Below are positions 1 to 64,000 of a stretch of DNA of 64,000 nucleotides, in pieces. The stretch spans positions 1-64,000 of the forward strand of contig NZ_SNUA01000010.1 of NCBI RefSeq assembly GCF_004360225.1. Direction: 5' to 3'. The notes under the pieces are model-generated. The model did not search any database. It saw nothing but the letters and a program-made list of their open reading frames with translations, and had not been told where the DNA came from. How positions within the stretch are numbered: position 1 is the stretch's first letter; every line of letters begins with the position of its first letter. The DNA is from Alcanivorax sp. 24. Its GTDB lineage: Bacteria; Pseudomonadota; Gammaproteobacteria; Pseudomonadales; Alcanivoracaceae. The translations under genes were made by a program, and so were the position numbers.

Positions 1-75
1 GCCTTGAACTCACGGGAGAAGTGACGGCGACGTCGCGGTTGAGGTTGGGGCTGAGATACGCTTAACGGGTCCATC

Positions 76-109
76 GATAGTGTCCACTAAGAAATAAGTG
101 GACACTATC
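76..109. repeat. 13-bp perfect inverted repeat
   Basis: Arms GATAGTGTCCACT (76-88) and AGTGGACACTATC (97-109) flank an 8-base spacer. It lies just left of an IS66-type end. It may be a pair of abutted insertion-sequence ends or a solo palindrome. No transposase ORF is attached within the window. Confidence 0.6.
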
Positions 110-140
110 TTGAAGGCCGCAACCGTCGACTCAAGATGGG

Positions 141-156
141 GTCGCCGGACGCTTAC
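141..156. mobile_element. IS66-type terminal end (remnant)
   Basis: Read on the minus strand this is GTAAGCGTCCGGCGAC, with the GTAAGCG start typical of IS66-family terminal repeats. A near-identical end occurs at 11549-11566, where it follows a TnpC C-terminus. No IS66 coding sequence is recognisable in bases 1-140, so this is an orphan end or the edge of an element outside the window. Confidence 0.5.
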
Positions 157-193
157 CCTACTTTTGGGCCCATGTGTACCCGAGGGCATAAAA

Positions 194-278
194 CCGCCTA
201 TGCACCGAAGGTGCCAGGCGGAGGCGCCGTAGGCATCGCGAAGCGATCACGAGCACGGCTCGTGACCTAAGTAGGTCA
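194..278. repeat. Cluster of four consecutive perfect hairpins (REP-like)
   Basis: Four hairpins follow one another. The first is CCGCCT/AGGCGG enclosing GCACC-GAA-GGTGC (194-221). The second is ATCGC-GAA-GCGAT (235-247). The third is TCACGAGC-ACG-GCTCGTGA (247-265). The fourth is TGACCTA-AG-TAGGTCA (263-278). No ORF of note overlaps. The density suggests a REP/BIME-like intergenic repeat or a structured RNA. Nothing in the sequence decides between them. Confidence 0.5.
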
Positions 279-313
279 TCGTCATACCCAGAGGGCACAA
301 GGGCTCTTAAATA

Positions 314-350
314 CAAAACGCCCTGTCAGGCTACCTGACAGGGCGTTTTG
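314..350. terminator. Bidirectional intrinsic terminator
   Basis: Perfect 17-bp arms, CAAAACGCCCTGTCAGG and its complement, enclose a 3-base loop (CTA). The outer A4 and T4 tracts allow termination in both directions. It separates the IS debris on the left from the DUF2721 gene on the right. The remaining sequence from 351 to 485 shows no gene. Confidence 0.85.
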
Positions 351-485
351 CCGTGCGCCTTCTTTCGCTACAACTCGCCTGATCCAAAGCCGGCTGACTG
401 GGATTTTCGTGCCAGCCCGGGAAGGCTGACGGATTTCCCGCGGATCCGTTAAAGTAAATTCCATGACAACTACAAAGAGTCGCTC

Positions 486-878
486 ATGTCTCTGACCACG
501 CCCGCGCTTCTCTTCCCCGCCATTTCGTTGCTATTGCTGGCTTACACCAACCGCTTCCTGGTTTTGGCGCAGTTGATTCGCAAGCTGGCGGATGAGGAAA
601 AGACGCACCACGAGGAAATCGCCACGCGTCAGATTGAGTTGTTGCACAGGCGAGTGGTGTTGACCCAGCGAATGCAGGTGGCCGGGGTGCTCAGTTTTCT
701 TCTGTGCACACTGTCGATGTTCGCGCTCTATCTGCATCAGGACATGCCGGGGGTGGTGCTGTTCGGAGCCAGTCTGATCAGCCTGTCACTGTCGTTGATC
801 TTCTCGCTTTGGGAAGTTCTTATTTCCACCAATGCGCTTAATGTGCAGTTGGAGGCGCTGCGACGTCCCAAACCCTGA
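486..878 (+). CDS. DUF2721 family membrane protein
   Basis: This 130-residue protein matches the DUF2721 family pattern. A hydrophobic N-terminal segment (about residues 5-28) is followed by a charged cytoplasmic stretch containing RKLADEEKTHHEEI and HRRVVLTQRMQVAG. Two further membrane segments follow (about 66-85 and 90-113), and the C-terminus is short and basic. The molecular function of the family is not known. The start ATG follows an AGAG-type ribosome site at 476-480. The gene converges with the lipid kinase gene, the two stop codons lying back to back with no room for a terminator. Confidence 0.8.
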   Translation: MSLTTPALLFPAISLLLLAYTNRFLVLAQLIRKLADEEKTHHEEIATRQIELLHRRVVLTQRMQVAGVLSFLLCTLSMFALYLHQDMPGVVLFGASLISLSLSLIFSLWEVLISTNALNVQLEALRRPKP

Positions 879-1787
879 TTACGAAAGCAATGACGTGTCG
901 GGGGGCAGGTGAACCCGGAGCGCGCCAGCATGTACCTTTATATCAAAGCGGGTGTCTTCCAGCGGCTCGCCATCCAAATTCAGATACATTGCTTCGGGGG
1001 TGCGGATTTCCATCGACGCCAGGCGAGCGCGGACGAACAGGCCTTCCTGGTCACCGTTTCCGTTGGTGCCGTTGCCGGAACTGAATAGGCCCCGGAGTCC
1101 GGACATCAGATCCATCTGTGCTGGCAGGATGGCCACATCCATCAGACCGTCGTTAATCATGGCGTCCGGACACAACTTCTGGCCACCTCCCGCCTGCCGG
1201 CCGTTACCGACCCCGAGGGCCATGAACTCGCCTTCCCATTCAAAGTCCTGGCCCTGGAAGTGGCCCTGCGCGGTCCGGATCTCGGTAAAGCGGGTGAGAC
1301 CAGTGAGCAGGTAGGCGGCACCACCGAGCATGGATTTCAACTCCTCCGAGGTTTCCGTGGTCACTTCCGTGCCGAAGCCACCGGTGGCCATATTGAGAAA
1401 GTAATGGCCGTTGACTTCGAGCACATCGATGGCGCTAGCGGGCAGATCAAGCAGCGCCAGCGCATCCTCCGGAGGCACGGGAATGTTCGCGGCGGTGGCG
1501 AAGTCGTTGGCGGTTCCGAGCGGTAGAATGGCCAGATTGGCCCCGCCGCCGTTTTTCATCAGAGCATCGGTGATGTCGCGCACCGAACCATCGCCACCAC
1601 CGGCGATGACGGTGTCGTAACCGGCTTTCAATGCTTCCTCTACATACCTTTCGGCGTCTCCGCCTTCCCAGGTGACCCGAACATCAAGTTGGTATCCTTG
1701 TTCACGACGGGCCAAGACCGCCTGACGCACCTCATCATTGGTGGCTTGTTTACCGTGAAGGATCAAAACCGCTCTAGCGCTTGCCAT
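879..1787 (-). CDS. YegS-like lipid kinase (diacylglycerol kinase catalytic fold)
   Basis: This 302-residue protein has the GGGDGSVRD nucleotide-binding motif near residue 64 and the downstream PLGTANDFA motif that define YegS/DgkB-type lipid kinases. MATGGFG and the LNLDGEPLE signature lie towards the C-terminus. The family phosphorylates lipids such as phosphatidylglycerol or diacylglycerol at the inner membrane. I set the start at 1787 (MASARAVL) because AAGGAG lies directly upstream and the family begins there. In-frame codons further upstream would add about 34 non-conserved residues. The physiological substrate cannot be read from sequence. Confidence 0.85.
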   Translation of the reverse strand: MASARAVLILHGKQATNDEVRQAVLARREQGYQLDVRVTWEGGDAERYVEEALKAGYDTVIAGGGDGSVRDITDALMKNGGGANLAILPLGTANDFATAANIPVPPEDALALLDLPASAIDVLEVNGHYFLNMATGGFGTEVTTETSEELKSMLGGAAYLLTGLTRFTEIRTAQGHFQGQDFEWEGEFMALGVGNGRQAGGGQKLCPDAMINDGLMDVAILPAQMDLMSGLRGLFSSGNGTNGNGDQEGLFVRARLASMEIRTPEAMYLNLDGEPLEDTRFDIKVHAGALRVHLPPDTSLLS

Positions 1788-1954
1788 GGGCACTCCTTGC
1801 AATGGACAAAAAACAGCCACCGGATCGCCGGATGGCCCGCCACTCATTCTATTCCAGATTGGTTTAGACGGAACCGTGGGTCTCACCATGACGCCTGCCC
1901 GTCAATAGCTTAAAGCTATTGGGAAAATAACATCATCTTCCTTTTTTCATTTAT

Positions 1955-1973
1955 GAGAATGGTTATCATATAC
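1955..1973. promoter_or_regulatory. Fur-like box upstream of the DUF2061 gene
   Basis: GAGAATGGTTATCATATAC matches 13 of 19 positions of the Fur consensus GATAATGATAATCATTATC. It lies 22 bp before the start of the small DUF2061 gene and about 170 bp upstream of the divergently oriented lipid kinase gene. This predicts iron repression but was judged by eye. Confidence 0.5.
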
Positions 1974-1994
1974 AAATGATGGTGGAGGTGTCCC

Positions 1995-2207
1995 ATGGTG
2001 AAGACATTCAGTTTCGGCATTATGCATATCAGTGTTGCGTTTCTTGTGGTGTGGGCCATGACTGGTGACTGGCGCATTGGTGGCGCCACGGCGTTGGTGG
2101 AACCTTGTGTGAATACGGTGGCCTACCACTTCCACGAGAAGATCTGGAAACGCTGGCAGCGCCGCCGGGCCCCTCGGGAAGAGGAAACGGCCGCTCTGGC
2201 TGCTTGA
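1995..2207 (+). CDS. DUF2061 family small membrane protein
   Basis: This 70-residue protein matches DUF2061. It has a first membrane segment (about residues 7-22) and a GDWRIGGATALVEPCVNT motif forming the second hydrophobic segment. The YHFHEKIWKRW stretch after it, rich in His and aromatic residues, is characteristic of the family. Function is unknown. A GGAGGTG ribosome site sits just before the ATG. A Fur-like box at 1955-1973 suggests the gene responds to iron, so it may act in metal handling or membrane stress. It is followed by a hairpin at 2215-2265 and then a TetR gene. Confidence 0.8.
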   Translation: MVKTFSFGIMHISVAFLVVWAMTGDWRIGGATALVEPCVNTVAYHFHEKIWKRWQRRRAPREEETAALAA

Positions 2208-2214
2208 TAGACCC

Positions 2215-2265
2215 TTTGTTTACTGGGTTCCGGGGCTTGGTTTAAGCTACGCCCCGGTAAACAAA
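2215..2265. terminator. Inverted repeat / possible terminator
   Basis: Outer arms TTTGTTTAC (2215-2223) and GTAAACAAA (2257-2265) enclose inner arms CCGGGG and CCCCGG. It falls between the DUF2061 stop and the TetR start. It could be a terminator for the former or an operator for the latter. Confidence 0.4.
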
Positions 2266-2283
2266 AACAAAGGATAAGTTACT

Positions 2284-2967
2284 GTGTGGAATCAAGGGGA
2301 TGATCTGGACGCCATCCGCCAGGTGGTTAATCAGGTGCTGGACGCTCATGCCGAGGACGAAGGGGGCTCCCGCTCGCCGGCGCGGGCGGAAATTCTGATT
2401 CATTCCGTGCAGGTATTCGCCCTGCGCGGTGTGGAGCGCACCACGGTGCAACATCTGTTGAGTGCGGCGAAGGTGTCACGGCGCACTTTCTATAAGTACT
2501 TCCGTAACAAGGTAGATGTGTTGGAGAATATCTACCGCATCTTCATCGACAATATGCTGCTGCATTTCCATCATGAAATGCGCCAGGCCCGCTCAGTGCA
2601 GCAAATCATCCATAACACCACCAAAGTCTACTTTGATTACCACATCAGCATGGGGCCTGTGATCAAGTTGATGATGGAGGAAGCGCGCAGCTCCAATTCG
2701 GCGTTGGCGCCGCACCGGGACCGCGCTCAGACCATCGCCGCGGAAGTGCTCACCGCCGAAATCAATCGGCTTACCGGCCGCGATTTCGACCCCCTGGTGA
2801 TGCGGACCATGCTGTGGATTCTGGAAAGCTATTCGCTATATGTTTTTGAGGGCGGGGAGTTCAGTGAGGAGCGCCTGCATCTTTGCCAGCGCACCATGAT
2901 CGGGATCGCGGAATCGGTGATCCTGGGCCAGGAGGCCACTCCAGGGACGCTGAAGCGGCAGCCCTGA
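2284..2967 (+). CDS. TetR/AcrR family transcriptional regulator
   Basis: This 227-residue protein has an N-terminal TetR helix-turn-helix (about residues 35-85). The recognition region is FALRGVERTTVQHLLSAAKVSRRTFYKYFRNK, shown here in part. An all-helical ligand domain follows. The start is a GTG at 2284 preceded by AGGATAA. About 30 acidic residues before the DNA-binding domain look like a natural extension. Its target is not evident. The neighbouring valS is convergent and DUF2061 is upstream on the same strand, so it could autoregulate through the inverted repeat at 2215-2265. Confidence 0.85.
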   Translation: MWNQGDDLDAIRQVVNQVLDAHAEDEGGSRSPARAEILIHSVQVFALRGVERTTVQHLLSAAKVSRRTFYKYFRNKVDVLENIYRIFIDNMLLHFHHEMRQARSVQQIIHNTTKVYFDYHISMGPVIKLMMEEARSSNSALAPHRDRAQTIAAEVLTAEINRLTGRDFDPLVMRTMLWILESYSLYVFEGGEFSEERLHLCQRTMIGIAESVILGQEATPGTLKRQP

Positions 2968-2981
2968 CCCGGCACCGGCTG

Positions 2982-5774
2982 TTACAGGTACTTGATCTTC
3001 TCCAATTGCTCTTCCAGACGGGCGAGCTGGGAGCGGTAGTCGTCGAGTTTGGCTTTCTCCTTGGCGACCACGGCTTCCGGCGCCTTGTCGACAAAGGCCG
3101 GGTTTTTCAGTTTGCCTTCCGCGCGCCCCACTTCCTTGCGCAGTTTGTCCACCTCCTTGGTGAGGCGGTCGATTTCCGCGTCCTTGTCGATCAGACCAGC
3201 CATCGGCACCAGGATTTCCATGTCGCCGACCAGGCTGGTGGCGGAGGCCGGCGCGGAATCGTCGGCGTTGAGCCAGTTGATGCTGTCCAACCTGGCCAGG
3301 CGGCAGAGGAAGTTGTGGTTGGCTTGCAGGCGACGCAGGTCTTCGTCCTTGCCGTTGTGCAGGTACACATCCAGAGTGCGGCTGGGAGGAATGCGCATTT
3401 CGCCGCGGATGTTGCGGATCGCGGTGATCACCGCCTTGATCCACTCGATATCCTGCTCCGCTTGCTCATCCACCTTGTCCTGTTCGGGCCGGGGGTAGGG
3501 TTGCAGCATGATGGTGGAGTCCTTCTCCTTCCCGCCCGCGGCGGGTGCCTTGCCGGCCAGCGGTGCCACCTTCTGCCAGATTTCCTCGGTAATGAAGGGC
3601 ATGAACGGATGCGCCAGACGCAAAATCGCTTCCAGTACCCGCACCAGGGTGCGGCGGGTACCGCGCTTTTCCGCTTCAGAATAATCGTCGCTGTAGAGCA
3701 CCGGCTTGGACAATTCCAGATACCAGTCGCAGTACTCGTTCCAGATGAATTCATAAGCGGCGTGGGAGGCGACATCGAAACGGAACTGATCCAGCGCCTC
3801 GGTCACTTCGCGCTCGGCCCGCTGCAAAGCGGAGATGATCCAGCGGTCCGCCAGTGACAAGGTGGTTTCGCCCTCCGTTGCATCGATAGCACAGTCCTGG
3901 CCCTCGGTGTTCATCATCACATAACGGGCCGCGTTCCAGATCTTGTTGCAGAAGTTACGGTAGCCTTCGATGCGGCCCATGTCCCACTTGATGTCACGGC
4001 CGGTGGAGGCCAGCGACAAGAAGGTGAAACGCAGCGCATCGGTACCGTAGCTGTTGATGCCTTCGGGGAATTCCGCCCGGGTACGTTTGCCGATCTGCTT
4101 TTCTTTCTGTGGCTGCATCAGCCCGCGGGTGCGTTTCTCCACCAGACTGTCCAGATCGATGCCATCGATCAAATCCAGCGGATCGAGCACATTGCCCTTG
4201 GACTTGGACATCTTCTGGCCTTCGGCATCCCGTACCAGGCCGTGCACGTAGACCTTTTTGAAGGGCACCTCACCGGTGAACTTCAGCGTCATCATGATCA
4301 TCCGCGCGACCCAGAAGAAAATGATGTCGAAACCGGTAACCAGCACGCTGCTGGGATGGAAGGTGCTCAATTCCTCGGTCTGCTCCGGCCAGCCCAGGGT
4401 GGAGAATGTCCACAACGCGGAACTGAACCAGGTATCCAGTACATCCTCGTCCTGGCTGAGCAGGCGATCATCGAGATCATGGGCGGCGCGGACTTCCTCC
4501 TCGCTGCGTCCCACATAGACATTGCCGTCCTCGTCGTACCAGGCGGGGATGCGATGTCCCCACCACAGCTGCCGGGAAATGCACCAGTCCTGCAGGTCAC
4601 GCATCCAGGAAAAGTACATGTTCTCGTAGTTCTTTGGCACGAACTGGATATCGCCATTTTCCACCGCCGTGATGGCCGGTTTGGCCAGGCTTTCCACCGC
4701 CACGAACCATTGATCGGTGAGATAGGGCTCAATGACCACGCCGGAACGATCGCCGCGCGGTACTTGCAGCGTGTGATCGTCAACTTTTTCCAGCAGGCCC
4801 AGGACATCCAGGTCATCCACCACTTTCTTGCGCGCCTCGTATCGATCCAGGCCGCGATAGGCTTCCGGCACCTGGTCGTTGAGGTGGGCGTCGATGGTGA
4901 GGATATTGATCATCGGCAGATCGTGCCGTTTGCCCATTTCATAGTCGTTGAAGTCGTGGGCCGGGGTGATCTTCACGCAGCCGGAGCCGAAGTCCGGATC
5001 CACGTAGTCGTCGGCGATGATTGGAATCTCGCGGTCGGCCAGCGGCAAGCGGATGGTCTGGCCAACCAGGTCCTTGTAGCGCGGATCCTCCGGGTGCACC
5101 GCCACGGCGGTATCGCCGAGCATGGTTTCCGGGCGGGTGGTGGCCACCACCAGATGGCCGGAGCCATCGGAGAGCGGGTAGCGGAAGTGCCACAGATGAC
5201 CCTGCTCTTCCTTGTTTTCCACTTCCAGATCGGAGATGGCGGTATGCAGGGCCGGGTCCCAGTTCACCAGACGTTTGCCCCGGTAGATCAGGCCTTCCTC
5301 ATAGAGGCGCACGAACACTTCGCGTACCGCGTTGGACAGGCCTTCGTCCATGGTGAAGCGCTCACGGGTCCAGTCGACACTGGCGCCCATGCGGCGCAAT
5401 TGGCGGGTGATGGTGCCGCCGGACTCCGCCTTCCATTCCCAGATTTTCTCGATGAAAGCATCGCGGCCGAGATCGTGGCGGTTCTTGCCCTCGGCGGCCA
5501 GACGCCGTTCCACCACCATTTGAGTGGCGATGCCGGCGTGGTCGGAGCCCACCTGCCACAGCGTGTTGCGTCCCTGCATCCGGCGGAACCGGATCAGGGT
5601 GTCCATGATGGTGTCCTGGAACGCGTGGCCCATATGCAGACTGCCGGTCACATTGGGCGGCGGGATCATGATGGAATAGGCATCACCCTGGCCGGAAGGG
5701 CGGAAATAGCCCGCATCCTCCCAGGTGTTGTACCAGGCCTGCTCGATACGATCGGGTTGGTAGGTCTTGTCCAT
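2982..5774 (-). CDS. Valyl-tRNA synthetase
   Basis: This 930-residue class I aminoacyl-tRNA synthetase charges tRNA-Val in the cytoplasm. The HIGH-type motif [15 protein letters not shown] occurs near residue 38 and the KMSKS motif as [10 protein letters not shown] near residue 520. The CP1 editing domain contains [15 protein letters not shown]. The C-terminus is the coiled-coil arm typical of ValRS, rich in K, E and L. Length is normal for the family. It lies 62 bp downstream of holC on the same strand, and the order pepA-holC-valS is a conserved gammaproteobacterial cluster. Confidence 0.97.
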
Positions 5775-5836
5775 GATCTCCGCTGTCTTTCATCGCAAAA
5801 ACGAAAGGCGGATTATACCGGAACCGGGGCCTGCCG

Positions 5837-6253
5837 TCAGAGGTTGTGGGTTTTCAGTGGAAAGCCCCTTTCCCGATAAAAACGGAACCGCTCACGGCCG
5901 CCCTCGCGCTGCCGCGGGTCGCCGGTGATCATCTCGGCGGCCCGTTCAAAGCGGGTGACGAAATCCGGTACCGCCGCCGCCAGATTGATCAGCACGTCGT
6001 GGTGACTGCCCGGGTCGTCGCCAAAGCCCAGCACCACCGGTGCCGGGCCCTCCCCGAGCAGGGAATGGGGCAGGAAGCCCGAAGCGGGTTGCGCCCAGAA
6101 TTGCTGATCCAACGCCTGGGCATGGGGCTCGTCCTGGCAGTGGACGTAGATCTGGCGCCCCTGGCGCCAGGCCTTTTCCGCGATGCGCCAGGCGAGGGCG
6201 TCACGCACCCCCGTTCCGGCTTGCTCGGTGATGTAAAACAAAACCTCGGTCAA
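5837..6253 (-). CDS. DNA polymerase III subunit chi
   Basis: This 138-residue protein matches HolC, the clamp-loader accessory subunit that bridges the polymerase III complex and SSB. Family features are the N-terminal YITEQ segment, RIAEKAWRQGRQIYVHCQDEPHAQALDQ and the FLPH-LLGEGPAPV region, followed by the domain with DVLINLA. It starts 4 bp after the pepA stop codon, consistent with co-transcription with pepA and valS. Confidence 0.93.
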   Translation of the reverse strand: MTEVLFYITEQAGTGVRDALAWRIAEKAWRQGRQIYVHCQDEPHAQALDQQFWAQPASGFLPHSLLGEGPAPVVLGFGDDPGSHHDVLINLAAAVPDFVTRFERAAEMITGDPRQREGGRERFRFYRERGFPLKTHNL

Positions 6254-6257
6254 TGTC

Positions 6258-7733
6258 TCAGCCCTTGCCGGCCAGATTGATCAGATAGCGGGTCAGCATC
6301 GGTACCGGACGGCCGGTGGCCCCTTTGTCCTTGCCGCCGCTGATCCAGGCGGTGCCGGCGATGTCCAGATGCGCCCAATTCACGTCCCGGGCAAAACGAT
6401 GCAGGAAACAGGCCGCGGTGATCGAGCCGCCCTTCGGGCCGCCGATGTTCTGCATGTCGGCGAAGGGGCTGTCCAACTGGCTTTGGTAGTCCTCCCACAG
6501 CGGCATCGGCCAGCCCCGGTCGCCGGTATCCTGGCCCGCCTCCAGCAGTGACTCGCGCAGCACATCGTCGTTGGCGTACACCGCTTGGGCATGACTGCCC
6601 AGCGCGACCACGCAGGCGCCGGTGAGAGTGGCGATGTCGATGACGGTGTGCGGCTTGTACTTCTGCTGCACATAGGTGAGGGCGTCGCACAGCACCAGGC
6701 GGCCTTCGGCGTCGGTGTTGAGGATTTCCACGGTTTGTCCGGACAGCGTTTTGACGATATCGCCGGGACGGGTGGCGCCGCCGTCGGGCATGTTTTCCGC
6801 CGCGGCCACCACGGCCACGAGATGGATAGGCAGGCCCAGCTCACAGACGGTTTTGACGGTACCGAAAACGCTTGCCGCGCCGCCCATGTCGTATTTCATT
6901 TCGTCCATGTTGGCGCCCGGTTTCAGGGAGATGCCGCCGGTATCGAAGGTGATCCCCTTGCCAACCAGGGACACCGGCTTGCCGGCGGCGCCTTTGTACT
7001 CCATCACGATGAGGCACCCTTCCCGGGTGCTGCCCTTGGCCACCGCGTGGAAAGCCCCCATGCCCATCTTCTCCGCCTGGGCCTGAGTGACGATCTTCAC
7101 CGTCAGCTTGTCGTATTCCTTACCCAACGCCTTGGCGCGCTCGGCCAGATATTCCGGATAGCAGTCATTGGGGGGCATATTGCCCAGATCGCGTGCCAGA
7201 GCGGTGCCGGCGGCCACGGCCCGGCCTTGCTTGAGGGCCTGGCGCAGGGCGGCATCGCGTTGCGCGTGCCAGAATGTCAGCTTACGCAGGGTGGCAGCCT
7301 GGGCCGGTTTGCTGCGGTAGTCGTCGAACCGATAGCAGGCTTCTTCCGCTACCCGGGCTCCTTCTCGTACCCGCCAGCCCAGTTCACGGGCAACCTTGAC
7401 GGTGTTCAGCATCAACACTGCTTGTTTCACCGGAGAAGCGAGCAATTGCCTGGTGGCGCCAGTGACCAAACGCTGCCAAGCCTGGCCGTCGAGTTCGGTC
7501 TTGTCACCGCAGCCCACCAGCAGCAAACGGCGGGCTGCGACGCCCGGTGGATTGTGCAACCAGCTGACCTGACCCTGTTTGCCGGAAAAATCCCCGGCTT
7601 TGATGAACGCCTGCACCGATGCGCGGGTCTCATCGGGCAGGGCTTCCGGTAGGGTGGAAGCGCTACCGAGTGGCAGAACCAGACAATCTGCTTTCAGTTT
7701 CGGCAGGGCCGAGTGGCTAATTGCGTACTCCAT
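6258..7733 (-). CDS. Leucyl aminopeptidase (PepA, M17 family)
   Basis: This 491-residue M17 aminopeptidase removes N-terminal residues from peptides and in several gammaproteobacteria also binds DNA. The metal and catalytic signature is present: GKGITFDTGGISLKP, MKYDMGGAA and the family hallmark NTDAEGRLVL. The start at 7733 (MEYAISHS) follows AGGAGAG and excludes nine non-family residues upstream. It is divergent from lptF, with only about 60 bp for both promoters. Confidence 0.95.
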   Translation of the reverse strand: MEYAISHSALPKLKADCLVLPLGSASTLPEALPDETRASVQAFIKAGDFSGKQGQVSWLHNPPGVAARRLLLVGCGDKTELDGQAWQRLVTGATRQLLASPVKQAVLMLNTVKVARELGWRVREGARVAEEACYRFDDYRSKPAQAATLRKLTFWHAQRDAALRQALKQGRAVAAGTALARDLGNMPPNDCYPEYLAERAKALGKEYDKLTVKIVTQAQAEKMGMGAFHAVAKGSTREGCLIVMEYKGAAGKPVSLVGKGITFDTGGISLKPGANMDEMKYDMGGAASVFGTVKTVCELGLPIHLVAVVAAAENMPDGGATRPGDIVKTLSGQTVEILNTDAEGRLVLCDALTYVQQKYKPHTVIDIATLTGACVVALGSHAQAVYANDDVLRESLLEAGQDTGDRGWPMPLWEDYQSQLDSPFADMQNIGGPKGGSITAACFLHRFARDVNWAHLDIAGTAWISGGKDKGATGRPVPMLTRYLINLAGKG

Positions 7734-7796
7734 GCTCTCTCCTGAGTTACAATGCCGCACACTGCAAAGATGGAACAGGTGCGGGCGGGACCAACG

Positions 7797-8900
7797 TTGA
7801 TACTACACCGCTACATAAATCGTCAGGTATTCGTGACCACGGTGCTGGTGACCTTCATTTTGGTGATGGTGCTGGTCAGTGGTCGCTTTATCAAGTATTT
7901 GGCAGAGGCCGCCGCCGGTCAGATCGCGGCGGACGCTCTGTTTCTGGTGATGGCGTTCCGGTTGCCGGAATTCCTGCAAATGATTTTGCCGTTGAGTTTG
8001 TACATCTCTTTGTTGCTAGTGCTGGGACGTATGCACATGGACAACGAGATGGTGGTGTTGCAGGCCGGTGGCCAGGGGCACGGCCGCATCGTCCGCTCGC
8101 TGGTGGCGCCGATATTGGTGGCGGTCAGCGTGGTGGCGCTGTTTTCACTGTACGTCACGCCTCGGGGCGATGCCGAAGTCAACCGTATCTTCGAGGAGCA
8201 AAAAGGGCGTTCGGTGCTGGAACTGCTGACACCGGGGCGGTTCCTGGTGCGCGGTTCGGACGGCAGTCAGCGTGCCACCTATGCCGAGAGCCTCAATCGC
8301 GAGGACGGTTATCTGGAGAACGTGTTCGTCGCCGATGCCCGGTTCGATGATTCCCAGGCCGGGCGCGTACTCACCGTCTGGGCCCATACCGGGCGGTTGG
8401 TGCAGGATGAGAACGGTATCAACTACCTGGAGTTGCGCGACGGCTACCAATACCAGGGCAAACCCGGTGACGCGGATTATCAGGAAGTCGCGTTCGAGAA
8501 GGCACGGGTCCGTATCGGCAGTGAAAACACCTCGAGCCGGCCGCCCAAGGTAAGAGGGCGCACCACTGGTGAATTGCTGGAGAGCCCGAACGACAGTCAG
8601 GCGGTGGCCGAGCTGCAATGGCGCTGGTCACTGGTATTGACGGTCCCGATCATGTGCCTTGCGGCTATCCCGTTGGCCAAGGTGAACCCGCGTCAGGGAC
8701 GTTTCCTGCGAATGATTCCGGCGGTGCTGGGGTACATGCTGTACGTCGGCCTGCTGCTCACCATGCGAAGCTGGATGGCGGACAGCGGCGGCGAGCGACC
8801 CTGGTATTACTCGATGATCTGGATCCACGCGCTAGCGGCGGTGGCGGTGTTCTTCCTTTATTACGGTGATCGGTTGTGGCGCCGCGGGAGGCACTCATGA
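7797..8900 (+). CDS. LPS export ABC transporter permease LptF
   Basis: This is one of the two inner-membrane permeases of the LptB2FG complex that extracts lipopolysaccharide and feeds it to LptC. It has six predicted membrane segments, three at each end, around a periplasmic beta-jellyroll domain. Family motifs are SGRFIKYLAEAAAG, LPEFLQMILPLSLYISLLLVLGRM and, at the end, IPLAKVNPRQGRF. I prefer the TTG at 7797 because the product then begins ILHRYINRQ, as LptF proteins do. An ATG at 7752 would add 15 residues without family counterpart. The stop overlaps the lptG start. Confidence 0.93.
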   Translation: MILHRYINRQVFVTTVLVTFILVMVLVSGRFIKYLAEAAAGQIAADALFLVMAFRLPEFLQMILPLSLYISLLLVLGRMHMDNEMVVLQAGGQGHGRIVRSLVAPILVAVSVVALFSLYVTPRGDAEVNRIFEEQKGRSVLELLTPGRFLVRGSDGSQRATYAESLNREDGYLENVFVADARFDDSQAGRVLTVWAHTGRLVQDENGINYLELRDGYQYQGKPGDADYQEVAFEKARVRIGSENTSSRPPKVRGRTTGELLESPNDSQAVAELQWRWSLVLTVPIMCLAAIPLAKVNPRQGRFLRMIPAVLGYMLYVGLLLTMRSWMADSGGERPWYYSMIWIHALAAVAVFFLYYGDRLWRRGRHS

Positions 8901-9958
8901 AATTGCTGAGAGGCTATTTCTGGCGGGTAGTTTTGATTCCGTCGCTGGCCATTGTCGCCATTATCATCGCCCTGGACTGCTTGTTCAGCTTCGTGTACGA
9001 ACTGGAGTTTCTGCGTGGCGGCTATCAGGCGCTGCAGGCGTTGCAATTCGTGCTCACCACGGTGCCGCGCCGTTTCAACGAATACCTGCCGCTGGCGATT
9101 CTGCTGGGCACCCTGATCGGCCTCGGGCTGATGGCCAACAACGGCGAACTGGCGGTGATCCGTGCCGCGGGCATCTCCACCCTGCGAATCGCCTGGATGG
9201 TACTGCGGCCGGTGATCTTCCTGATGCTGCTGTCGGTGCCGGTGGGGGAATACCTGGCTCCATACTCGGAGCAGGTGGCGCAGAGTAATCGCTCGTTGCA
9301 GGAAGGCGGCGGTGAAACCATTCGCAGCAAATACGGCTATTGGCACCGCGAAGGGGATGAGTTCATCCACATTAACGCGGTGCAACCCAACGGCGTGCTG
9401 TACGGCCTGACCCGCTACCGCTTCGACGAGGAGCACAAACTGGCGGAAAGTCTGTATGTGGCGCGGGCCATCTACCAGGGGGATTCCTGGGCTCTGGAAG
9501 GTGTGCAGGGGACCCGCTTTCAGGGGGAGCGCACCGAGACATACCGTGAGGAGCATGGCATCTGGGAGACCAGCCTCAAACCGCAATTGCTCAGTATCGT
9601 GGTGCTGGACCCGGCCCGGTTGGGGATGGCCAAGCTGCTGGAGTACGCTTCCTATCTGAAGCGGCAGGGGCTGGAAACGGCGGACTACATGTTGTCATTC
9701 TGGCAGAAGCTGCTGATGCCCGCCGCCACCATCGGCATGGTGCTGATCGCCATTTCCTTTGTCTTCGGCCCGTTGCGGGAAGTGACCATGGGGCTGCGGG
9801 TGGCCGCCGGGGTTGTGGCCGGCCTGATTTTCCATTACGGGCAACAGTTCTTCGGTCATTTGTCCCTGGTGTTCCGCACCGAGCCGCTGCTCGCCGCCGG
9901 CCTGCCTCCGGTGCTCTGTCTGATACTGGGCGTCTGGTTATTGTTACGAGTGCGGTAA
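8897..9958 (+). CDS. LPS export ABC transporter permease LptG
   Basis: This 353-residue partner of LptF has the same layout: three N-terminal membrane segments, a periplasmic jellyroll (about residues 100-270) and three C-terminal segments. Family motifs include YLPLAILLGTLIGLGLMANNGEL, shown in part, and the C-terminal FVFGPLREVTMGLR. The ATG at 8897 forms an ATGA overlap with the lptF stop and has GGGAGG upstream. An ATG at 8876 is in frame but would sit inside lptF without family support. Confidence 0.94.
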   Translation: MKLLRGYFWRVVLIPSLAIVAIIIALDCLFSFVYELEFLRGGYQALQALQFVLTTVPRRFNEYLPLAILLGTLIGLGLMANNGELAVIRAAGISTLRIAWMVLRPVIFLMLLSVPVGEYLAPYSEQVAQSNRSLQEGGGETIRSKYGYWHREGDEFIHINAVQPNGVLYGLTRYRFDEEHKLAESLYVARAIYQGDSWALEGVQGTRFQGERTETYREEHGIWETSLKPQLLSIVVLDPARLGMAKLLEYASYLKRQGLETADYMLSFWQKLLMPAATIGMVLIAISFVFGPLREVTMGLRVAAGVVAGLIFHYGQQFFGHLSLVFRTEPLLAAGLPPVLCLILGVWLLLRVR

Positions 9959-9981
9959 CCACCATATCCACGGCATAATGG

Positions 9982-10010
9982 CTGGCATTGTCCGGCGAGA
10001 TTGGTATACT
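9982..10010 (+). promoter_or_regulatory. Probable sigma-70 promoter of tRNA-Leu
   Basis: CTGGCA (9982-9987) and TATACT (10005-10010) are separated by 17 bp. The -10 element ends 40 bp before the mature tRNA. Confidence 0.45.
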
Positions 10011-10049
10011 CGCCGGCCGACGACTTGATGCAGGTTGTCGCCATCCCTT

Positions 10050-10136
10050 GCCAGAGTGGTGGAATTGGTAGACACGACGGATTCAAAATCCGTTGCCTTC
10101 GCGGGCGTGCCGGTTCAAGTCCGGCCTCTGGTACCA
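10050..10136 (+). tRNA. tRNA-Leu (anticodon CAA)
   Basis: The 87-base cloverleaf has acceptor arm GCCAGAG/CTCTGGT, a D-loop containing GGTAGACA, anticodon stem ACGGA/TCCGT with loop TTCAAAA (anticodon CAA), and the long variable arm of class II tRNAs. A GGTTCAAGTCC T-arm and an encoded CCA end complete it. Accessory DNA with IS elements begins about 110 bp downstream. No integrase or duplicated tRNA 3' end was seen, so it is not shown to be an attachment site. Confidence 0.95.
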
Positions 10137-10181
10137 AATTCGTAGGTGCGCCAAGACACCTCTAAATCTTGGCAATTTGCC

Positions 10182-10209
10182 GCCGGGGACTCATCCTCCC
10201 CGGCTTTCT
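10182..10209 (+). terminator. Rho-independent terminator after tRNA-Leu
   Basis: GCCGGGG (10182-10188) pairs with CCCCGGC (10198-10204) across a 9-base loop and is followed by TTTCTTTT. Confidence 0.85.
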
Positions 10210-10261
10210 TTTGCCTGCGATGTTTTGGCGCTATCGTGCGTTCCTACCGTAAGCTTCCCCG

Positions 10262-11105
10262 TCAAGTAGACACTGAAAAAGTAGAACTCTGGGCTTGGTG
10301 TAGGGCCTCGGCGGGTGTGAGCCCGCCCAGGCTGTCGTGATCGCATTCTTCGTTGTATTCTAGCATCCAGGCCCAGCTGATTTCCCGGACCTCGTCCAAA
10401 TCGCGGAACAGCCAAGTATCCAGTACCTCTTGCCGGTAACTGCGGTTGAAGCGCTCAATATACGCATTCTGGTTCGGCTTGCCGGGCTCGATGTAATCCA
10501 GAAGAACCTTTATATCGGCACCACTCGGTGAACACTTCACCCAGGAATTCCGGGCCATTGTCGGTTCTCAGGATGTTCGGCAGCCCACGCTCTGCCTTTA
10601 GCTGCTCGAACACGCGCACCAGCCGCCGGCTGGGCAGAGACGTATCAATTTCAATCGCAAGGGCCTCCCGGTTGAAGTCGTCCAGCACGTTGAACGTGCG
10701 GAACCGGAGGCTGCTGTACAGGCCGTCGCTCATAAAATCCACCGACCAGACCTGATTCGGCTGAGTCGGAACGAATAACGGCAAGGGATCGCGTTGGGGC
10801 AGTCGTTGCTTCGTGCGGCGCCGCCGGTTCAGGCCCAGCCGGCAATACACCCGATAAACCCGTTTGTGATTCCACCCGTGGCCCTGCCGTCGAAGCCGTC
10901 GAAACAGCTTCCAGAACCCCAGGCCCGGCTTCGATTCCGCCAGTTCCGAAAGCGCGTCAATCACTGTTTGATCGCGCTCGCGCCAGTCCGTCACGGGTTT
11001 GTACCAAGCCGCCCGGGGCAGGCCGGTGCACCGGCAAGCGGCTCGCACCGAGAGCCGGTGTTCTTCAGTCAGATAACGCACCGCTTCGCGCTTCTCGGGC
11101 GGTCT
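10262..11105 (-). pseudogene. IS3-family transposase OrfB, frameshifted
   Basis: The DDE integrase core is recognisable, but it lies in two frames. The upstream part carries the HTH_21-like region, QVWSVDFMSDGL (first Asp) and RTDNGPEF (second Asp). It runs out of frame near 10520 and stops at 10455. The downstream part carries YIEPGKPNQNAYIERFNR with the catalytic Glu, and the rve_3-like tail EECDHDSLGGLTPAEAL. A small indel near 10515-10530 separates the second Asp from the Glu, so no complete transposase can be made unless this is a sequencing error. Expression would normally depend on -1 frameshifting from orfA at the AAAAG run near 11110. Confidence 0.85.
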
Positions 11106-11371
11106 TAGAGCTTCTTTTCGATCAGATCCTTCATGGCGCTGTTTTCCAACGCCATGTCGGCATACAGCCGTTTCAGCTTGGCGTTCTCCGCCTCCAGCTC
11201 CTTGAGGCGCTTCAACTCCGAGGCGCCCAGGCCACCGTACTTCGATTTCCACTGGTAATAACAGGCCGAACTGATGCCGTGCTTACGGCAGACCTCTTTC
11301 ACCGGCAAGCCCGCCTCCGCCTCGTTCAGGATCGACACGATCTGGGTTTCCGTGAATCGGGATCGTTTCAT
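11105..11371 (-). CDS. IS3-family transposase OrfA
   Basis: This 88-residue helix-turn-helix protein has the HTH region RFTETQIVSILNEAEAG ... VCRKHGISSACYYQWKSKYGG, then a leucine-zipper-like coiled coil KRLKELEAENAKLKRLYADM ending IEKKL. I start it at 11371 because AGGAGAGG precedes that ATG and MKRSRF is the usual beginning. Longer in-frame starts lie in the terminal repeat. OrfA supplies DNA binding to the OrfAB fusion transposase. Confidence 0.88.
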   Translation of the reverse strand: MKRSRFTETQIVSILNEAEAGLPVKEVCRKHGISSACYYQWKSKYGGLGASELKRLKELEAENAKLKRLYADMALENSAMKDLIEKKL

Positions 11372-11442
11372 GGGACCTCTCCTCATTGGCTCATTGTGCC
11401 AAATTTCCACTTCGGAGTGGTCTACCTAGTGGGGGAGCTTAC

Positions 11443-11566
11443 GCCTTCGCCTATCTGAAGGATGTGCTGACCCGATTGCCGACGCAAAAGAACAGCGCCA
11501 TCAACGAACTCCTGTCTCACAACTGGACGCAGGCCTCCTGACAAGGCGGGTTCGGCGGACGCTTAC
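11443..11566 (+). mobile_element. IS66-family remnant: TnpC C-terminus and right end
   Basis: Reading from 11443, 32 codons give YLKDVLTRLPTQKNSAINE then LLSHNWTQAS and a stop at 11541, the characteristic C-terminus of IS66 TnpC. The terminal repeat follows, reversed as GTAAGCGTCCGCCGAACC, ending at 11566. Everything upstream of this tail in the IS66 element has been replaced by the IS3 element. Confidence 0.8.
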
Positions 11567-11627
11567 CCTGCACCAACCGTACCGCACGCTCTCGAACCTC
11601 GGGGGAAAACTCGTTTTACTTGTTCAT
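11567..11627 (-). pseudogene. Truncated N-terminus of another IS3-type OrfA
   Basis: From an ATG at 11627 with GGAGCC upstream, the minus strand reads MNK, then a stop codon, then NEFSPEVRERAVRLVQ. This is the start of an IS3-family OrfA of a different subgroup. It is cut off exactly where the IS66 end begins, so the IS66 copy appears to have inserted into this older element. Bases 11628-11711 contain no gene. Confidence 0.65.
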
Positions 11628-11711
11628 GGCTCCATTCTCTCAGATGCTGGAGCCTCCTCAAAACACGGGGCGGTTCAAACCCCGGGTGGCCCGCTTTCAC
11701 CTGGGCGGCGC

Positions 11712-12392
11712 TCAAGTGTCCCGCAGGCTCAACGGAAGCGAAGGAGTATTGCCAGTACGGAGCATGCGACCGAGCAGCTCAGCCATGCCTTCGGCAAGTT
11801 GTTGGGAGGTCCAGGGCCCATCGCGTTTGTACCACTTGGACACCCACGCCATGGCGCCAATCAGGGTGAAGGTGGCGAGCGCCGGGTCACAGGGGGCGAT
11901 GGAGCCATCGTCGATGCCATACTGGACCTGCTCTCTGAGGCTGTGTTCAAGATTTCTCCGTAGCGCGCGCACCTCCACCGCCTGCTCTTCACTCAAGGCA
12001 CCGTCTTCCAGATAGAGGAAGGTCTCGATCTGTGACCGGGTGACGGACGTCAGGTAGAGGCGGACGATGGCGCGCACACGCTCAAAGCCGTTAGTACCTT
12101 CCTCGATGCCACCTTTTACCGCCTTGCTGGTGGCCTCGGCGGACTTGATATGAATTTTATAAAGCAGGTCGCCTTTATCCTTCACATAATGATAAAGAGC
12201 ACCCTTGGTGAGCCCCAGCTCCTCGGTGAGCATGCTCAGACTGGTGCCATGGAACCCGTAGCGGTTGAAAAGCTTGGCGGCGGTTTCGAGCAGGATTTTC
12301 TCTCGCGCTTCCCGTTGCTCTTCAAGAGTCTGGACGCCTCCGCCCCAGGATCTGCGTCGGCCTTTTGTGGTTGTTGGCTGGGTCTTGCTCAT
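11712..12392 (-). CDS. TetR/AcrR family regulator of the adjacent uptake/acyl-CoA operon
   Basis: This 226-residue protein has a basic leader followed by a TetR DNA-binding domain (about residues 30-80), including KLFNRYGFHGTSLSMLTEEL and GLTKGALYHYVKDKGDL. The C-terminal ligand domain follows the TetR_C pattern of acyl-CoA-responsive regulators such as the KstR2/FadR type, but the ligand is not determinable. It is the last gene of the minus-strand operon, 31 bp after livM. It probably controls the operon promoter near 20520-20561. Confidence 0.85.
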   Translation of the reverse strand: MSKTQPTTTKGRRRSWGGGVQTLEEQREAREKILLETAAKLFNRYGFHGTSLSMLTEELGLTKGALYHYVKDKGDLLYKIHIKSAEATSKAVKGGIEEGTNGFERVRAIVRLYLTSVTRSQIETFLYLEDGALSEEQAVEVRALRRNLEHSLREQVQYGIDDGSIAPCDPALATFTLIGAMAWVSKWYKRDGPWTSQQLAEGMAELLGRMLRTGNTPSLPLSLRDT

Positions 12393-12423
12393 GCTCTGCG
12401 TCCGTTTCAGGTGTCTTGTAGAC

Positions 12424-13377
12424 TCAGTTCGGGAAGGTTTTAAGGTTCGTCCGGCGCCGGCTCAAGAGATCGCGAACCATTCCGACGATGCCTTCGCGGA
12501 ACAGCAAAACGCAACCCATGAAGATAAGCCCCTGAATGATGGTCACCCAGGCGCCATAGGGCGCCAAAAGGTACTGCATGGCAACGACGATCAGGGCGCC
12601 AAGCGCGGGGGCCCACATGATACCAAGCCCGCCAAGCAATGCCATTAACACCACTTCACCGGAAAGCAACCAGGAGACGTCCGTCAAGGTCGCTATCCCG
12701 AATACGAAGACCTTGAGGGAGCCCGCCAGGCCGCTGAAACCGGCGGAAATGACAAAAGCCATCTGCTTGTATCTGACGACGTTGTAGCCCAGTGAAACGG
12801 CACGGTCCTCATTGTCCCGGATGGCTTTGAGGGACTGGCCGAAGGGACTTCGGGAAATACGCACCAGAGCAAGCATGGCGAGAGTGAAGATGGCCAGGAT
12901 GGTATAGGAAAGAGCCAGATTCGAGGAAATGTCGATGACCCCGAGGAGCGGGGGCCTGGGGATGGACTGAATGCCGTCCTCACCGCCGGTGAAGGGGGTC
13001 TGCAAGGCGATGTAGTAGACCATCTGGCTGAGAGCCAGAGTGATCATGGCAAAGTAGATGCCCTTGCTGCGCACGGCGACCAGGGCAAAGAGCCAGCCGA
13101 GAAACAAAGCGATCAATACGCCGCAAGCCACCGCCAACTCAAAGGTGAGCCCCCATTCCTTGGCGGCGTAACCCGCCACATAGGCGGCGGAGCCGAAGAA
13201 GGCGGCATGGCCGAAGGAAAGCAGCCCGCCAAAGCCGAGCATCAGGTTGAAGGCGCACGCGAACAGCATGAAGACCAGCACGTTCATCAGCACCACCGGG
13301 TACACGAAGAAGGGCATGATGATCGCGGCGGCGAGGGCGCCGGCCCAGATAGCCTGGGTTTTTCTGGGAGAAATCAT
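12424..13377 (-). CDS. Branched-chain amino acid-type ABC transporter permease (LivM)
   Basis: This 317-residue polytopic inner-membrane protein has about ten hydrophobic segments. LivM hallmarks are NLMLGFGGLLSFGHAAFFG near residue 45 and the coupling-helix region SPFGQSLKAIRDNEDRAVSLG, shown in part. It pairs with LivH. The start at 13377 (MISPRKTQ) follows a weak ribosome site, and an extension upstream would overlap the end of livH. The C-terminus ends with a basic tail (SRRRTNLKTFPN). Confidence 0.92.
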   Translation of the reverse strand: MISPRKTQAIWAGALAAAIIMPFFVYPVVLMNVLVFMLFACAFNLMLGFGGLLSFGHAAFFGSAAYVAGYAAKEWGLTFELAVACGVLIALFLGWLFALVAVRSKGIYFAMITLALSQMVYYIALQTPFTGGEDGIQSIPRPPLLGVIDISSNLALSYTILAIFTLAMLALVRISRSPFGQSLKAIRDNEDRAVSLGYNVVRYKQMAFVISAGFSGLAGSLKVFVFGIATLTDVSWLLSGEVVLMALLGGLGIMWAPALGALIVVAMQYLLAPYGAWVTIIQGLIFMGCVLLFREGIVGMVRDLLSRRRTNLKTFPN

Positions 13378-13387
13378 AGGACAGCAC

Positions 13388-14269
13388 TCATTTTCCGAAC
13401 AGACCATTGGGGCGGGCCACCAGCACAAGGGCCATTACCACGAAGATCACGAGATTCGAAGCCGGGGGATAGAAAACCTTGGTCAGCCCCTCGGCGATGC
13501 CAAGCATGAATCCGGTGATGATCGCGCCGCCAAGGGAACCCATGCCACCGATCACCACCACCGCGAACACGGTGATCATCAGGTTTACACCCATGTGCGG
13601 GTTAACCTGATAAAGCGGTGCCGCCAACACGCCGGAGAGTGCCGCCAGGGCTACCCCGGCACCGTAGGTGAGGGTGATCAGCAAGGGCACATTGATACCG
13701 AATTGCTCGACCAGGGCGGGATTCTCCGTGGCCGCGCGCAGGTAGGACCCGAGTTTTGTCTTCTCCACCACGAACCAGGTCGTCAGGCATACAGCCAGTG
13801 AAAAGACAATCACCCAGCCCCGGTAAGTGGGGAGGTACATGAAGCCCAGGTTAAGCGCTCCCTGAAGCGCCTCTGGTACGCTGTAAGGCTTGGAAATGCC
13901 ACCTAAGATTTCATGCATGGTGCCTTCGATGAACAGCGCCAGGCCAAATGTGAAAAGCAGGCCGAACAGATGATTAAGGGAATACAGCCGGGAAATGAAC
14001 GCTTTCTCAAGCATAACCCCGAGCACACCAACCATCAGCGGCGCCAGCACCAAAGCCAGCCAGTAATTCACGCCCAGCCACTGCATCAGCAGCCAGGTGG
14101 CGAAGCTTCCCAGCATGTAGAAAGCCCCGTGGGCGAAGTTGATGATATGCAGCATGCCGAAAATCAGCGCGAGACCGAGGCTGAGCATGGCGTAGAAAGA
14201 GCCATTGACCAGGCCCAGAACGAGCTGCCCCAGCAAGGCCTGGGATGAAATGCCTACTATCTCGAACAT
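13388..14269 (-). CDS. Branched-chain amino acid-type ABC transporter permease (LivH)
   Basis: This 293-residue integral membrane permease has family landmarks NGSFYAMLSLGLALIFGMLHI, shown in part, NFAHGAFYMLGSF, and the coupling motif LRAATENPALVEQFGIN. It forms the translocation pore with LivM and is driven by the LivG and LivF ATPases. It starts 1 bp downstream of livF, and livM follows after 10 bp, so translation is likely coupled. Confidence 0.93.
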   Translation of the reverse strand: MFEIVGISSQALLGQLVLGLVNGSFYAMLSLGLALIFGMLHIINFAHGAFYMLGSFATWLLMQWLGVNYWLALVLAPLMVGVLGVMLEKAFISRLYSLNHLFGLLFTFGLALFIEGTMHEILGGISKPYSVPEALQGALNLGFMYLPTYRGWVIVFSLAVCLTTWFVVEKTKLGSYLRAATENPALVEQFGINVPLLITLTYGAGVALAALSGVLAAPLYQVNPHMGVNLMITVFAVVVIGGMGSLGGAIITGFMLGIAEGLTKVFYPPASNLVIFVVMALVLVARPNGLFGK

Positions 14270-14270
14270 G

Positions 14271-14984
14271 TCAGACTCCCAGCATAGAGTTTATCTGTTC
14301 TTTGTTTCGCAGGGCGTACTCGCGGTCGAATGAAGCCACCACCTCGCCTTGATCCAGCACATAGAAGCGGTCCGAGACTTTCAGGGCGAAGTTGAAATTC
14401 TGCTCGACCAGGACCACCGTCAGGCCCTTGGCTTTCAGTTCCAACAGCAACCGGCCGATCTGCTTGACGATTACCGGGGCAAGCCCTTCCGTGGGTTCGT
14501 CCAGCAGCAGAAGCCGGGCACCGGAGTAAAGAAGGCGGGCGATGGCCAGCATCTGCTGCTCACCACCAGACAGTTTCGTGCCGATGCTGCCGCCACGGTC
14601 CTTGAGTTTGGGAAACAGCTGGTAAATGGCGTCCAGCGACCAGGCCGCGTCTCCGGTCCGGGGTGGCAGGGTCAGGTTCTCCCGCACGGTAAGGCTTGAA
14701 AAAATACCGCGCTCTTCCGGGCAATAGCCAAGACCTTTACGCCCGATCCGGTATGCCGGCAGCTTTGTGATCGGCTCGCCGAAAAACCGGATGTGGCCTT
14801 CGTAATCATCAAGCAGCCCGGCCATGGCCTTGAGCGTGGTGGTTTTTCCCGCTCCGTTGCGACCCAGCAAGGTGACGACTTCATGCTCTTTGACGGTCAG
14901 CGACACGTCTTTCAGCACATTGATTTCACTGTAACCGGCGTTCAACCGGGAGACTTCGAGGACCGCCTTATTCATCGTCGTCAC
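14271..14984 (-). CDS. Branched-chain amino acid-type ABC transporter ATPase (LivF)
   Basis: This ATPase of about 235 residues has Walker A GRNGAGKTTT, signature LSGGEQQMLAIARLL, Walker B LLLLDEPTEGLAP and the H-loop region VLVEQNF. The YCPEERGIFSSLTVRENL segment is diagnostic of LivF. The first 17 bp overlap the end of livG. An alternative start at 14975 (MNKAVLEV) would shorten it by three residues. Confidence 0.93.
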   Translation of the reverse strand: MTTMNKAVLEVSRLNAGYSEINVLKDVSLTVKEHEVVTLLGRNGAGKTTTLKAMAGLLDDYEGHIRFFGEPITKLPAYRIGRKGLGYCPEERGIFSSLTVRENLTLPPRTGDAAWSLDAIYQLFPKLKDRGGSIGTKLSGGEQQMLAIARLLYSGARLLLLDEPTEGLAPVIVKQIGRLLLELKAKGLTVVLVEQNFNFALKVSDRFYVLDQGEVVASFDREYALRNKEQINSMLGV

Positions 14985-15726
14985 CCGCGCCCAGGTAGGC
15001 TTCCATCACCCGTGGATTGGTGGAGACTTCTTCATAAACGCCCTGGCAGATGACCTGGCCGGCTTCCAGTACCGTGACGGTGTCCGACAGGGAGCGGACC
15101 ACGTCGAGGTTGTGCTCTACCATCACGATGGTCCGCCCCTGCCTGATTTCCTTGATCAGATCCGAGATCGCGGCGATATCCTCTCGTCCCAGGCCGGCCA
15201 TGGGCTCATCGAGCAACAGCACGGAGGGGTTCATGGCGAGAGTAGTGGCGATTTCCAACGCCCGGCGTTTGCCATAGGGAAGACTGCCGGCCCGCTGCCC
15301 GGCCTCTGCCGCGAGCCGGGTGCAGGCCAGCAGGTCCATGGTCTCGTCGCGGTGGGCCTGGAGCGCGCGCTGATGACGCCAGAAGTTGAAGGACAGGCCC
15401 TCCCGTTTCTGAATGGCGATTTCAACGTTCTCGATACAGCTCAGTTCGGGGAAGATCGATGAAATCTGGAAGGAGCGTACCATGCCCCTGCCGGCGACCT
15501 CGGCCGCTCTCAGGGAGGTGATATCCTCTCCCCGGTAATAGATTCGTCCACTGGAGGGCGTCAGAAACCTTGTAATCAGATTGAAACAGGTGCTTTTGCC
15601 CGCCCCGTTCGGGCCGATCAGAGCGTGAACGGCGCCTTCGCGAACGTTGATATCCACGTCGGAGATCGCGCAGAAACCGTGAAAGCGCTTCGTCAGCTTG
15701 CGTGTTGACAGAACATAGTCGTTCAT
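14968..15726 (-). CDS. Branched-chain amino acid-type ABC transporter ATPase (LivG)
   Basis: This 252-residue ATPase has Walker A GPNGAGKSTC, signature LPYGKRRALEIATTLAM (the LivG variant of LSGGQ), Walker B VLLLDEPMAGLG and switch VMVEHNLD. The longer spacer between Walker A and signature and the RSFQISSIFPELSCIENV region are typical of LivG. The start at 15726 (MNDYVLSTRKLT) is where the ATPase fold begins. The in-frame upstream extension to 15858 lies in the intergenic space and lacks family similarity. Confidence 0.92.
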   Translation of the reverse strand: MNDYVLSTRKLTKRFHGFCAISDVDINVREGAVHALIGPNGAGKSTCFNLITRFLTPSSGRIYYRGEDITSLRAAEVAGRGMVRSFQISSIFPELSCIENVEIAIQKREGLSFNFWRHQRALQAHRDETMDLLACTRLAAEAGQRAGSLPYGKRRALEIATTLAMNPSVLLLDEPMAGLGREDIAAISDLIKEIRQGRTIVMVEHNLDVVRSLSDTVTVLEAGQVICQGVYEEVSTNPRVMEAYLGAGDDDE

Positions 15727-15781
15727 CTTTATAACCCTGAGGTGGGTGACGGAGGGGGCGGCGCCCCCTGACCGTGGGGGG

Positions 15782-16996
15782 TTACCGGATGAGGCGGCAG
15801 TTACCCTCATCGAGCGGACGGAAGGCTTCTTCGCCGGGGATGGTTTCCACCAGCTCAAAGAGGTCCCAGGGATGATCGGCGTCCTCCGGGGATTTAACCT
15901 TCACCAGATACTGGTCATGAATCATCCGACCGTCCCGGCGAATGTATCCTTCGGCGAACCAGTCGTTGACCGGCAGCTCCTTCATGGCCCGTGCGACCTT
16001 GATCCCCTCATCCGTGCCGGCCTTCTCAACCGCCTTCAGGTAGTGAGTGGTATAGGAGTAAGCGCCGGCCTGGGCCATTGAGGGCATGGCGTCCATGCGT
16101 TCGAAATAGCGCTTGGACCAGGCCGCGCTCTGTTCGCTTTTGTTCCAGTAAAAAGGAGAGATGAGCATGGTGCCGGCGGCAATCCCGGCGCCAATACCTT
16201 TAATGTCCGGGATCATGACGAGTGGGGCGAAAGCGCTTTTGCCGGATTGCTGAAGACCGAATTCCTTCGCCGTCTTGATAGCGTTGGCGGCGTCGCCGGC
16301 GGCACTTGCGAACACGACGACATCCGCGTTCGAGGACATGGCCTGCATGATGTAGGAAGAGAAGTCGTTGGCACCCAGCGGGTGCTTGACGGACCCGATG
16401 ACCTGGCCGCCGTTCTGCTTCACGAAGTGGGTGATGGCGTCTTGGAGCTGTTGGCCAAAGGTGTAATCAACGGTGATGAAGTATACTTTCTTCCCGATGT
16501 TTTCCGTGATCGCCAGCGCGGAGGCCTTGGCCATGGAATAGGTGTCGTAGATATAGTGAATGCCGGTCGGTGAGCAGTTCTCCCCGGTCAGCCTTGCCGT
16601 GGCCGCGCCGCCACCGATGATGATCTTGCCTTTCTCTCTGCCAATTTCCTGCACCGCAAGAGCAATGGAAGAGTTGGGCAAATCAACAATGGCGTCGACG
16701 CCTTCGCGGTCGAACCAGCGGTTGGCGACGGCGGTGCCAACATCCGGTTTGTTCTGATGATCCGCGCCGATAATCTCGATGGGCGCGCCAAGCACCCGCC
16801 CGCCGAAGTCCTCGGCAGCCATCCGGGCTGCTTCCAGGGAACCGGCTCCGGCGGCGGGCGCGTAGACTCCGGACATATCGTTGAGAACGCCGATTCTGAC
16901 CGCGTTTTCGGACACCGCCGGATTGGTTTGCGCGACGCAGGTGCCGCTGGTCGCCAGGGCAATCGCCGCGATTTTCAGTATGCTCTTCGTTTTCAT
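15782..16996 (-). CDS. Periplasmic substrate-binding protein of the Liv-type transporter
   Basis: This 404-residue protein starts with a signal peptide (KSILKIAAIALATSGTCVAQ) and belongs to the type I periplasmic binding fold (Peripla_BP_6). The family pattern VRIGVLNDMSGVYAPAAGAG is followed by a DVVVFASAAGDAANAIKTA segment. Such proteins next to CoA ligases and dehydrogenases often bind carboxylates or aromatic acids rather than branched-chain amino acids, so the ligand here is probably the acid activated by the neighbouring ligase. It sits 5 bp after the dehydrogenase gene and 55 bp before livG. Confidence 0.85.
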   Translation of the reverse strand: MKTKSILKIAAIALATSGTCVAQTNPAVSENAVRIGVLNDMSGVYAPAAGAGSLEAARMAAEDFGGRVLGAPIEIIGADHQNKPDVGTAVANRWFDREGVDAIVDLPNSSIALAVQEIGREKGKIIIGGGAATARLTGENCSPTGIHYIYDTYSMAKASALAITENIGKKVYFITVDYTFGQQLQDAITHFVKQNGGQVIGSVKHPLGANDFSSYIMQAMSSNADVVVFASAAGDAANAIKTAKEFGLQQSGKSAFAPLVMIPDIKGIGAGIAAGTMLISPFYWNKSEQSAAWSKRYFERMDAMPSMAQAGAYSYTTHYLKAVEKAGTDEGIKVARAMKELPVNDWFAEGYIRRDGRMIHDQYLVKVKSPEDADHPWDLFELVETIPGEEAFRPLDEGNCRLIR

Positions 16997-17001
16997 GGTC
17001 G

Positions 17002-18723
17002 TTACCTCGTTTCGATTATTGTTATCGGCAGGTCCGCTTCCGGTAGAATCCGGTCGAAAAAGAAGCGTCCGATTCTGATTTTGTTCTGGTGGAGCGGGGA
17101 CTCTCCGTCATCATTGGCGGCGGTGAGCAGACGGGCCCAGGCGGAGCCGCTGAGCAACAGGTAGAACGCCTCGAGGAAGCCACAGAAATCCGCGCTGACA
17201 TCCCGGTCGTCGTTCTCCATTCGTTCGATGAGAATTGATGCCGCGTTTTTGATCCTGCCGTTCAGGTCGATCAGGGCTCTGGCCTGCATCGGGAAGTCCG
17301 CGAACCGGCCCAGGCGCAACGCACTGGCGGCCACGGCATCAAGGATTTCCTCGAACCGGGCACATTGTTTGAGAAGCTTGCGCTGGACCAGATCCCTGGC
17401 CTGGATCGCGTTGGTGCCTTCATAGATGGAGGCGATGCGGATGTCCCTGGCAAGTTGCTCGATACCATTTTCATGCACATAGCCATGGCCGCCGAGTATT
17501 TGCATACATTCATTGGCGACACCCCAGCCCAGCTCGGAGAGGGCGTACTTTAAAACCGGTGTATAGAACCCAAGGCGTGCCTGGACGTCATCGGCTTCGC
17601 GCTCACACTCGGTCACATCGGCGAGATCAAGCAGCAGGCAGGCATCGTAGACCAGTACTCTGGCGGCGGTGATGCGTGCTTCCATGTCCATGAAACGGCG
17701 CTGGATATCCGGATGCTGTATGATGGGGTGGGGTGGCCGGGGAAGCGCGGCCCGCTGCCACGCAGCCTTGCCCTGCCGACGCTCGCCGGCATAGGCGAGG
17801 GCCTTTTCGAAGGCTTCCTGCGCGATCCCCAGGCCCTGCAGCCCCACCGAGATCCGTGCTGCGTTCATCATGGTGAACATGCACGAGAGACCGTCACCCT
17901 CGTTGCCCACCAGCCAGCCCTCGGAGCCATCGAAAGCCAGGGAACAGGTAGGTGAGCCATGGATGCCCATTTTGTTCTCGATACCCAGGGTTTGAACCTG
18001 GTTGGGCCGCCTGGAGCCGTTCTCTTCGAGCCATTTCGGGACCAGGAAAAGACTCAGGCCCGCCAGACCACTGCCGCGCTCCCCGGATCTGGCCAGCACC
18101 AGATGGACGATGTTGTCGGTGAGATCGTGGTCGCCCCAGGTGATGAAAATCTTGTTGCCGGAGAGCCGCCAAAGCCGCTCTTGTGGATCTCGCCTGGCGG
18201 TGGTCTGGATCAGGCTCAGGTCTGTGCCGCAGTTGGGCTCGGTGAGGCACATGGTGGCCGTGCATTGGCCGGCCACTACTTTTTCCAGAAAGCGTGCTTT
18301 AAGCTCATCGCAACCATGCCGGTGAAGAGCCTTGTAGAAGCTGAAGTTCAGATCGTGCAAAAGCCCAAAGGCGAGGCTCTTGCCATTCAGGGTCTCGCGC
18401 AGAAAAGCATGACAAAGATGGGGCAGGCCCTCGCCCCCGAATGCCGGGCCACAGGCCAGACCATTCCAGCCATGGCCGCAGAAGCTCCGGTAGACTGGCT
18501 GCATCGCCTCCGGAAGCCGCACCGCGCCCTGGTCCAGAGTCGCGCCCTGCTGGTCGAGAAGTGGGTTGAGAGCGCCGATGGTTGGAGCCATTGAGACGTC
18601 GAAGTGCGCGGCGATACCGGTAAGGTCGGAGACCTCCACCTGTTTCGCCGCGCAGACGCGCTCCAGGCTGTCGCGATTCAGAACCCGTCGGACAATAAAG
18701 TCGCGTTCGTGTTGTTTGTCCAT
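17002..18723 (-). CDS. Acyl-CoA dehydrogenase with C-terminal extension (FadE/DmdC-like)
   Basis: This 573-residue flavoprotein of the long acyl-CoA dehydrogenase type has CLTEPNCGTDLSLIQTTA (FAD and substrate loop) near residue 160 and GNKIFITWGDHDLTDNIVH. The IYEGTNAIQARDLVQRKLL motif near the end of the core is followed by the extra helical domain of the roughly 590-residue group. That group includes DmdC (3-methylmercaptopropionyl-CoA dehydrogenase) and other FadE-like enzymes, and sequence alone does not separate them. It should catalyse alpha,beta-desaturation of the acyl-CoA made by the ligase encoded 10 bp upstream. Confidence 0.87.
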   Translation of the reverse strand: MDKQHERDFIVRRVLNRDSLERVCAAKQVEVSDLTGIAAHFDVSMAPTIGALNPLLDQQGATLDQGAVRLPEAMQPVYRSFCGHGWNGLACGPAFGGEGLPHLCHAFLRETLNGKSLAFGLLHDLNFSFYKALHRHGCDELKARFLEKVVAGQCTATMCLTEPNCGTDLSLIQTTARRDPQERLWRLSGNKIFITWGDHDLTDNIVHLVLARSGERGSGLAGLSLFLVPKWLEENGSRRPNQVQTLGIENKMGIHGSPTCSLAFDGSEGWLVGNEGDGLSCMFTMMNAARISVGLQGLGIAQEAFEKALAYAGERRQGKAAWQRAALPRPPHPIIQHPDIQRRFMDMEARITAARVLVYDACLLLDLADVTECEREADDVQARLGFYTPVLKYALSELGWGVANECMQILGGHGYVHENGIEQLARDIRIASIYEGTNAIQARDLVQRKLLKQCARFEEILDAVAASALRLGRFADFPMQARALIDLNGRIKNAASILIERMENDDRDVSADFCGFLEAFYLLLSGSAWARLLTAANDDGESPLHQNKIRIGRFFFDRILPEADLPITIIETR

Positions 18724-18733
18724 GCCGGTGGCC

Positions 18734-20368
18734 TCACGCCTGGTCGGTTTTCAGGGAATAACCCTCGAACCTGCGACGCAGCTCCAACTTGGACAATTTC
18801 CCGGTTGCCGTATGCGGCAAGTCATCCACCACGATGATTTCGTCGGGAATGCACCACCGGGCCACCTGTCCTTCATAGATCGCCTTGATATCGTCCGGAT
18901 TGGCCTCCGCATCTTCCTTGAGAACCACGCACACTACCGGGCGCTCTCCCCATTTGCTGTGCTTAATGGAGATGCACGCGGCTTCCGCCACGCTCGGGTG
19001 GCCCACGGCGATGTTCTCCAGCTCGATGGAGCTGATCCATTCACCGCCGGACTTGATCACATCCTTGGTCCGGTCGGTGATGATCAAGTAGCCTTCCGGA
19101 TCGATGGCGGCCACATCACCGGTTTCGAACCAGCCGTCCTCAGTAAAGGATTCCGGCGAGGTGTCCTTGTAATAGCTGCCCACGACCCAGGGCCCCTTCA
19201 CCTGCAAGGCGCCGATAGCCCGGCCGTCGTGGGGCAGAACATGGCCGGCCTCGTCGACAATGCGCAAATCCACGCCAAACAGAGGGCGGCCTTGCAGGGC
19301 CTGTAATTGGTAACGCTCCTGCGGAGGCAGGCTGGCCTGGTGGTTTTTCAAGGCCCCCAGAGTGCCCACCGGGCTCAGCTCGGTCATTCCCCAGCCGTGC
19401 ATGACTCGTACGTCGTACCTTTCCTCGAACTGATGGATGATCGCCATGGGCGCGGCGGAGCCGCCGACCATCATGCGCTCGACGCTGTTGATCGACAGTT
19501 CGTTGCGATTGAGGTAGTCGAGCAGACCGAGCCATACGGTGGGCACGCCGGCCATCAGGGTCACTCGCTCATCGTTGAGCAGGCCATGCAGGCTGGGACC
19601 GTCCAGCGCGTAACCGGGCAGGACCAGTTTGGCGCCGTTCATCAAGGCCGCGTAGGGGATGCCCCAGGCATTGGCGTGGAACATGGGGACCACGGGCAGA
19701 ATACTGTCCCTCTGGCGCACACAGAGCCAGTCGCCGCCGCTCACGGAAAGGGCATGGATAAGGGTCGAGCGATGACTGAACAGGACGCCCTTGGGGTTGC
19801 CGGTGGTACCGGAGGTGTAGCAAAGCGCGCTGGCCTGGTTTTCGTCGAGCTCGGGCCAGTCGAAGCTCGCGGCTTCATCGGCGATGAAGGATTCATAGGT
19901 CTCCGGACCGTTACCCGCCGCTGCTTCCGGCTCGTCTTCGCAGAGCACGATGTAACGTTCTACGGTCTCGAAGGTGTGCTTGAGTTCCATCACCTTGTCA
20001 TGGAACTGGGGATCGAAGAAAAGGAATCTGTCCTCCGCATCGTTGGCGATAAAGGTCAGTTGCTCATCGAAAAGGCGTGGATTGATGGTGTGGCAGACCG
20101 CGCCGATACAGGAAGAGGCGTAGTAGATTTCCAGATGGCGGTGGTCGTTCCAGGCAAGTGTCGCGATGCGGTCACCGGACCTGACGCCGGCCTTCACCAG
20201 GGCATTGGCTAACTGACAGACGCGGCGATAGAACTGCTCGTAGCGAAGGTGGTGAACTTTATTATCCGATGTTCTGGAGACGATTTCCGAGCCAGCATGG
20301 AACCGCTGCGCGTGCTGGAGGACCCCGGTGATCGTCAATTGGTCTTGCATCATCCGGCCGTAAAGCAT
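18734..20368 (-). CDS. Acyl-CoA ligase (AlkK/DmdB-type AMP-dependent synthetase)
   Basis: This 544-residue ANL enzyme activates a carboxylic acid as the acyl-adenylate and transfers it to CoA. Motifs are [18 protein letters not shown] (P-loop), [32 protein letters not shown], shown in part, and the catalytic Lys in [15 protein letters not shown]. The N-terminal stretch [20 protein letters not shown] and CHTINPRLF are typical of the medium-chain-fatty-acid/DmdB subgroup. The start at 20368 has GGGAG upstream. Two-thirds of the 168-bp upstream extension is an AT-rich leader. It is the first gene of the eight-gene operon ending with the TetR gene. Confidence 0.88.
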
Positions 20369-20521
20369 GACAGACTCCCGATTGTTATTTGTGCTTTTTG
20401 TGTTGTATGCGAAAAAGCCGCCCAGGCTTGGGTGCGACCTCGTGACAATCCTTGCTCTTTTTTTTCGCCGGACCGCTGTTGGCTCGGGCGGGCTCGGTTT
20501 CGAGCATGCCTTGGCGCTAAG

Positions 20522-20561
20522 TGAACAAACGGTCAATATATATTACAAGTGTTTAATATAT
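20522..20561 (-). promoter_or_regulatory. Operator-like palindromes upstream of the ligase-liv operon
   Basis: A perfect palindrome has arms ATATATTA (20538-20545) and TAATATAT (20554-20561) around an 8-bp spacer. Next to it is TGAACAAACGGTCA (20522-20535), a near-palindrome with outer TGA..TCA. Both lie about 155-195 bp before the ligase start and are the best candidates for binding by the TetR protein encoded at the operon end. Confidence 0.45.
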
Positions 20562-20598
20562 CGAAGGCTAGTTCAGTTCCGACCGAAAGGCAAGTGGC

Positions 20599-20737
20599 CC
20601 GGCCCGCCGGTGGAGCGGGCCGGAGACGGTGTTCTCGGGCTCAGTCTTTATTCTTAGGTGGGTTCGTGGTGACGGGCTTGCCAGTATCGGCGTGACCACC
20701 TGCCAGGCCGGGCCCACCCTCCTATAATTGGGTGGGC
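20599..20737. repeat. Two hairpins in the 20562-20854 intergenic region
   Basis: CCGGCCCGC/GCGGGCCGG form a 9-bp stem at 20599-20623. GCCCACCC/GGGTGGGC form an 8-bp stem at 20712-20737. Neither has a clear T-tract. The rest of the roughly 290-bp stretch holds no gene I can support. Confidence 0.5.
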
Positions 20738-20854
20738 GAGGGCACCCACCGCGGATCGCGCCTTGGCTCCGCCAGGAGCTTCTGGTGCTTTAGTTCTATT
20801 GCTGGGGCCGTAAGCAAATAATTAGCACCTAGGGCGCGTGCATTGGGGGCACAT

Positions 20855-21640
20855 CGATGAGCTGGCTGAACAATCTGTCCGTGCGGCTGAAAATTCTTTC
20901 CGTCGCGGCGCTGAGCATCTTGCTTTTTCTCGCCTATTTTTTTCAGCTACTACATCGCGCAAGTCAATATCCACTACCTTGAACGGGTGGGAACCACGAT
21001 TTTCCAGTGTTGGAGCTGGTCAACGCCAATAATGTGGAATTCCGGGCGATCAGCCATGCCGTCAACGCCGCCGTGTCCTGGGCGGAGGTGGATTCGCCGG
21101 AGGAAGCCCGGGAGCGTTCCGACCGGTTCCTGGAATGAGGGGCTGGACCCGGGACTCGATGGGCCCGTGGATTGGCTGCGCACCGCCTTTGTTCGCTACA
21201 GGAGCATCGGTGAGGCGCTCGCCCGGGCGGCGATCGGCGGCCCGGTATCGATGGCCGTAGGCGCTGATGAATTCGACCGAATGCGGCGCCTGGAAGGGGT
21301 TTACGAGCAGGCGCACAATGAGTTCGAACAGGAACGTTACCGCAGCTTTCGCGAGACACTGAACGCCAGGCGGGAAGACAACCAAGGCCCCCAGCTTATC
21401 GGCCTCGCTCTGGGTAGCCTAGCCTTCGCGCTGCTGGGGCTGATCGCTCTGCGCGTCACCCGTACCATCACCCGGCTGCTGGAAGACGCGGTCAGCGCCG
21501 CCGACAGCATCGCCGACGGCGACTGGGACACCGAGATCAGCAGCGAAAGCCGCGATGAAACTGGCCGTCTTATCTGCGCCATCCGCAAGATGCGTCAAGC
21601 CCTGAGGGACGTAATTGCGGCGTTCCCGGAAGGGCCTTGA
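20855..21640 (+). pseudogene. Degraded methyl-accepting chemotaxis-type sensor
   Basis: From an ATG at 20855 the product begins MSWLNNLSVRLKILSVAALS with a first membrane segment ending AYFF, typical of a chemoreceptor. A base gain in the T-run near 20940, a second shift near 21003 and another near 21120-21140 break the frame. The last frame then encodes a periplasmic helical region and a second membrane segment (GLALGSLAFALLGLIALRVT), shown in part. It continues into a HAMP domain (TRTITRLLEDAV ... DWDTEISSESRDETGRL) and stops at 21640. There is no methyl-accepting signalling domain. At least two indels plus the truncation make a functional product unlikely. Confidence 0.75.
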
Positions 21641-21682
21641 GCCCTGAGCCGCGCCCCGGCTGGAGCGAGACTTCCCGCCAAA

Positions 21683-21820
21683 GCGCGATGAACCTTTTTT
21701 AATATTTCTTTCTCTTCCTCCACTCGCTGCAGCTTGCGCCTCAGTTTCTGAATCTCGCGCTGCTCCGGTGTCAGCGCTTCACTACGATTGCGAGAAGGAC
21801 GCGGATCCAGGAAAAGCGCC
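21683..21820 (-). pseudogene. IS3-family OrfA remnant
   Basis: The minus strand reads DPRPSRNRSEALTPEQREI then QKLRRKLQRVEEEKEILKKV. This is the C-terminal coiled-coil part of an IS3-family OrfA. Neither a start, a helix-turn-helix nor an adjoining OrfB is present. It directly borders the TonB-receptor gene and marks the left edge of the metallophore island. Bases 21821-21971 contain only a small hairpin (AGCCCGCT/AGCGGGCT). Confidence 0.7.
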
Positions 21821-21971
21821 TCCTAAATGTGGGCCGCTTTGGCGGCGGTTCGGAACCACCAGGCTGAATAACCAGGGGGGCATTCCCGGGCGGGAAGCTG
21901 CCGCCGGAGCCCGCTTGAGCGGGCTGGCGATCCTTGGAGCAGGGTTGATACCGATCGGCTGGAAGGTGCTG

Positions 21972-24080
21972 CTAGAAATAGTAACCGGCGCCAACACCGA
22001 TGGTTCGGCCCCGGTGCATGGCGCCGGTGCGCACGCCCGGGGCCAGTTGATAGCCGGACAGCTCGTATCGCTCATTGAGAAGGTTGTCGCCATAGACATA
22101 AAACTCGGCGTTCCCGGTCAATAACGTCACCCGCGTGTCCACCAGATCATAGTGATCCAGGTCGAAATGATTCTGTGGATCGGCGGGGCGCGCGCCCACA
22201 TGGTGGTAACCCGCGCGGGCTTTCAGCATCGGATAGGGCAGGCCCGGAAAGTCCGGCAGTTCGCGTTGGTAGGTGAGCACCAGATCGCCACTCCAGCGGG
22301 CGGCTTGAGGAACCCTGTTACCGGATTCCACATCACCGCCCTGCACACCGGGGGCGTCACTAGTGATTTCCGCGTCGATGTAGGTCACCGAGGCGGACAG
22401 TGCCAGATCCTGGCTCAGCGACAGAGAGCCTTCCAGCTCCGCGCCCTGGCTGCGGGTGTCCGCGTTGATGGCGCTGGTGGCCTGGGTGGCAACGTCGTAT
22501 CCCAACAAATGATCGTCCTTGATACGGCTGATGAACACGGCGCCGTTGACCGCGTAGCGCTGATGTGTGGGTTCCAGCTTGAAGCCGATTTCGAGGCTGT
22601 TGACCTTGGCGGCATCAGTGGGGCTGCTGTCCTCGACCTGAGTGGCGTAGTCGCTGAACAGCCCGGATTTGTAGCCCCGCGCCAACATGGCGTACAGGTT
22701 CAAGTCCGGCATGACGGCGAAGGACAGACCGGTACGTCCGGTGGTGTAGTCATCGTCCAGATCGCGCTCGTCGTGTTGCCAAGCGCCACTGAAATAGTCC
22801 GCTTCGTAGGTTTTCCGGTCCCAGGTGTGGCGCAGGCCGAAGGTCCAGTCCAGACGACCCGTGAGGGGATAGGTCGCTTCGCCATAGAGTGCGTAAGCGC
22901 GGGTCTCGTAGTCGCGGTCTTGCCGGTTGCCGGTGGTTTCGAAGAATGAATCGAAGTTGCGCCGGGAATCGGAGGCGTAGAGACCGGCAACCCAGAAGAC
23001 CCGGGCACCGGGCAGTGAGGACACATTCAGATCCTGGCTGAGCACACGCTGGTCGGAGTCGTCCTCTTTCATGAACTCCATGGGGGCGCCGTAAAGTATT
23101 TCGGAGATTCGGCGTCCATAGCCAGTGACCAGACTCATGTCGGTCCGGGTAAGAGCCGTGGTGGACGTAAGGCGGCTGCCGGCGAAGTCGTGTTGGACCT
23201 CGGAGGAGTAGCGTTCCACGGTGTTCTGGTTATCGTCGAAGCGCCCCGGCGTCATATCGATCCCGGGGGGATCTCCGAACGGGTAAAGCACCTGGACGCT
23301 GGCATCGTGCTGTATTCGCTGCCGCTCGGCGATGAATAACGCGGAGGTGCGCTCGCCCACATCCCAGAGCAGGCTGCCGCGAAACGCCAGGGAACGAGGC
23401 TTGGAAATCGGGTCGCCGTCGTTGACGTTTTCCACCCAGTGATCCTCTCCGCTTTGCCGTACCGCCAGACGGCCGCTGAGCCGTTCACCGAGCGGGCCGC
23501 TGAGCGCGCCTTCAAGGCGGTATTGGTTGTCCTGGCTGTATTCTCCGCGCAGATAACCCTCACGATAATCGGTGGGGCCACGGCTGATCACATTGATCGC
23601 GCCGGCCTCACTGTTGCGGCCAAACAAGGTGCCCTGTGGTCCTTTCAGCACTTCCACCCGTTCCATATCCAGGGTCGCCAGGGAAATCTGACGGGCGGAC
23701 AGAGCGACACCGTCCACATTCAGCACTACGGAACCGTCCTCCTGGCTGATCTGATTGAGCGACCCCACGCCACGGATCAGCACATTGGCATCGTAGGGGC
23801 CGGACGAACTGATGTTGACGCCGGCGGTATCCCTCAGGACCGCTTCCAGATCGGCGTTTCCCTTGGACTCCAGTGTCCCGGCGTCGATCACGCTGAGGCC
23901 GAAGGGGACCTCCTTGGCCTGTTCCTCGCCGCGACGGGCGGTAACCGTGACGCTTTCCAACTCGTGAGGGGCAAAGGATTCCGCACCGTCCTTCCGGGTG
24001 TCGGCGTGTGACGACAAGGGGGGCAGGGCAAGCCCCACCAGCAGGGCGACGACCGTAGGATGACGACGTAAGGGAAACAT
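21972..24080 (-). CDS. TonB-dependent receptor, FyuA-like (copy 1)
   Basis: This 702-residue outer-membrane receptor has a signal peptide (RRHPTVVALLVGLALPPLSSHA, shown in part), a TonB box ESVTVTA, and a plug domain containing VLIRGVGSLNQISQEDGSVV and VEVLKGPQGTLFGRNSEAGA. A 22-strand barrel ends GRTIGVGAGYYF. The plug pattern and the C-terminal GRT(I/V)G motif resemble the yersiniabactin receptor FyuA. I start at ATG 24080, which has GGAG upstream. A TTG at 24095 is in frame but is not needed. The promoter (TTGTGT-18 bp-TTATAA on the minus strand) is overlapped by a Zur-like operator. Its paralogue lies just upstream. It probably imports the metal-loaded product of the adjacent NRPS system. 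Confidence 0.88.
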   Translation of the reverse strand: MFPLRRHPTVVALLVGLALPPLSSHADTRKDGAESFAPHELESVTVTARRGEEQAKEVPFGLSVIDAGTLESKGNADLEAVLRDTAGVNISSSGPYDANVLIRGVGSLNQISQEDGSVVLNVDGVALSARQISLATLDMERVEVLKGPQGTLFGRNSEAGAINVISRGPTDYREGYLRGEYSQDNQYRLEGALSGPLGERLSGRLAVRQSGEDHWVENVNDGDPISKPRSLAFRGSLLWDVGERTSALFIAERQRIQHDASVQVLYPFGDPPGIDMTPGRFDDNQNTVERYSSEVQHDFAGSRLTSTTALTRTDMSLVTGYGRRISEILYGAPMEFMKEDDSDQRVLSQDLNVSSLPGARVFWVAGLYASDSRRNFDSFFETTGNRQDRDYETRAYALYGEATYPLTGRLDWTFGLRHTWDRKTYEADYFSGAWQHDERDLDDDYTTGRTGLSFAVMPDLNLYAMLARGYKSGLFSDYATQVEDSSPTDAAKVNSLEIGFKLEPTHQRYAVNGAVFISRIKDDHLLGYDVATQATSAINADTRSQGAELEGSLSLSQDLALSASVTYIDAEITSDAPGVQGGDVESGNRVPQAARWSGDLVLTYQRELPDFPGLPYPMLKARAGYHHVGARPADPQNHFDLDHYDLVDTRVTLLTGNAEFYVYGDNLLNERYELSGYQLAPGVRTGAMHRGRTIGVGAGYYF

Positions 24081-24096
24081 GTCTGATAGCTCCAAA

Positions 24097-24115
24097 TACG
24101 TTATAACGTAACATT
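24097..24115 (-). promoter_or_regulatory. Zur-like box at the promoter of TonB receptor copy 1
   Basis: On the plus strand TACGTTATAACGTAACATT matches 15 of 19 positions of the gammaproteobacterial Zur core AATGTTATAATATAACATT. It overlaps the likely -10 element and lies 17 bp before the start codon. The match to Fur is clearly poorer. It suggests zinc-dependent repression and was judged by eye. Confidence 0.6.
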
Positions 24116-24192
24116 AAAAGATTGACACAAAAATATAAAATGCGAGCGGCGCGGGGCCTGGCCGCCGGGCGCACGGCGGCCAGGCCGGATCG

Positions 24193-26313
24193 TCAGAAGT
24201 AGTAGCTCAGGCCCGCGCCAACGGTGCGCCCGCGGCCAGGTGCGCCGTAGGTTACGGTGCTGGATTCGTAGTACCCGTAAAGGTCATAGGTTTCATCCAG
24301 CAAGTTTTCCCCCCACAGATAAAGCTCCACCGCGCCACTGGTGATGCCCAGGCGCGCATCCAGCATGCCGTAGTCATCCAGGTCAAAATGGTTTTGTGGA
24401 TCGGCGGGGCGCTCACCCACGTACTGGTAGCTGATCCGGGCGTTCAGGGCTGGCGCGTACAGGCCGATAAAATTATCCGGCAGTGGACGGTCGTAATGGA
24501 TGGCGGCGTAGCCGCTCCACTCCGAAACATCAGGAACCTGATTGCCGGACTGGACATCACCGCCGCTGATACCGGTTACATCGTCACTGATTTCCGCGTC
24601 CAGGTAGCTGATGGCGCCCGCGATGGACACACCCCGGCCGAGCCGGTAACGGCCTTCCAATTCGGCACCGCGGCTGCGGGTGTCCGCGTTAACCGCACGG
24701 GAGGCCCAGGTAATGACGTCATAATCAATCAGGTGCGCGTCCTTCACCCGGGTCAGGAAGACGCTGCCGTTGAGCATCAGCCGCTCTGTTTCGGTTTTGA
24801 AGCCGACTTCCCAGGAGTGGGCGGTGGCGGCGTCGTAGGGCTCGCTGTCCGCTTTCTGTGAAGCATAATCGTTGAACCCTCCAGGATTGTAGCCGCGCCC
24901 GATCTGGGTGTAGAGATTGGTGCTGGGTGTCAGTACATAGGTCAGTGCCAGGCGGCCGGTGGTGAAGTCATCATCCAGATCCCTCTGGTCCCGCACGACC
25001 CCGGCGCTGGAACGGTACACCGCATCGTATTCCTTACGATCCCAGGAATGGCGTATCCCCGCCGTCAATTTGAGAGCGTCGAACAATGGGTAGGTGACCT
25101 CACCGTAGAGGCCGTATTGTTCGGTGGTGAAATCACGAAACTTGGCGCTGGAGGGGTCACGGGAGTCGTAGGTGGTGTCGTAGCCTCGTTCCGAATGGGA
25201 CACACTTATACCGGTGGTCCAGAACAGCGGACTGGAAGGTAGCGAACCGATGCGCAGGTCCTGGCTGTAGGTTCGTTCATCGGCTTCTTTTTTTAACCAG
25301 GCGACCATGGGAGAGCCATACATGGCTTCCATGATGTCGCGGTCGTAGACCACCGGGTCGGTGAGATCCATGCGGGTCATGGCGGTCACCGATGTGACCC
25401 GGCTGCTGGCCAGATCATGGTTGATCTCCATGGAATAGCGCTCCATGGTTTTCTCGTTGTCGTCGAACAGGCCCGGGGTCAGATCGTTGGCCGGATCATC
25501 GCCATAGGGCCGTAACACCAGCACGCTGGTACGGCCCTCCACTTTCTGACGTTCGGCGATGAACAGTGCGGTGGTGGCGTCGTGATTGTCCCAGAGCAGG
25601 CTGCCGCGGAAGGCCAGATCCTTCTGGTCGGTCAGCGGATCACCGGTTTGTTTATTGTCCACCCAGTTATCGGCGGTGGCATGACGAAGAGCGAAGCGGC
25701 CGCTGAACTGATCACTGAGTGGCCCGCTGATTACCCCTTCCTGCAGCCACTGCTCATCCTGTCCGCCTTCCAGTCGCAGATACCCTTCCCGGTGACGGGT
25801 GGGGCGGCGGCTAACCACATTGATGGCGCCGGCTTCGGCGTTACCGCCGAACAGAGTACCCTGGGGGCCTTTCAGTACCTCCACCCGTTCCACATCCAGA
25901 GTGCCAAGGGAGATTGAGCGGGGCGACAAGGTCACACCATCCATGATCAGGGCCACCGAGTTGTCGTCCATGTTCATCTGGTACAAGGATCCGACCCCGC
26001 GAATATAAACATTGGAATCGTTGGCACCGGCGGAGGAATTGATGTTGACGCCGGGCACCGATCGCAAAGCGTCCTCCACATTGTCGAGTCGTTGGTCGGC
26101 AAGCGTGCCGCCGTCGACCACGCTGATCGCGAAAGGCACATCCTTGGCTCGCTCCTCGCTTTGACGGGCGGTCACGGTGACGCCCTCCAATTCGTGATCG
26201 GGATCTTCCTTTGCGGCAACCAAAGGGGAAAGCAGGAACAGCATGGAGAATGTCGCGGCCTTCCCGGCCTTGCCGAAGCTCCCCACGGTCTTGGGCAATC
26301 CTTTTTCTAACAT
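24193..26313 (-). CDS. TonB-dependent receptor, FyuA-like (copy 2)
   Basis: This 706-residue paralogue of the preceding receptor has the same order of motifs. These are a signal peptide (ATFSMLFLLSPLVAA), TonB box EGVTVTARQ, plug motifs VYIRGVGSLYQMNMDDNSVA and VEVLKGPQGTLFGGNAEAGA, and a barrel ending GRTVGAGLSYYF. The two proteins share long identical stretches, such as ERPADPQNHFDLDDYGMLD versus the matching segment in copy 1. The start at 26313 has a strong AGGAGA site. An ATG at 26340 overlaps the permease stop and is the alternative. It is the third gene of a minus-strand operon after the ATPase and permease genes. Confidence 0.88.
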   Translation of the reverse strand: MLEKGLPKTVGSFGKAGKAATFSMLFLLSPLVAAKEDPDHELEGVTVTARQSEERAKDVPFAISVVDGGTLADQRLDNVEDALRSVPGVNINSSAGANDSNVYIRGVGSLYQMNMDDNSVALIMDGVTLSPRSISLGTLDVERVEVLKGPQGTLFGGNAEAGAINVVSRRPTRHREGYLRLEGGQDEQWLQEGVISGPLSDQFSGRFALRHATADNWVDNKQTGDPLTDQKDLAFRGSLLWDNHDATTALFIAERQKVEGRTSVLVLRPYGDDPANDLTPGLFDDNEKTMERYSMEINHDLASSRVTSVTAMTRMDLTDPVVYDRDIMEAMYGSPMVAWLKKEADERTYSQDLRIGSLPSSPLFWTTGISVSHSERGYDTTYDSRDPSSAKFRDFTTEQYGLYGEVTYPLFDALKLTAGIRHSWDRKEYDAVYRSSAGVVRDQRDLDDDFTTGRLALTYVLTPSTNLYTQIGRGYNPGGFNDYASQKADSEPYDAATAHSWEVGFKTETERLMLNGSVFLTRVKDAHLIDYDVITWASRAVNADTRSRGAELEGRYRLGRGVSIAGAISYLDAEISDDVTGISGGDVQSGNQVPDVSEWSGYAAIHYDRPLPDNFIGLYAPALNARISYQYVGERPADPQNHFDLDDYGMLDARLGITSGAVELYLWGENLLDETYDLYGYYESSTVTYGAPGRGRTVGAGLSYYF

Positions 26314-26336
26314 CGGTGTCTCCTGTGGATGACGGG

Positions 26337-29300
26337 TCATTCGTTATCGTGGTGTTGTGTAAACCGGGGATAGGCGGGCCAGCGATCGAGTAACAGACCT
26401 GGCTCATCGACGGAGTCGGGCCTTGAAACGATCTGGCCATCGTGACGCACCAGGCTTTGATAGCGGGCGGGGGTGGTCAGCGGCTGCCAGCCGCCGTCGC
26501 GCCAATGCCAGCGTTCGCCTTCGGCGCCAAACGCCAAGGGCGGGCCGAGCAGGCGCTGTGTGGCGTGGGATCCCAGGCGTGTGGACAGTACGTGTTCCAC
26601 GTCCCGTTGCTGGCGAATGTCAGCGAGCAGGGCGGTCAGGTCGGAAGCGCTTTGCCGGGCCACCCAGCCGAGGTTGGCCAGGGGCGCGTAAAGGGATACC
26701 CAGCCTTCGCTGGGCGCCGCCCGCAGCGAGGTAATGGGGATATCACTGTTGGCGAGGCGTTGAGTGGTATCCTGCGCCTGGCGCTCGACCGCCGCTTGCA
26801 AAGCATCCACGCCGTTTGCGTCGCCCACGCACAGCAGGCCGATGGCACCGGCCACCCCCTCGCTCAGCCACGCGGCGCCGGGGCCGCGCCGCAGTTCGGC
26901 GGCCTCGACCAGGTGCCCTCGGGCCAGGGCCGTGGCAATGTGGGCTTGTCGCCGCCAGCGGCCCACGCCTTGATCGGCCACGTCCCAATCCGGATCCTCC
27001 GCCAGCCTTAGCACGCCTCGGGAGAAGCCCGTGACCTGCTGTCCTCGCGGCCACTGCTGTACGCTATTGACCTGGATATCGCGCCCCAGCCGGCGCGACA
27101 CGCAGGCCCGCATCCGTCGTACGTCGTCGGCGATGCTCCGTGCGGCGGCGGTGCGCCCCGGATCACTGATGACGGTCAGACCCTCCAGGGCCTGTTCGTG
27201 GGCTCGATGCGGTAAATACAGGCTGAAATCAAGCGCACCGGAGGTTGCGCCTTGTTCGGAGTACCCGCCTTTGGCGAGATCCCTGCTCAGCCGCCAGCGC
27301 CAGAGCCCGGCTGGGGCAATACCTTTGACGGAGGCCGCCGCTTCGCCCGGTGGCACGGCATAGTCCGCGGGCAGGCCGTAGCGGGTTCTGGCGTTCGCGC
27401 CGCGTAACGCCCGGTCCGGATCGATGCCGAGCCGGGGGGCGGCCTGGTAGGCCCGCAGCCAGACGCCGTTATCCGCCAGCGCTGGCGGAGAGGCGTCCGC
27501 CGGCCAGGAGGCAAAAGACAGGCGCCAGGTCAGCTCGACGTCGCAGCCATCAGCGGTGCAATGGTCCAGAGGCAGGGTCAAATGATCGTTGGCCTGATCG
27601 GCCTGGACCGCCTGGCCGTCGACCCGTGAGGACAGCAATACAAAGCCGGGGGGCAATTCGGCGTGGAGCACTCCAGTGTCGGTCCGCACGGTTTTCAGCA
27701 ACCATTGGCCGGTGGCTTCACGCTGATCGGTATTGAGGTTAAGAGTCAGCTCTCCGCCCTTCACGGAAAAGGCGCCGGCGTTGGCGACGGTGTCGCGTTC
27801 CCAGTCGACCTGCTCCAGACGTTCACTTTCGGCGGTACGGTAACTGCCTGCCGAGATCAGCTTCTGGTGCAACAGAGCACCGCTACCGATTATTCCAGCC
27901 ACCGCGATCAGGGCCCCTCCGCCGAAGGGGCCGGGCAGTCGGGCGACCATTTCACGCAGCCGCCGCAAATGGCCACGCGGCAGAACCAGACCCGCCACCG
28001 CGACACAGAGCAGCGCGACGCCCAGCTTGTAGCCGTCCAGGGTCAGCAGGTAATTACGCCAGGGTGCCCAGCCAGTGAGGCTTGAAAGGGAAATCTGAAC
28101 GGGAATGCCGAGCTTGTACGGTGGGTAGGTGACCAGCGCCAGTTCGTTATTGAGTACCAGCACGAAGGTCACGAACATGGAGGCGGCATAGGCCAGCCCG
28201 GGGCGTCGTATCAGGGCGTGAATCAGCAGTGCCAGCATGGCCAGTTCCAGCAGCGCCGGCGCCATCACCAGGATTTGGTAAAGCAGGACGGTGACCGGCG
28301 CGAGGCTGTCCGGCATCACCAGAGCGGTGACGATCAACACGGAGACGCCGGGAAGCAGTGCCAGAATCAGGGTTACTGCCAGTAGCGCCAGAGCGAGAGC
28401 GAACAGGCGTACGAATAGCGGTGCCGGCGCCGCGTCGAGCATATCCCTGAACCCTTCCACATCGTCCTGGCGTGACATCAGTCCGGCACTGGCCGCCACC
28501 ACAAAGGCGATCACCAGATACAGGGTCGTCATCAGCAATGGCAACAACCGATCCGGATGGGGCAGGAACGGTCCCTCCGCGTGCCAGATCACATGTACGA
28601 ACGCGGCCATCACGCCGACCGCCACTAACAGGACAGTGCCAACCAGGAAAGCGCGAGTCCGTACTGTCCGGCGCAACCGCCAGCCGGTTTCAGCGGTGAC
28701 CGTTCGCCACCATCGAAAGGCGGTGACCGGTCCGGGCAGGGTGTGTGGAAGCACTGTTTCCGGGAGGGAGGGGGCGGTCTTGCGGGAAGGCTTCCGGGCG
28801 CTTTCCCGGATCAGGCTTTCCCGTCGTACCCGTGTGACCATCCATACCAGACCGGACATTGGCAGCACGCACCACAGGCCCCGGTTCAGCAGGAACTCCC
28901 GATTAATCGGTAACAGGGCCTGGCTTTTTTGTGCGGGCGTCCAATCCTCGACCTGGGCGTGGGCGAAGGTAAACAGGGACGGATCAAGGGTCGCCGAGAG
29001 AACGGGATTGATATGACCGCCTTCCAGTACTACCACCGCCACCATCCACAGCAGCATCAGCAACGCGGACAGTGCGAAGGCCGCGGCCACGCTGCGGGTT
29101 TTTAGCGTCACCATGAAGTACAGGGCGCCGACGCCGAAAGCGATCGGTAACACCAGCCACAACCAACTGAATGCCAGGGCGTGCCAAGCGGGCGGCGCGA
29201 TGGCGTCAGGGGGCACCAGACCCAGCCAGGAGAGGGCGGGCGTGCAGAGAAACCCGACCATGACCGAGGCGCCAAGCAGGGAGGCCAGCAGTGCGGCGCC

Positions 29301-29636
29301 AAGAAATCGCCCCAGTAGCAGGGCGGGCAGGGAAATCGGTGCTGACAGTATTACCTCGTGGAGATTGGCATGGCGGTCGCGAAGTACAGGTTGTGCGAAC
29401 ACCCAGGCCCAGGCGAAGAACAGGAAGAACATGCAGCCGGTAGCCATCAGATAAATCAGGCTGGGGGCGTTGCGCGGAATATCCGTGGCCCCCATCTTTT
29501 CCATGTACTCGGCGTTGGTGAGGGACATCAGCAGGTACAGCGTCAGTCCCAGAAACACCAGCGAGACAATGCCGCTGCGCAGGCCCGCGCGCAGTTCGCC
29601 GGCGATCTCATGAAGCATCAGACGCATTGGGTTCAC
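26337..29636 (-). CDS. ABC-2 permease fused to a degenerate M1-peptidase-like domain
   Basis: This 1099-residue protein has two blocks of membrane segments (about residues 20-260 and 320-590), the arrangement of ABC-2 permeases. A long periplasmic region then resembles the M1 aminopeptidase fold, with a beta-rich domain at about 610-830 and a helical end. Where active M1 enzymes have HExxH followed by WxNEG, this protein has HIATALARGHL and then WLSEGVA (near residue 924), so the zinc-binding histidines are missing. It is encoded with the ATPase (4-bp ATGA overlap) and the receptor. Fused permease/M1 proteins are known as a family, but their substrates are not established. Export of a metallophore or a peptide is possible. 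Confidence 0.8.
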   Translation of the reverse strand: MNPMRLMLHEIAGELRAGLRSGIVSLVFLGLTLYLLMSLTNAEYMEKMGATDIPRNAPSLIYLMATGCMFFLFFAWAWVFAQPVLRDRHANLHEVILSAPISLPALLLGRFLGAALLASLLGASVMVGFLCTPALSWLGLVPPDAIAPPAWHALAFSWLWLVLPIAFGVGALYFMVTLKTRSVAAAFALSALLMLLWMVAVVVLEGGHINPVLSATLDPSLFTFAHAQVEDWTPAQKSQALLPINREFLLNRGLWCVLPMSGLVWMVTRVRRESLIRESARKPSRKTAPSLPETVLPHTLPGPVTAFRWWRTVTAETGWRLRRTVRTRAFLVGTVLLVAVGVMAAFVHVIWHAEGPFLPHPDRLLPLLMTTLYLVIAFVVAASAGLMSRQDDVEGFRDMLDAAPAPLFVRLFALALALLAVTLILALLPGVSVLIVTALVMPDSLAPVTVLLYQILVMAPALLELAMLALLIHALIRRPGLAYAASMFVTFVLVLNNELALVTYPPYKLGIPVQISLSSLTGWAPWRNYLLTLDGYKLGVALLCVAVAGLVLPRGHLRRLREMVARLPGPFGGGALIAVAGIIGSGALLHQKLISAGSYRTAESERLEQVDWERDTVANAGAFSVKGGELTLNLNTDQREATGQWLLKTVRTDTGVLHAELPPGFVLLSSRVDGQAVQADQANDHLTLPLDHCTADGCDVELTWRLSFASWPADASPPALADNGVWLRAYQAAPRLGIDPDRALRGANARTRYGLPADYAVPPGEAAASVKGIAPAGLWRWRLSRDLAKGGYSEQGATSGALDFSLYLPHRAHEQALEGLTVISDPGRTAAARSIADDVRRMRACVSRRLGRDIQVNSVQQWPRGQQVTGFSRGVLRLAEDPDWDVADQGVGRWRRQAHIATALARGHLVEAAELRRGPGAAWLSEGVAGAIGLLCVGDANGVDALQAAVERQAQDTTQRLANSDIPITSLRAAPSEGWVSLYAPLANLGWVARQSASDLTALLADIRQQRDVEHVLSTRLGSHATQRLLGPPLAFGAEGERWHWRDGGWQPLTTPARYQSLVRHDGQIVSRPDSVDEPGLLLDRWPAYPRFTQHHDNE

Positions 29637-30520
29637 GCGGCCGTCCCTCGCCCGGCGTTTTCCAGCGCCAGGTAGTAGACGTCCTCAAGACGCGGTGGGC
29701 GTAAAACGAAGCGGTCATCGGGAGCCCGTTCCGCATGGCAGATAACACGGCGGCCACCGGGTTGAGGCAAGACACGTAGAGCCTCTTCAGGTACCGGTTC
29801 ATCTCGTTCGAACGAAGCTTCCCAGAGCATGCCCTGATAAGGGAGGGTCAGAGCGGCGGGCGTGCCTTCGGCCAATAACCTGCCGTTGGCGAGAATGGCC
29901 AGACGGTCGCACAGGTTTTCCACATCCTCGACAATATGGGTGGACAGCAGCACTACGCTGTTGTTGGCGGTGTCAGCCAGAACCCGGTGGAATTGGTTGC
30001 GTTCCGCCGGGTCCAGCCCGGCGGTGGGCTCATCCACGATCAATAGACGCGGTGAGCCGATCAAGGCCAGGGCAATGCCGAAACGCCGCAACATGCCGCC
30101 GGAAAACGTTGAGGCGGGACGATGCGCCACCTCCCGCAGGTTGACTTTCTCCAACAGAATTTCTACTTCCTCCTGGCGTTCCGAGCGGCGGTGGCGCCCC
30201 TTCAGCCAGGCAAAACGATTCAGTAAATCACGGGCCGGAACACCGGCATAGGCACCGATCTGTTGTGGCAGATAGCCAAGTCGTTGACGCAGATGATCTG
30301 GTGAGGCGAGAACATCCTCGCCGTCGAGAAAGAGGCGACCGCGGTCCGGCTCCTGTAAAGTGGCCAGTGTTCGCATCAGTGTGCTTTTTCCGGCGCCGTT
30401 GGGGCCCAGCAGTCCGTACATCCCGGGGGGGACTCGCAGTGAGACGCTGTCCAGAGCACGCACGCCATTGCCATAGGTTTTCGCCAGGTCTTCGATGACC
30501 AGGCCGGTGGAGTTCGCCAT
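29633..30520 (-). CDS. ABC-2 transporter ATP-binding protein
   Basis: This 295-residue cytoplasmic ATPase has Walker A GPNGAGKSTL, Q-loop LPQQIGAYAGV, signature FSGGMLRRFGIALAL (an SGGM variant common in ABC-2 exporters), Walker B LLIVDEPTAGLDP and switch STHIVEDVE. The start at 30520 (MANSTGLV) is where the family begins. It is the first gene of the operon with the permease-M1 fusion and the receptor. It is divergent from the AraC regulator, and the shared 168-bp region contains a Fur-like box and repeated elements. Confidence 0.9.
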   Translation of the reverse strand: MANSTGLVIEDLAKTYGNGVRALDSVSLRVPPGMYGLLGPNGAGKSTLMRTLATLQEPDRGRLFLDGEDVLASPDHLRQRLGYLPQQIGAYAGVPARDLLNRFAWLKGRHRRSERQEEVEILLEKVNLREVAHRPASTFSGGMLRRFGIALALIGSPRLLIVDEPTAGLDPAERNQFHRVLADTANNSVVLLSTHIVEDVENLCDRLAILANGRLLAEGTPAALTLPYQGMLWEASFERDEPVPEEALRVLPQPGGRRVICHAERAPDDRFVLRPPRLEDVYYLALENAGRGTAA

Positions 30521-30598
30521 AACGTGGGTCCCCAGAATAGGAAGCCTTGATGGGTGGCAAGGCCTTGAAGTCGACAAGAAGAACGAAACCGTATAAAA

Positions 30599-30617
30599 GA
30601 TAATGGTTCTCATTTGT
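30599..30617. promoter_or_regulatory. Fur-like box between the ABC operon and the AraC regulator
   Basis: GATAATGGTTCTCATTTGT matches 13 of 19 positions of the Fur consensus, including the whole left GATAATG half. It sits in the divergent promoter region and could repress both directions when iron is sufficient. Confidence 0.55.
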
Positions 30618-30624
30618 GAATCCG

Positions 30625-30660
30625 CCCGAATCGGTTCCATTTATGCCCGAATCGGGTTCC
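30625..30660 (+). promoter_or_regulatory. Direct-repeat operator upstream of the AraC gene
   Basis: CCCGAATCGGTTCC (30625-30638) and CCCGAATCGGGTTCC (30646-30660) are direct repeats whose starts are 21 bp apart, two helical turns. This suits an AraC-type protein with two half-sites. A related pair lies upstream of the first NRPS gene at 31684-31712. Confidence 0.6.
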
Positions 30661-30688
30661 TCGCAGGACCATGGAATGGAGGGCAGGT

Positions 30689-31651
30689 ATGTCGGTGTAT
30701 CAGTCGATCCTGGAGCATAAGGAGCTATCCGCGCTCGCGTTGCTTTCCGATACTTCGGTGATTGAACTGGCACCTTTCTCACGGTGCCGGTTACTTCGGG
30801 TGCCGTTACTGGAGGGCATGGAACTGGCGGTATGGCGGGGGCACTTTGCTGAGCCGGTGACCATGAATGTCCGGGATGACAGTGAGCGCATTCACTTTTC
30901 CTATTCGTTGCACGGCCATTTTCAGAGTTGGTTCGATGATGGTGGTCCGGATCACGTTCATACCGTTCACGAAGGCGCGGGTTGTATTAACTACAATCCG
31001 GGGCGTGCTGGTGGTTTTCGTCAGCATGGGGATTTTGAAAGTGTCATCGTCATGATCCGGCCGGACACTTTGTATCAATGGGTTGGCGAACCTGACATGG
31101 TGCTCAAACGCCTGTTCGACTCGGGGCGCTGTTTTGCTAACTGTTTGCACTGCGATGCGGAACTGAAGGCCACGGCCCAGACACTCAGCAAAGCGCTGCG
31201 AGTCGCTGATCTGTGTCCGGACGATGGCACTAACCGGGGACTCTTATGGTTGTTCGGAACCAGTCTGGTGTTTGTCGGCTTGTTGCTGGAAAGCCTGGAT
31301 CCCGGTTCGCATTGTGCCTGTGATCTGTCGATTCCGGACCGGGAAAAGTTGCTTCGAGCCCGGGATTGTCTGCTGGCGGACCTTTGTCAGGCTCCGACCA
31401 TTGAAGAGCTGGCCCGGGCTTCTGGCTTGAGTGTGATCAAACTCAAGCGCGGCTTTCGGCAACTGTTCAACAACAGCGTTTACGGATTGTTTCAACGTGA
31501 GCGGATGCATGAAGCGCGTCGTCGTCTTGGTTCTGGCGGGCAGTCGGTGCTCCAGGTGGCCGCGGAATTGGGCTATACCAACGCCAGTCACTTTGCCGCC
31601 GCGTTTCATAAGGAGTTTGGCGTCAAGCCGTCGGCGCTGAAACGCCGGTGA
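30689..31651 (+). CDS. AraC-family regulator, PchR/YbtA type
   Basis: This 320-residue protein has an N-terminal sensory region and a C-terminal AraC DNA-binding domain (about residues 225-318). The first helix-turn-helix contains TIEELARASGLSVIKLKRGF. The second contains VLQVAAELGYTNASHFAAAF followed by the HKEFGVKPSALKRR ending. Its length and its position next to salicylate-siderophore genes match PchR (pyochelin) and YbtA (yersiniabactin), which activate their clusters when the ferric siderophore binds. The start at 30689 is chosen for its GGAGG site. The ATG at 30671 lacks one. It likely binds the paired repeats upstream of itself and of the NRPS operon. Confidence 0.88.
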   Translation: MSVYQSILEHKELSALALLSDTSVIELAPFSRCRLLRVPLLEGMELAVWRGHFAEPVTMNVRDDSERIHFSYSLHGHFQSWFDDGGPDHVHTVHEGAGCINYNPGRAGGFRQHGDFESVIVMIRPDTLYQWVGEPDMVLKRLFDSGRCFANCLHCDAELKATAQTLSKALRVADLCPDDGTNRGLLWLFGTSLVFVGLLLESLDPGSHCACDLSIPDREKLLRARDCLLADLCQAPTIEELARASGLSVIKLKRGFRQLFNNSVYGLFQRERMHEARRRLGSGGQSVLQVAAELGYTNASHFAAAFHKEFGVKPSALKRR

Positions 31652-31683
31652 CGCGACACGACCCGGTTCCGGCATGGTGAACG

Positions 31684-31712
31684 GATCCGGGCTCAAGTCA
31701 TCCTGATTCGGG
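31684..31712 (-). promoter_or_regulatory. Paired half-sites upstream of the NRPS operon
   Basis: GATCCGGG (31684-31691) and GATTCGGG (31705-31712) are direct repeats 21 bp apart. In reverse orientation they read CCCGAATC and CCCGGATC, the same half-site and period as at 30625-30660. They lie 66 bp before the first NRPS codon and are a candidate activator site for the PchR-like protein. Confidence 0.55.
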
Positions 31713-31735
31713 TAGAGCCGATACCGCAGTTGGAT

Positions 31736-31757
31736 ATCATTTGCATTTATAAATGAT
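31736..31757. promoter_or_regulatory. Palindrome at the NRPS promoter
   Basis: ATCATTT (31736-31742) and AAATGAT (31751-31757) form arms around GCATTTAT, with an inner palindrome CATTTATAAATG. It lies 20 bp before the NRPS start, where a repressor would act. It fits neither the Fur nor the Zur consensus well, so the binding protein is open. Confidence 0.4.
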
Positions 31758-31777
31758 CCTATGACTGACGGTGAACC

Positions 31778-34700
31778 ATGGATGACATCACTGATGTGCC
31801 CGGCGTGCGTGCGTGTGTCGCGGCGGTGCTGGAGCTCCCCGTAGATGCCGTCAGCGACGACGGCAATCTCATTGAAATGGGGGTCGACTCGATCACCATG
31901 ATGCGCCTGGCCAGCGAGTGGCGCCGGCGGGGGCATGACATTTCTTTTGCCCAGATGGTTTCCAATCCCAGGTTGTCTGCCTGGTGCTCTCTGCTTGGTA
32001 CCTGTGTGGATACCGATAAAACGGAGACATCGGCACCGGAAACGATGGGCCGTTGTCTGGATGAGCGGGCACCCTTCGAACTGGCTCCGATGCAGCATGC
32101 GTATTGGATCGGGCGGTCTGGTGACCAACAACTGGGCGGCGTAGCCGCGCATTTCTATAACGAATTCGATGGCGCCGGCGTGGATGGAGACCGGCTGGAG
32201 CGGGCGGTTAAAGCGCTTATCGAGCGTCATGGCATGCTGCGGGTGCGTCTCACTGATGACGGTCGTCAGCGTATTCACGCGGACAGCACCTGGCTTGGCC
32301 TGAAGGTGCATGACCTGCGGTCGATGACGGTGGAAGGTGCCGAGCAGGCCCTGGAACGGCTGCGCCAAGCGTTATCTCATCGGTGCATGAACCTGGCGGC
32401 CGGAGAGGTGTTTGATGTTCAGCTGTCGTTGCTGCCGGATGCGATGCGCGTGGACGGTACCCGTGTCCACTTAAACCTCGATATGGTCGCCGCTGATGCT
32501 CTGAGTTTGCGCGTATTGTTGAAGGATTTGGCCGACCTGTATCGCGGTGAGGTGTTGCCCCCCATCGAGTACAGCTATCCCCGCTACCGCGCCGATCATG
32601 ACGCGTCCATGGCCGGGGAGGGGCGTCGTGCCGGCTGGCATCGAGACCGGGATTATTGGCGTGACCGACTCGCCGATCTGCCGGCAGCGCCGCGCTTGCC
32701 GATCACGGGTGGGGGCGGAGCGCAACAGGCGACCCGTGTGATCCGGCGTCACGACTGGCTGCCTCCCGAGCGGGTCGCGGCGTTTACGACGACGGCGCGT
32801 GCGCATGGGCTGACGCCGGCCATGGCGCTGGCGGCGGTGTTCGCCGAAGTGCTCACGGCCTGGAGCGCCGAGCCGGATTTCCTGATCAACCTGCCGTTGT
32901 TCAACCGGGAACCGCTGCACTCCGATGTGGACCAGCTGGTCGGTGATTTCACCTCCTCGGTGTTGTTGGCATGGCGGGGCGGTGCGCCGGGCTCCTTTGT
33001 CGACCGGGCACTTGCTCTGCAAGACCGTTTTCACTCCGACGTCCAGCACGGCACCTTCACCGGCGTTGACGTCCTGCGGGAACTGTCCCGTCATCATGGT
33101 GAAAAACGGTTGGCACCAGTGGTGTACACCAGTGCCTTGGGGTTGGGGCCGCTGTTTTCCGACACCGTGCAGACCTGCCTTGGGCGACCGAGCTGGATTA
33201 TCTCCCAGGGGCCTCAGGTCTGGCTGGACGCGCAGGTGACGGAGCTCGACAACGGCCTGCTGGTGAATATGGATGCGCGCGAGGACGCTTTCGAGCCAGG
33301 TGTTCTGGATGCCCTGTTCGAAGCCCATGAGCGATTGCTGTCGGTGTTGATTGATTGCCCGGACGCGTGGTGCCGGCCGGTGCCCGCCCTGTTGCCGGAC
33401 AGCGCGCTGGCGCGCCGGGCCTCCATCAATGGCGTTTCCCGACCGTTGTCCGGCCGCCGGCTCCATGAAGGCTTCTTCCACATCGCCGACACCAACCCGG
33501 ATGCCCCCGCCCTGCTGTGGGAGACACACGAAACGCTGTCCTATGGCGAACTGCGGCGGCGGGTGATGAGTGTGGCCGGCTATTTGGTGGGCGAGGGCGT
33601 GCAACCGAATGACGTGGTGGCGGTGTCGTTGCCCAAAGGGGCCGAGCAGATCATCGCGGTGCTTGGGGTGCTGGCGGCCGGGGCGGTGTATCTGCCGATC
33701 GGCGTGGACCAACCCGAGGCCCGCCGCCGGCGTATCCTCGGCGCCTCCGGTGCGCGCCTGACGCTGGACGCGCTGCCCGAGGTGTCGGCGCCCTTGTCGG
33801 CACCGGTGCCGGGCAATGACCGGGATCTCGCCTACATTCTCTATACCTCCGGTTCCACCGGTGAGCCCAAGGGCGTGGAGGTGCCGCATCGGGCGGCCAT
33901 GAACACCATCGAGGATCTGACCGATCGTTTGGACCTGAGTGGCGAAGACCGGATCCTGGCGCTGTCCGCGCTGGAGTTCGATCTGTCGGTGTTCGATATG
34001 TTCGCCGCGCTGTCCGTTGGTGCCGCCGTGGTGTGCGTGAGGGAAAGCGAGCGGCGTGATGCCATGGTCTGGAACCGTCTGATCCGGCGCCACCGGGTCA
34101 CCGTGCTCAATTGCGTGCCGGCGCTGCTGGATATGATATTGAGCGCGGCGGACGCCGAGACACTGATGACACTCAGAGCGGTGTTGCTGGGCGGCGACCG
34201 GATTCCCCCCGAGCTGCCCGGCAGACTGGCCCGCCAGGTCCCGGATTGCCGTTTTATCGCTTTGGGCGGCACTACGGAAACCGCCATCCATTCCACTTTT
34301 TTTGAGGTTAAGGAAACTCGGCCGCGCTGGCATTCCGCGCCGTACGGAACGCCATTGGCGAATGTACATCTTCGGGTAGTGGATGCCCTGGGGCGCGATT
34401 GCCCGGATTTCGTCGCTGGTGAACTGTGGATCGGCGGGGACGGCGTGGCCCGGGGATACCGCGGCGATCCGAGCAAAACAGCGAGCCGGTTTGTTGAGCG
34501 TGATGGCATACGCTGGTACCGCACCGGTGATCAGGCCCGCTATCGGCCGGACGGCAACGTGGAGTTTCTCGGGCGCCTGGACCATCAGATCAAGGTGCGT
34601 GGTCACCGCATCGAACTGGGCGAGGTGGAAGCGGCCCTGGCCGGCGCGCCGGGCGTGCGGCAGGCGGCGGCGGTGGTGGGTAAGCCGGGACTGGTGGCGG

Positions 34701-37700
34701 TGGTGGCCCTGGTTGCCTCGCCGCGCAACCATGACGAGGAGTGGGTCGATCTGCGAGCGCTGCCGGCGGTGTTCGAATCATTACGTGATCATCTCGAAGC
34801 GACCTTGCCCTCGGTGATGATTCCGGTGCGTCTCTATGTCTGCGCCGCGCTGCCGCTCACCGCCAACGGCAAGATCGACCGCAAAACCCTCGCCCGCCAT
34901 GTCGAGGAGCAGGAAAGACGGCGGGAGCCCGCCGCCGTGACGCCGCCCCAGGGTGAAGTGGAACGCCGGGTCGCCGTGGTCTGGCGCCGTCTTCTCGAAT
35001 TGCCGCGGGTGGGGCGCGAGGAGAATTTCTTTTCCTTGGGCGGCGATTCCCTGCTGGCCACCCGAATGGTTCGCCGCTTGGGTGAAGAGGGGCTCACTGG
35101 CGTACGTCTGGCGGCGCTGTTCGAGCATCCGGTCCTGTCGGAGTTCGCCGCTACTCTGGGACTCAGAGACGACCCCACCCCACGGCGGCGATGGCACGCG
35201 GATATCGAAAACCGCTACCAGCCGTTCCCGCCCACGGAAGTGCAACGCGCCTATTGGATAGGGCGGGATCCGGGGCTGCCACTGGGCGGGGTGAGCTGCC
35301 ACTTTTACCGGGAATACGACGTGGTGGATCTGGACGTCGCGCGTCTGCAGGACGCACTGAACCGGTTGATCGATCGTCATGAGATGTTGCGGGCGGTGTT
35401 CGATGATCAGGGGCACCAGCGAATCTTGCCGGATGTGGCATGCTTTTCCATTCCGGTGGAAGACGTGGAAGGCGATTGGGACGCGGCCTGTGAGCGACTG
35501 CGGGAGGCGGCCGCGCACCGGGTATTCGATCCCACGCTGTGGCCGTTGTTCGATGTCCGAGGGATCCGTTCGGGGAGTCGAATCCGTCTGGCGATCAGTC
35601 TGGATAACCTGATCCTTGATGCCTTGAGCATTTTGCTGTTCTACCAGGAATGGGATCTTCTCTACCGGGAGCCGCGCGCCGAACTGCCACCAGTGTCCTT
35701 GTCGTTTCGCGATTACCGGCTCAACAGTGCTCCCACGGAACAGGAACGGGATCAGGCCCGGGCATTCTGGCGGAAGCAGCTGCCGCAATTACCGCCGGCG
35801 CCGCAACTGCCGCTGGCCTGTCGTCCGGAAGACATTAGCCGGCCGTGCTTCGTTCGGCATCAGGGGGCGTTGGACGCGGACACCTGGTCGCGTCTGATCG
35901 CGCGGGCGCAAAACGAACGGGTGACGCCCTCGGCACTACTGCTGACCGCGTTCGCCGAGGTGCTGGGACGCTGGAGCGCGCAGTCCCGACTGACCCTGAA
36001 CCTGACCTTGTTCGACCGTCAGGAGGTTCACCCGGATATTCATCGGGTGATGGGGGATTTCACCTCCCTGATGCTGCTTGGCTATCGGCCGGATCCTGGC
36101 GATTCATGGCTTGATCGTTTGCGGCGCACGCAAAAAGCGTTGGGCGAGGCGCTGGATCATCGCGCCTGGTCCAGCGTGACACTGTTGCGCGAACTGGCCC
36201 GCGATTCCGGGGAAGGCCTGGCGTCGATGCCGGTGGTGTTCACCAGCGCCCTCGGGGTTCCGGGGGGTACCGCCGCGCCGAAGGAGGGACCGTTCAGCCG
36301 CCAGGTCTGGGGCCTCACCCAGACGCCCCAGGTCTGGATCGATCATCAGGTGGTGGAGGCGGATGGCGGTATTGCCTTGAACTGGGACGTGGTGGAGGCG
36401 TTGTTCCCCGATGGCCTGATCACTGACATGTTCCAAGCCTATATGGACTTGCTTCACGAACTTGCCGGGATGGACTGGCGAGCGCCGGTACCGGACGTGA
36501 TGCCCGCGTCGCAACGCACCGTGCGCGATCAGATCAACGACACCCGTGCGCCGTTACCAAGCGGCACCCTTCACCAGGCCTTCTTTCAGCACGCCGGCGA
36601 CCAGGGTGAGCGAGTGGCTCTGTATTGGGGGCAGGACGGTGCGCTGAGCTATGGCGAACTGGCGGATCACGCCTTGCGGATCGCCGCTCGGCTGCGACGG
36701 GTCGGGGTGTCACCGGGGGACGTGGTGGCGGTGCAATTGCCCAAGGGGCCGGATCAGATCGCCGCGGTTCTGGGGGTGCTGGCCGCCGGCGCCGCTTATC
36801 TGCCGCTCGGCATGGAGCAGCCGCCGGCGCGGCGCGACCGGGTATTGAAGCGCGCCGCGGTACGGTGGGTGGTGACGGCTTCGGAGCACAACTGGCCCGG
36901 ATCAGTAACACCCTGTTTCCTTGAGGATGCCCGGTCCATGGCGCCGCTGTCCGGGCCGCTGCCGGTGGCCGCCGACCAATTGGCCTATGTGATCTTCACC
37001 TCCGGCTCTTCCGGTGAACCCAAAGGCGTGGAGATCACTCATCGTGCCGCTTTGAACACGGTACTCGACATCAATCGCCGTTTCGAGGTGGGGCCGGGCG
37101 ACCGGGTCCTGGCCGTGTCCGCTCTGGATTTTGATCTGTCGGTGTACGACATCTTCGGGCTGCTGGGTGCCGGCGGCGCCTTGATTCTCGTCGACGAGCA
37201 GGAGCGCCGCGAGGCACGGAACTGGCGGGCCCTGATGCGGCGATACGGCGCCACCATCTGGAACAGCGCCCCGGCGTTGTTGGAGATGCTGATGGCCGTC
37301 AGTGATCCGGCGGAGCCGCCGGGTCCGTTGCGGCTGGCGCTTGCCTCTGGCGACTGGGTCGCGCTGGATTTGCCGGCGCGGGTGGCCGAATGCTCTCCGG
37401 GATGCCGTTTCGTGGCGCTGGGCGGTGCCACCGAGGCATCGATCTGGTCGAACTTCTATCCGGTGGAAGAACCGGTGGCAGAACGGGCGCCGGACTGGTG
37501 CTCGATCCCCTACGGGTGGCCGTTGACCAATCAGCGCTTCCGGGTGGTCGATGACGAGGGACGTGACTGTCCGGACTGGGTCGCTGGCGAATTGTGGATC
37601 GGTGGCGACGGCCTGGCGCTCGGTTACCGGGCTGATCCGGAACGCAGTGCCGCCCACTTTGTAATGGCTGAAACCGGGGAAGCGCGGTGGGACGGCCGCT

Positions 37701-38359
37701 GGTATCGCACTGGCGACCGGGCGCGCTATCGGCCAGGCGGACTGCTGGAGTTTCTCGGCCGCATCGACGGCCAGGTGAAGATTCGAGGACATCGCATTGA
37801 ACTGGGCGAAGTTGAAGCGGCGCTGTCGGCGTTTGCCGGTGTCGAACGGGCCGTGGCTCTGGTGCGGCGTGGTCCGGCTTCGGCGATGAAACTGGTTGCC
37901 GCCGTCGTGGCGCCGGCCGGACAACCTGATGCCGAGCAGTTGCGCTCGCATCTGGCGGGGTTGCTGCCGGTGCCGATGATTCCCGAACGAATCGATGCTC
38001 TGGAGACACTGCCGTTAACCGCTAATGGAAAGGTGGACCGCGCCGCGCTGGCCGAACATTTCGCGGCGCCTGGTGGTGAGGAGGAGCGAGCCGGACCACC
38101 GCGAGGCCAATGGGAAGCGCGGGTGGCGGCATTGTGGGCGGAGCTGCTGGAGATCAGCGCGCCCCAACGGCAGCAGAGCTTCTTTGAGCTGGGCGGGGAC
38201 AGTCTGTTGGCGACCCGATTCAGTGAAAGCGTTCGCCGCCGCCATGGTGTAGCCCTGTCGCTTCGTCATTTGTTCGCCCATCCCGTTCTGGCGGATGTGG
38301 CGGCGGCGCTGCAAGCGGAGAGCGCGCGAACCGCGGATATGGAAGAGGGTGCGTTATGA
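31778..38359 (+). CDS. Nonribosomal peptide synthetase 1 (ArCP-Cy-A-PCP-Cy-A-PCP)
   Basis: This 2193-residue cytoplasmic synthetase begins with an aryl carrier domain (residues 1-75, MGVDSITM) that should receive salicylate. It continues Cy1 (about 100-530), A1 (560-1040), PCP1 (1050-1120, LGGDSLL), Cy2 (1140-1570), A2 (1595-2085) and PCP2 (2100-2175, LGGDSLL). Both cyclisation domains keep the DxxxxD motif (DMVAAD and DNLILD). Reading pocket residues by eye, A2 gives DLYNLSLIWK, the cysteine code. A1 gives DLFNLGLIHK, which departs from it. No epimerase or methyltransferase is inserted, unlike PchE. The C-terminus is acidic (ADMEEGAL), fitting docking to the next synthetase 49 bp downstream. 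Confidence 0.92.
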   Translation: MDDITDVPGVRACVAAVLELPVDAVSDDGNLIEMGVDSITMMRLASEWRRRGHDISFAQMVSNPRLSAWCSLLGTCVDTDKTETSAPETMGRCLDERAPFELAPMQHAYWIGRSGDQQLGGVAAHFYNEFDGAGVDGDRLERAVKALIERHGMLRVRLTDDGRQRIHADSTWLGLKVHDLRSMTVEGAEQALERLRQALSHRCMNLAAGEVFDVQLSLLPDAMRVDGTRVHLNLDMVAADALSLRVLLKDLADLYRGEVLPPIEYSYPRYRADHDASMAGEGRRAGWHRDRDYWRDRLADLPAAPRLPITGGGGAQQATRVIRRHDWLPPERVAAFTTTARAHGLTPAMALAAVFAEVLTAWSAEPDFLINLPLFNREPLHSDVDQLVGDFTSSVLLAWRGGAPGSFVDRALALQDRFHSDVQHGTFTGVDVLRELSRHHGEKRLAPVVYTSALGLGPLFSDTVQTCLGRPSWIISQGPQVWLDAQVTELDNGLLVNMDAREDAFEPGVLDALFEAHERLLSVLIDCPDAWCRPVPALLPDSALARRASINGVSRPLSGRRLHEGFFHIADTNPDAPALLWETHETLSYGELRRRVMSVAGYLVGEGVQPNDVVAVSLPKGAEQIIAVLGVLAAGAVYLPIGVDQPEARRRRILGASGARLTLDALPEVSAPLSAPVPGNDRDLAYILYTSGSTGEPKGVEVPHRAAMNTIEDLTDRLDLSGEDRILALSALEFDLSVFDMFAALSVGAAVVCVRESERRDAMVWNRLIRRHRVTVLNCVPALLDMILSAADAETLMTLRAVLLGGDRIPPELPGRLARQVPDCRFIALGGTTETAIHSTFFEVKETRPRWHSAPYGTPLANVHLRVVDALGRDCPDFVAGELWIGGDGVARGYRGDPSKTASRFVERDGIRWYRTGDQARYRPDGNVEFLGRLDHQIKVRGHRIELGEVEAALAGAPGVRQAAAVVGKPGLVAVVALVASPRNHDEEWVDLRALPAVFESLRDHLEATLPSVMIPVRLYVCAALPLTANGKIDRKTLARHVEEQERRREPAAVTPPQGEVERRVAVVWRRLLELPRVGREENFFSLGGDSLLATRMVRRLGEEGLTGVRLAALFEHPVLSEFAATLGLRDDPTPRRRWHADIENRYQPFPPTEVQRAYWIGRDPGLPLGGVSCHFYREYDVVDLDVARLQDALNRLIDRHEMLRAVFDDQGHQRILPDVACFSIPVEDVEGDWDAACERLREAAAHRVFDPTLWPLFDVRGIRSGSRIRLAISLDNLILDALSILLFYQEWDLLYREPRAELPPVSLSFRDYRLNSAPTEQERDQARAFWRKQLPQLPPAPQLPLACRPEDISRPCFVRHQGALDADTWSRLIARAQNERVTPSALLLTAFAEVLGRWSAQSRLTLNLTLFDRQEVHPDIHRVMGDFTSLMLLGYRPDPGDSWLDRLRRTQKALGEALDHRAWSSVTLLRELARDSGEGLASMPVVFTSALGVPGGTAAPKEGPFSRQVWGLTQTPQVWIDHQVVEADGGIALNWDVVEALFPDGLITDMFQAYMDLLHELAGMDWRAPVPDVMPASQRTVRDQINDTRAPLPSGTLHQAFFQHAGDQGERVALYWGQDGALSYGELADHALRIAARLRRVGVSPGDVVAVQLPKGPDQIAAVLGVLAAGAAYLPLGMEQPPARRDRVLKRAAVRWVVTASEHNWPGSVTPCFLEDARSMAPLSGPLPVAADQLAYVIFTSGSSGEPKGVEITHRAALNTVLDINRRFEVGPGDRVLAVSALDFDLSVYDIFGLLGAGGALILVDEQERREARNWRALMRRYGATIWNSAPALLEMLMAVSDPAEPPGPLRLALASGDWVALDLPARVAECSPGCRFVALGGATEASIWSNFYPVEEPVAERAPDWCSIPYGWPLTNQRFRVVDDEGRDCPDWVAGELWIGGDGLALGYRADPERSAAHFVMAETGEARWDGRWYRTGDRARYRPGGLLEFLGRIDGQVKIRGHRIELGEVEAALSAFAGVERAVALVRRGPASAMKLVAAVVAPAGQPDAEQLRSHLAGLLPVPMIPERIDALETLPLTANGKVDRAALAEHFAAPGGEEERAGPPRGQWEARVAALWAELLEISAPQRQQSFFELGGDSLLATRFSESVRRRHGVALSLRHLFAHPVLADVAAALQAESARTADMEEGAL

Positions 38360-38408
38360 ATCCGTGGCCCCGGCTTACGACCCAGCACGACATCCGGAGA
38401 GGGACGTT

Positions 38409-41400
38409 ATGAACGCCAATGCCTTGATCGAGGAACTGCAGGGGCTCGGAGTGGAACTCTGGGCGGAGCAGGAACAATTACGGTTCCGTGCGCCCAGGGG
38501 GGTGCTTACCGAGGAGCGGCTTGCCACGTTACGCTCGCTCAAGACGCAAGTGGTCGAATTGCTTCGCGGCGCGGCCTTCGACGCGGTGACCGCCGACAGC
38601 GAAGGCCGCCATGAGCCTTTCCCTTTGACCGAGGTGCAGGAAGCCTATCTGTTGGGGCGCAACGAATCCTTCGGCTTTGGCGGGGTGGCCTGCCACGGTT
38701 ATCTGGAAGCGGTGTATCCGGCTTTGGAACCGCAAGTGTTGGAGGACGCCTGGAATCGGCTGATCACCCGCCATGACATGCTGCGTGCGGAGGTCAGCGC
38801 GGACGGTTACCAACGGATATTGCCGGAGGTCCCGCACTACCGGATCGCCATCGCGGATGGACGTGGCTGGTTGCCGTCCGAATTGGAGCGGCATTTACAG
38901 GCAACCCGCTCGGAAATGGATCATCGGCTCTATCCAATCGGGCAATGGCCCATGTTCGAACTGCGTCTGACCCGCACGCAAGGGGCCGACATCCTGCATT
39001 TTTCTCTGGATGCGTTGATTGCTGACTGGGCCAGCGCGGGGATTCTGTTCTCCGAACTGAATCAGTTGATCCAGGGGTATGGCGATACCTTGTCCGAACT
39101 GGAAATCAGCTTCCGCGATTATGTCCTGGCGCAGCGGCGCATGCGTGAGGGGAGCGCTTATCGGCAGGCCCGTGACTATTGGCTGGCGCGACTGGATGAC
39201 CTGCCGCCGGCACCTCAATTGCCGGTTTTGTCATCGGCTGCCGCGGACAAGGCCTGCTTTCATCGGCATCACTGGCGGTTACCGGCCGGGCATTGGCGGG
39301 CCTTGCGCCAGCAGGCCACCGGGTACGGGCTGACGGCCTCCAATGTGGTGTTGACCGCTTACGTCGCGGTACTGCGGCGCTGGAGCCGAAGCCCGGACTT
39401 TTCCCTGAACCTCACCTTACTCAATCGCCAGGCGCTTCATCCACAGGTCCATGCCTTGGTGGGAGACTTCACTTCGGTGAGCCTCCTGGCGGTCCGCGCC
39501 GCTGATGATTTGCCCTTCCATCGACGGGCGGCGGCATTGGGGGAGCAGCTTTTCGCCGACTTGGATCACCGGTTGTTCTCAGGGGTGGAAGTGATTCGGG
39601 AGATCGGCCGGCGGCATGGGCAAGACGCCGCGTTAATGCCGGTGGTGTTCACCAGCGCCATCGGGCTGGGTGGCACCGGCGAGGCAGAGATCGGCTGCCG
39701 CCTGGAGAACGGTGTTACCCAGACGCCCCAGGTCTTCCTGGATTGCCAGGTCCGCGACGACGAGGGCGGCCTCGAGGTGAACTGGGATGTTCGTCAGGGC
39801 GTGTTTCCTGCCGGGCTGGTCGACGATATGTGGGAGGCCTTCCAGACCCTGCTGCTCGACCTGGCCGGCGGCGAGCACTGGACGGCCACGGAGCCCGTGG
39901 TATTGCCCGCCTGGCAGACGTCGACCCGGGCCAGGGTGAATGATACCGAGGCGCCGGTGCCGGACCGGCTGCTGCACCAGGCCGTGCTGGAGCAGGCCGC
40001 GCGGACGCCCGACGCTGACGCGGTGGTGGCCCCTGGAGAAACGCTTTGCTATGGCGATCTGGTTCGCCGTGCCGGGGCCGTGGCCGGCGCCTTGCGTGAC
40101 CAGGGCTGCCGCGCCGGCGATCACGTCGCGATCGTGATGAGCAAGGGCGTGGAGCAGGTGGTGGGCGTCCTCGGCGTGTTGCTGGCCGGCGCCGCCTACC
40201 TGCCTCTGGATGTTACTCAGCCCGCGAAACGTCGCGATAAAGTGCTTGCCGATGCCGCCGTCGCGGCGGTGTTGGTGCAATCATCAAACCGGCCCCGGGA
40301 TCTGCCCGAAGGGCTGCCGGTCATCGAGGTCGACCGGCTCGACGCCACGGAAGGCATGCCGGAGGTCGCTGGCGGTGACCCGGACTCCCTGGCGTATCTG
40401 ATCTATACCTCGGGCTCCACCGGCGATCCGAAAGGCGTGATGATCACGCATCGCGCCGCGCTCAATACCATCGAGGACATTAATCGCCGATTCGACGTCA
40501 CCGGCACCGATCGTGTGCTGGGGCTGGCGAATTTGAACTTTGATCTTTCCGTCTACGATATCTTCGGCCCGCTTTCACGCGGCGGCGGGTTGGTGCTACC
40601 GGACGCTCAACGCGGGGCTGATCCGTCTCATTGGGCGGAATGTGTTATCGGACATGGCGTCACGCTTTGGAATTCGGTGCCGGCACAATTGCAGATGCTG
40701 ACCCATTACCTTGATGCGGAACCGGCCGCCATGCCCAGCCTGCGTCTTGCTCTGGTGTCGGGGGACTGGGTACCGCTGTCGCTGAAAGCGAATCTTCACC
40801 GCCACGCCCCGGCGGCGGACCTGGTGGCCTTGGGCGGCGCCACGGAAGCGGCGATCTGGTCCAACTACCATCGGGTGGCGACGGTGGACCCGGAATGGAC
40901 CAGCGTTCCCTATGGACTACCGCTGGCCAATCAGGGGTTTCGGGTGCTTGACGCGGGCCTTCGTGACCGCCCGGTGTGGGTGCCCGGCGAGCTCTATATC
41001 ACTGGAATGGGATTGGCCACCGGCTACCTGGGCGACGCGGCGTTGACCGAAACACGCTTTTTTCACCATCCGGTGGACGGACAGCGCCTGTATCGAACCG
41101 GTGATATGGCCCGATATCTGCCGTCCGGCGAGTTGGAGTTTCTTGGTCGCGATGACGGCCAGGTCAAGATCCGGGGGCATCGTGTGGAACTCGGTGAAGT
41201 GGAGGCGGCGCTATCGGCATATCCCGGCGTGGCCGCCGCCGTGGCGGTCGCCGCCGGGAACGATAAAGGGGATCGGACCCTGTTGGGGTTTGTCGAAGCG
41301 AAGCGGGGGACGACGCCACATGCCGCGTCCCCGCCGGTCGATGCGGCGCGACGCCTGGCCGGGCACCAACTGAAGGATACGGACACCGAACACGCGGCGG

Positions 41401-43898
41401 ATCAGGTCGATGCCCTGCATCGTGCCGCTTTGGTTTCGATGCTTTGGCTCCTGAGGGAACATGGGTTGTTCTCCGACCGGGAAAAGGGTGTCACCCCGGA
41501 TCAAGTGTTGCAGGCCCTGACGGTGGCGCCACGCCACCATTGGTTGGTGCGCCGCTGGTTGGCGTTGTTGGTGGCGCATGGGTGGCTCACCGGTGATGAC
41601 GCTGGCGGCTACCACCTTGCCACGGAGCTGGCGGCTGATGACATGGAGCGGTCATGGCGCATTGTGGCGGAGAGGGCGGCGGGACGAGAGGGTGGCAGCG
41701 CCTTTGTCGCCTACCATGAAGACCATGTGGCGCGCCTGCCACGGCTGTTGAGCGGTGAACAGAATCCGTTTGAACTGCTGTTTCCCGAAGGCTCCCAGGA
41801 GCCGGCCCTGGCCTTGTACCGTGATGATCTGATCGCGCGCTACAACAACCACGCGGTGGCGGCGTTCGTGAATCGGGTGGCGGTGGCCAATGAGCGGACG
41901 GAGCCGCTGCGCGTTCTGGAGATTGGCGCCGGTACCGGCGCTACCACCGAAGCGGTGGTGCCGATGCTCGACGGGTGCCGGGTGGAATATCTGTTCACCG
42001 ACCTGAGTCCGTTCTTTCTCTCCGCCGCCCGGCAGCGTTGGCGGGCGCTGTCCTGGATGCGTTTTGGTCTGTTCAATCTGGACCAGAATTACCGGGCGCA
42101 GGGCCTGGCGCCGAACTCCATGGACGTGGTGATTTGCGCGGGGGTGCTCAGCAGCACCCGCGATCCCGACGCGGCGGTGGGCCGCATCGCTGAATTGCTG
42201 GCACCGGGAGGCTGGTTGATCCTCACCGAGCCGACCCGGGAACATCCGCATATCATGCTCACCCAGGGTTTCATGATGGAGCCGGCCGGTGATCGGGAAA
42301 CCGGTGCTGCCCCGTTCCTGTCCCAAGACGGCTGGCGCGACCTGTTGGCTGGCCAGGGAGGCGAGGATGTCGTCTGTTTGCCGGATGCCTCGCACCCCCT
42401 GTCGGTTTGGGGCATGAATATGATGGCCGCCCGTTTCAAAGCGGATCGCGCGCCGCTGTCTTGCGAATCAATCCGCCAGTTTCTGGCTGAGCGATTACCC
42501 AGGTACATGATCCCCTCCCATCTGCAGGTGCTTGATCGTCTGCCGCTCACCGCCAATGGCAAGGTGGACCGCAGCACCCTGAGCCGCTGGCTGCCAGCGC
42601 CGCTGATGGGAGAAGACACCCTCGCCGAGACGCCCTCGGACGACCCTCTGGAGGACAGCCTCGGGGCGCTATGGGCGGCGGCTCTGGGTCTGCCCGCCAT
42701 CGGTCGCGATGACAACTTTTATGATCAGGGCGCCGATTCCCTGGTGCTGGCAAGAGTGGCCGGACAGATCCGTGACACCGTGCCGGAGGCGGGGGATTTC
42801 ACCTATGACGCCTTGCTCCGGCAAATGCTCAATGAGCCGACGGTGGCGGCGCTTGCCGCGGTCTTGCGCTCGGCGGCGGAGGGTGACACGGCCACGCCGG
42901 TGGATGGCGGCGCGCCCGCCGAAGTGGGAACGGCACAAACACGTGCAGGGAGTAATGCGCTGATCGTGCCATTCGGCGGTGGTGAAGGGCCGGTACGGGT
43001 ACTGTTCCACGCCGCGCTCGGCACCATGGATTATTTTCAGCATCTCGGCCGGGCGCTGGCCGCCCAACAGGTCGGCCCGGTGATCGGATTGGCGGTGGCG
43101 GACGCCGAGCAGTATGTCTCCATTCCCCATCAGGAGTTGATTGGCCGGGTCGCCGACGACTACGCACGGCGTTTGCTGGATGAGGGCTATCACCGCTTTC
43201 AACTGATCGGTTATTGCCTGGGCGGGTTGCTCGCCATGGAAGTGTCCCGCCGCTTACTGGAGCGGGGCGTGGAGGTCATCGACCTGACGCTGGTGGACAG
43301 CATCCCCATGTTCATCAATACCGATGAGGAACTCGCCTTCGAGGCGATTTTCGCGCCGAACCTCAATCTTGATCCGGTCAAGGATGTGTTTGGCGAGGGG
43401 CTGAACGAGGCGGATGTTTATCGCGCCATTGAAACGCTGATGCAACGCCATGAGCGGCATATTCCCGCCGGCGCGATGGCGGCGTTGGATGGCGATGACG
43501 GGCTGCGGGCGGTGGCCGGGGCGGTGCGACGTCGCTCGATGATTCCCCAGGACCAGCGCCTTGCCGAATACGCCCGCGTGGCCGCCGGTAAAGCCGGCGT
43601 GCCGGTGGGGCCGGAGCTTATTCCCGCCTTGTTCCGGGTATGCCGGCACAGTATGCGGGCAGCCTGTTTCGACCCCGCGCCCTATGTCGGTGACATCAAC
43701 TACCTGCGTTGCAAGGAACAGCAATCCTTTGGCATTACCGCCGGTGTGGGCCATTACGCCGCGCCGTTCTGGCAAAACGCCTGCCTGGGCGTGTTCAACC
43801 TGATCGATGTGCCGGGCAACCACTTCAGCGTGATCGAGCCGCCCCACGTGGAGACCGTGGCCGCTCACCTTGCCGAGACTTTACGGAGAGCACTGTGA
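38409..43898 (+). CDS. Nonribosomal peptide synthetase 2 (TubC docking-Cy-A(MT)-PCP-TE)
   Basis: This 1829-residue synthetase starts at 38409, after GGAGAGG. It has a TubC-type N-terminal docking domain (1-55), Cy3 (about 75-500, DALIAD motif), and A3 (520-960 with its C-terminal part at 1350-1400). A SAM-dependent methyltransferase (about 975-1340, LEIGAGTGATTE) is inserted after motif A8 in A3. A PCP follows (YDQGADSLVLA), then a thioesterase (1520-1829). A3 pocket residues read DLYNLSLIWK, suggesting cysteine. The layout matches PchF of pyochelin, where the inserted methyltransferase N-methylates the thiazolidine. The thioesterase elbow is GYCLGG, with Cys in place of the usual Ser. GNHFSVIEPPH supplies the catalytic His. 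Confidence 0.92.
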   Translation: MNANALIEELQGLGVELWAEQEQLRFRAPRGVLTEERLATLRSLKTQVVELLRGAAFDAVTADSEGRHEPFPLTEVQEAYLLGRNESFGFGGVACHGYLEAVYPALEPQVLEDAWNRLITRHDMLRAEVSADGYQRILPEVPHYRIAIADGRGWLPSELERHLQATRSEMDHRLYPIGQWPMFELRLTRTQGADILHFSLDALIADWASAGILFSELNQLIQGYGDTLSELEISFRDYVLAQRRMREGSAYRQARDYWLARLDDLPPAPQLPVLSSAAADKACFHRHHWRLPAGHWRALRQQATGYGLTASNVVLTAYVAVLRRWSRSPDFSLNLTLLNRQALHPQVHALVGDFTSVSLLAVRAADDLPFHRRAAALGEQLFADLDHRLFSGVEVIREIGRRHGQDAALMPVVFTSAIGLGGTGEAEIGCRLENGVTQTPQVFLDCQVRDDEGGLEVNWDVRQGVFPAGLVDDMWEAFQTLLLDLAGGEHWTATEPVVLPAWQTSTRARVNDTEAPVPDRLLHQAVLEQAARTPDADAVVAPGETLCYGDLVRRAGAVAGALRDQGCRAGDHVAIVMSKGVEQVVGVLGVLLAGAAYLPLDVTQPAKRRDKVLADAAVAAVLVQSSNRPRDLPEGLPVIEVDRLDATEGMPEVAGGDPDSLAYLIYTSGSTGDPKGVMITHRAALNTIEDINRRFDVTGTDRVLGLANLNFDLSVYDIFGPLSRGGGLVLPDAQRGADPSHWAECVIGHGVTLWNSVPAQLQMLTHYLDAEPAAMPSLRLALVSGDWVPLSLKANLHRHAPAADLVALGGATEAAIWSNYHRVATVDPEWTSVPYGLPLANQGFRVLDAGLRDRPVWVPGELYITGMGLATGYLGDAALTETRFFHHPVDGQRLYRTGDMARYLPSGELEFLGRDDGQVKIRGHRVELGEVEAALSAYPGVAAAVAVAAGNDKGDRTLLGFVEAKRGTTPHAASPPVDAARRLAGHQLKDTDTEHAADQVDALHRAALVSMLWLLREHGLFSDREKGVTPDQVLQALTVAPRHHWLVRRWLALLVAHGWLTGDDAGGYHLATELAADDMERSWRIVAERAAGREGGSAFVAYHEDHVARLPRLLSGEQNPFELLFPEGSQEPALALYRDDLIARYNNHAVAAFVNRVAVANERTEPLRVLEIGAGTGATTEAVVPMLDGCRVEYLFTDLSPFFLSAARQRWRALSWMRFGLFNLDQNYRAQGLAPNSMDVVICAGVLSSTRDPDAAVGRIAELLAPGGWLILTEPTREHPHIMLTQGFMMEPAGDRETGAAPFLSQDGWRDLLAGQGGEDVVCLPDASHPLSVWGMNMMAARFKADRAPLSCESIRQFLAERLPRYMIPSHLQVLDRLPLTANGKVDRSTLSRWLPAPLMGEDTLAETPSDDPLEDSLGALWAAALGLPAIGRDDNFYDQGADSLVLARVAGQIRDTVPEAGDFTYDALLRQMLNEPTVAALAAVLRSAAEGDTATPVDGGAPAEVGTAQTRAGSNALIVPFGGGEGPVRVLFHAALGTMDYFQHLGRALAAQQVGPVIGLAVADAEQYVSIPHQELIGRVADDYARRLLDEGYHRFQLIGYCLGGLLAMEVSRRLLERGVEVIDLTLVDSIPMFINTDEELAFEAIFAPNLNLDPVKDVFGEGLNEADVYRAIETLMQRHERHIPAGAMAALDGDDGLRAVAGAVRRRSMIPQDQRLAEYARVAAGKAGVPVGPELIPALFRVCRHSMRAACFDPAPYVGDINYLRCKEQQSFGITAGVGHYAAPFWQNACLGVFNLIDVPGNHFSVIEPPHVETVAAHLAETLRRAL

Positions 43899-45661
43899 GC
43901 CGAAAGACCAATGAGCCCTTGTACCAGTTGCGGTATCCGGTGGCGGGGCTGATCCGTCTCGGTGTACTGCTGGGTGGCGTGGGTGCACTGACATCGCTGC
44001 TGCCGTTTGTCGCCATCGTCGAGCTGGGTCGGGTGCTGTTGTCGCCTGGGCCGCTGGATATCGAACGGGTGGCAATCACGGCGTTGGTGATCGCGCTGGC
44101 ATTGGTGCTGGGCTGGTTGTGCACCGGGCTGGCGCTGTGGGCCACCCATGTGGCCGATCACCGCATGCAGGCGGCGTTGCGCCGTGATCTGGTGCGGGTA
44201 CTGGGGCGCGTGCCTTTGGGCTGGTACTCGGATAAGACATCCGGCGCCATTCGCAAGGCGGTGCAGAACGATCTTGAGGATCTGCATCACTTGGTGGCGC
44301 ACCACGACGTGGAACGGATCGCCGCCTTGGTATTGCCCGCGTCGGGGCTGCTCTATCTATGCTGGCTCGACTGGCGTCTGATGGTGCTGGCGGTGGTGAC
44401 TTTTCCGGTGTACGCGGTGGCCTACGTCTGGATGATGCGGGGGTTCGGCGACAAGATGGTGCAACTTGACGCCAGCTTTTCTCGGGTCAGCGCCGCCATC
44501 GTCGAGTTCGTTCATGGCATTACCGTGGTCAAGGCCTTCGGACAGACCGGGCGGGCTTATCAAGGCTACCGGGAAGCGGTCCATGATTTCAGTGAACGGT
44601 ATGCCGGCTGGGTACGCCCCCTGTTGCGGTTGGAAGCCCTGTCGTCCCTGGCGTTGTCGGCGCCGGTGATCCTGTTGGCCACGCTCGCTGGTGGTGCCTG
44701 GTTCCTGTCCCGGGGCTGGGTCGGGCCGCTGGATGTGATGGCCGCGGCCCTGGTGGGCATGGCCCTGCCGCAAACGTTGTTGACGTTTAATCAGGGCATG
44801 GTGGCGCAGCGCAACGCCCAGGCCGCGGCGAAGCGTATTGCGTCGTTGCTCTCGACGGAGCTACTACCGGAAAGCCGGCACCCACGCCAGCCTGCAGGTA
44901 GCGCGGTGGAGTTCGAACAGGTGTCGTTCCGTTACGGCGATGGCCATGAGGTGCTGTCCGATATTTCGCTGCATTGCCGGCCTGGCACGGTGACCGCCCT
45001 GGTGGGCCGTTCCGGGGCCGGCAAGTCCACTCTGGCCACTCTGGTGCCCCGGTTTCACGACGTCGGTGCTGGAACGGTGCGTATAGGTGGGGTCGATGTG
45101 CGGGAAATCGCCCCCGAGGTGCTGTATCGAAAAGTGGGGTTCGTGCTGCAGAACGCGCAGCTGGTGCGCGGCACGGTTCGCGACAACCTCTGTTTGGGCC
45201 GACCCGACGCCGAGGACTCGGCGATCATCGAAGCCGCCCGTGCCGCCCGGATTCACGATCGTATCGTGGCACTGCCGCGCGGCTATGACAGTGTCATCGG
45301 GGAGGACGCGGTGTTCTCCGGCGGCGAAACGCAACGGCTGTCGATCGCGCGAATGCTGCTCGCGGACACGCCGATTCTGATCCTGGATGAAGCCACCGCT
45401 CATGCCGATCCGGAATCCGAGGCGCGGATCCAGGACGCCTTGTCGGTGCTGGCGAAGGGGCGGACCGTGCTGGTGATCGCCCACCGCCTGGCGTCGGTGA
45501 TGACCGCGGATCACATCGCCGTGCTCGACGGTGGGCGGATTACCGAGCTGGGCGGCCATGAAGCGTTGCTGCGGCGCGATGGTCTGTACGCGCACCTGTG
45601 GCGATTGCAGACCGGGCCGGCGGAGGAAGCCAGTGAATGGGAACGGGAGGCACGGGCATGA
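43895..45661 (+). CDS. ABC transporter, YbtP/PchH-like (first of pair)
   Basis: This 588-residue half-transporter has an N-terminal six-helix exporter-fold membrane domain (about residues 15-310) and a C-terminal ATPase. The ATPase has Walker A GRSGAGKST, signature FSGGETQRLSIARML and Walker B LILDEATAHAD. It starts at a GTG that overlaps the NRPS2 stop (GTGA) and has CGGAGA upstream. YbtP/YbtQ and PchH/PchI pairs have the exporter fold yet are implicated in importing the ferric siderophore across the inner membrane, the likely role here. The first Leu of the canonical LSGGE is Phe. Confidence 0.88.
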   Translation: MSRKTNEPLYQLRYPVAGLIRLGVLLGGVGALTSLLPFVAIVELGRVLLSPGPLDIERVAITALVIALALVLGWLCTGLALWATHVADHRMQAALRRDLVRVLGRVPLGWYSDKTSGAIRKAVQNDLEDLHHLVAHHDVERIAALVLPASGLLYLCWLDWRLMVLAVVTFPVYAVAYVWMMRGFGDKMVQLDASFSRVSAAIVEFVHGITVVKAFGQTGRAYQGYREAVHDFSERYAGWVRPLLRLEALSSLALSAPVILLATLAGGAWFLSRGWVGPLDVMAAALVGMALPQTLLTFNQGMVAQRNAQAAAKRIASLLSTELLPESRHPRQPAGSAVEFEQVSFRYGDGHEVLSDISLHCRPGTVTALVGRSGAGKSTLATLVPRFHDVGAGTVRIGGVDVREIAPEVLYRKVGFVLQNAQLVRGTVRDNLCLGRPDAEDSAIIEAARAARIHDRIVALPRGYDSVIGEDAVFSGGETQRLSIARMLLADTPILILDEATAHADPESEARIQDALSVLAKGRTVLVIAHRLASVMTADHIAVLDGGRITELGGHEALLRRDGLYAHLWRLQTGPAEEASEWEREARA

Positions 45662-47403
45662 TTAGTGACCTTCTGAAAATACTGGGCCCCAAGCACGCCG
45701 GGGATCTGCGTCGCTATTTGCTGTGGCTGGGAGCTTACGGGGTCCTTCAAGGTGTGGCCACCGCCTTTCTCGTGCCGGTGCTGGCGGCCATGATCCACGG
45801 TGATGGGCAACGGGCCGCTTACGGCCTGCTCGCTCTGGCATTGACCGTGCTGCTGGTGGCGGTGGCCCATTATCGTCAGGCCATGAAAGGGTTCTCCTTG
45901 GCGCTGGTGGTGTTGACCACCTTGCATGATCGGCTCGGCGCGAAACTGGTCTCGCTGCCATTGGGGTGGTTTTCCTCTGAACGGGTGGGGCGCCTGTCAC
46001 GCAGCGCCACTGGTGGCACCATGATGGTGACCAACGTGTTCGCGCATCTGCTGACGCCGGTGGTGACCGGGGTGCTGACACCGGCCACCACGGCTCTGAC
46101 GTTGTTGTTTTTTGACTGGCGCCTGGGACTGACCGTGCTGCTGGCGGCGCCATTTATTTATGTTTTGCATCATTGGTCGGCGTCCTGGATCGCACGCACC
46201 GAGCAACGGGTTGATGCCGCGGGCGTTGAAGCCAGTAACCGGGTGGTGGAGTTCGCCCGTCTGCAACCGGTGTTGAGGGCGTTTGGCCGCACCCGCGAAG
46301 GGTACCCGCCGCTGGACCAGGCCATTGACGCGCAGCAGCGGGCGGGCGGCGACCGGCTCAGCGCCACTTTTCCCCGCTTGCTGATGGCGGGCCTGAGCGT
46401 GCATCTGGCCTTTGCCGCCCTGCTGGTGGTGGGGGTGATGCTGGCACTTGCTCATGCCATTGACACCGTGGAACTGGTGGCGCTGCTGGCGTTATCCGCC
46501 CGCCTGGCGGGACCGTTGGCGGAAGCGGCGGCGCGCAGTGGCCAATTGCGCATGGCGGCCAATGATCTGCGGCGCCTGGCCGATATCTTCGATCAGCCGC
46601 CGCTGCCGGAGCCGGCGCGCTCCTTGCCGATCAGCGACCCGGGGACGGTGTGCCTCTCCAACGTGGTGTTTGGCTATCGGCCGGAACAGCCCATCATCGA
46701 CGGCGTCTCGCTGCGGGTGCCGGCGGGCAGCATGACCGCCATCATTGGCCCATCCGGATCCGGCAAGACCACCCTGACCTGGCTGATCATGCGATTCCAT
46801 GATGTTGACAGTGGCGCGGTACAGGTCGGCGGCGCCGATGTCCGTGGTCTGACCAGTGCGGATCTGATGGCGCAGATCGCGCCGGTGATGCAGGACGTCT
46901 ATCTGTTCGACGATACCTTGGAAGCGAATATCCGCATCGGCGCGCCCGGCGCCAGCGATCAGGATGTCCATGAGGCCGCCCGCCTGGCCGGTGTCGATGA
47001 AATTGTGAAAAGGCTGCCGCAAGGCTGGCGCTCGCCGGTGGGCGAGGGCGGTGGCGCCTTGTCCGGCGGTGAACGGCAACGCATCTCCCTGGCTCGGGCG
47101 CTGTTGAAAAAGGCCCCTATCGTGATTCTCGACGAGGCCACCGCCGCCCTGGACGCCGAGAACGAACGTCATGTGCAAAACGCCCTTCGTACCCTGCGCG
47201 CGCGCTCCACCCTGATCGTGGTGGCCCATCAGTTGTCGACGATTCGTTCGGCGGACCAAATCGTCATGCTCGAACACGGGGCCGTGGTCGCCACCGGCAC
47301 GCACCCGCAGTTGAGTACCAACGAACCCAGGTACGCGGAATTCTGGCGCGAACGTCAGCGCGCCCGGGGCTGGCGTCTCACCGACGTGGAGACCTCGGCA
47401 TGA
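45658..47403 (+). CDS. ABC transporter, YbtQ/PchI-like (second of pair)
   Basis: This 581-residue half-transporter is a probable heterodimer partner of the preceding gene product, with which it overlaps by ATGA. The membrane domain covers about residues 15-310. The ATPase has GPSGSGKTT (Walker A), LSGGERQRISLARAL (signature) and IVILDEATAALD (Walker B). The start at 45658 (MISDLLKIL) has GGGAGG upstream. The pair lies between the synthetases and the tailoring genes, as in the yersiniabactin and pyochelin clusters. Confidence 0.88.
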   Translation: MISDLLKILGPKHAGDLRRYLLWLGAYGVLQGVATAFLVPVLAAMIHGDGQRAAYGLLALALTVLLVAVAHYRQAMKGFSLALVVLTTLHDRLGAKLVSLPLGWFSSERVGRLSRSATGGTMMVTNVFAHLLTPVVTGVLTPATTALTLLFFDWRLGLTVLLAAPFIYVLHHWSASWIARTEQRVDAAGVEASNRVVEFARLQPVLRAFGRTREGYPPLDQAIDAQQRAGGDRLSATFPRLLMAGLSVHLAFAALLVVGVMLALAHAIDTVELVALLALSARLAGPLAEAAARSGQLRMAANDLRRLADIFDQPPLPEPARSLPISDPGTVCLSNVVFGYRPEQPIIDGVSLRVPAGSMTAIIGPSGSGKTTLTWLIMRFHDVDSGAVQVGGADVRGLTSADLMAQIAPVMQDVYLFDDTLEANIRIGAPGASDQDVHEAARLAGVDEIVKRLPQGWRSPVGEGGGALSGGERQRISLARALLKKAPIVILDEATAALDAENERHVQNALRTLRARSTLIVVAHQLSTIRSADQIVMLEHGAVVATGTHPQLSTNEPRYAEFWRERQRARGWRLTDVETSA

Positions 47404-48509
47404 TCGCGGTGTTGGGTGGTTATGGCGAAGTCGGTAAAGCGGTGGTGCGTGCGCTGCTGGCGCTGAGGTCGGGGCCTTTGCGGATTGGCGGCCGGGATCC
47501 GGTTTCCGCCGAGGCATTCGTACGCACCCTGGATCAGGGACCGGTGGAAGTCGTGACGGTGGATATCAACGATGCGGGCTCTCTGGAGCGTTTCGTCCAC
47601 GGCTGCACTGTCCTGGTGAACTGCGCCGGCCCTTCCCACCGGATCGGTGAGGGGCCGGCTTTAACCGCCTTGCGCGCCGGCGCGGATTACCTGGACGTGG
47701 CCGGTGATGAGCGTTTGCACGCCCGGCTGGATGATCGGGCCTGGCGGGAACAGGGCCGTCGGGCACTGCTCTCGGCGGGTTTGCAGCCAGGGCTGACCGC
47801 CTTATTACCATTGTGGCTGGCGCACACCGGATTTGATCGGGTGACATCGCTGACCAGCTATTTCGGGCTACGGGACCTTTTCACCGCGGTGGCCGCCGAG
47901 GACTACCGGCAGAGCGTCGAGGATGGTATCGGTCAGCCACGGGCGGCCTGGCGGAACGGTGGTGTGCGGACCGGGGTGCTGATCCGTAAGAAGGGCGTGG
48001 GCTTGCCGTTCTTCCCCGGCCCGGTAACGGTCATGCCGTATTTGAATCAGGAGGCCGAACGGGTGGCCGCTGCTCTCGAGCTGGAACACGGGGACTGGTA
48101 CACGGCGCTGGCCGACGGTCCAATGCGCTCGGTGTTCGACCGGCTTCATACCTGTTCACGCGAAGACGCCTGTATGCAGCTGCAGCGTATGAGCCGGCTG
48201 GACCTGGCCGGCAGGGCGCCGTTCGTGACGCTTTTGCTGCGGATGACCGGGCACCGGGAGGGCAAGGAGAGAACTTGTTCGTTGGCGTTGCGGGGGCATC
48301 GCAACGCCGACCTGACCGGTGCCCTGGCGGCGGTGGCGGTTGACGCGCTGGCACGAGTCGATGTTCCCGCCGGCCGTCATTTCGCAGCCATGGTATTGGA
48401 CCCCGGGGCCGCGGTGGAAACGCTGCTGGCCACCGGGATGACCGCCGGACTGTCCGTTATCGAAGGCCCGTTGGAAGCGCTCAACGAAGCCGAGGAGGGG
48501 GTGCTGTGA
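47400..48509 (+). CDS. Saccharopine dehydrogenase-like NAD(P)-binding protein
   Basis: This 369-residue protein has an N-terminal Rossmann domain (IAVLGGYGEVGKAVVRAL) followed by VTVDINDAGSLERFVHGCTVLVNCAGPSH and GADYLDVAGDE, a pattern of the Sacchrp_dh_NADP group. The C-terminal part is specific to a poorly characterised branch. It is coupled to the upstream transporter gene (ATGA) and the downstream methyltransferase gene (GTGA), so it belongs to the pathway. A redox step on the peptide or on a precursor is plausible. Its substrate is unknown and it is not the usual thiazoline reductase, which is encoded separately at 53057. Confidence 0.75.
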   Translation: MIAVLGGYGEVGKAVVRALLALRSGPLRIGGRDPVSAEAFVRTLDQGPVEVVTVDINDAGSLERFVHGCTVLVNCAGPSHRIGEGPALTALRAGADYLDVAGDERLHARLDDRAWREQGRRALLSAGLQPGLTALLPLWLAHTGFDRVTSLTSYFGLRDLFTAVAAEDYRQSVEDGIGQPRAAWRNGGVRTGVLIRKKGVGLPFFPGPVTVMPYLNQEAERVAAALELEHGDWYTALADGPMRSVFDRLHTCSREDACMQLQRMSRLDLAGRAPFVTLLLRMTGHREGKERTCSLALRGHRNADLTGALAAVAVDALARVDVPAGRHFAAMVLDPGAAVETLLATGMTAGLSVIEGPLEALNEAEEGVL

Positions 48510-49681
48510 TCATCGAGCCCGCCGAGGCCCATTTGGCTGGTGTTGCCGGTGTACGCCGCCATGGGCGTCCGGTTGTCGAGCCCGAGCGGATTCCGCGGGT
48601 GATGGAACATCTGGAGGCGGTCGGGCGCCTGGCCATCCGCGACGGTTTGCATCGGTGTGGCTGGCATCACGGTGAGCGTCTGCCGCGTCGGGATCTGACG
48701 GCCAGACTCGGCGTGGCGCACCGGCATGCCGGACTGCTGCGGTCCTGGCTTTCGGCTTTGATGTCGGCCGGAATGCTGGAGGAGACAGGCGGCTCTCTCG
48801 GTTGGCGAGGCAAGGCGCCATCACCGGACTTCAACGTTAGCGCCCCAAGTGAACTGGAATGGGCCTACGCCGACCTGGGCTTCCCGCCGATCATGGCGAG
48901 GGTGCATGGGCGTGCCCTCGAGTCTCTGCCGGATCTGATTCGAGACATGCTCAGTATTGAGCAGGTGCTGTTTGCCGACGGTCGGGTTCTGCAAGCGCTG
49001 GCGGCCTATCAGGACAACTTGTTCACCACCTACCTCAACAGCGCCTGCGCCCATCTGGCGAGGCGCCTGGCCGAGTCACGTTCAACCCGTTCGCTGAAGA
49101 TCGTGGAACTGGGTGGTGGCGCCGGTCTGACCTCTGCCTCCGTGCTGCGGGAATTGCACGGCATCGAGGTGGACTATCTGTTTTCGGATCTGTCGCGGTT
49201 GTTTACCGTCGCCGCCCGGGACCGGTTTTCCGCGAGGCCGGGAATGCGGTATGGCCTGCTGGACATCAACACGGCCTTCACCACGCAGGATGTCGCCGCC
49301 GACAGCGTCGATCTGGTGGTGGCCGGCAATGTGCTGCACAACGCCCGTGATCTGCGCGCTACCCTCGCGCATATCCGTCAGGTCCTGGCGCCGGGAGGGT
49401 GGCTGTTATTCACCGAATCCTGCCGTGACAACCATGCCGTGCTGACTTGTATGCAGTTCCTGCTGTCGCCGGCGTCCGGTGCCGCGGCGCCGGGCTGGTC
49501 GGATCGGCGCGGGGTGTCCGGCAGCCCGTTTCTGAACCTCACTGGCTGGCGGGACACCTTGCGGCAGGCGGGATTCGCACCGCTGCTGATTTTGCCGGAA
49601 ACGGCATCGCCCTTGGCCGCCGCCGGCCAGTACCTGTTTCTGGCCCGGGTGGATGATGACATGGACATGGGGGCCGTATGA
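48506..49681 (+). CDS. Stand-alone SAM-dependent methyltransferase of the NRPS type
   Basis: This 391-residue protein has a helical N-terminal region (about residues 25-180) and then a class I methyltransferase fold with motif I IVELGGGAGLTSASVL, DYLFSDLSRLF, VDLVVAGNVLHNARDL and LAPGGWLLFTES. These motifs, including the order FSDLS then LAPGGW, parallel the methyltransferase inserted in NRPS2. It probably evolved from an NRPS-embedded domain. It starts at a GTG overlapping the upstream stop. The methylated position (N, C or O) cannot be told. Confidence 0.8.
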   Translation: MIIEPAEAHLAGVAGVRRHGRPVVEPERIPRVMEHLEAVGRLAIRDGLHRCGWHHGERLPRRDLTARLGVAHRHAGLLRSWLSALMSAGMLEETGGSLGWRGKAPSPDFNVSAPSELEWAYADLGFPPIMARVHGRALESLPDLIRDMLSIEQVLFADGRVLQALAAYQDNLFTTYLNSACAHLARRLAESRSTRSLKIVELGGGAGLTSASVLRELHGIEVDYLFSDLSRLFTVAARDRFSARPGMRYGLLDINTAFTTQDVAADSVDLVVAGNVLHNARDLRATLAHIRQVLAPGGWLLFTESCRDNHAVLTCMQFLLSPASGAAAPGWSDRRGVSGSPFLNLTGWRDTLRQAGFAPLLILPETASPLAAAGQYLFLARVDDDMDMGAV

Positions 49682-51876
49682 CGACGCCTTTTTATCAGTG
49701 CCTTCTTGATCGGCTGGCAAGGTCACGGGACGACATCGTGCTACATGATGGGAATGGCGGGTGGCACGGGGCGCGATTACTGGAAGCGGTGCGGACGTAT
49801 CAGGCCTTGCTGAACCAGCATGCCCTGGAGCCCGGAGATCGGCTGATCTGGTCCGGCGACGAAGGGGGAGAGGTGCTGGCATTGCGTATCGCCGCCATGG
49901 CCCTCGGCTGCCGCTTTTTCCCCGGCGGTTCATCCTATACGGGGGCGGGCCGTGCGGGTGAAGGTCTGGCGATTGCAATATCCCCGGTTCTTTTTGCCGA
50001 AAAAGCCATGGATGGTGGCAGCGCTGGGAAAACGCTCAGATCAACGGACCACGATGTCACCTTGGTTACACTGCGGCAAAAGTTAGAAGGCGCTCGCCGT
50101 CTGGCGGTGCTGTCTCCTTTGTCCGGGGTTGGCGGTGATCTGTCCCTGGCCGCCTGGGGCGTGCCGGCCATGGTGCGGTACTGCGATGTTGGGCAAGCCG
50201 CCGGAGTCTTTGCCTTCCTGGAATCCGCCGAGGTTGACTCGCTGGTGCTGTCGGAGGCCCGGCTCCGGTCTCTATCGGCGCATCCGGCAGCGCTGCTGGC
50301 GGGTCCCGTGTCCTTGCAATCCTTGTTCATAGAAAGTCATGTCGGCACCGATCAACGGGAGTTGATGGCACTGCTTGCCGAGGGCCCTTTCCAGGCGCGT
50401 AGGACCCACTTTCTGGTGTCTTCCGACCAGCAACTACTGACGTTGGAAGAGGCCCGCTCGCGGCGTCGCCAACAGGGACGGGATCTGGAACTGGCCGCCA
50501 TCGCCCATCCGGGGGTGAGTGAGGCGAGAGCGCTGGAGGATGACGCGGGCATCTGGGTCTTGGCGGTAGTGGCGGCGGAATGTACGCCCGTGCCGGTGCG
50601 GGAGGCACTCTGGCGAGACCGCGTTTTGACCTCGCTGGGTGGGCATTTCGCCGACGCCGATTGGCGTGGCGGCGTGGCGGCGACCGAGCGCCTGGCGGAT
50701 ATCGCCTTGCGCTCCATGTTGAATGCGCTGTCCCACCGAGGCGTCTTCAACACGCCGGAGGCGGGCTATTCGGAAGAGCAGGTGCTGGCCTGCGCCGCTG
50801 AACGCCATCGTCCTCTATTGCGCCGCTGGCTGGCGGTGCTGGAGCACCAGGGACTGCTCCGCCGTGATGGTGGTCAACTGGCGGTGGTGGCGCGGACCGG
50901 GCGCTACGACGACGCGGCCCTGGCGTTGGCCTGGGACGAGATGGCGGTGCTCTGGCGAACCGTGACCGGCGCTTCCGGCACCATCGACTACGCGCGGGAA
51001 AACAGCGCCGTGCTGGCCCAATTGCTGGCCGGGGAACGCAAGGCCGTCGAGGTGCTTTTCCCGGCAGGGCGTACCGAACGGGCGGCAGCCCTGTACCGGG
51101 AAAGCCCGGCGGCCCGTTATCAGCATCGCGCCGTGGCCGCGCTGCTGGCGGAGATCGCCGCGCCCCGTGACGCCAACGACCCGCTGCGCGTTCTGGAAGT
51201 CGGCGCCGGCACCGGGGCAACGTCCGAGGTGGTTCTGCCGGCCCTGGCGGGCAAGCCGCTCCACTATGTTTATACCGATGTTTCGCGCTTTTTTCTGGAT
51301 CAGGCCGCCGAGCGCCTGGACCGGGACCCGCGGGTAACTTTCGCGCTCTACGATATCGACCGCCCGCCACGACAACAGGGATTTTCATCCCATCAATTCG
51401 ATGTGGTCATCGGTGGCGGCGTGTTGAACGCGGCCCGCGACACCGACGCCTCCGTGGGCTGGCTGCGACAGCTGCTGCGGCCGGGAGGCTGGCTGGTGAT
51501 CACCGAACCGACGCGGGAGGAATTCTGGGTGATGGCGTCCCAGGCGTTCATGTTGGCGGACGCCGACGACGAGCGTGCGCGCTCTGGACGGACCTTCCTG
51601 GATCGGGGGCAGTGGCTGCGGGTGCTCGACCGGGCAGGTCTCGACCGGGTACTCGATTTGCCGCCGGAAGACCATCCGTTAGCGGCGTTGGGACACCGGA
51701 TCTTCGCCGCCCGGACCAGGGCCGACCGTGCCGATGTCCGGCCCGACGAGGTGCGACACCACTGCCAACGGGCGCTGGGAACGATCGTATCCCGGGTGGA
51801 GATTGTCGACCGGCTTCCCGAACCGGGCGAAGACGGGAACTTTGAGTGGGCCCGCACCGTTGGGGAGGTGAAATGA
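49678..51876 (+). CDS. Pseudo-adenylation/methyltransferase protein
   Basis: This 732-residue protein looks like an NRPS A-MT-A unit cut free of its module. Residues 1-300 resemble the large lobe of an adenylation domain but have lost the P-loop (A3). The A8 region survives only as RRQQGRDLELAAIAHPGVSE. A full methyltransferase follows (about 330-680, LEVGAGTGATSEVVLPAL, LRPGGWLVITEPTREEF). The tail VSRVEIVDRLPEPGEDGNFE aligns with the A9-A10 segment, but the catalytic Lys of LPxTxxGKxD is gone. The methyltransferase insertion point is the same as in NRPS2. It should methylate without activating an amino acid. Overlaps by ATGA couple it to both neighbours. Confidence 0.78.
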   Translation: MTTPFYQCLLDRLARSRDDIVLHDGNGGWHGARLLEAVRTYQALLNQHALEPGDRLIWSGDEGGEVLALRIAAMALGCRFFPGGSSYTGAGRAGEGLAIAISPVLFAEKAMDGGSAGKTLRSTDHDVTLVTLRQKLEGARRLAVLSPLSGVGGDLSLAAWGVPAMVRYCDVGQAAGVFAFLESAEVDSLVLSEARLRSLSAHPAALLAGPVSLQSLFIESHVGTDQRELMALLAEGPFQARRTHFLVSSDQQLLTLEEARSRRRQQGRDLELAAIAHPGVSEARALEDDAGIWVLAVVAAECTPVPVREALWRDRVLTSLGGHFADADWRGGVAATERLADIALRSMLNALSHRGVFNTPEAGYSEEQVLACAAERHRPLLRRWLAVLEHQGLLRRDGGQLAVVARTGRYDDAALALAWDEMAVLWRTVTGASGTIDYARENSAVLAQLLAGERKAVEVLFPAGRTERAAALYRESPAARYQHRAVAALLAEIAAPRDANDPLRVLEVGAGTGATSEVVLPALAGKPLHYVYTDVSRFFLDQAAERLDRDPRVTFALYDIDRPPRQQGFSSHQFDVVIGGGVLNAARDTDASVGWLRQLLRPGGWLVITEPTREEFWVMASQAFMLADADDERARSGRTFLDRGQWLRVLDRAGLDRVLDLPPEDHPLAALGHRIFAARTRADRADVRPDEVRHHCQRALGTIVSRVEIVDRLPEPGEDGNFEWARTVGEVK

Positions 51877-53063
51877 CAAGCACTGTGGAACCGCCGCTAT
51901 CTTATCCGTTCAATCGCTTCGACGGCCTGGAGCTTTCGGAGCAGTACACCCGGGCGCTGAGCCGGACCGGATTGACCCGCATCACGCTGCCGTTCGATGG
52001 CGACGCCTGGCTGGCGACACGCTATGAGGATGTCCGTCTGGTGCTTTCGGACCGCCGTCTCAGCCGGGCGGAAGCGACGCAGCGGGAACGGGTGCCACGG
52101 GCCTTTCCCCGTGTCGCTGGCGGGATCGTGATCATGGATCCGCCGGAGCTTACCCGTTTGCGTAAACTGGCTCTGCAGGCGTTCACGGTACGCCGCGTGG
52201 AGGGCCTGCGGCCCCATGTGCGGGAAGTCGCCGACGGCCTGATCGACGATATGCTCCGCCGTGGCGCACCGGCGGATCTGGTGGCGGATTACGCCTTGCC
52301 GATCCCGATGTCGGTGATCTGCCAGTTGTTGGGGGTGCCGTTGGCGGATCAGCCCCGTTTCAAGATCTGGAACGATTCCCTGTTGTCCACCAATGCGCTG
52401 TCCGCGGAAGAGACCCAAAAAAACCTGGGTGAACTGTCCCAATACATCATGGGACTGATCAACGAGCGACGGGAGCAGCCCAGGGACGATCTGATTTCCG
52501 CCATGATCCAGGCCCGGGATCAGGACGACCGTCTGTCCCAGGGGGAACTGGTGCTACTGTGCATCGCCATTCTGGTGGCGGGCTACGAAGGGGTTTCCTC
52601 CCATATTCCCAACTTTCTTTACACCCTGCTGTCGCAGCCGGAAACCCTGGACCGGCTGCGTTCGGATCCGGCCCGTATTGCTGACGCGGTGGAGGAACTG
52701 CTGCGTCTCATCCCGCTCGCTTCGGCGGCGATGTTCGTGCATTTCGCCCGTGAGGACGTGCAAGTGGGGGACACCCTGGTGCGCGCCGGGGAGGCGGTAT
52801 TCGCGTCGGTTGGCGCGGCTAATCGGGACCCGCGCCGTTTCCCTCGGCCGGACCGTCTGGACATCGACCGGGATGCGTCAGGGCACTTTGCTTTCGGCCA
52901 CGGCATGCACCATTGCATTGGCGCCGGGCTCGCCCGGGTGGAGCTGCAGGAAGCGCTGGGGGCTTTGCTGCGGAGATTTCCGGAGATCCATATTCGCGGA
53001 GAGATCGAATGGAAGACCAAGACGTTCTTTCGCGGCCCGCTGCGGATGCCGGTGGCATGGTGA
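51873..53063 (+). CDS. Cytochrome P450
   Basis: This 396-residue soluble bacterial P450 has the ExxR motif as EELLR and the heme-binding loop FGHGMHHCIGAGLARVEL, with Cys near residue 347. The I-helix motif is AGYEGVSS near residue 235. The acid is kept, but the conserved Thr that helps split dioxygen is replaced by Gly. P450s acting on carrier-bound amino acids (NovI/NikQ-type CYP163) occur in NRPS pathways, and a CYP163 is part of the coelibactin cluster. Assignment to that family here is only a suggestion. It starts at 51873, overlapping the upstream stop. A redox partner is not encoded nearby. Confidence 0.88.
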   Translation: MTSTVEPPLSYPFNRFDGLELSEQYTRALSRTGLTRITLPFDGDAWLATRYEDVRLVLSDRRLSRAEATQRERVPRAFPRVAGGIVIMDPPELTRLRKLALQAFTVRRVEGLRPHVREVADGLIDDMLRRGAPADLVADYALPIPMSVICQLLGVPLADQPRFKIWNDSLLSTNALSAEETQKNLGELSQYIMGLINERREQPRDDLISAMIQARDQDDRLSQGELVLLCIAILVAGYEGVSSHIPNFLYTLLSQPETLDRLRSDPARIADAVEELLRLIPLASAAMFVHFAREDVQVGDTLVRAGEAVFASVGAANRDPRRFPRPDRLDIDRDASGHFAFGHGMHHCIGAGLARVELQEALGALLRRFPEIHIRGEIEWKTKTFFRGPLRMPVAW

Positions 53064-54169
53064 GCCGGCACGGCGGTGGGCGACGCCGCGTGGTGGTGGC
53101 GGGCACCGCTTTCGGTCGCATTTACATTGATGCGGTGTTGTCCCGCCCGGATTGTTTTCAATTGGCGGGCTTGCTCGCCAAGGGCAGCGAATACTCCCTC
53201 GCCTTGGCGGAGCGCCGGGGCGTGCCGTTGTTTACCGATCCGGAACAGGTTCCCGATGACGTCGATATCGTCTGCGTGGTGGTGCGCTCCGGCGCCCTCG
53301 GTGGCGATGGGGCTGAACTGGCGTGCGGATTGCTGAAGCGGGGTTTCCATGTGTTGCAGGAACATCCGGTGCACGGTACGGAAATCGTCGACTGCCTGCG
53401 CGCCGCCCGGGCCGGTGGCACCGCCTATGGGGTGAATACACTGTACCCGACTATCAAGCCGATTCGGAGGATGCTGGCCGTCGCGGCTCATCTGCGTCAG
53501 CAGCAGCCGCTGGCTTTTATTGATGCCGCTTGCAACAGCCAGGTGGCGTATCCGTTGATCGACATCCTTGGACGCGCGGCTGGTGGGTTGCGGCCCTGGT
53601 CGTTTCGGGCCGGGCCGGAGCCGGCCGGCATTGCATCGACGCCATTTCGTTGCCTGAACGCGATCATTGGCGGCGTGCCGACCACGTTGCGCATCCAGAA
53701 TCAGGTGCATCCCGACGATCCGGACAACCATTCCTACCTGATGCACCGCATTACGTTGGGCTGGGAAGGCGGCGTGCTGACATTGGCCGAAACCCATGGA
53801 CCGGTGCTGTGGAATCCGCGCCTGCACGCGCCTCGTGATGACACCGGTCGCTTGCTGATGGCGGGACTTGGCACCGGGCGTCTGGCGGTTCCCAGTACCG
53901 TGACGTTGAGCGACCCGGTGGCGACGGATTATCACCGCGTGTTCGCCGACGTCTGGCCGGAGGCGGTGGTGTCCGCGCTGTTGCGCCTGTGCCGGGATAT
54001 CGAGGATCCGGCGCGGCGGGCGGCCAGCGGCCAATGGGCGTTGGCCGTATCACAAGCATGGAAGGATATGACGGCGCAGGTGGGGATGCCGGAACTGATC
54101 CGTCCGGACGAACCCCGGGAAGTGTGTCTCGACGCGCTGCGGGCGGCGGCGATGGAAGAGGAGGGGTGA
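53057..54169 (+). CDS. Thiazolinyl imide reductase (PchG/Irp3/YbtU-like)
   Basis: This 370-residue protein of the Gfo/Idh/MocA-related imide reductase family has the nucleotide-binding start VVVAGTAFGRIYIDAV and the family segment CGLLKRGFHVLQEHPVHGTEI. YGVNTLYPTIKPIRRML and GGVPTTLRIQNQV follow. PchG and Irp3 reduce a carrier-bound thiazoline to the thiazolidine with NADPH. I start at ATG 53057. A GTG at 53060 forming a GTGA overlap with the P450 stop is equally possible. Codons further upstream lie inside the P450 gene. Confidence 0.87.
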   Translation: MVSRHGGGRRRVVVAGTAFGRIYIDAVLSRPDCFQLAGLLAKGSEYSLALAERRGVPLFTDPEQVPDDVDIVCVVVRSGALGGDGAELACGLLKRGFHVLQEHPVHGTEIVDCLRAARAGGTAYGVNTLYPTIKPIRRMLAVAAHLRQQQPLAFIDAACNSQVAYPLIDILGRAAGGLRPWSFRAGPEPAGIASTPFRCLNAIIGGVPTTLRIQNQVHPDDPDNHSYLMHRITLGWEGGVLTLAETHGPVLWNPRLHAPRDDTGRLLMAGLGTGRLAVPSTVTLSDPVATDYHRVFADVWPEAVVSALLRLCRDIEDPARRAASGQWALAVSQAWKDMTAQVGMPELIRPDEPREVCLDALRAAAMEEEG

Positions 54170-54170
54170 G

Positions 54171-54878
54171 ATGAGTCTGTCCTGCAGCCATGTGCTGCTC
54201 TGGGTGCGCGATCTCCATCAGGCGGTGGTGGATTTCCGGGCTCTCGGGTTTCAAGTGGACTACGCCACCGACCCGGAAAAAGCCCAGCACGCGCACATCT
54301 GGTTTCGACGCGGGCCGGTGATCGAATTACTGACCACACCGGCCAATGCCCGTTATTTCAAATGGCCCATCGATCTGATGGCCGGGCGTGGTGCCGGCGA
54401 GCGCATGGTGCGCTGGGGGGAGGGCGGGGAAGGGTTTTGCGATGTCGCGGTGGTGACCAATGATGACCCCAAGGCGGTGACGGCCAGACTGAAACGCTGC
54501 GGCATCACCCTCGGCCGTTTCGTGCCCTGGCGGCGTACCCGTCCAGACGGCCAGCGTACCCGCTTCCGCTTCGCCTACCCGCGTCATGGCCGGCTTCCCT
54601 TTTTGGTGACGCCCTATGATCCGCCGCAGCACCCGGCCACCGTGTGCCACGACAACGGCGCCACGGCGCTGCGGCGAGTGCGTCTGGGGGCGCGGGTGGA
54701 GGACCGCGTGCTGTTGAACAATCTGGTGAGCGACGACCCGGTGTTCTCGGTCGAATCGGCGGAGCGAACCAGTGTGCTGTGGATCGAGCTGGAGGGCCTG
54801 TCCCATGCACTGGACGGGACTTTGACACACGGCGCCTCGATTCGACCTGCCGCGGTGTCGGCTGGAGCGATGGGGTGA
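54171..54878 (+). CDS. VOC (glyoxalase/bleomycin-resistance fold) family protein
   Basis: This 235-residue protein opens with CSHVLLWVRDLHQAVVDFRALGFQVDYAT, a typical VOC first module (shown in part), and has IWFRRGPVIELLTTP and PRHGRLPFLVTPYDPPQHP, resembling the Glyoxalase_3-like subgroup. VOC proteins bind metals or ligands and can act as isomerases, dioxygenases or self-resistance proteins. It starts 1 bp after the reductase stop. A tailoring or metallophore-binding role is possible, but nothing identifies the substrate. Confidence 0.75.
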   Translation: MSLSCSHVLLWVRDLHQAVVDFRALGFQVDYATDPEKAQHAHIWFRRGPVIELLTTPANARYFKWPIDLMAGRGAGERMVRWGEGGEGFCDVAVVTNDDPKAVTARLKRCGITLGRFVPWRRTRPDGQRTRFRFAYPRHGRLPFLVTPYDPPQHPATVCHDNGATALRRVRLGARVEDRVLLNNLVSDDPVFSVESAERTSVLWIELEGLSHALDGTLTHGASIRPAAVSAGAMG

Positions 54879-54911
54879 CCCGTACCCCTGTTGACTGCAA
54901 AGGAGGCAACC

Positions 54912-56519
54912 ATGTTGGAAGGCTGCGTACCCTGGCCGCCGGAATTGGCGGAGCGCTATCGGCGTGAAGGCTATTGGCGTGATCTCGATCTGGGCAGCTG
55001 GTGGCGGCGACGCGCTGCTGAGTTCGCCGATCACCCCGCGCTGGTGGACGGTGAGCGGCGCTGGAGCTACCGGGAACTGGATGACTGGGTAGAACGGCTG
55101 GCGGCGGGAATACTGGCGACGGGATTCAAGGCCGGTGAACGAATGCTGCTGCAACTGCCCAACCGGGCGGAATTTGTCGCGTTGAGCCTGGCGCTGTTCC
55201 GTGTCGGGGTGATTCCCGTACTGGCGTTGCCGGCGCACCGGGAAAATGAAATCCGCCATTTGGCACGGCTTTCGGCGGCCCGGGCCTATGTGATCGCCGA
55301 TACCCATCTGGGCTTCGATTATCGTCCGATGGCGCGGACGTTATTGGAGCAGGTCGATACCCTGCGTTCGGTGTTCGTGGTCGGAGACGCCGGCGGCTTC
55401 CAACGCTTTGCCTCCCTGGACGCCGAGCCGCGTCCGATCGCCGTGCCCGCTGCCGATGACGTTGCCGTGTTGCTATTGTCCGGCGGCACCACCGGCTTGC
55501 CCAAACTGATTCCCCGCACGCACAACGATTATCTGTATAACGCCCGCGCCAGCGCCGAACGGACCGGATTCTCCGGTGATACCCGCTATCTGGCGGCATT
55601 GCCGGTGGCGCACAATTTCCCCCTGGCGTGCCCGGGGTTGCTGGGCACGTTCGAGGTCGGGGGCACGGTGGTGCTGTGCCCCGATCCCAGCCCCGATACC
55701 GCCTTCGAACTGGTGGAGCGCGAACGGATAACGGTGACCGCTCTGATCCCGACACTGGTGCGTGTGTGGCTGGAGTTCGCGCTCCATGCCGATGCTGATC
55801 TGAGCAGTCTGAGTCTGTTACAGGTGGGCGGCTTCCGTCTCAAAGCCGAGGTGGCGGCGCAGGTCGGCAAGGTCCTGGGTTGCGGTTTGCAGCAGGTTTA
55901 CGGCATGGCGGAGGGTCTGTTGTGCATGACCGCGCCGGATGATCCGCCGTCACGGATCCTTGATACCCAGGGCCGCCCCCTTGCCGAGGACGACGAGATC
56001 CGGGTGGTGGACGAGCAGGGCCAGGACCTGCCGGATGGGGAAGTGGGCGAGCTGCTGGTCCGCGGGCCCTACACTCTGCGCGGCTACTACCGGGCGGAGA
56101 CACACAACCGGCGGGCCTTTACCGAGCAGGGGTATTACCGCAGTGGCGACCGGGTGAGGCGTTTGGAGGGAGGCTATCTGGTGGTGGAAGGCCGGGACAA
56201 GGACGTCATTAATCGTGGCGGGGAAAAGGTCCCGGTGGAGGATGTGGAGAACCACCTGCTGTCGCATCCGGCGGTCGCCGATGTGGCGCTGGTGGGCCTG
56301 CCCCACGAGACATTGGGCGAATGCAGCTGCGCGTGCATTGTCGTCAAGGGCGAAGCGCCGCGATTGTCGGAGTTGAATGCGCATCTCTCCGCTGCGGGGA
56401 TGGCTGCCTACAAGTTGCTGGATCGGCTCGAAATCGTGGATGGCTTTCCGTTGACTCGGCTAGGCAAGATCAATCGGCGGCAGTTGGTCGAGCTGCTTGT
56501 CGCCGAGGAGGTCTCGTGA
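54912..56519 (+). CDS. Salicyl-AMP ligase (YbtE/PchD-like)
   Basis: This 535-residue stand-alone adenylation enzyme activates salicylate and loads it on the aryl carrier domain of NRPS1. Motifs are LLLSGGTTGLPKLIPRTHND (A3), an aryl-acid-type Asn in PVAHNFPLA, QQVYGMAEGLLCMT, and the catalytic Lys in LTRLGKINRRQL. The N-terminus (YRREGYWRD) is typical of DhbE/YbtE enzymes. The start at 54912 is preceded by AAGGAGG. It is separated from the VOC gene by 33 bp, the second-widest gap in the operon. Confidence 0.93.
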   Translation: MLEGCVPWPPELAERYRREGYWRDLDLGSWWRRRAAEFADHPALVDGERRWSYRELDDWVERLAAGILATGFKAGERMLLQLPNRAEFVALSLALFRVGVIPVLALPAHRENEIRHLARLSAARAYVIADTHLGFDYRPMARTLLEQVDTLRSVFVVGDAGGFQRFASLDAEPRPIAVPAADDVAVLLLSGGTTGLPKLIPRTHNDYLYNARASAERTGFSGDTRYLAALPVAHNFPLACPGLLGTFEVGGTVVLCPDPSPDTAFELVERERITVTALIPTLVRVWLEFALHADADLSSLSLLQVGGFRLKAEVAAQVGKVLGCGLQQVYGMAEGLLCMTAPDDPPSRILDTQGRPLAEDDEIRVVDEQGQDLPDGEVGELLVRGPYTLRGYYRAETHNRRAFTEQGYYRSGDRVRRLEGGYLVVEGRDKDVINRGGEKVPVEDVENHLLSHPAVADVALVGLPHETLGECSCACIVVKGEAPRLSELNAHLSAAGMAAYKLLDRLEIVDGFPLTRLGKINRRQLVELLVAEEVS

Positions 56520-57295
56520 TGAGCGCAAAGGTGAGGCACCCGGCTGTTCGCTGCTTTCGTCTCAGCGAACAGCCGTCGGCGCGTCTGGTGTGCCTGCCGC
56601 ATGCCGGTGGCAGCGCCAGCTGTTACCGCGACTGGGGCAAAGCTTTGCCTGATCACCTCGATCTGCTGGCGGTGCAATATCCAGGGCGGGAGGAGCGCTA
56701 CCCGGAACCGTTCGCGGACTCCCTGGAAGCGCTGGCCGATGAAATCACCGAGGCTTTGACGCTGTTCGCCGAGGTGCCGCTGGTATTGTTCGGGCACAGC
56801 CTCGGCGCCGCTTTGGCTTATGAAGTGGCGCTGCGGCTGCGACGACGGAATCTGTCACTGAAACGTCTGGTGGTGTCCGCCCACCCAGCTCCTCACCGGC
56901 AACGCGAGAGCGCGCTCCATCAACGGGGCGACACGGCGCTGCTGGACGACATACGACGCCTTTCCGGCGGCAGTACCCCGCTTGATGAACCGGCCATGCG
57001 TGAACTGTTCATGCCCATGCTGCGTAACGACTACCGGCTGATCGAACGTTACAGGCGAGATTTTCCCGACGAGATCGACGTGCCCGTGGATGTGTGTTTT
57101 CCCGTTGATGACGACGAAATTAGCGGAGACGAGGTGCGCGCCTGGCAGGATGTCACGCCCTGGACGCTAGGGGTGCTGCCTTTTCGCGGCGGTCACTTCT
57201 ATCTGCGCGAGCAGTATCGGGATGTGGTCGACAGAGTGCTGAAACAACTGGACTCCCCGATCGGACAAGGAGATAGAGAGCATGTTACATCCTGA
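56519..57295 (+). CDS. Type II thioesterase (PchC/YbtT-like)
   Basis: This 258-residue alpha/beta hydrolase has LVCLPHAGGSASCYRDW, FGHSLGAALAYEVALRL with the nucleophilic Ser, and a C-terminal FRGGHFYL with the catalytic His. Type II thioesterases in siderophore operons clear wrongly loaded or stalled carrier domains. The ATG at 56519 overlaps the ligase stop by 1 bp. The C-terminal coding region overlaps the lyase gene by 14 bp. Confidence 0.9.
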   Translation: MSAKVRHPAVRCFRLSEQPSARLVCLPHAGGSASCYRDWGKALPDHLDLLAVQYPGREERYPEPFADSLEALADEITEALTLFAEVPLVLFGHSLGAALAYEVALRLRRRNLSLKRLVVSAHPAPHRQRESALHQRGDTALLDDIRRLSGGSTPLDEPAMRELFMPMLRNDYRLIERYRRDFPDEIDVPVDVCFPVDDDEISGDEVRAWQDVTPWTLGVLPFRGGHFYLREQYRDVVDRVLKQLDSPIGQGDREHVTS

Positions 57296-57587
57296 CGAGT
57301 GCACCGGCCTTGCCGATATCCGCCAGGCGATCGATACGCTGGATCATGAACTGGTGGGGCTCCTGGGCAAGCGGATGGGGTACGTGTTGGCCGCGTCACG
57401 GTTCAAACCGGATGAAGCGAGTATCCCGGCGCCGGACCGGGTAGCGGCGATGCTGGTGGAGCGCCGCCTCTGGGCGCGAGAAAACGACCTGGACAGCGAC
57501 TTCGTCGAATCCCTCTTTGAGCAGATCATTCCCTGGTTTATCGCCCGCCAGGTGGAATATTGGCGTGAGCAGAGGGGGCAGCGATGA
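57282..57587 (+). CDS. Isochorismate pyruvate-lyase (PchB-like)
   Basis: This 101-residue protein of the AroQ chorismate-mutase fold converts isochorismate to salicylate and pyruvate. Family residues are seen in ADIRQAIDTLDHELVGLLGK, YVLAASRFK, APDRVAAMLVERRLWA and PWFIARQVEYWREQ. Its length agrees with PchB (about 100 residues). It overlaps the thioesterase gene by 14 bp and the isochorismate synthase gene by 4 bp, as in pchDCBA of Pseudomonas. Confidence 0.93.
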   Translation: MLHPDECTGLADIRQAIDTLDHELVGLLGKRMGYVLAASRFKPDEASIPAPDRVAAMLVERRLWARENDLDSDFVESLFEQIIPWFIARQVEYWREQRGQR

Positions 57588-58975
57588 AGATGACGCGGAT
57601 GGGCGATTTGGAATCCGTGTTCGCCAAGGCACGGAAACAGGCCCGGCAATCCGGCCAGCCGGTATTGGCGGTTGTGAGCCTTCCCTGGTCCGGCGCGGAC
57701 CCGATGGCGTTATACCAACGGTTGGACGCCGCGGGGGTGGACTGTCTGTACTGGGAAACCCGGGAGCCGCAACGGGTGCTGCTGGGGATCGGTCAGGCAT
57801 TGGAGTGCGTGCCCGACCCGGATTCCGGTCTGACTGGTCTGCAACACCGTTGGCGGCGGCTCAATGATGACGCTGTAGTGGAGGGCGCGGAGGTAGCGCG
57901 CGCCATTGGCGGGCTTCGTTTTGATCGGACAGCGAATCAACAGTGGCCGTGGCAATGCTTTCCCGCTGCCTGTCTGACGGTGCCGCGTCTGCTGCTGGAG
58001 TGCACGGCGCGGGGAAGTTATTTGATCTGCCATAAGCTGGTGCGGCAGGACGACGACCCGGTGACCGAAAGTCATCGCTATCGACGTGATATCGAGACGC
58101 TGCTTTCCAGTGAACAGGCGGTGTTGTCGTCTCCGCCGGCTTCGACTTTGGTGCGGGAGCAGGGGATCGGCGCTCGGCAATGGCAGGCGAAGGCAGAAGC
58201 TCTGATTGACGCGATCCGGGCGGGCCGGTTGAGCAAGGTGGTGCTGGCGCGGCACCTGCACCAGACCTACTCGGCGCCGTTGTCCGCGGCTGCCGTGCTG
58301 TGCCGTTTGCGTGACGCCGACCCGTGCTCTCATCTCTTTGCCGTTCATCGTGGTGGCCTCTGTTTTCTCGGGGCGACGCCGGAGCGTTTGGTCCGCGTAC
58401 ATCACGGCAGGGTGGAGACACATGCTCTGGCGGGCACCATACGGCGTGGTGACAATGCTGAGGACGACCAACGTCTTGGCGAGCAACTGCTGGCCTCGGA
58501 CAAGGACCAGCACGAGCACGAGCTGGTGGTTCAGGCTATCCGTGATGCGCTGCGTCCGCTGCTTGATGAGCTCACGATCTCCCCGGAACCGGTGTTGCAT
58601 CGCCTGCCGCTGATGCAGCATTTGAGTACCCGCATCGAAGGTCGCATCGCCGCGGGATCCGGTGTTCTTGACTTGGTGCAGGCCATGCAACCCACCCCCG
58701 CCGTGGCGGGCTATCCGCGGCACGAGGCTCTGGCTTGCATCCGCGTCCACGAACGCTTCGATCGTGGCTGGTATGCAGGTCCCCTGGGATGGATTGACGG
58801 CGCGGGTAATGGCGACTTCGTGGTAGCGCTACGGTCCGCCTTGATCAGCGGCAAGGAGTGCCACCTGTTTGCGGGGTGTGGTTTGGTGGGGGATTCGGAG
58901 CCTGAACATGAATACGGAGAGACCAGCCTTAAGTTGTCTTGCATGTGCAGAGCGCTTGTTAGCGATAGAACCTGA
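57584..58975 (+). CDS. Isochorismate synthase (PchA-like)
   Basis: This 463-residue chorismate-binding enzyme makes isochorismate for the lyase. Motifs are KVVLARHLHQTY, FLGATPERLVRVHHGRVETHA, AGTIRRGDNAEDDQ, SDKDQHEHELVV and GPLGWIDGAGNGDFVVALRS. A Lys in LSKVVLARH fits the general base of isochorismate-forming members. It ends the 14-gene biosynthetic operon. A weak hairpin (AAAGCC/GGCTTT at 59017-59042) follows. Confidence 0.92.
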   Translation: MKMTRMGDLESVFAKARKQARQSGQPVLAVVSLPWSGADPMALYQRLDAAGVDCLYWETREPQRVLLGIGQALECVPDPDSGLTGLQHRWRRLNDDAVVEGAEVARAIGGLRFDRTANQQWPWQCFPAACLTVPRLLLECTARGSYLICHKLVRQDDDPVTESHRYRRDIETLLSSEQAVLSSPPASTLVREQGIGARQWQAKAEALIDAIRAGRLSKVVLARHLHQTYSAPLSAAAVLCRLRDADPCSHLFAVHRGGLCFLGATPERLVRVHHGRVETHALAGTIRRGDNAEDDQRLGEQLLASDKDQHEHELVVQAIRDALRPLLDELTISPEPVLHRLPLMQHLSTRIEGRIAAGSGVLDLVQAMQPTPAVAGYPRHEALACIRVHERFDRGWYAGPLGWIDGAGNGDFVVALRSALISGKECHLFAGCGLVGDSEPEHEYGETSLKLSCMCRALVSDRT

Positions 58976-59074
58976 TGTCCTGGCGGTCACGAAATCACTC
59001 CTCAACGCATTCTTTAAAAGCCACGATTGATCATGAGGCTTTCCGTTACGCGGTCGCCAGAGAATTATTTTGTT

Positions 59075-59093
59075 AATGTTATGATATAATGTA
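59075..59093 (+). promoter_or_regulatory. Zur-like box at the third TonB receptor promoter
   Basis: AATGTTATGATATAATGTA matches 15 of 19 positions of the Zur core AATGTTATAATATAACATT and overlaps a perfect -10 hexamer TATAAT (59085-59090). It lies 107 bp before the receptor start at 59200 and points to repression by zinc of the receptor-ExbB-DUF2149-CobN genes. Confidence 0.6.
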
Positions 59094-59199
59094 GCATTCA
59101 AGACCGATCATGGATCGTCGATTTCGGGCGCGGGGTATCGGTAAGGACATTGATGATTGCCCGTTCCAGATTTTCGTTTGCGCTACACATGGGACATCA

Positions 59200-61281
59200 A
59201 TGATTAAAGCTCCTGTTCTCCTGGTCGTTACCGCGTCCTGCCTTGCCCCCGTCGTAGCCAATGCCGACGCTTCTTCCGCCGCCGATCTGGATACGGTGGT
59301 GGTCACCCCCAATCGAATTGCCACGGAGCGGCGGGAAGTCGCCGCCAATGTCGAGGTCATTGACCTGGAGGAACTCACACAAACGCCAGCGATGTTTGCC
59401 ACCGATTTCCTTAAAAAAAGCACCTCCGTGGATGTGATTCAGTATCCCGGCGGCCGCTCCGGGGTGGGCCTGCGTGGTTTCCGCCCGGAGTTTTCCGGCA
59501 CCAACCAGCGGGTGTTGATACTGATTGACGGCCGTCCCGCTGGGATCACCAGCCTCGGTAATCTGCCCATGGCGGGGGTTGAACGGGTGGAGGTGCTGAA
59601 GGGTTCCGCCTCGGCGGTATACGGTTCCTCCGCCATGGGCGGGGTGATCAATTTCATTACCCGGGATTCCCGCGGCTCGGTTTCCGGAGGGTTCGGCATC
59701 GCCGCCGGTAGCTACGATACCTTGCGTGCGGATGCCCATGCCGGCGGTAGTTTGACGCCTAATCTGGATTTCGATGTCGCTTTTGATGAGCGTAGCCAGT
59801 TTGATGACTACGATCTGGGCCGTCAGTCCCGTCGCTTCGAGGATGGCTTCCGCCAGGGCGGTGGCGTGCGGCGCCCCTTTACCGGGTTCGAGACACGCTC
59901 CGGTTATGCCCGCTTTGGTTATCGGCTGTCACCGGAGTGGCGTGTGGACGCGCGCGGTCAGGTGTTGCGCGGCAACGACGTTGAGTCTCCCGGGGCCGAG
60001 TCCGATGGCCAGTTGAACCAGGGGCTCTCCGATGTCGATGCCTTCGGACTGGATCTCTCGCTGACTGGAACAATGGGGAATCATCAGCCTCTGGCCCGGG
60101 CCTATACCACCCGCGAGGCCTACGACAGCCATAAAGCCGCGGAGGGCCAATTGCTTTATAACGACAGTAACCGGGATACTCGTTTCCACGGCTTGCAACT
60201 GCGTGATGCCTGGAGCCTCAATGAGCGTTGGTTGTGGGTTTATGGCCTCGATTACGAGGAAGTCAGCAATACCAGCCGTCGCTACGACACCGAGGGTCAG
60301 CGTCAAGGGCCCTACTCTCCGGACGATGAACGTGAAACGCTGGGGGTTTACTCCGAACTTACCAGCAAATGGCTGGATGACCGGCTTATCGTCAATCTGG
60401 GCGCGCGCTACGACGAGATCGAGAACAAAGCCAGATCCACGCCTCATCGGGAGGATTTGATTCCGGGCAGTTCTCGCTTTGATACCTTCAATCCACGCGT
60501 TGGTGTGGTGTTCTTCCCCGAACAGGAACGGCGCTGGCGCCTGCATGCCAGCGCCGGGCGCGGCTTCGTGGCCCCGCTCACCCGCGAGACTTCGGGCCGT
60601 ACCGAGGAAATCGTCGGACAGCGGCTGCAGATCGCCTACGGTAATCCGGATCTGGATCCGGAAACCAGCACCACTTACGACTTTGGCGTGGGATACCAGG
60701 CTGAAGCCTGGGATGCCGACCTGACCTGGTTCCTGACCCGGGTAAAAGACAAGATCGAGACGGTGATTCTGACCAGCACCGATGACCTCCGTGAGACCAC
60801 TTACGTCAATGCCAGCCGGGCCCGGGCGGAAGGTTTCGAGGCGACGCTGGGTATTGATCTGGACTACTGGCTGCCACGGCTGCCGGGAAGCTTGCGTTTT
60901 ACTACCACCAGTACCTATTACATGGAACGTGAACAGGACCTCCCGGATGGTCGGGAACCTTTGCGCAATGTGGCGCGCTTTAAGATCAACGCGGCGCTCG
61001 ACTATGAAGGCAGCCGCTTTGGTGCGCGCCTCGCCGCCCGCCATGTGGATGGCATGCTCGATAGTGACTACAGCAGCGGCCGCTATTTCTCCGACAGGCA
61101 GGACCGGTTGTTCGAGTTCGACAGCACCACCCTGGTCGACGCCGATCTGCGCTGGTATATCACGCCGCACCATACCGTCGGCGTGCAAGTGGAGAATCTG
61201 TTCAATCGTTATTACTACGAGAAAGGCGACTATCCCGGTCCCGGGCGCCTGGTCCTGGCCAACTACCGCTATGACTTCTAG
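59200..61281 (+). CDS. TonB-dependent receptor (third, CirA-like)
   Basis: This 693-residue outer-membrane receptor has a signal peptide (KAPVLLVVTASCLAPVVANA), TonB box DTVVVTP, and a plug with GLRGFRPEFSGTNQRVLILI and RVEVLKGSASAVYGSSAMGG, shown in part. The barrel ends LANYRYDF with a terminal Phe. It differs clearly from the two FyuA-like receptors. The start at 59200 begins the signal sequence. An ATG at 59110 would add 30 residues of non-signal sequence. It is followed after 12 bp by the ExbB-like gene, the order seen at the zinc-responsive P. aeruginosa PA1922 locus. Confidence 0.9.
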   Translation: MIKAPVLLVVTASCLAPVVANADASSAADLDTVVVTPNRIATERREVAANVEVIDLEELTQTPAMFATDFLKKSTSVDVIQYPGGRSGVGLRGFRPEFSGTNQRVLILIDGRPAGITSLGNLPMAGVERVEVLKGSASAVYGSSAMGGVINFITRDSRGSVSGGFGIAAGSYDTLRADAHAGGSLTPNLDFDVAFDERSQFDDYDLGRQSRRFEDGFRQGGGVRRPFTGFETRSGYARFGYRLSPEWRVDARGQVLRGNDVESPGAESDGQLNQGLSDVDAFGLDLSLTGTMGNHQPLARAYTTREAYDSHKAAEGQLLYNDSNRDTRFHGLQLRDAWSLNERWLWVYGLDYEEVSNTSRRYDTEGQRQGPYSPDDERETLGVYSELTSKWLDDRLIVNLGARYDEIENKARSTPHREDLIPGSSRFDTFNPRVGVVFFPEQERRWRLHASAGRGFVAPLTRETSGRTEEIVGQRLQIAYGNPDLDPETSTTYDFGVGYQAEAWDADLTWFLTRVKDKIETVILTSTDDLRETTYVNASRARAEGFEATLGIDLDYWLPRLPGSLRFTTTSTYYMEREQDLPDGREPLRNVARFKINAALDYEGSRFGARLAARHVDGMLDSDYSSGRYFSDRQDRLFEFDSTTLVDADLRWYITPHHTVGVQVENLFNRYYYEKGDYPGPGRLVLANYRYDF

Positions 61282-61293
61282 GAGAGCCCTGCC

Positions 61294-61848
61294 ATGACGA
61301 GCCTGAACGGCCTTCGACTGATCCTACACGGCATCGCCGACCTGCTGGCCTGGCCGGTGATGATCGGGTTGCTGCTCGCCGCGGCGGTCACCCTGGTCGC
61401 GCTGGGCGGCACTCTGCGCCTGGCCTTGGTTCGCCGTCGACAACCGCGCCCGGCAAGTGCCATTGAGCGTCTTGATCAGGCCCGGCAAGGGAGCACGGAT
61501 GACCCACTGTCCCTGCGTCTGGAACATATCCTGATGGACACCGAACAACGTGCCTGGCGTTCCGTGTCACGGCTGCGGCTGTTGGTGCGCATCGGTCCTG
61601 CCCTGGGACTGATGGGTACATTGATTCCCATGGCCCATGCACTGCAGGGGTTGGCGGAAGGCCAGATGCCGGCGCTGGCGGGCAATATGGTCACCGCGTT
61701 CGCGGCCACTGTGCTGGGGCTGGCGATCAGTGTGGTGGCCTATCTGTTGGCGACCACGCAGGAACGCTGGGCTCGTCGCGATGGCGCCGAGTTGGCTTTG
61801 TACGCCGAACGTCTGCTGGCTCGCGATAATGAGGGGTCCCATGAGTGA
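61294..61848 (+). CDS. MotA/TolQ/ExbB proton-channel family protein
   Basis: This 184-residue inner-membrane protein has one membrane segment near residues 15-45 and two more in the conserved MotA_ExbB region. That region reads RIGPALGLMGTLIPMAHAL followed by MVTAFAATVLGLAISVVAYL. It should form a proton-driven motor component energising the adjacent TonB receptor or CobN-like protein. AGGAGA precedes the ATG. It overlaps the DUF2149 gene by 8 bp. Confidence 0.88.
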   Translation: MTSLNGLRLILHGIADLLAWPVMIGLLLAAAVTLVALGGTLRLALVRRRQPRPASAIERLDQARQGSTDDPLSLRLEHILMDTEQRAWRSVSRLRLLVRIGPALGLMGTLIPMAHALQGLAEGQMPALAGNMVTAFAATVLGLAISVVAYLLATTQERWARRDGAELALYAERLLARDNEGSHE

Positions 61849-62200
61849 ACATCGGTTGCTGCGGCGCCATCGCCTGTTCGCTGAGAGCAGCTTGGATGAT
61901 GACCCTCTCGCCGGTATCGCGAATCTTTTCGATGTCAGTCTGGCTTTCATTGTGGCCTTGATTCTGGCGCTGTTCTCTCTGTTTTCACTGCAGGATTTTA
62001 TCGACCCGGACAGCCAGATGACGGTGATGACCCAGAACCGGGACGGTGAAACCACTCTGATTACCAAGGACCGGGAAAGCATCAAGGTACAGAAAGTCTC
62101 CGACCGGGAGTTGAGTGGTGCTGGCACACGATTGGGCACCGCGTACCGGTTGCCTGACGGGCAGGTGGTCTATGTGCCGGAAGATGGGGTGTCTCCCTGA
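61841..62200 (+). CDS. DUF2149 family protein (ExbD-like topology)
   Basis: This 119-residue protein begins at the ATG at 61841 and has a single N-terminal membrane segment (LFDVSLAFIVALILALFSLF) followed by a small periplasmic domain. DUF2149 proteins are regularly encoded beside MotA/ExbB-like and CobN-like proteins, and the topology suggests the ExbD-type partner of the channel. The stop overlaps the next ATG. Confidence 0.83.
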   Translation: MSEHRLLRRHRLFAESSLDDDPLAGIANLFDVSLAFIVALILALFSLFSLQDFIDPDSQMTVMTQNRDGETTLITKDRESIKVQKVSDRELSGAGTRLGTAYRLPDGQVVYVPEDGVSP

Positions 62201-64000
62201 TGATGACATGGCAACGGACTCCGGTATCGCTGTTGATGGTGCTGGGCAGCCTGCTTGTTACGGTAACGGCATGGGCCGATACGCCACGTATCGGCCTGGT
62301 GTACGACGGTGGAGAAAGTACCGGGGCTGGCGAAATTCTACGCGCCGCCCAGGGGCTGGATGATCGTGCCACGGTCATCGTTTACGCCTCGGGGGATGGT
62401 GGTCATTCTTTGGATCAGGCCGGTATAGAGGCGGAACTGGCCGGGTTGGATCTGCTATTCGTGGATGGCGACTCGGATAATGCCCGTACTCATGCCCGAT
62501 TGCTCCGGAGGGCCGGCGAGCATACCCGATTGGTGGTGGTCTCGCCGGGCGCTGACCTGAATGGCAATGTGGATGTCCATCAACATCCGGATCTGACCGG
62601 TTACTGGCGCATGCCGTCGCAGGTCAATTACCGGGGACTGATCGCTTATCTCGCGGTGTTGGCCGGTGGTAACGACGGGGCGCCGGTACCGGCGCCCCGT
62701 TCCTATCCGGAGCAGGGCTTTTACCGGCCGGGGGAGCCCGATCTGTTCGCCGACTGGCGGAGCTACCAGCGCGCGGGCGCCGAGGTGGACGAGGCTACAC
62801 CGCGCATCGGCATCCTGTTCCATCGCAACCACTATCTGCAGGAAGACCTGGCCGGTGTGGACGCCCTGATCGAAGCCGTCCGGGCGGAAGGTGGCGAACC
62901 GGTGGCGCTGGCTGGCACTGGTGACGCCCGCCTCGATCTTTTGCTGGACGATCAGGGTATTCCCAGGGTGGACGCAGTAATCTTTCAGGGCACCGTTCTT
63001 GATCGTGACGACCTGAATCAGGGCATTGAACGGGCCCGGGCCCTGGGTGTTCCCGTGCTTTCCGCGTTGCATATTCGTCACCAGAGTGGCGAAGCGTACC
63101 GGCAATCAGCTCATGGTCTGGCGCCACGTAACTCGGGAGACATCGCCCGGGGGGAACGGGCGGGCATATTCGAACCGCTGGCGGTATCCGCTGCCGGGGA
63201 GCGCGGGTTCGGTCGGCGCGACGTTCTCCCCATGGTAGAACAAACCCGTTGGCGTGCCGCCCGGGCGGTGGCCTGGGCGCATCTGCACCGCCGGGCCAAC
63301 GCCGAAAAGAAAGTGGTGTTCACCTTCTGGAGCGAAAGCGGCGGTAAGGCGGATCTGGGTGCCGATCCCGACGATTTTCTGGACGTGCCCGGCACTCTGA
63401 TTGAGGTGCTCAAGGCGATGAAGGCACGCGGCTATGATCTGGGCGACGCCCCCTTGCCGTCCCGGGACCAACTGAGCCGCCAACTGGTGGACGAAGCGTC
63501 CAATATCGGTGGTTGGGCTCCGGCGTCGATCCAACAACGTGCGGCAAGGACAGACGCCATTCGTGTGCCTCTGGCGCGTTACCAGGAATGGTTCGGGGCG
63601 CTGCCCGCCCGGCTACGAGAGCGCATGGGGTCAGTCTGGGGCGCGCCTCCGGGGAACGTCATGGTGGCCGGCGACGGCGACGAACGTGTCTTGCTGCTAC
63701 CGGCGTTGCGCTTCGGTAACATTCTGATCGCCGCGCATCCTGCCTGGGGTTACCTGGAAAACGACGCAGCGCTGAAGTCGCCGGACGCCCTGCCGCCTCA
63801 TCATCAATACGCCGCCTTCTTCCTCTGGCTGCGGAACGACTTCAAGGCGGACGCCTGGGTCAGCCTGTTCAGCAACATCGTCCTGCAACCCGGCAAAAGC
63901 GAGGGCCCGCTGGTGGACGATGCCATTGGCCAGCTGCTGGGGGCCACTCCCCACATCCACCCGGAACGCCTGGGAGGAGCCGGCGGTCTGGCCAATAAGC
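62200..64000 (+). CDS. Periplasmic CobN-like protein, cut by the window edge
   Basis: The 600 codons visible form the N-terminal part of a CobN/magnesium-chelatase H-type protein. A signal peptide (TPVSLLMVLGSLLVTVTAWA) distinguishes it from cytoplasmic cobaltochelatase. Family landmarks include GYWRMPSQVNYRGLIAYLAV, IGILFHRNHYLQEDLAGVDA, VVFTFWSESGGKADLGADP and PAWGYLENDAALKSPDALPP. Active CobN inserts Co into hydrogenobyrinate. Exported relatives next to TonB receptors, such as PA1923, are zinc-repressed and thought to serve metal uptake. The start is ATG 62200, with a second ATG at 62203. The C-terminus is outside the window. Confidence 0.88.
   Translation, partial: MMTWQRTPVSLLMVLGSLLVTVTAWADTPRIGLVYDGGESTGAGEILRAAQGLDDRATVIVYASGDGGHSLDQAGIEAELAGLDLLFVDGDSDNARTHARLLRRAGEHTRLVVVSPGADLNGNVDVHQHPDLTGYWRMPSQVNYRGLIAYLAVLAGGNDGAPVPAPRSYPEQGFYRPGEPDLFADWRSYQRAGAEVDEATPRIGILFHRNHYLQEDLAGVDALIEAVRAEGGEPVALAGTGDARLDLLLDDQGIPRVDAVIFQGTVLDRDDLNQGIERARALGVPVLSALHIRHQSGEAYRQSAHGLAPRNSGDIARGERAGIFEPLAVSAAGERGFGRRDVLPMVEQTRWRAARAVAWAHLHRRANAEKKVVFTFWSESGGKADLGADPDDFLDVPGTLIEVLKAMKARGYDLGDAPLPSRDQLSRQLVDEASNIGGWAPASIQQRAARTDAIRVPLARYQEWFGALPARLRERMGSVWGAPPGNVMVAGDGDERVLLLPALRFGNILIAAHPAWGYLENDAALKSPDALPPHHQYAAFFLWLRNDFKADAWVSLFSNIVLQPGKSEGPLVDDAIGQLLGATPHIHPERLGGAGGLANK

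Follow-up and report, generated by a model that had tools for sequence, protein, structure and literature searches.

Mupirochelin and its gene cluster (mch) were described from Pseudomonas sp. NCIMB 10586 in 2023 (PMC10080011). In the parts of that paper drawn on here, LC-MS suggests that mupirochelin (m/z 509.1345, iron-repressed) chelates both Fe and Zn, and a highly similar cluster is reported in Alcanivorax dieselolei DSM 16502, where mchS and mchR are relocated and mupirochelin was undetected under the conditions studied. For the sorangibactin (srb) cluster of Sorangiineae MSr11367, the structure of the main product, sorangibactin A, was established through NMR and feeding (PMC10127202, as excerpted). 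We compared these systems, together with coelibactin and pyochelin, with a 64,000-nucleotide stretch of DNA from Alcanivorax sp. 24, hereafter the window. At a probability of roughly 0.9, we assign the window locus, from an Alloalcanivorax-like bacterium, to the mupirochelin-type (coelibactin/sorangibactin-type) metallophore clusters; the 37-kb block that carries it seems to have been transferred horizontally.

Assembly line and gene order

Two nonribosomal peptide synthetase (NRPS) genes lie on the forward strand. In the first (mchA-like, 31778..38359), Pfam finds three carrier stretches, two of the condensation family and two AMP-binding ones, in the order ArCP-Cy1-A1-PCP-Cy2-A2-PCP. The second (mchB-like, 38409..43898, with the start codon picked by eye in an ORF listed from 38295) has a TubC-type docking domain, Cy3, A3 split by a methyltransferase (MT), a PCP and a thioesterase (TE) domain whose nucleophile is a cysteine (GYCLGG, ~43215), as in sorangibactin-type systems. 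Each of the three Cy domains keeps its DxxxxD motif (DMVAAD, DNLILD and DALIAD, at ~32480, ~35603 and ~39009), and these domains give the only condensation-family matches in the genome. A Pfam scan of 34 window ORFs gave no polyketide synthase (PKS) domain, and hence no sign of the PKS module expected of a yersiniabactin-type system. The domain order, the intact motifs and the lack of a PKS thus agree with the sequence-only reading.

A1 carries the code DLFNLGLIH, and A2 and A3 both carry DLYNLSLIW, in five of five clusters: the window, its congener G006 and the Pseudomonadaceae mch-like clusters of G601, G707 and G514, these being three of the seven genomes with a strong match to the saccharopine-dehydrogenase-like (SDH) protein. 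Codes were taken from motif patterns, with positions placed by eye on a PchE alignment; for 7 of 63 A domains the pattern missed one position or more, and one reading, from L040, looks wrong. We take DLYNLSLIW to be a Cys code and liken the A1 code to what we presume is a Thr code (N278, G301, H331). Since A2 and A3 share the Cys code and A1 lacks it, Ser or Thr probably supplies the first ring, as an oxazoline.

The remaining biosynthetic genes are also on the forward strand. Salicylate supply is represented by an isochorismate synthase (mchN/pchA-like, 57584..58975; NF005459, 535.9 bits, cut-off 475) and an isochorismate-pyruvate lyase (mchM/pchB-like, 57282..57587; NF005475, 151.9 bits, cut-off 126). 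The salicyl-AMP ligase (mchK/srbK-like, 54891..56519) scores 648 with a DHB-AMP ligase model, under its cut-off of 723.55, which is consistent with a salicylate ligase. A thiazolinyl imine reductase (TIR; mchI/srbI/Irp3-like, 52913..54169, true start later) matches TIGR01761 at 330.9 bits (cut-off 188.8), and a type II TE (mchL/pchC-like, 56321..57295, true start probably after 56500) has a Ser nucleophile (GHSLGA). Tailoring genes comprise the SDH-like reductase (mchE/srbE/pchK-like, 47400..48509), a stand-alone MT related to the A-embedded MT (mchF-like, 48506..49681), a second MT (mchG-like, 49678..51876), a cytochrome P450 whose haem motif, FGHGMHHCIG, is intact (mchH/srbH-like by position, 51846..53063), and a VOC/glyoxalase-like protein (mchJ/srbJ-like, 54171..54878). 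The C-terminal part of the mchG-like protein is 41% identical to the A-embedded MT; its N-terminal 480 residues have no family match and look, by eye, like a decayed A domain. All the genes that the sequence-only reading had named here (PchA, PchB, YbtE and reductase genes, a type II TE, a P450, two extra MTs and a dehydrogenase-like protein) were recovered, with synthase, lyase and TIR above curated cut-offs and the aryl-AMP ligase below.

Two exporter-type ABC transporter halves lie between the NRPS and SDH genes on the forward strand (mchC-like, 43709..45661 as a listed ORF whose true start is later; mchD-like, 45637..47403). A divergent set on the reverse strand encodes two TonB-dependent siderophore receptors, one mchS-like by position (21972..24095, second of the pair) and one mchQ-like (24193..26340), each identified by Pfam, with an NCBIfam subfamily model under its cut-off, and each 94% identical to its counterpart in G006. 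It also encodes an mchP-like membrane protein of 1099 residues (26337..29636; 14 hydrophobic stretches in a Kyte-Doolittle scan and a weak ABC-2 permease match), with homologues 46-51% identical in the G060, L024, G707, G601 and G514 loci, and an mchO-like ABC ATPase (29633..30640, true start probably further downstream). An AraC-family regulator (mchR-like, 30671..31651, forward strand) is assigned by Pfam and is 93% identical to that of G006. A Fur-box-like site at 30599..30617 matches 13 of 19 positions of a Fur-box consensus, and the corresponding region of G006 matches 14 of 19; the window holds five such sites, against a mean of 0.8 in 20 shuffles that preserve base composition only.

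The published operon order mchA-N is matched in 14 of 14 gene kinds (NRPS, NRPS, ABC, ABC, SDH, MT, MT, P450, TIR, VOC, ligase, TE, IPL, ICS). The divergent mchOPQ genes, mchS and the AraC gene mchR are found as five of five kinds, with mchS and mchR relocated, as reported for A. dieselolei. All 19 gene kinds, the A-to-N order and the divergent transport operon are therefore common to the window and to mupirochelin as described in print, with two genes, one for the AraC regulator and one for the second receptor, sitting elsewhere than in the Pseudomonas mch cluster. The earlier claim that such a gene set had not been described in Gammaproteobacteria is therefore rejected: the mch genes agree with it in kind and order, and the cluster is reported in A. 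dieselolei (PMC10080011, in the parts used).

By its description in the excerpted text, the srb cluster shares with the window its seven- and five-domain NRPSs, the order E-K, the Cys-TE, the P450 and the VOC protein, and its tailoring order SDH-MT-MT-P450-TIR-VOC-ligase is that of the window; it differs in having one Irp9-type salicylate synthase and a LysR regulator, where the window has a separate synthase and lyase and an AraC gene (PMC10127202). Coelibactin of Streptomyces coelicolor, which the earlier reading had singled out as kin in concept, indeed shares the P450, the SDH-like protein and the Cys-TE according to the consulted portion of PMC10127202, but is there said to lack the VOC gene that the window has. 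When the window P450 was compared with proteins of solved structure, no entry among the best 60 of 322 relatives was recognised as the coelibactin P450. Pyochelin and enantio-pyochelin share the salicylate start, the Cy modules, an MT in the last module and a type II TE, but have two Cy modules and one reductase against three Cy modules and two reductase-type genes in the window. Neither the P450 nor the VOC protein of the window has a match in the region of the pyochelin-type control G492 or in loci L077-L081.

Extent and distribution of the conserved block

The conserved unit spans 21833-58954 and so adds the two TonB receptors, the ABC ATPase with the large membrane protein, and the AraC regulator to the biosynthetic operon. 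Over 37,146 bp the block shares 89.0% identity with congener G006, with proteins 81-95% identical, and its flanks are unrelated. G006 is probably A. dieselolei, and its gene layout fits the account in PMC10080011. A clean empty site was sought in the other 12 genomes of the genus and not found. To the left (16900-20700), those 12 congeners give, among the matches listed, partial ones only, the longest ~1.25 kb at 65-66%. The right flank has a good match only in G003, a cluster-free genome that is collinear with the window from 59280 at 74%, and within the 34 kb compared no left-flank sequence adjoins that match. A third TonB receptor with ExbB/DUF2149 genes (59110-62200) was considered as part of the unit and rejected, as it lies outside the conserved block; the best-scoring models for this receptor are haem-receptor models, under their cut-offs.

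Beyond the genus, piecewise alignment with the three Pseudomonadaceae mch-like clusters gives 41-72% identity; the P450 is missing from two of the three. An SDH alignment was obtained at 1e-30 in 2 of 398 genomes of a phylum-wide draw, one being the window's own genome. A scan of named genomes with strict patterns confirmed 29 of 74 pattern matches, with no Pseudomonas among those 29.

Product structure and chain release

The mupirochelin formula, C22H28N4O4S3 (PMC10080011), is that of sorangibactin C (PMC10127202), as both are given in the excerpts used. By arithmetic, the colinear three-module acid (410.1203) plus C4H5NS gives the 509.1345 of this shared formula; the characterised relatives are thus 99.014 heavier than the acid, which equals homocysteine thiolactone minus water. 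For this reason the printed mupirochelin structure, in which MchA acts iteratively, may be wrong. Our tentative reading, held at a little under even odds, is that mupirochelin and the Alloalcanivorax product are both sorangibactin-type homocysteine-thiolactone metallophores and that the printed structure is in error, that MchE/SrbE would be a second, PchK-type thiazoline reductase beside the Irp3-type enzyme, and that A. dieselolei was perhaps scored a non-producer since its P450 makes a 507.12 oxazole while 509.13 was sought.

In the mechanism we favour, the MchN and MchM homologues would make salicylate and the MchK homologue would load it; Ser or Thr would enter at module 1 and be closed to an oxazoline, and Cys at modules 2 and 3 to form thiazolines. 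Reduction of thiazolines to thiazolidines would fall to the Irp3-type and PchK-type enzymes, with N-methylation by the MTs, and the Cys-TE would release the chain, most likely onto homocysteine, which would cyclise to the thiolactone. The product would appear at m/z 509.13, or at 507.12 should the P450 turn the oxazoline into an oxazole, and the chelator would be exported by the MchC/D homologues and its metal complex taken up via the receptors. The window P450 is intact by its haem motif; NCIMB 10586 also has a P450 gene, yet its product is 509, not 507 (PMC10080011, in the parts used).

The structure published for mupirochelin, in which MchA acts iteratively, the first ring comes from Thr, the last is a C-methylated terminal thiazoline carboxylate and release is by hydrolysis, is less likely in our view. 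It is the discoverers' own proposal from MS/MS, and the CO2 loss that they assign is easier to reconcile with a carboxylic acid than with a thiolactone (PMC10080011, as excerpted). The A1 code resembles the Thr code, two of four predictors give Thr, and the fragments at 306.12 and 233.04 fit equally well because the two structures are isomers. Against this, the published structure requires a non-colinear use of MchA, which its authors call surprising, together with an N-methylated oxazoline (PMC10080011), and the whole formula coincides with that of sorangibactin C, a compound of a relative that shares this gene order and whose main product, sorangibactin A, is NMR-solved (PMC10127202).

It is improbable that the TE frees a colinear salicyl-ring-ring-(N-methyl)ring carboxylate by hydrolysis, in the manner of pyochelin. 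Three modules would be expected to yield three residues, and the salicylate starter and three ring-forming modules of the sequence-only reading stand, but its free carboxylate is doubtful, as both characterised relatives bear one extra C4H5NS unit. The TE cysteine does not decide the matter. It occurs in 34 of 36 TE motifs found among 39 sources (L023 was omitted as the same contig as G060; L034, L041 and L044 yielded no TE motif), and its co-occurrence with the SDH gene is by selection, because loci L023-L081 were found via that gene. In the control G492, an NRPS matches the solved PchE of 7emy (residues 4-1438, 2971.8 bits) and the downstream NRPS has the TE motif GYCSGG, so the cysteine, called rare, is also found in what by sequence is a pyochelin-type synthetase (PchF). 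Pyochelin is a free acid. The residue therefore does not imply a thiolactone, and a Cys-TE as the mark of thiolactone release is ruled out.

Least probable is silence or decay of the cluster in this host, as the lack of detected mupirochelin in A. dieselolei under the published conditions (PMC10080011, in the parts used) might suggest, since the reading frames are open, the checked catalytic motifs are intact, the genome has a PPTase match, and 81-95% protein identity is retained across two species with differing flanks.

The SDH-like protein and what the cluster adds

SDH and TIR genes each occur singly in pyochelin-like clusters, SDH as PchK in enantio-pyochelin and TIR in the pyochelin-type G492 cluster, and both occur together in the window. 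PchK and PchG are, we assume, thiazoline reductases; the literature text examined names PchK a saccharopine dehydrogenase. On this pattern, MchE/SrbE probably acts as a thiazoline reductase of the PchK type, the second reductase of the pathway. The sorangibactin authors call SrbE indispensable, in the text consulted, and assign it no function there (PMC10127202).

The kind of cluster, its gene order and its presence in the genus are already in print; as a discovery it is ordinary, and it is useful as a structural clue. Beyond the searchable literature go the formula identity with sorangibactin C, the proposed reductase role of MchE/SrbE and the TE cysteine in a pyochelin-type synthetase. The comparison links two 2023 papers, neither of which, in the parts drawn on, names the other's compound (PMC10080011, PMC10127202). 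It offers a function for SrbE/MchE, and the published structure of mupirochelin could be corrected.

Gene content and identity of the cluster

The window (positions 1–64,000 of contig C10) belongs to a 4.76-Mb genome in which the only three condensation-family matches all fall within this cluster. Pfam matches confirmed the domain order proposed in the sequence-only reading, and showed that the second NRPS begins with a docking domain and that its A3 holds an inserted methyltransferase; the DxxxxD motif said to be intact is present in all three Cy domains. The PchA/PchB-type and reductase genes also stood, as an isochorismate synthase (ICS), an isochorismate lyase (a short ORF at 57282–57587, found by translation) and a thiazolinyl imine reductase, each above NCBIfam cut-offs, and the claimed P450, two free-standing methyltransferases, saccharopine-dehydrogenase-like protein (SDH), AMP ligase and type II thioesterase (TE2) were all found. 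The cluster also includes a VOC protein gene, and one match to a phosphopantetheinyl transferase lies outside it in the genome.

The claim that this gene set was undescribed in Gammaproteobacteria does not hold. According to excerpts of the mupirochelin report, the cluster of Pseudomonas sp. NCIMB 10586 comprises mchA–S (PMC10080011); all of these gene kinds are in the window, with identical biosynthetic order. The same excerpts describe a highly similar cluster in A. dieselolei DSM 16502, with mchS and mchR located elsewhere than in Pseudomonas, from which mupirochelin was undetected under the conditions used (PMC10080011). The window cluster is of a known kind, in a genus with a prior report, and the underlying observation was sound.

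The C-terminal part of the mchG-like methyltransferase is 41% identical to the methyltransferase within A3 and 32% identical to the stand-alone mchF-like enzyme; judged from these identities, the three look like paralogues. Its N-terminal 480 residues matched no Pfam family and resemble, on visual inspection, a degenerate adenylation domain. In the mchP-like membrane protein (26337–29636), 14 hydrophobic stretches are confined to residues 1–590 and the long C-terminal remainder has none; Pfam and NCBIfam searches returned nothing except a weak ABC-2 permease match.

Substrates, reductases and release

A2 and A3 share DLYNLSLIW, a code for Cys, and A1 reads DLFNLGLIH in 5/5 clusters (window, its congener G006, and Pseudomonadaceae G601, G707 and G514). 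In the published portions consulted, two of four predictors chose Cys for mupirochelin A1 and the other two Thr (PMC10080011), and the first sorangibactin A domain was assigned Cys by prediction and Ser by feeding (PMC10127202). Ser or Thr at module 1 would give an oxazoline, which is the likely first ring.

The simplest reading of the two reductases is that MchE/SrbE (SDH) would reduce one thiazoline and MchI/SrbI (TIGR01761) the other, in agreement with the two thiazolidines. Both occur together in 6/6 mch-type genomes searched, and also in G485 and G677. Deletion of SrbE/F/G ends sorangibactin production, and SrbE is termed indispensable in the part of that report consulted (PMC10127202). 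Five genomes (G757, G564, G768, G610 and G483) encode SDH and lack any TIGR01761 match genome-wide; the 20-kb loci taken from four of them (L077–L080) share the gene order ICS-TE2-SDH-NRPS-NRPS with a comparable G485 locus (L081). This order fits an enantio-pyochelin arrangement, in which, per an excerpt on Pf-5, the saccharopine dehydrogenase PchK (PFL_3491) lies between PchC and PchF (PMC3377617). In pyochelin-type G492, TIGR01761 has a match, and a search for SDH at 1e-20 found none. Coelibactin-like loci L025, L029, L033 and L036 have SDH with no imine reductase within 21 kb, and are neutral on this reading. Beside its enantio-pyochelin-like line, G485 carries an additional one (contig C47, about 120201–133985; L089, L090, L085), made up of a 2174-aa NRPS frame with two modules and an 1844-aa NRPS that carries a Cys-TE; an SDH gene and an adjoining TIGR01761 reductase come next.

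The window TE has a Cys nucleophile, with Asp and His plausibly placed. The TE motif was found in 36/39 sources, with Cys in 34 and Ser in 2, the latter being SDH-linked Cy-type NRPSs of Sporomusa sp. KB1 (L031) and Pelosinus fermentans (L032; ORFs near 14586 and 13390, respectively), where the adjoining NRPS ORF's A domain has the code DLYNIALIW in both. Cys is also present in all four TEs sampled from another Pseudomonadaceae genus; of these, one is the L081 gene itself and a second lies in G492, beside an NRPS matching solved PchE at 2971.8 bits. Since pyochelin is a free acid, this ruled out the Cys nucleophile by itself as a predictor of a thiolactone.

Formula and structure of the product

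The product may be a sorangibactin-type homocysteine thiolactone and not the published mupirochelin structure. Sorangibactin A, as excerpted, is salicyl-oxazole-two N-methylthiazolidines-homocysteine thiolactone (507.1190; NMR and feeding), and where the P450 gene is absent sorangibactin C (C22H28N4O4S3, 509.1332) builds up (PMC10127202). Mupirochelin, with five peaks read as isomers, has the same formula (509.1345); for its fourth residue the authors invoke iterative MchA, a mismatch "surprising" to them in the text consulted (PMC10080011). By our calculation, an acid built by the three modules in colinear fashion and bearing two N-methyl thiazolidines has a mass of 410.1203; one further C4H5NS unit, equal to homocysteine thiolactone less water, brings it to 509.1345, matching mupirochelin. 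An identical formula results from Ser plus two N-methyls or from Thr plus one. By hand assignment, the mupirochelin fragment at 306.1239 fits the thiolactone as C15H20N3O2S (306.1271, ~10 ppm away) and that at 233.0403 as C8H13N2O2S2 (233.0413, ~4 ppm away), but they are non-discriminating because the published isomer yields identical formulas. Against the thiolactone stand, from the same partial source, the CO2 loss assigned by the mupirochelin authors, the production of 509 by NCIMB 10586 although it carries mchH (P450), and the production of mupirochelin by P. thivervalensis, which lacks mchH (PMC10080011). No paper naming both "mupirochelin" and "sorangibactin" was found in the open-licence library searched, where the two names occur separately in 10 and 6 papers, respectively; within that library the formula match may be previously unremarked.

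Distribution and probable horizontal movement

A tRNA-Leu gene lies at 10050–10136, ~12 kb left of the conserved block. Right beside the block, 59110–62200 encodes a TonB receptor, whose top scores are to haem-receptor models but do not reach their cut-offs; ExbB-like and DUF2149 genes come next, and from 59280 the window is collinear with the cluster-free congener G003 (74%).

The cluster arrangement is the same in G006 (4,928,223 bases), to which 21833–58954 aligns as one block of 37,146 bp at 89.0% identity; outside it, 72 kb of G006 and 95 kb of the window contig gave no alignment at 1e-10. The SDH gene is found in 2/13 genomes of the genus at 1e-20 and, at 1e-40, in 12/298 genomes of one Pseudomonadaceae genus, with seven strong matches (three inspected, all mch-like) and five weaker ones (four inspected, as wide loci). 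This shared block with unaligned flanks, together with the patchy SDH gene, makes the locus look horizontally moved, as judged from sequence comparison; horizontal transfer of mch has also been proposed for Pseudomonas in the portion of the report consulted (PMC10080011).
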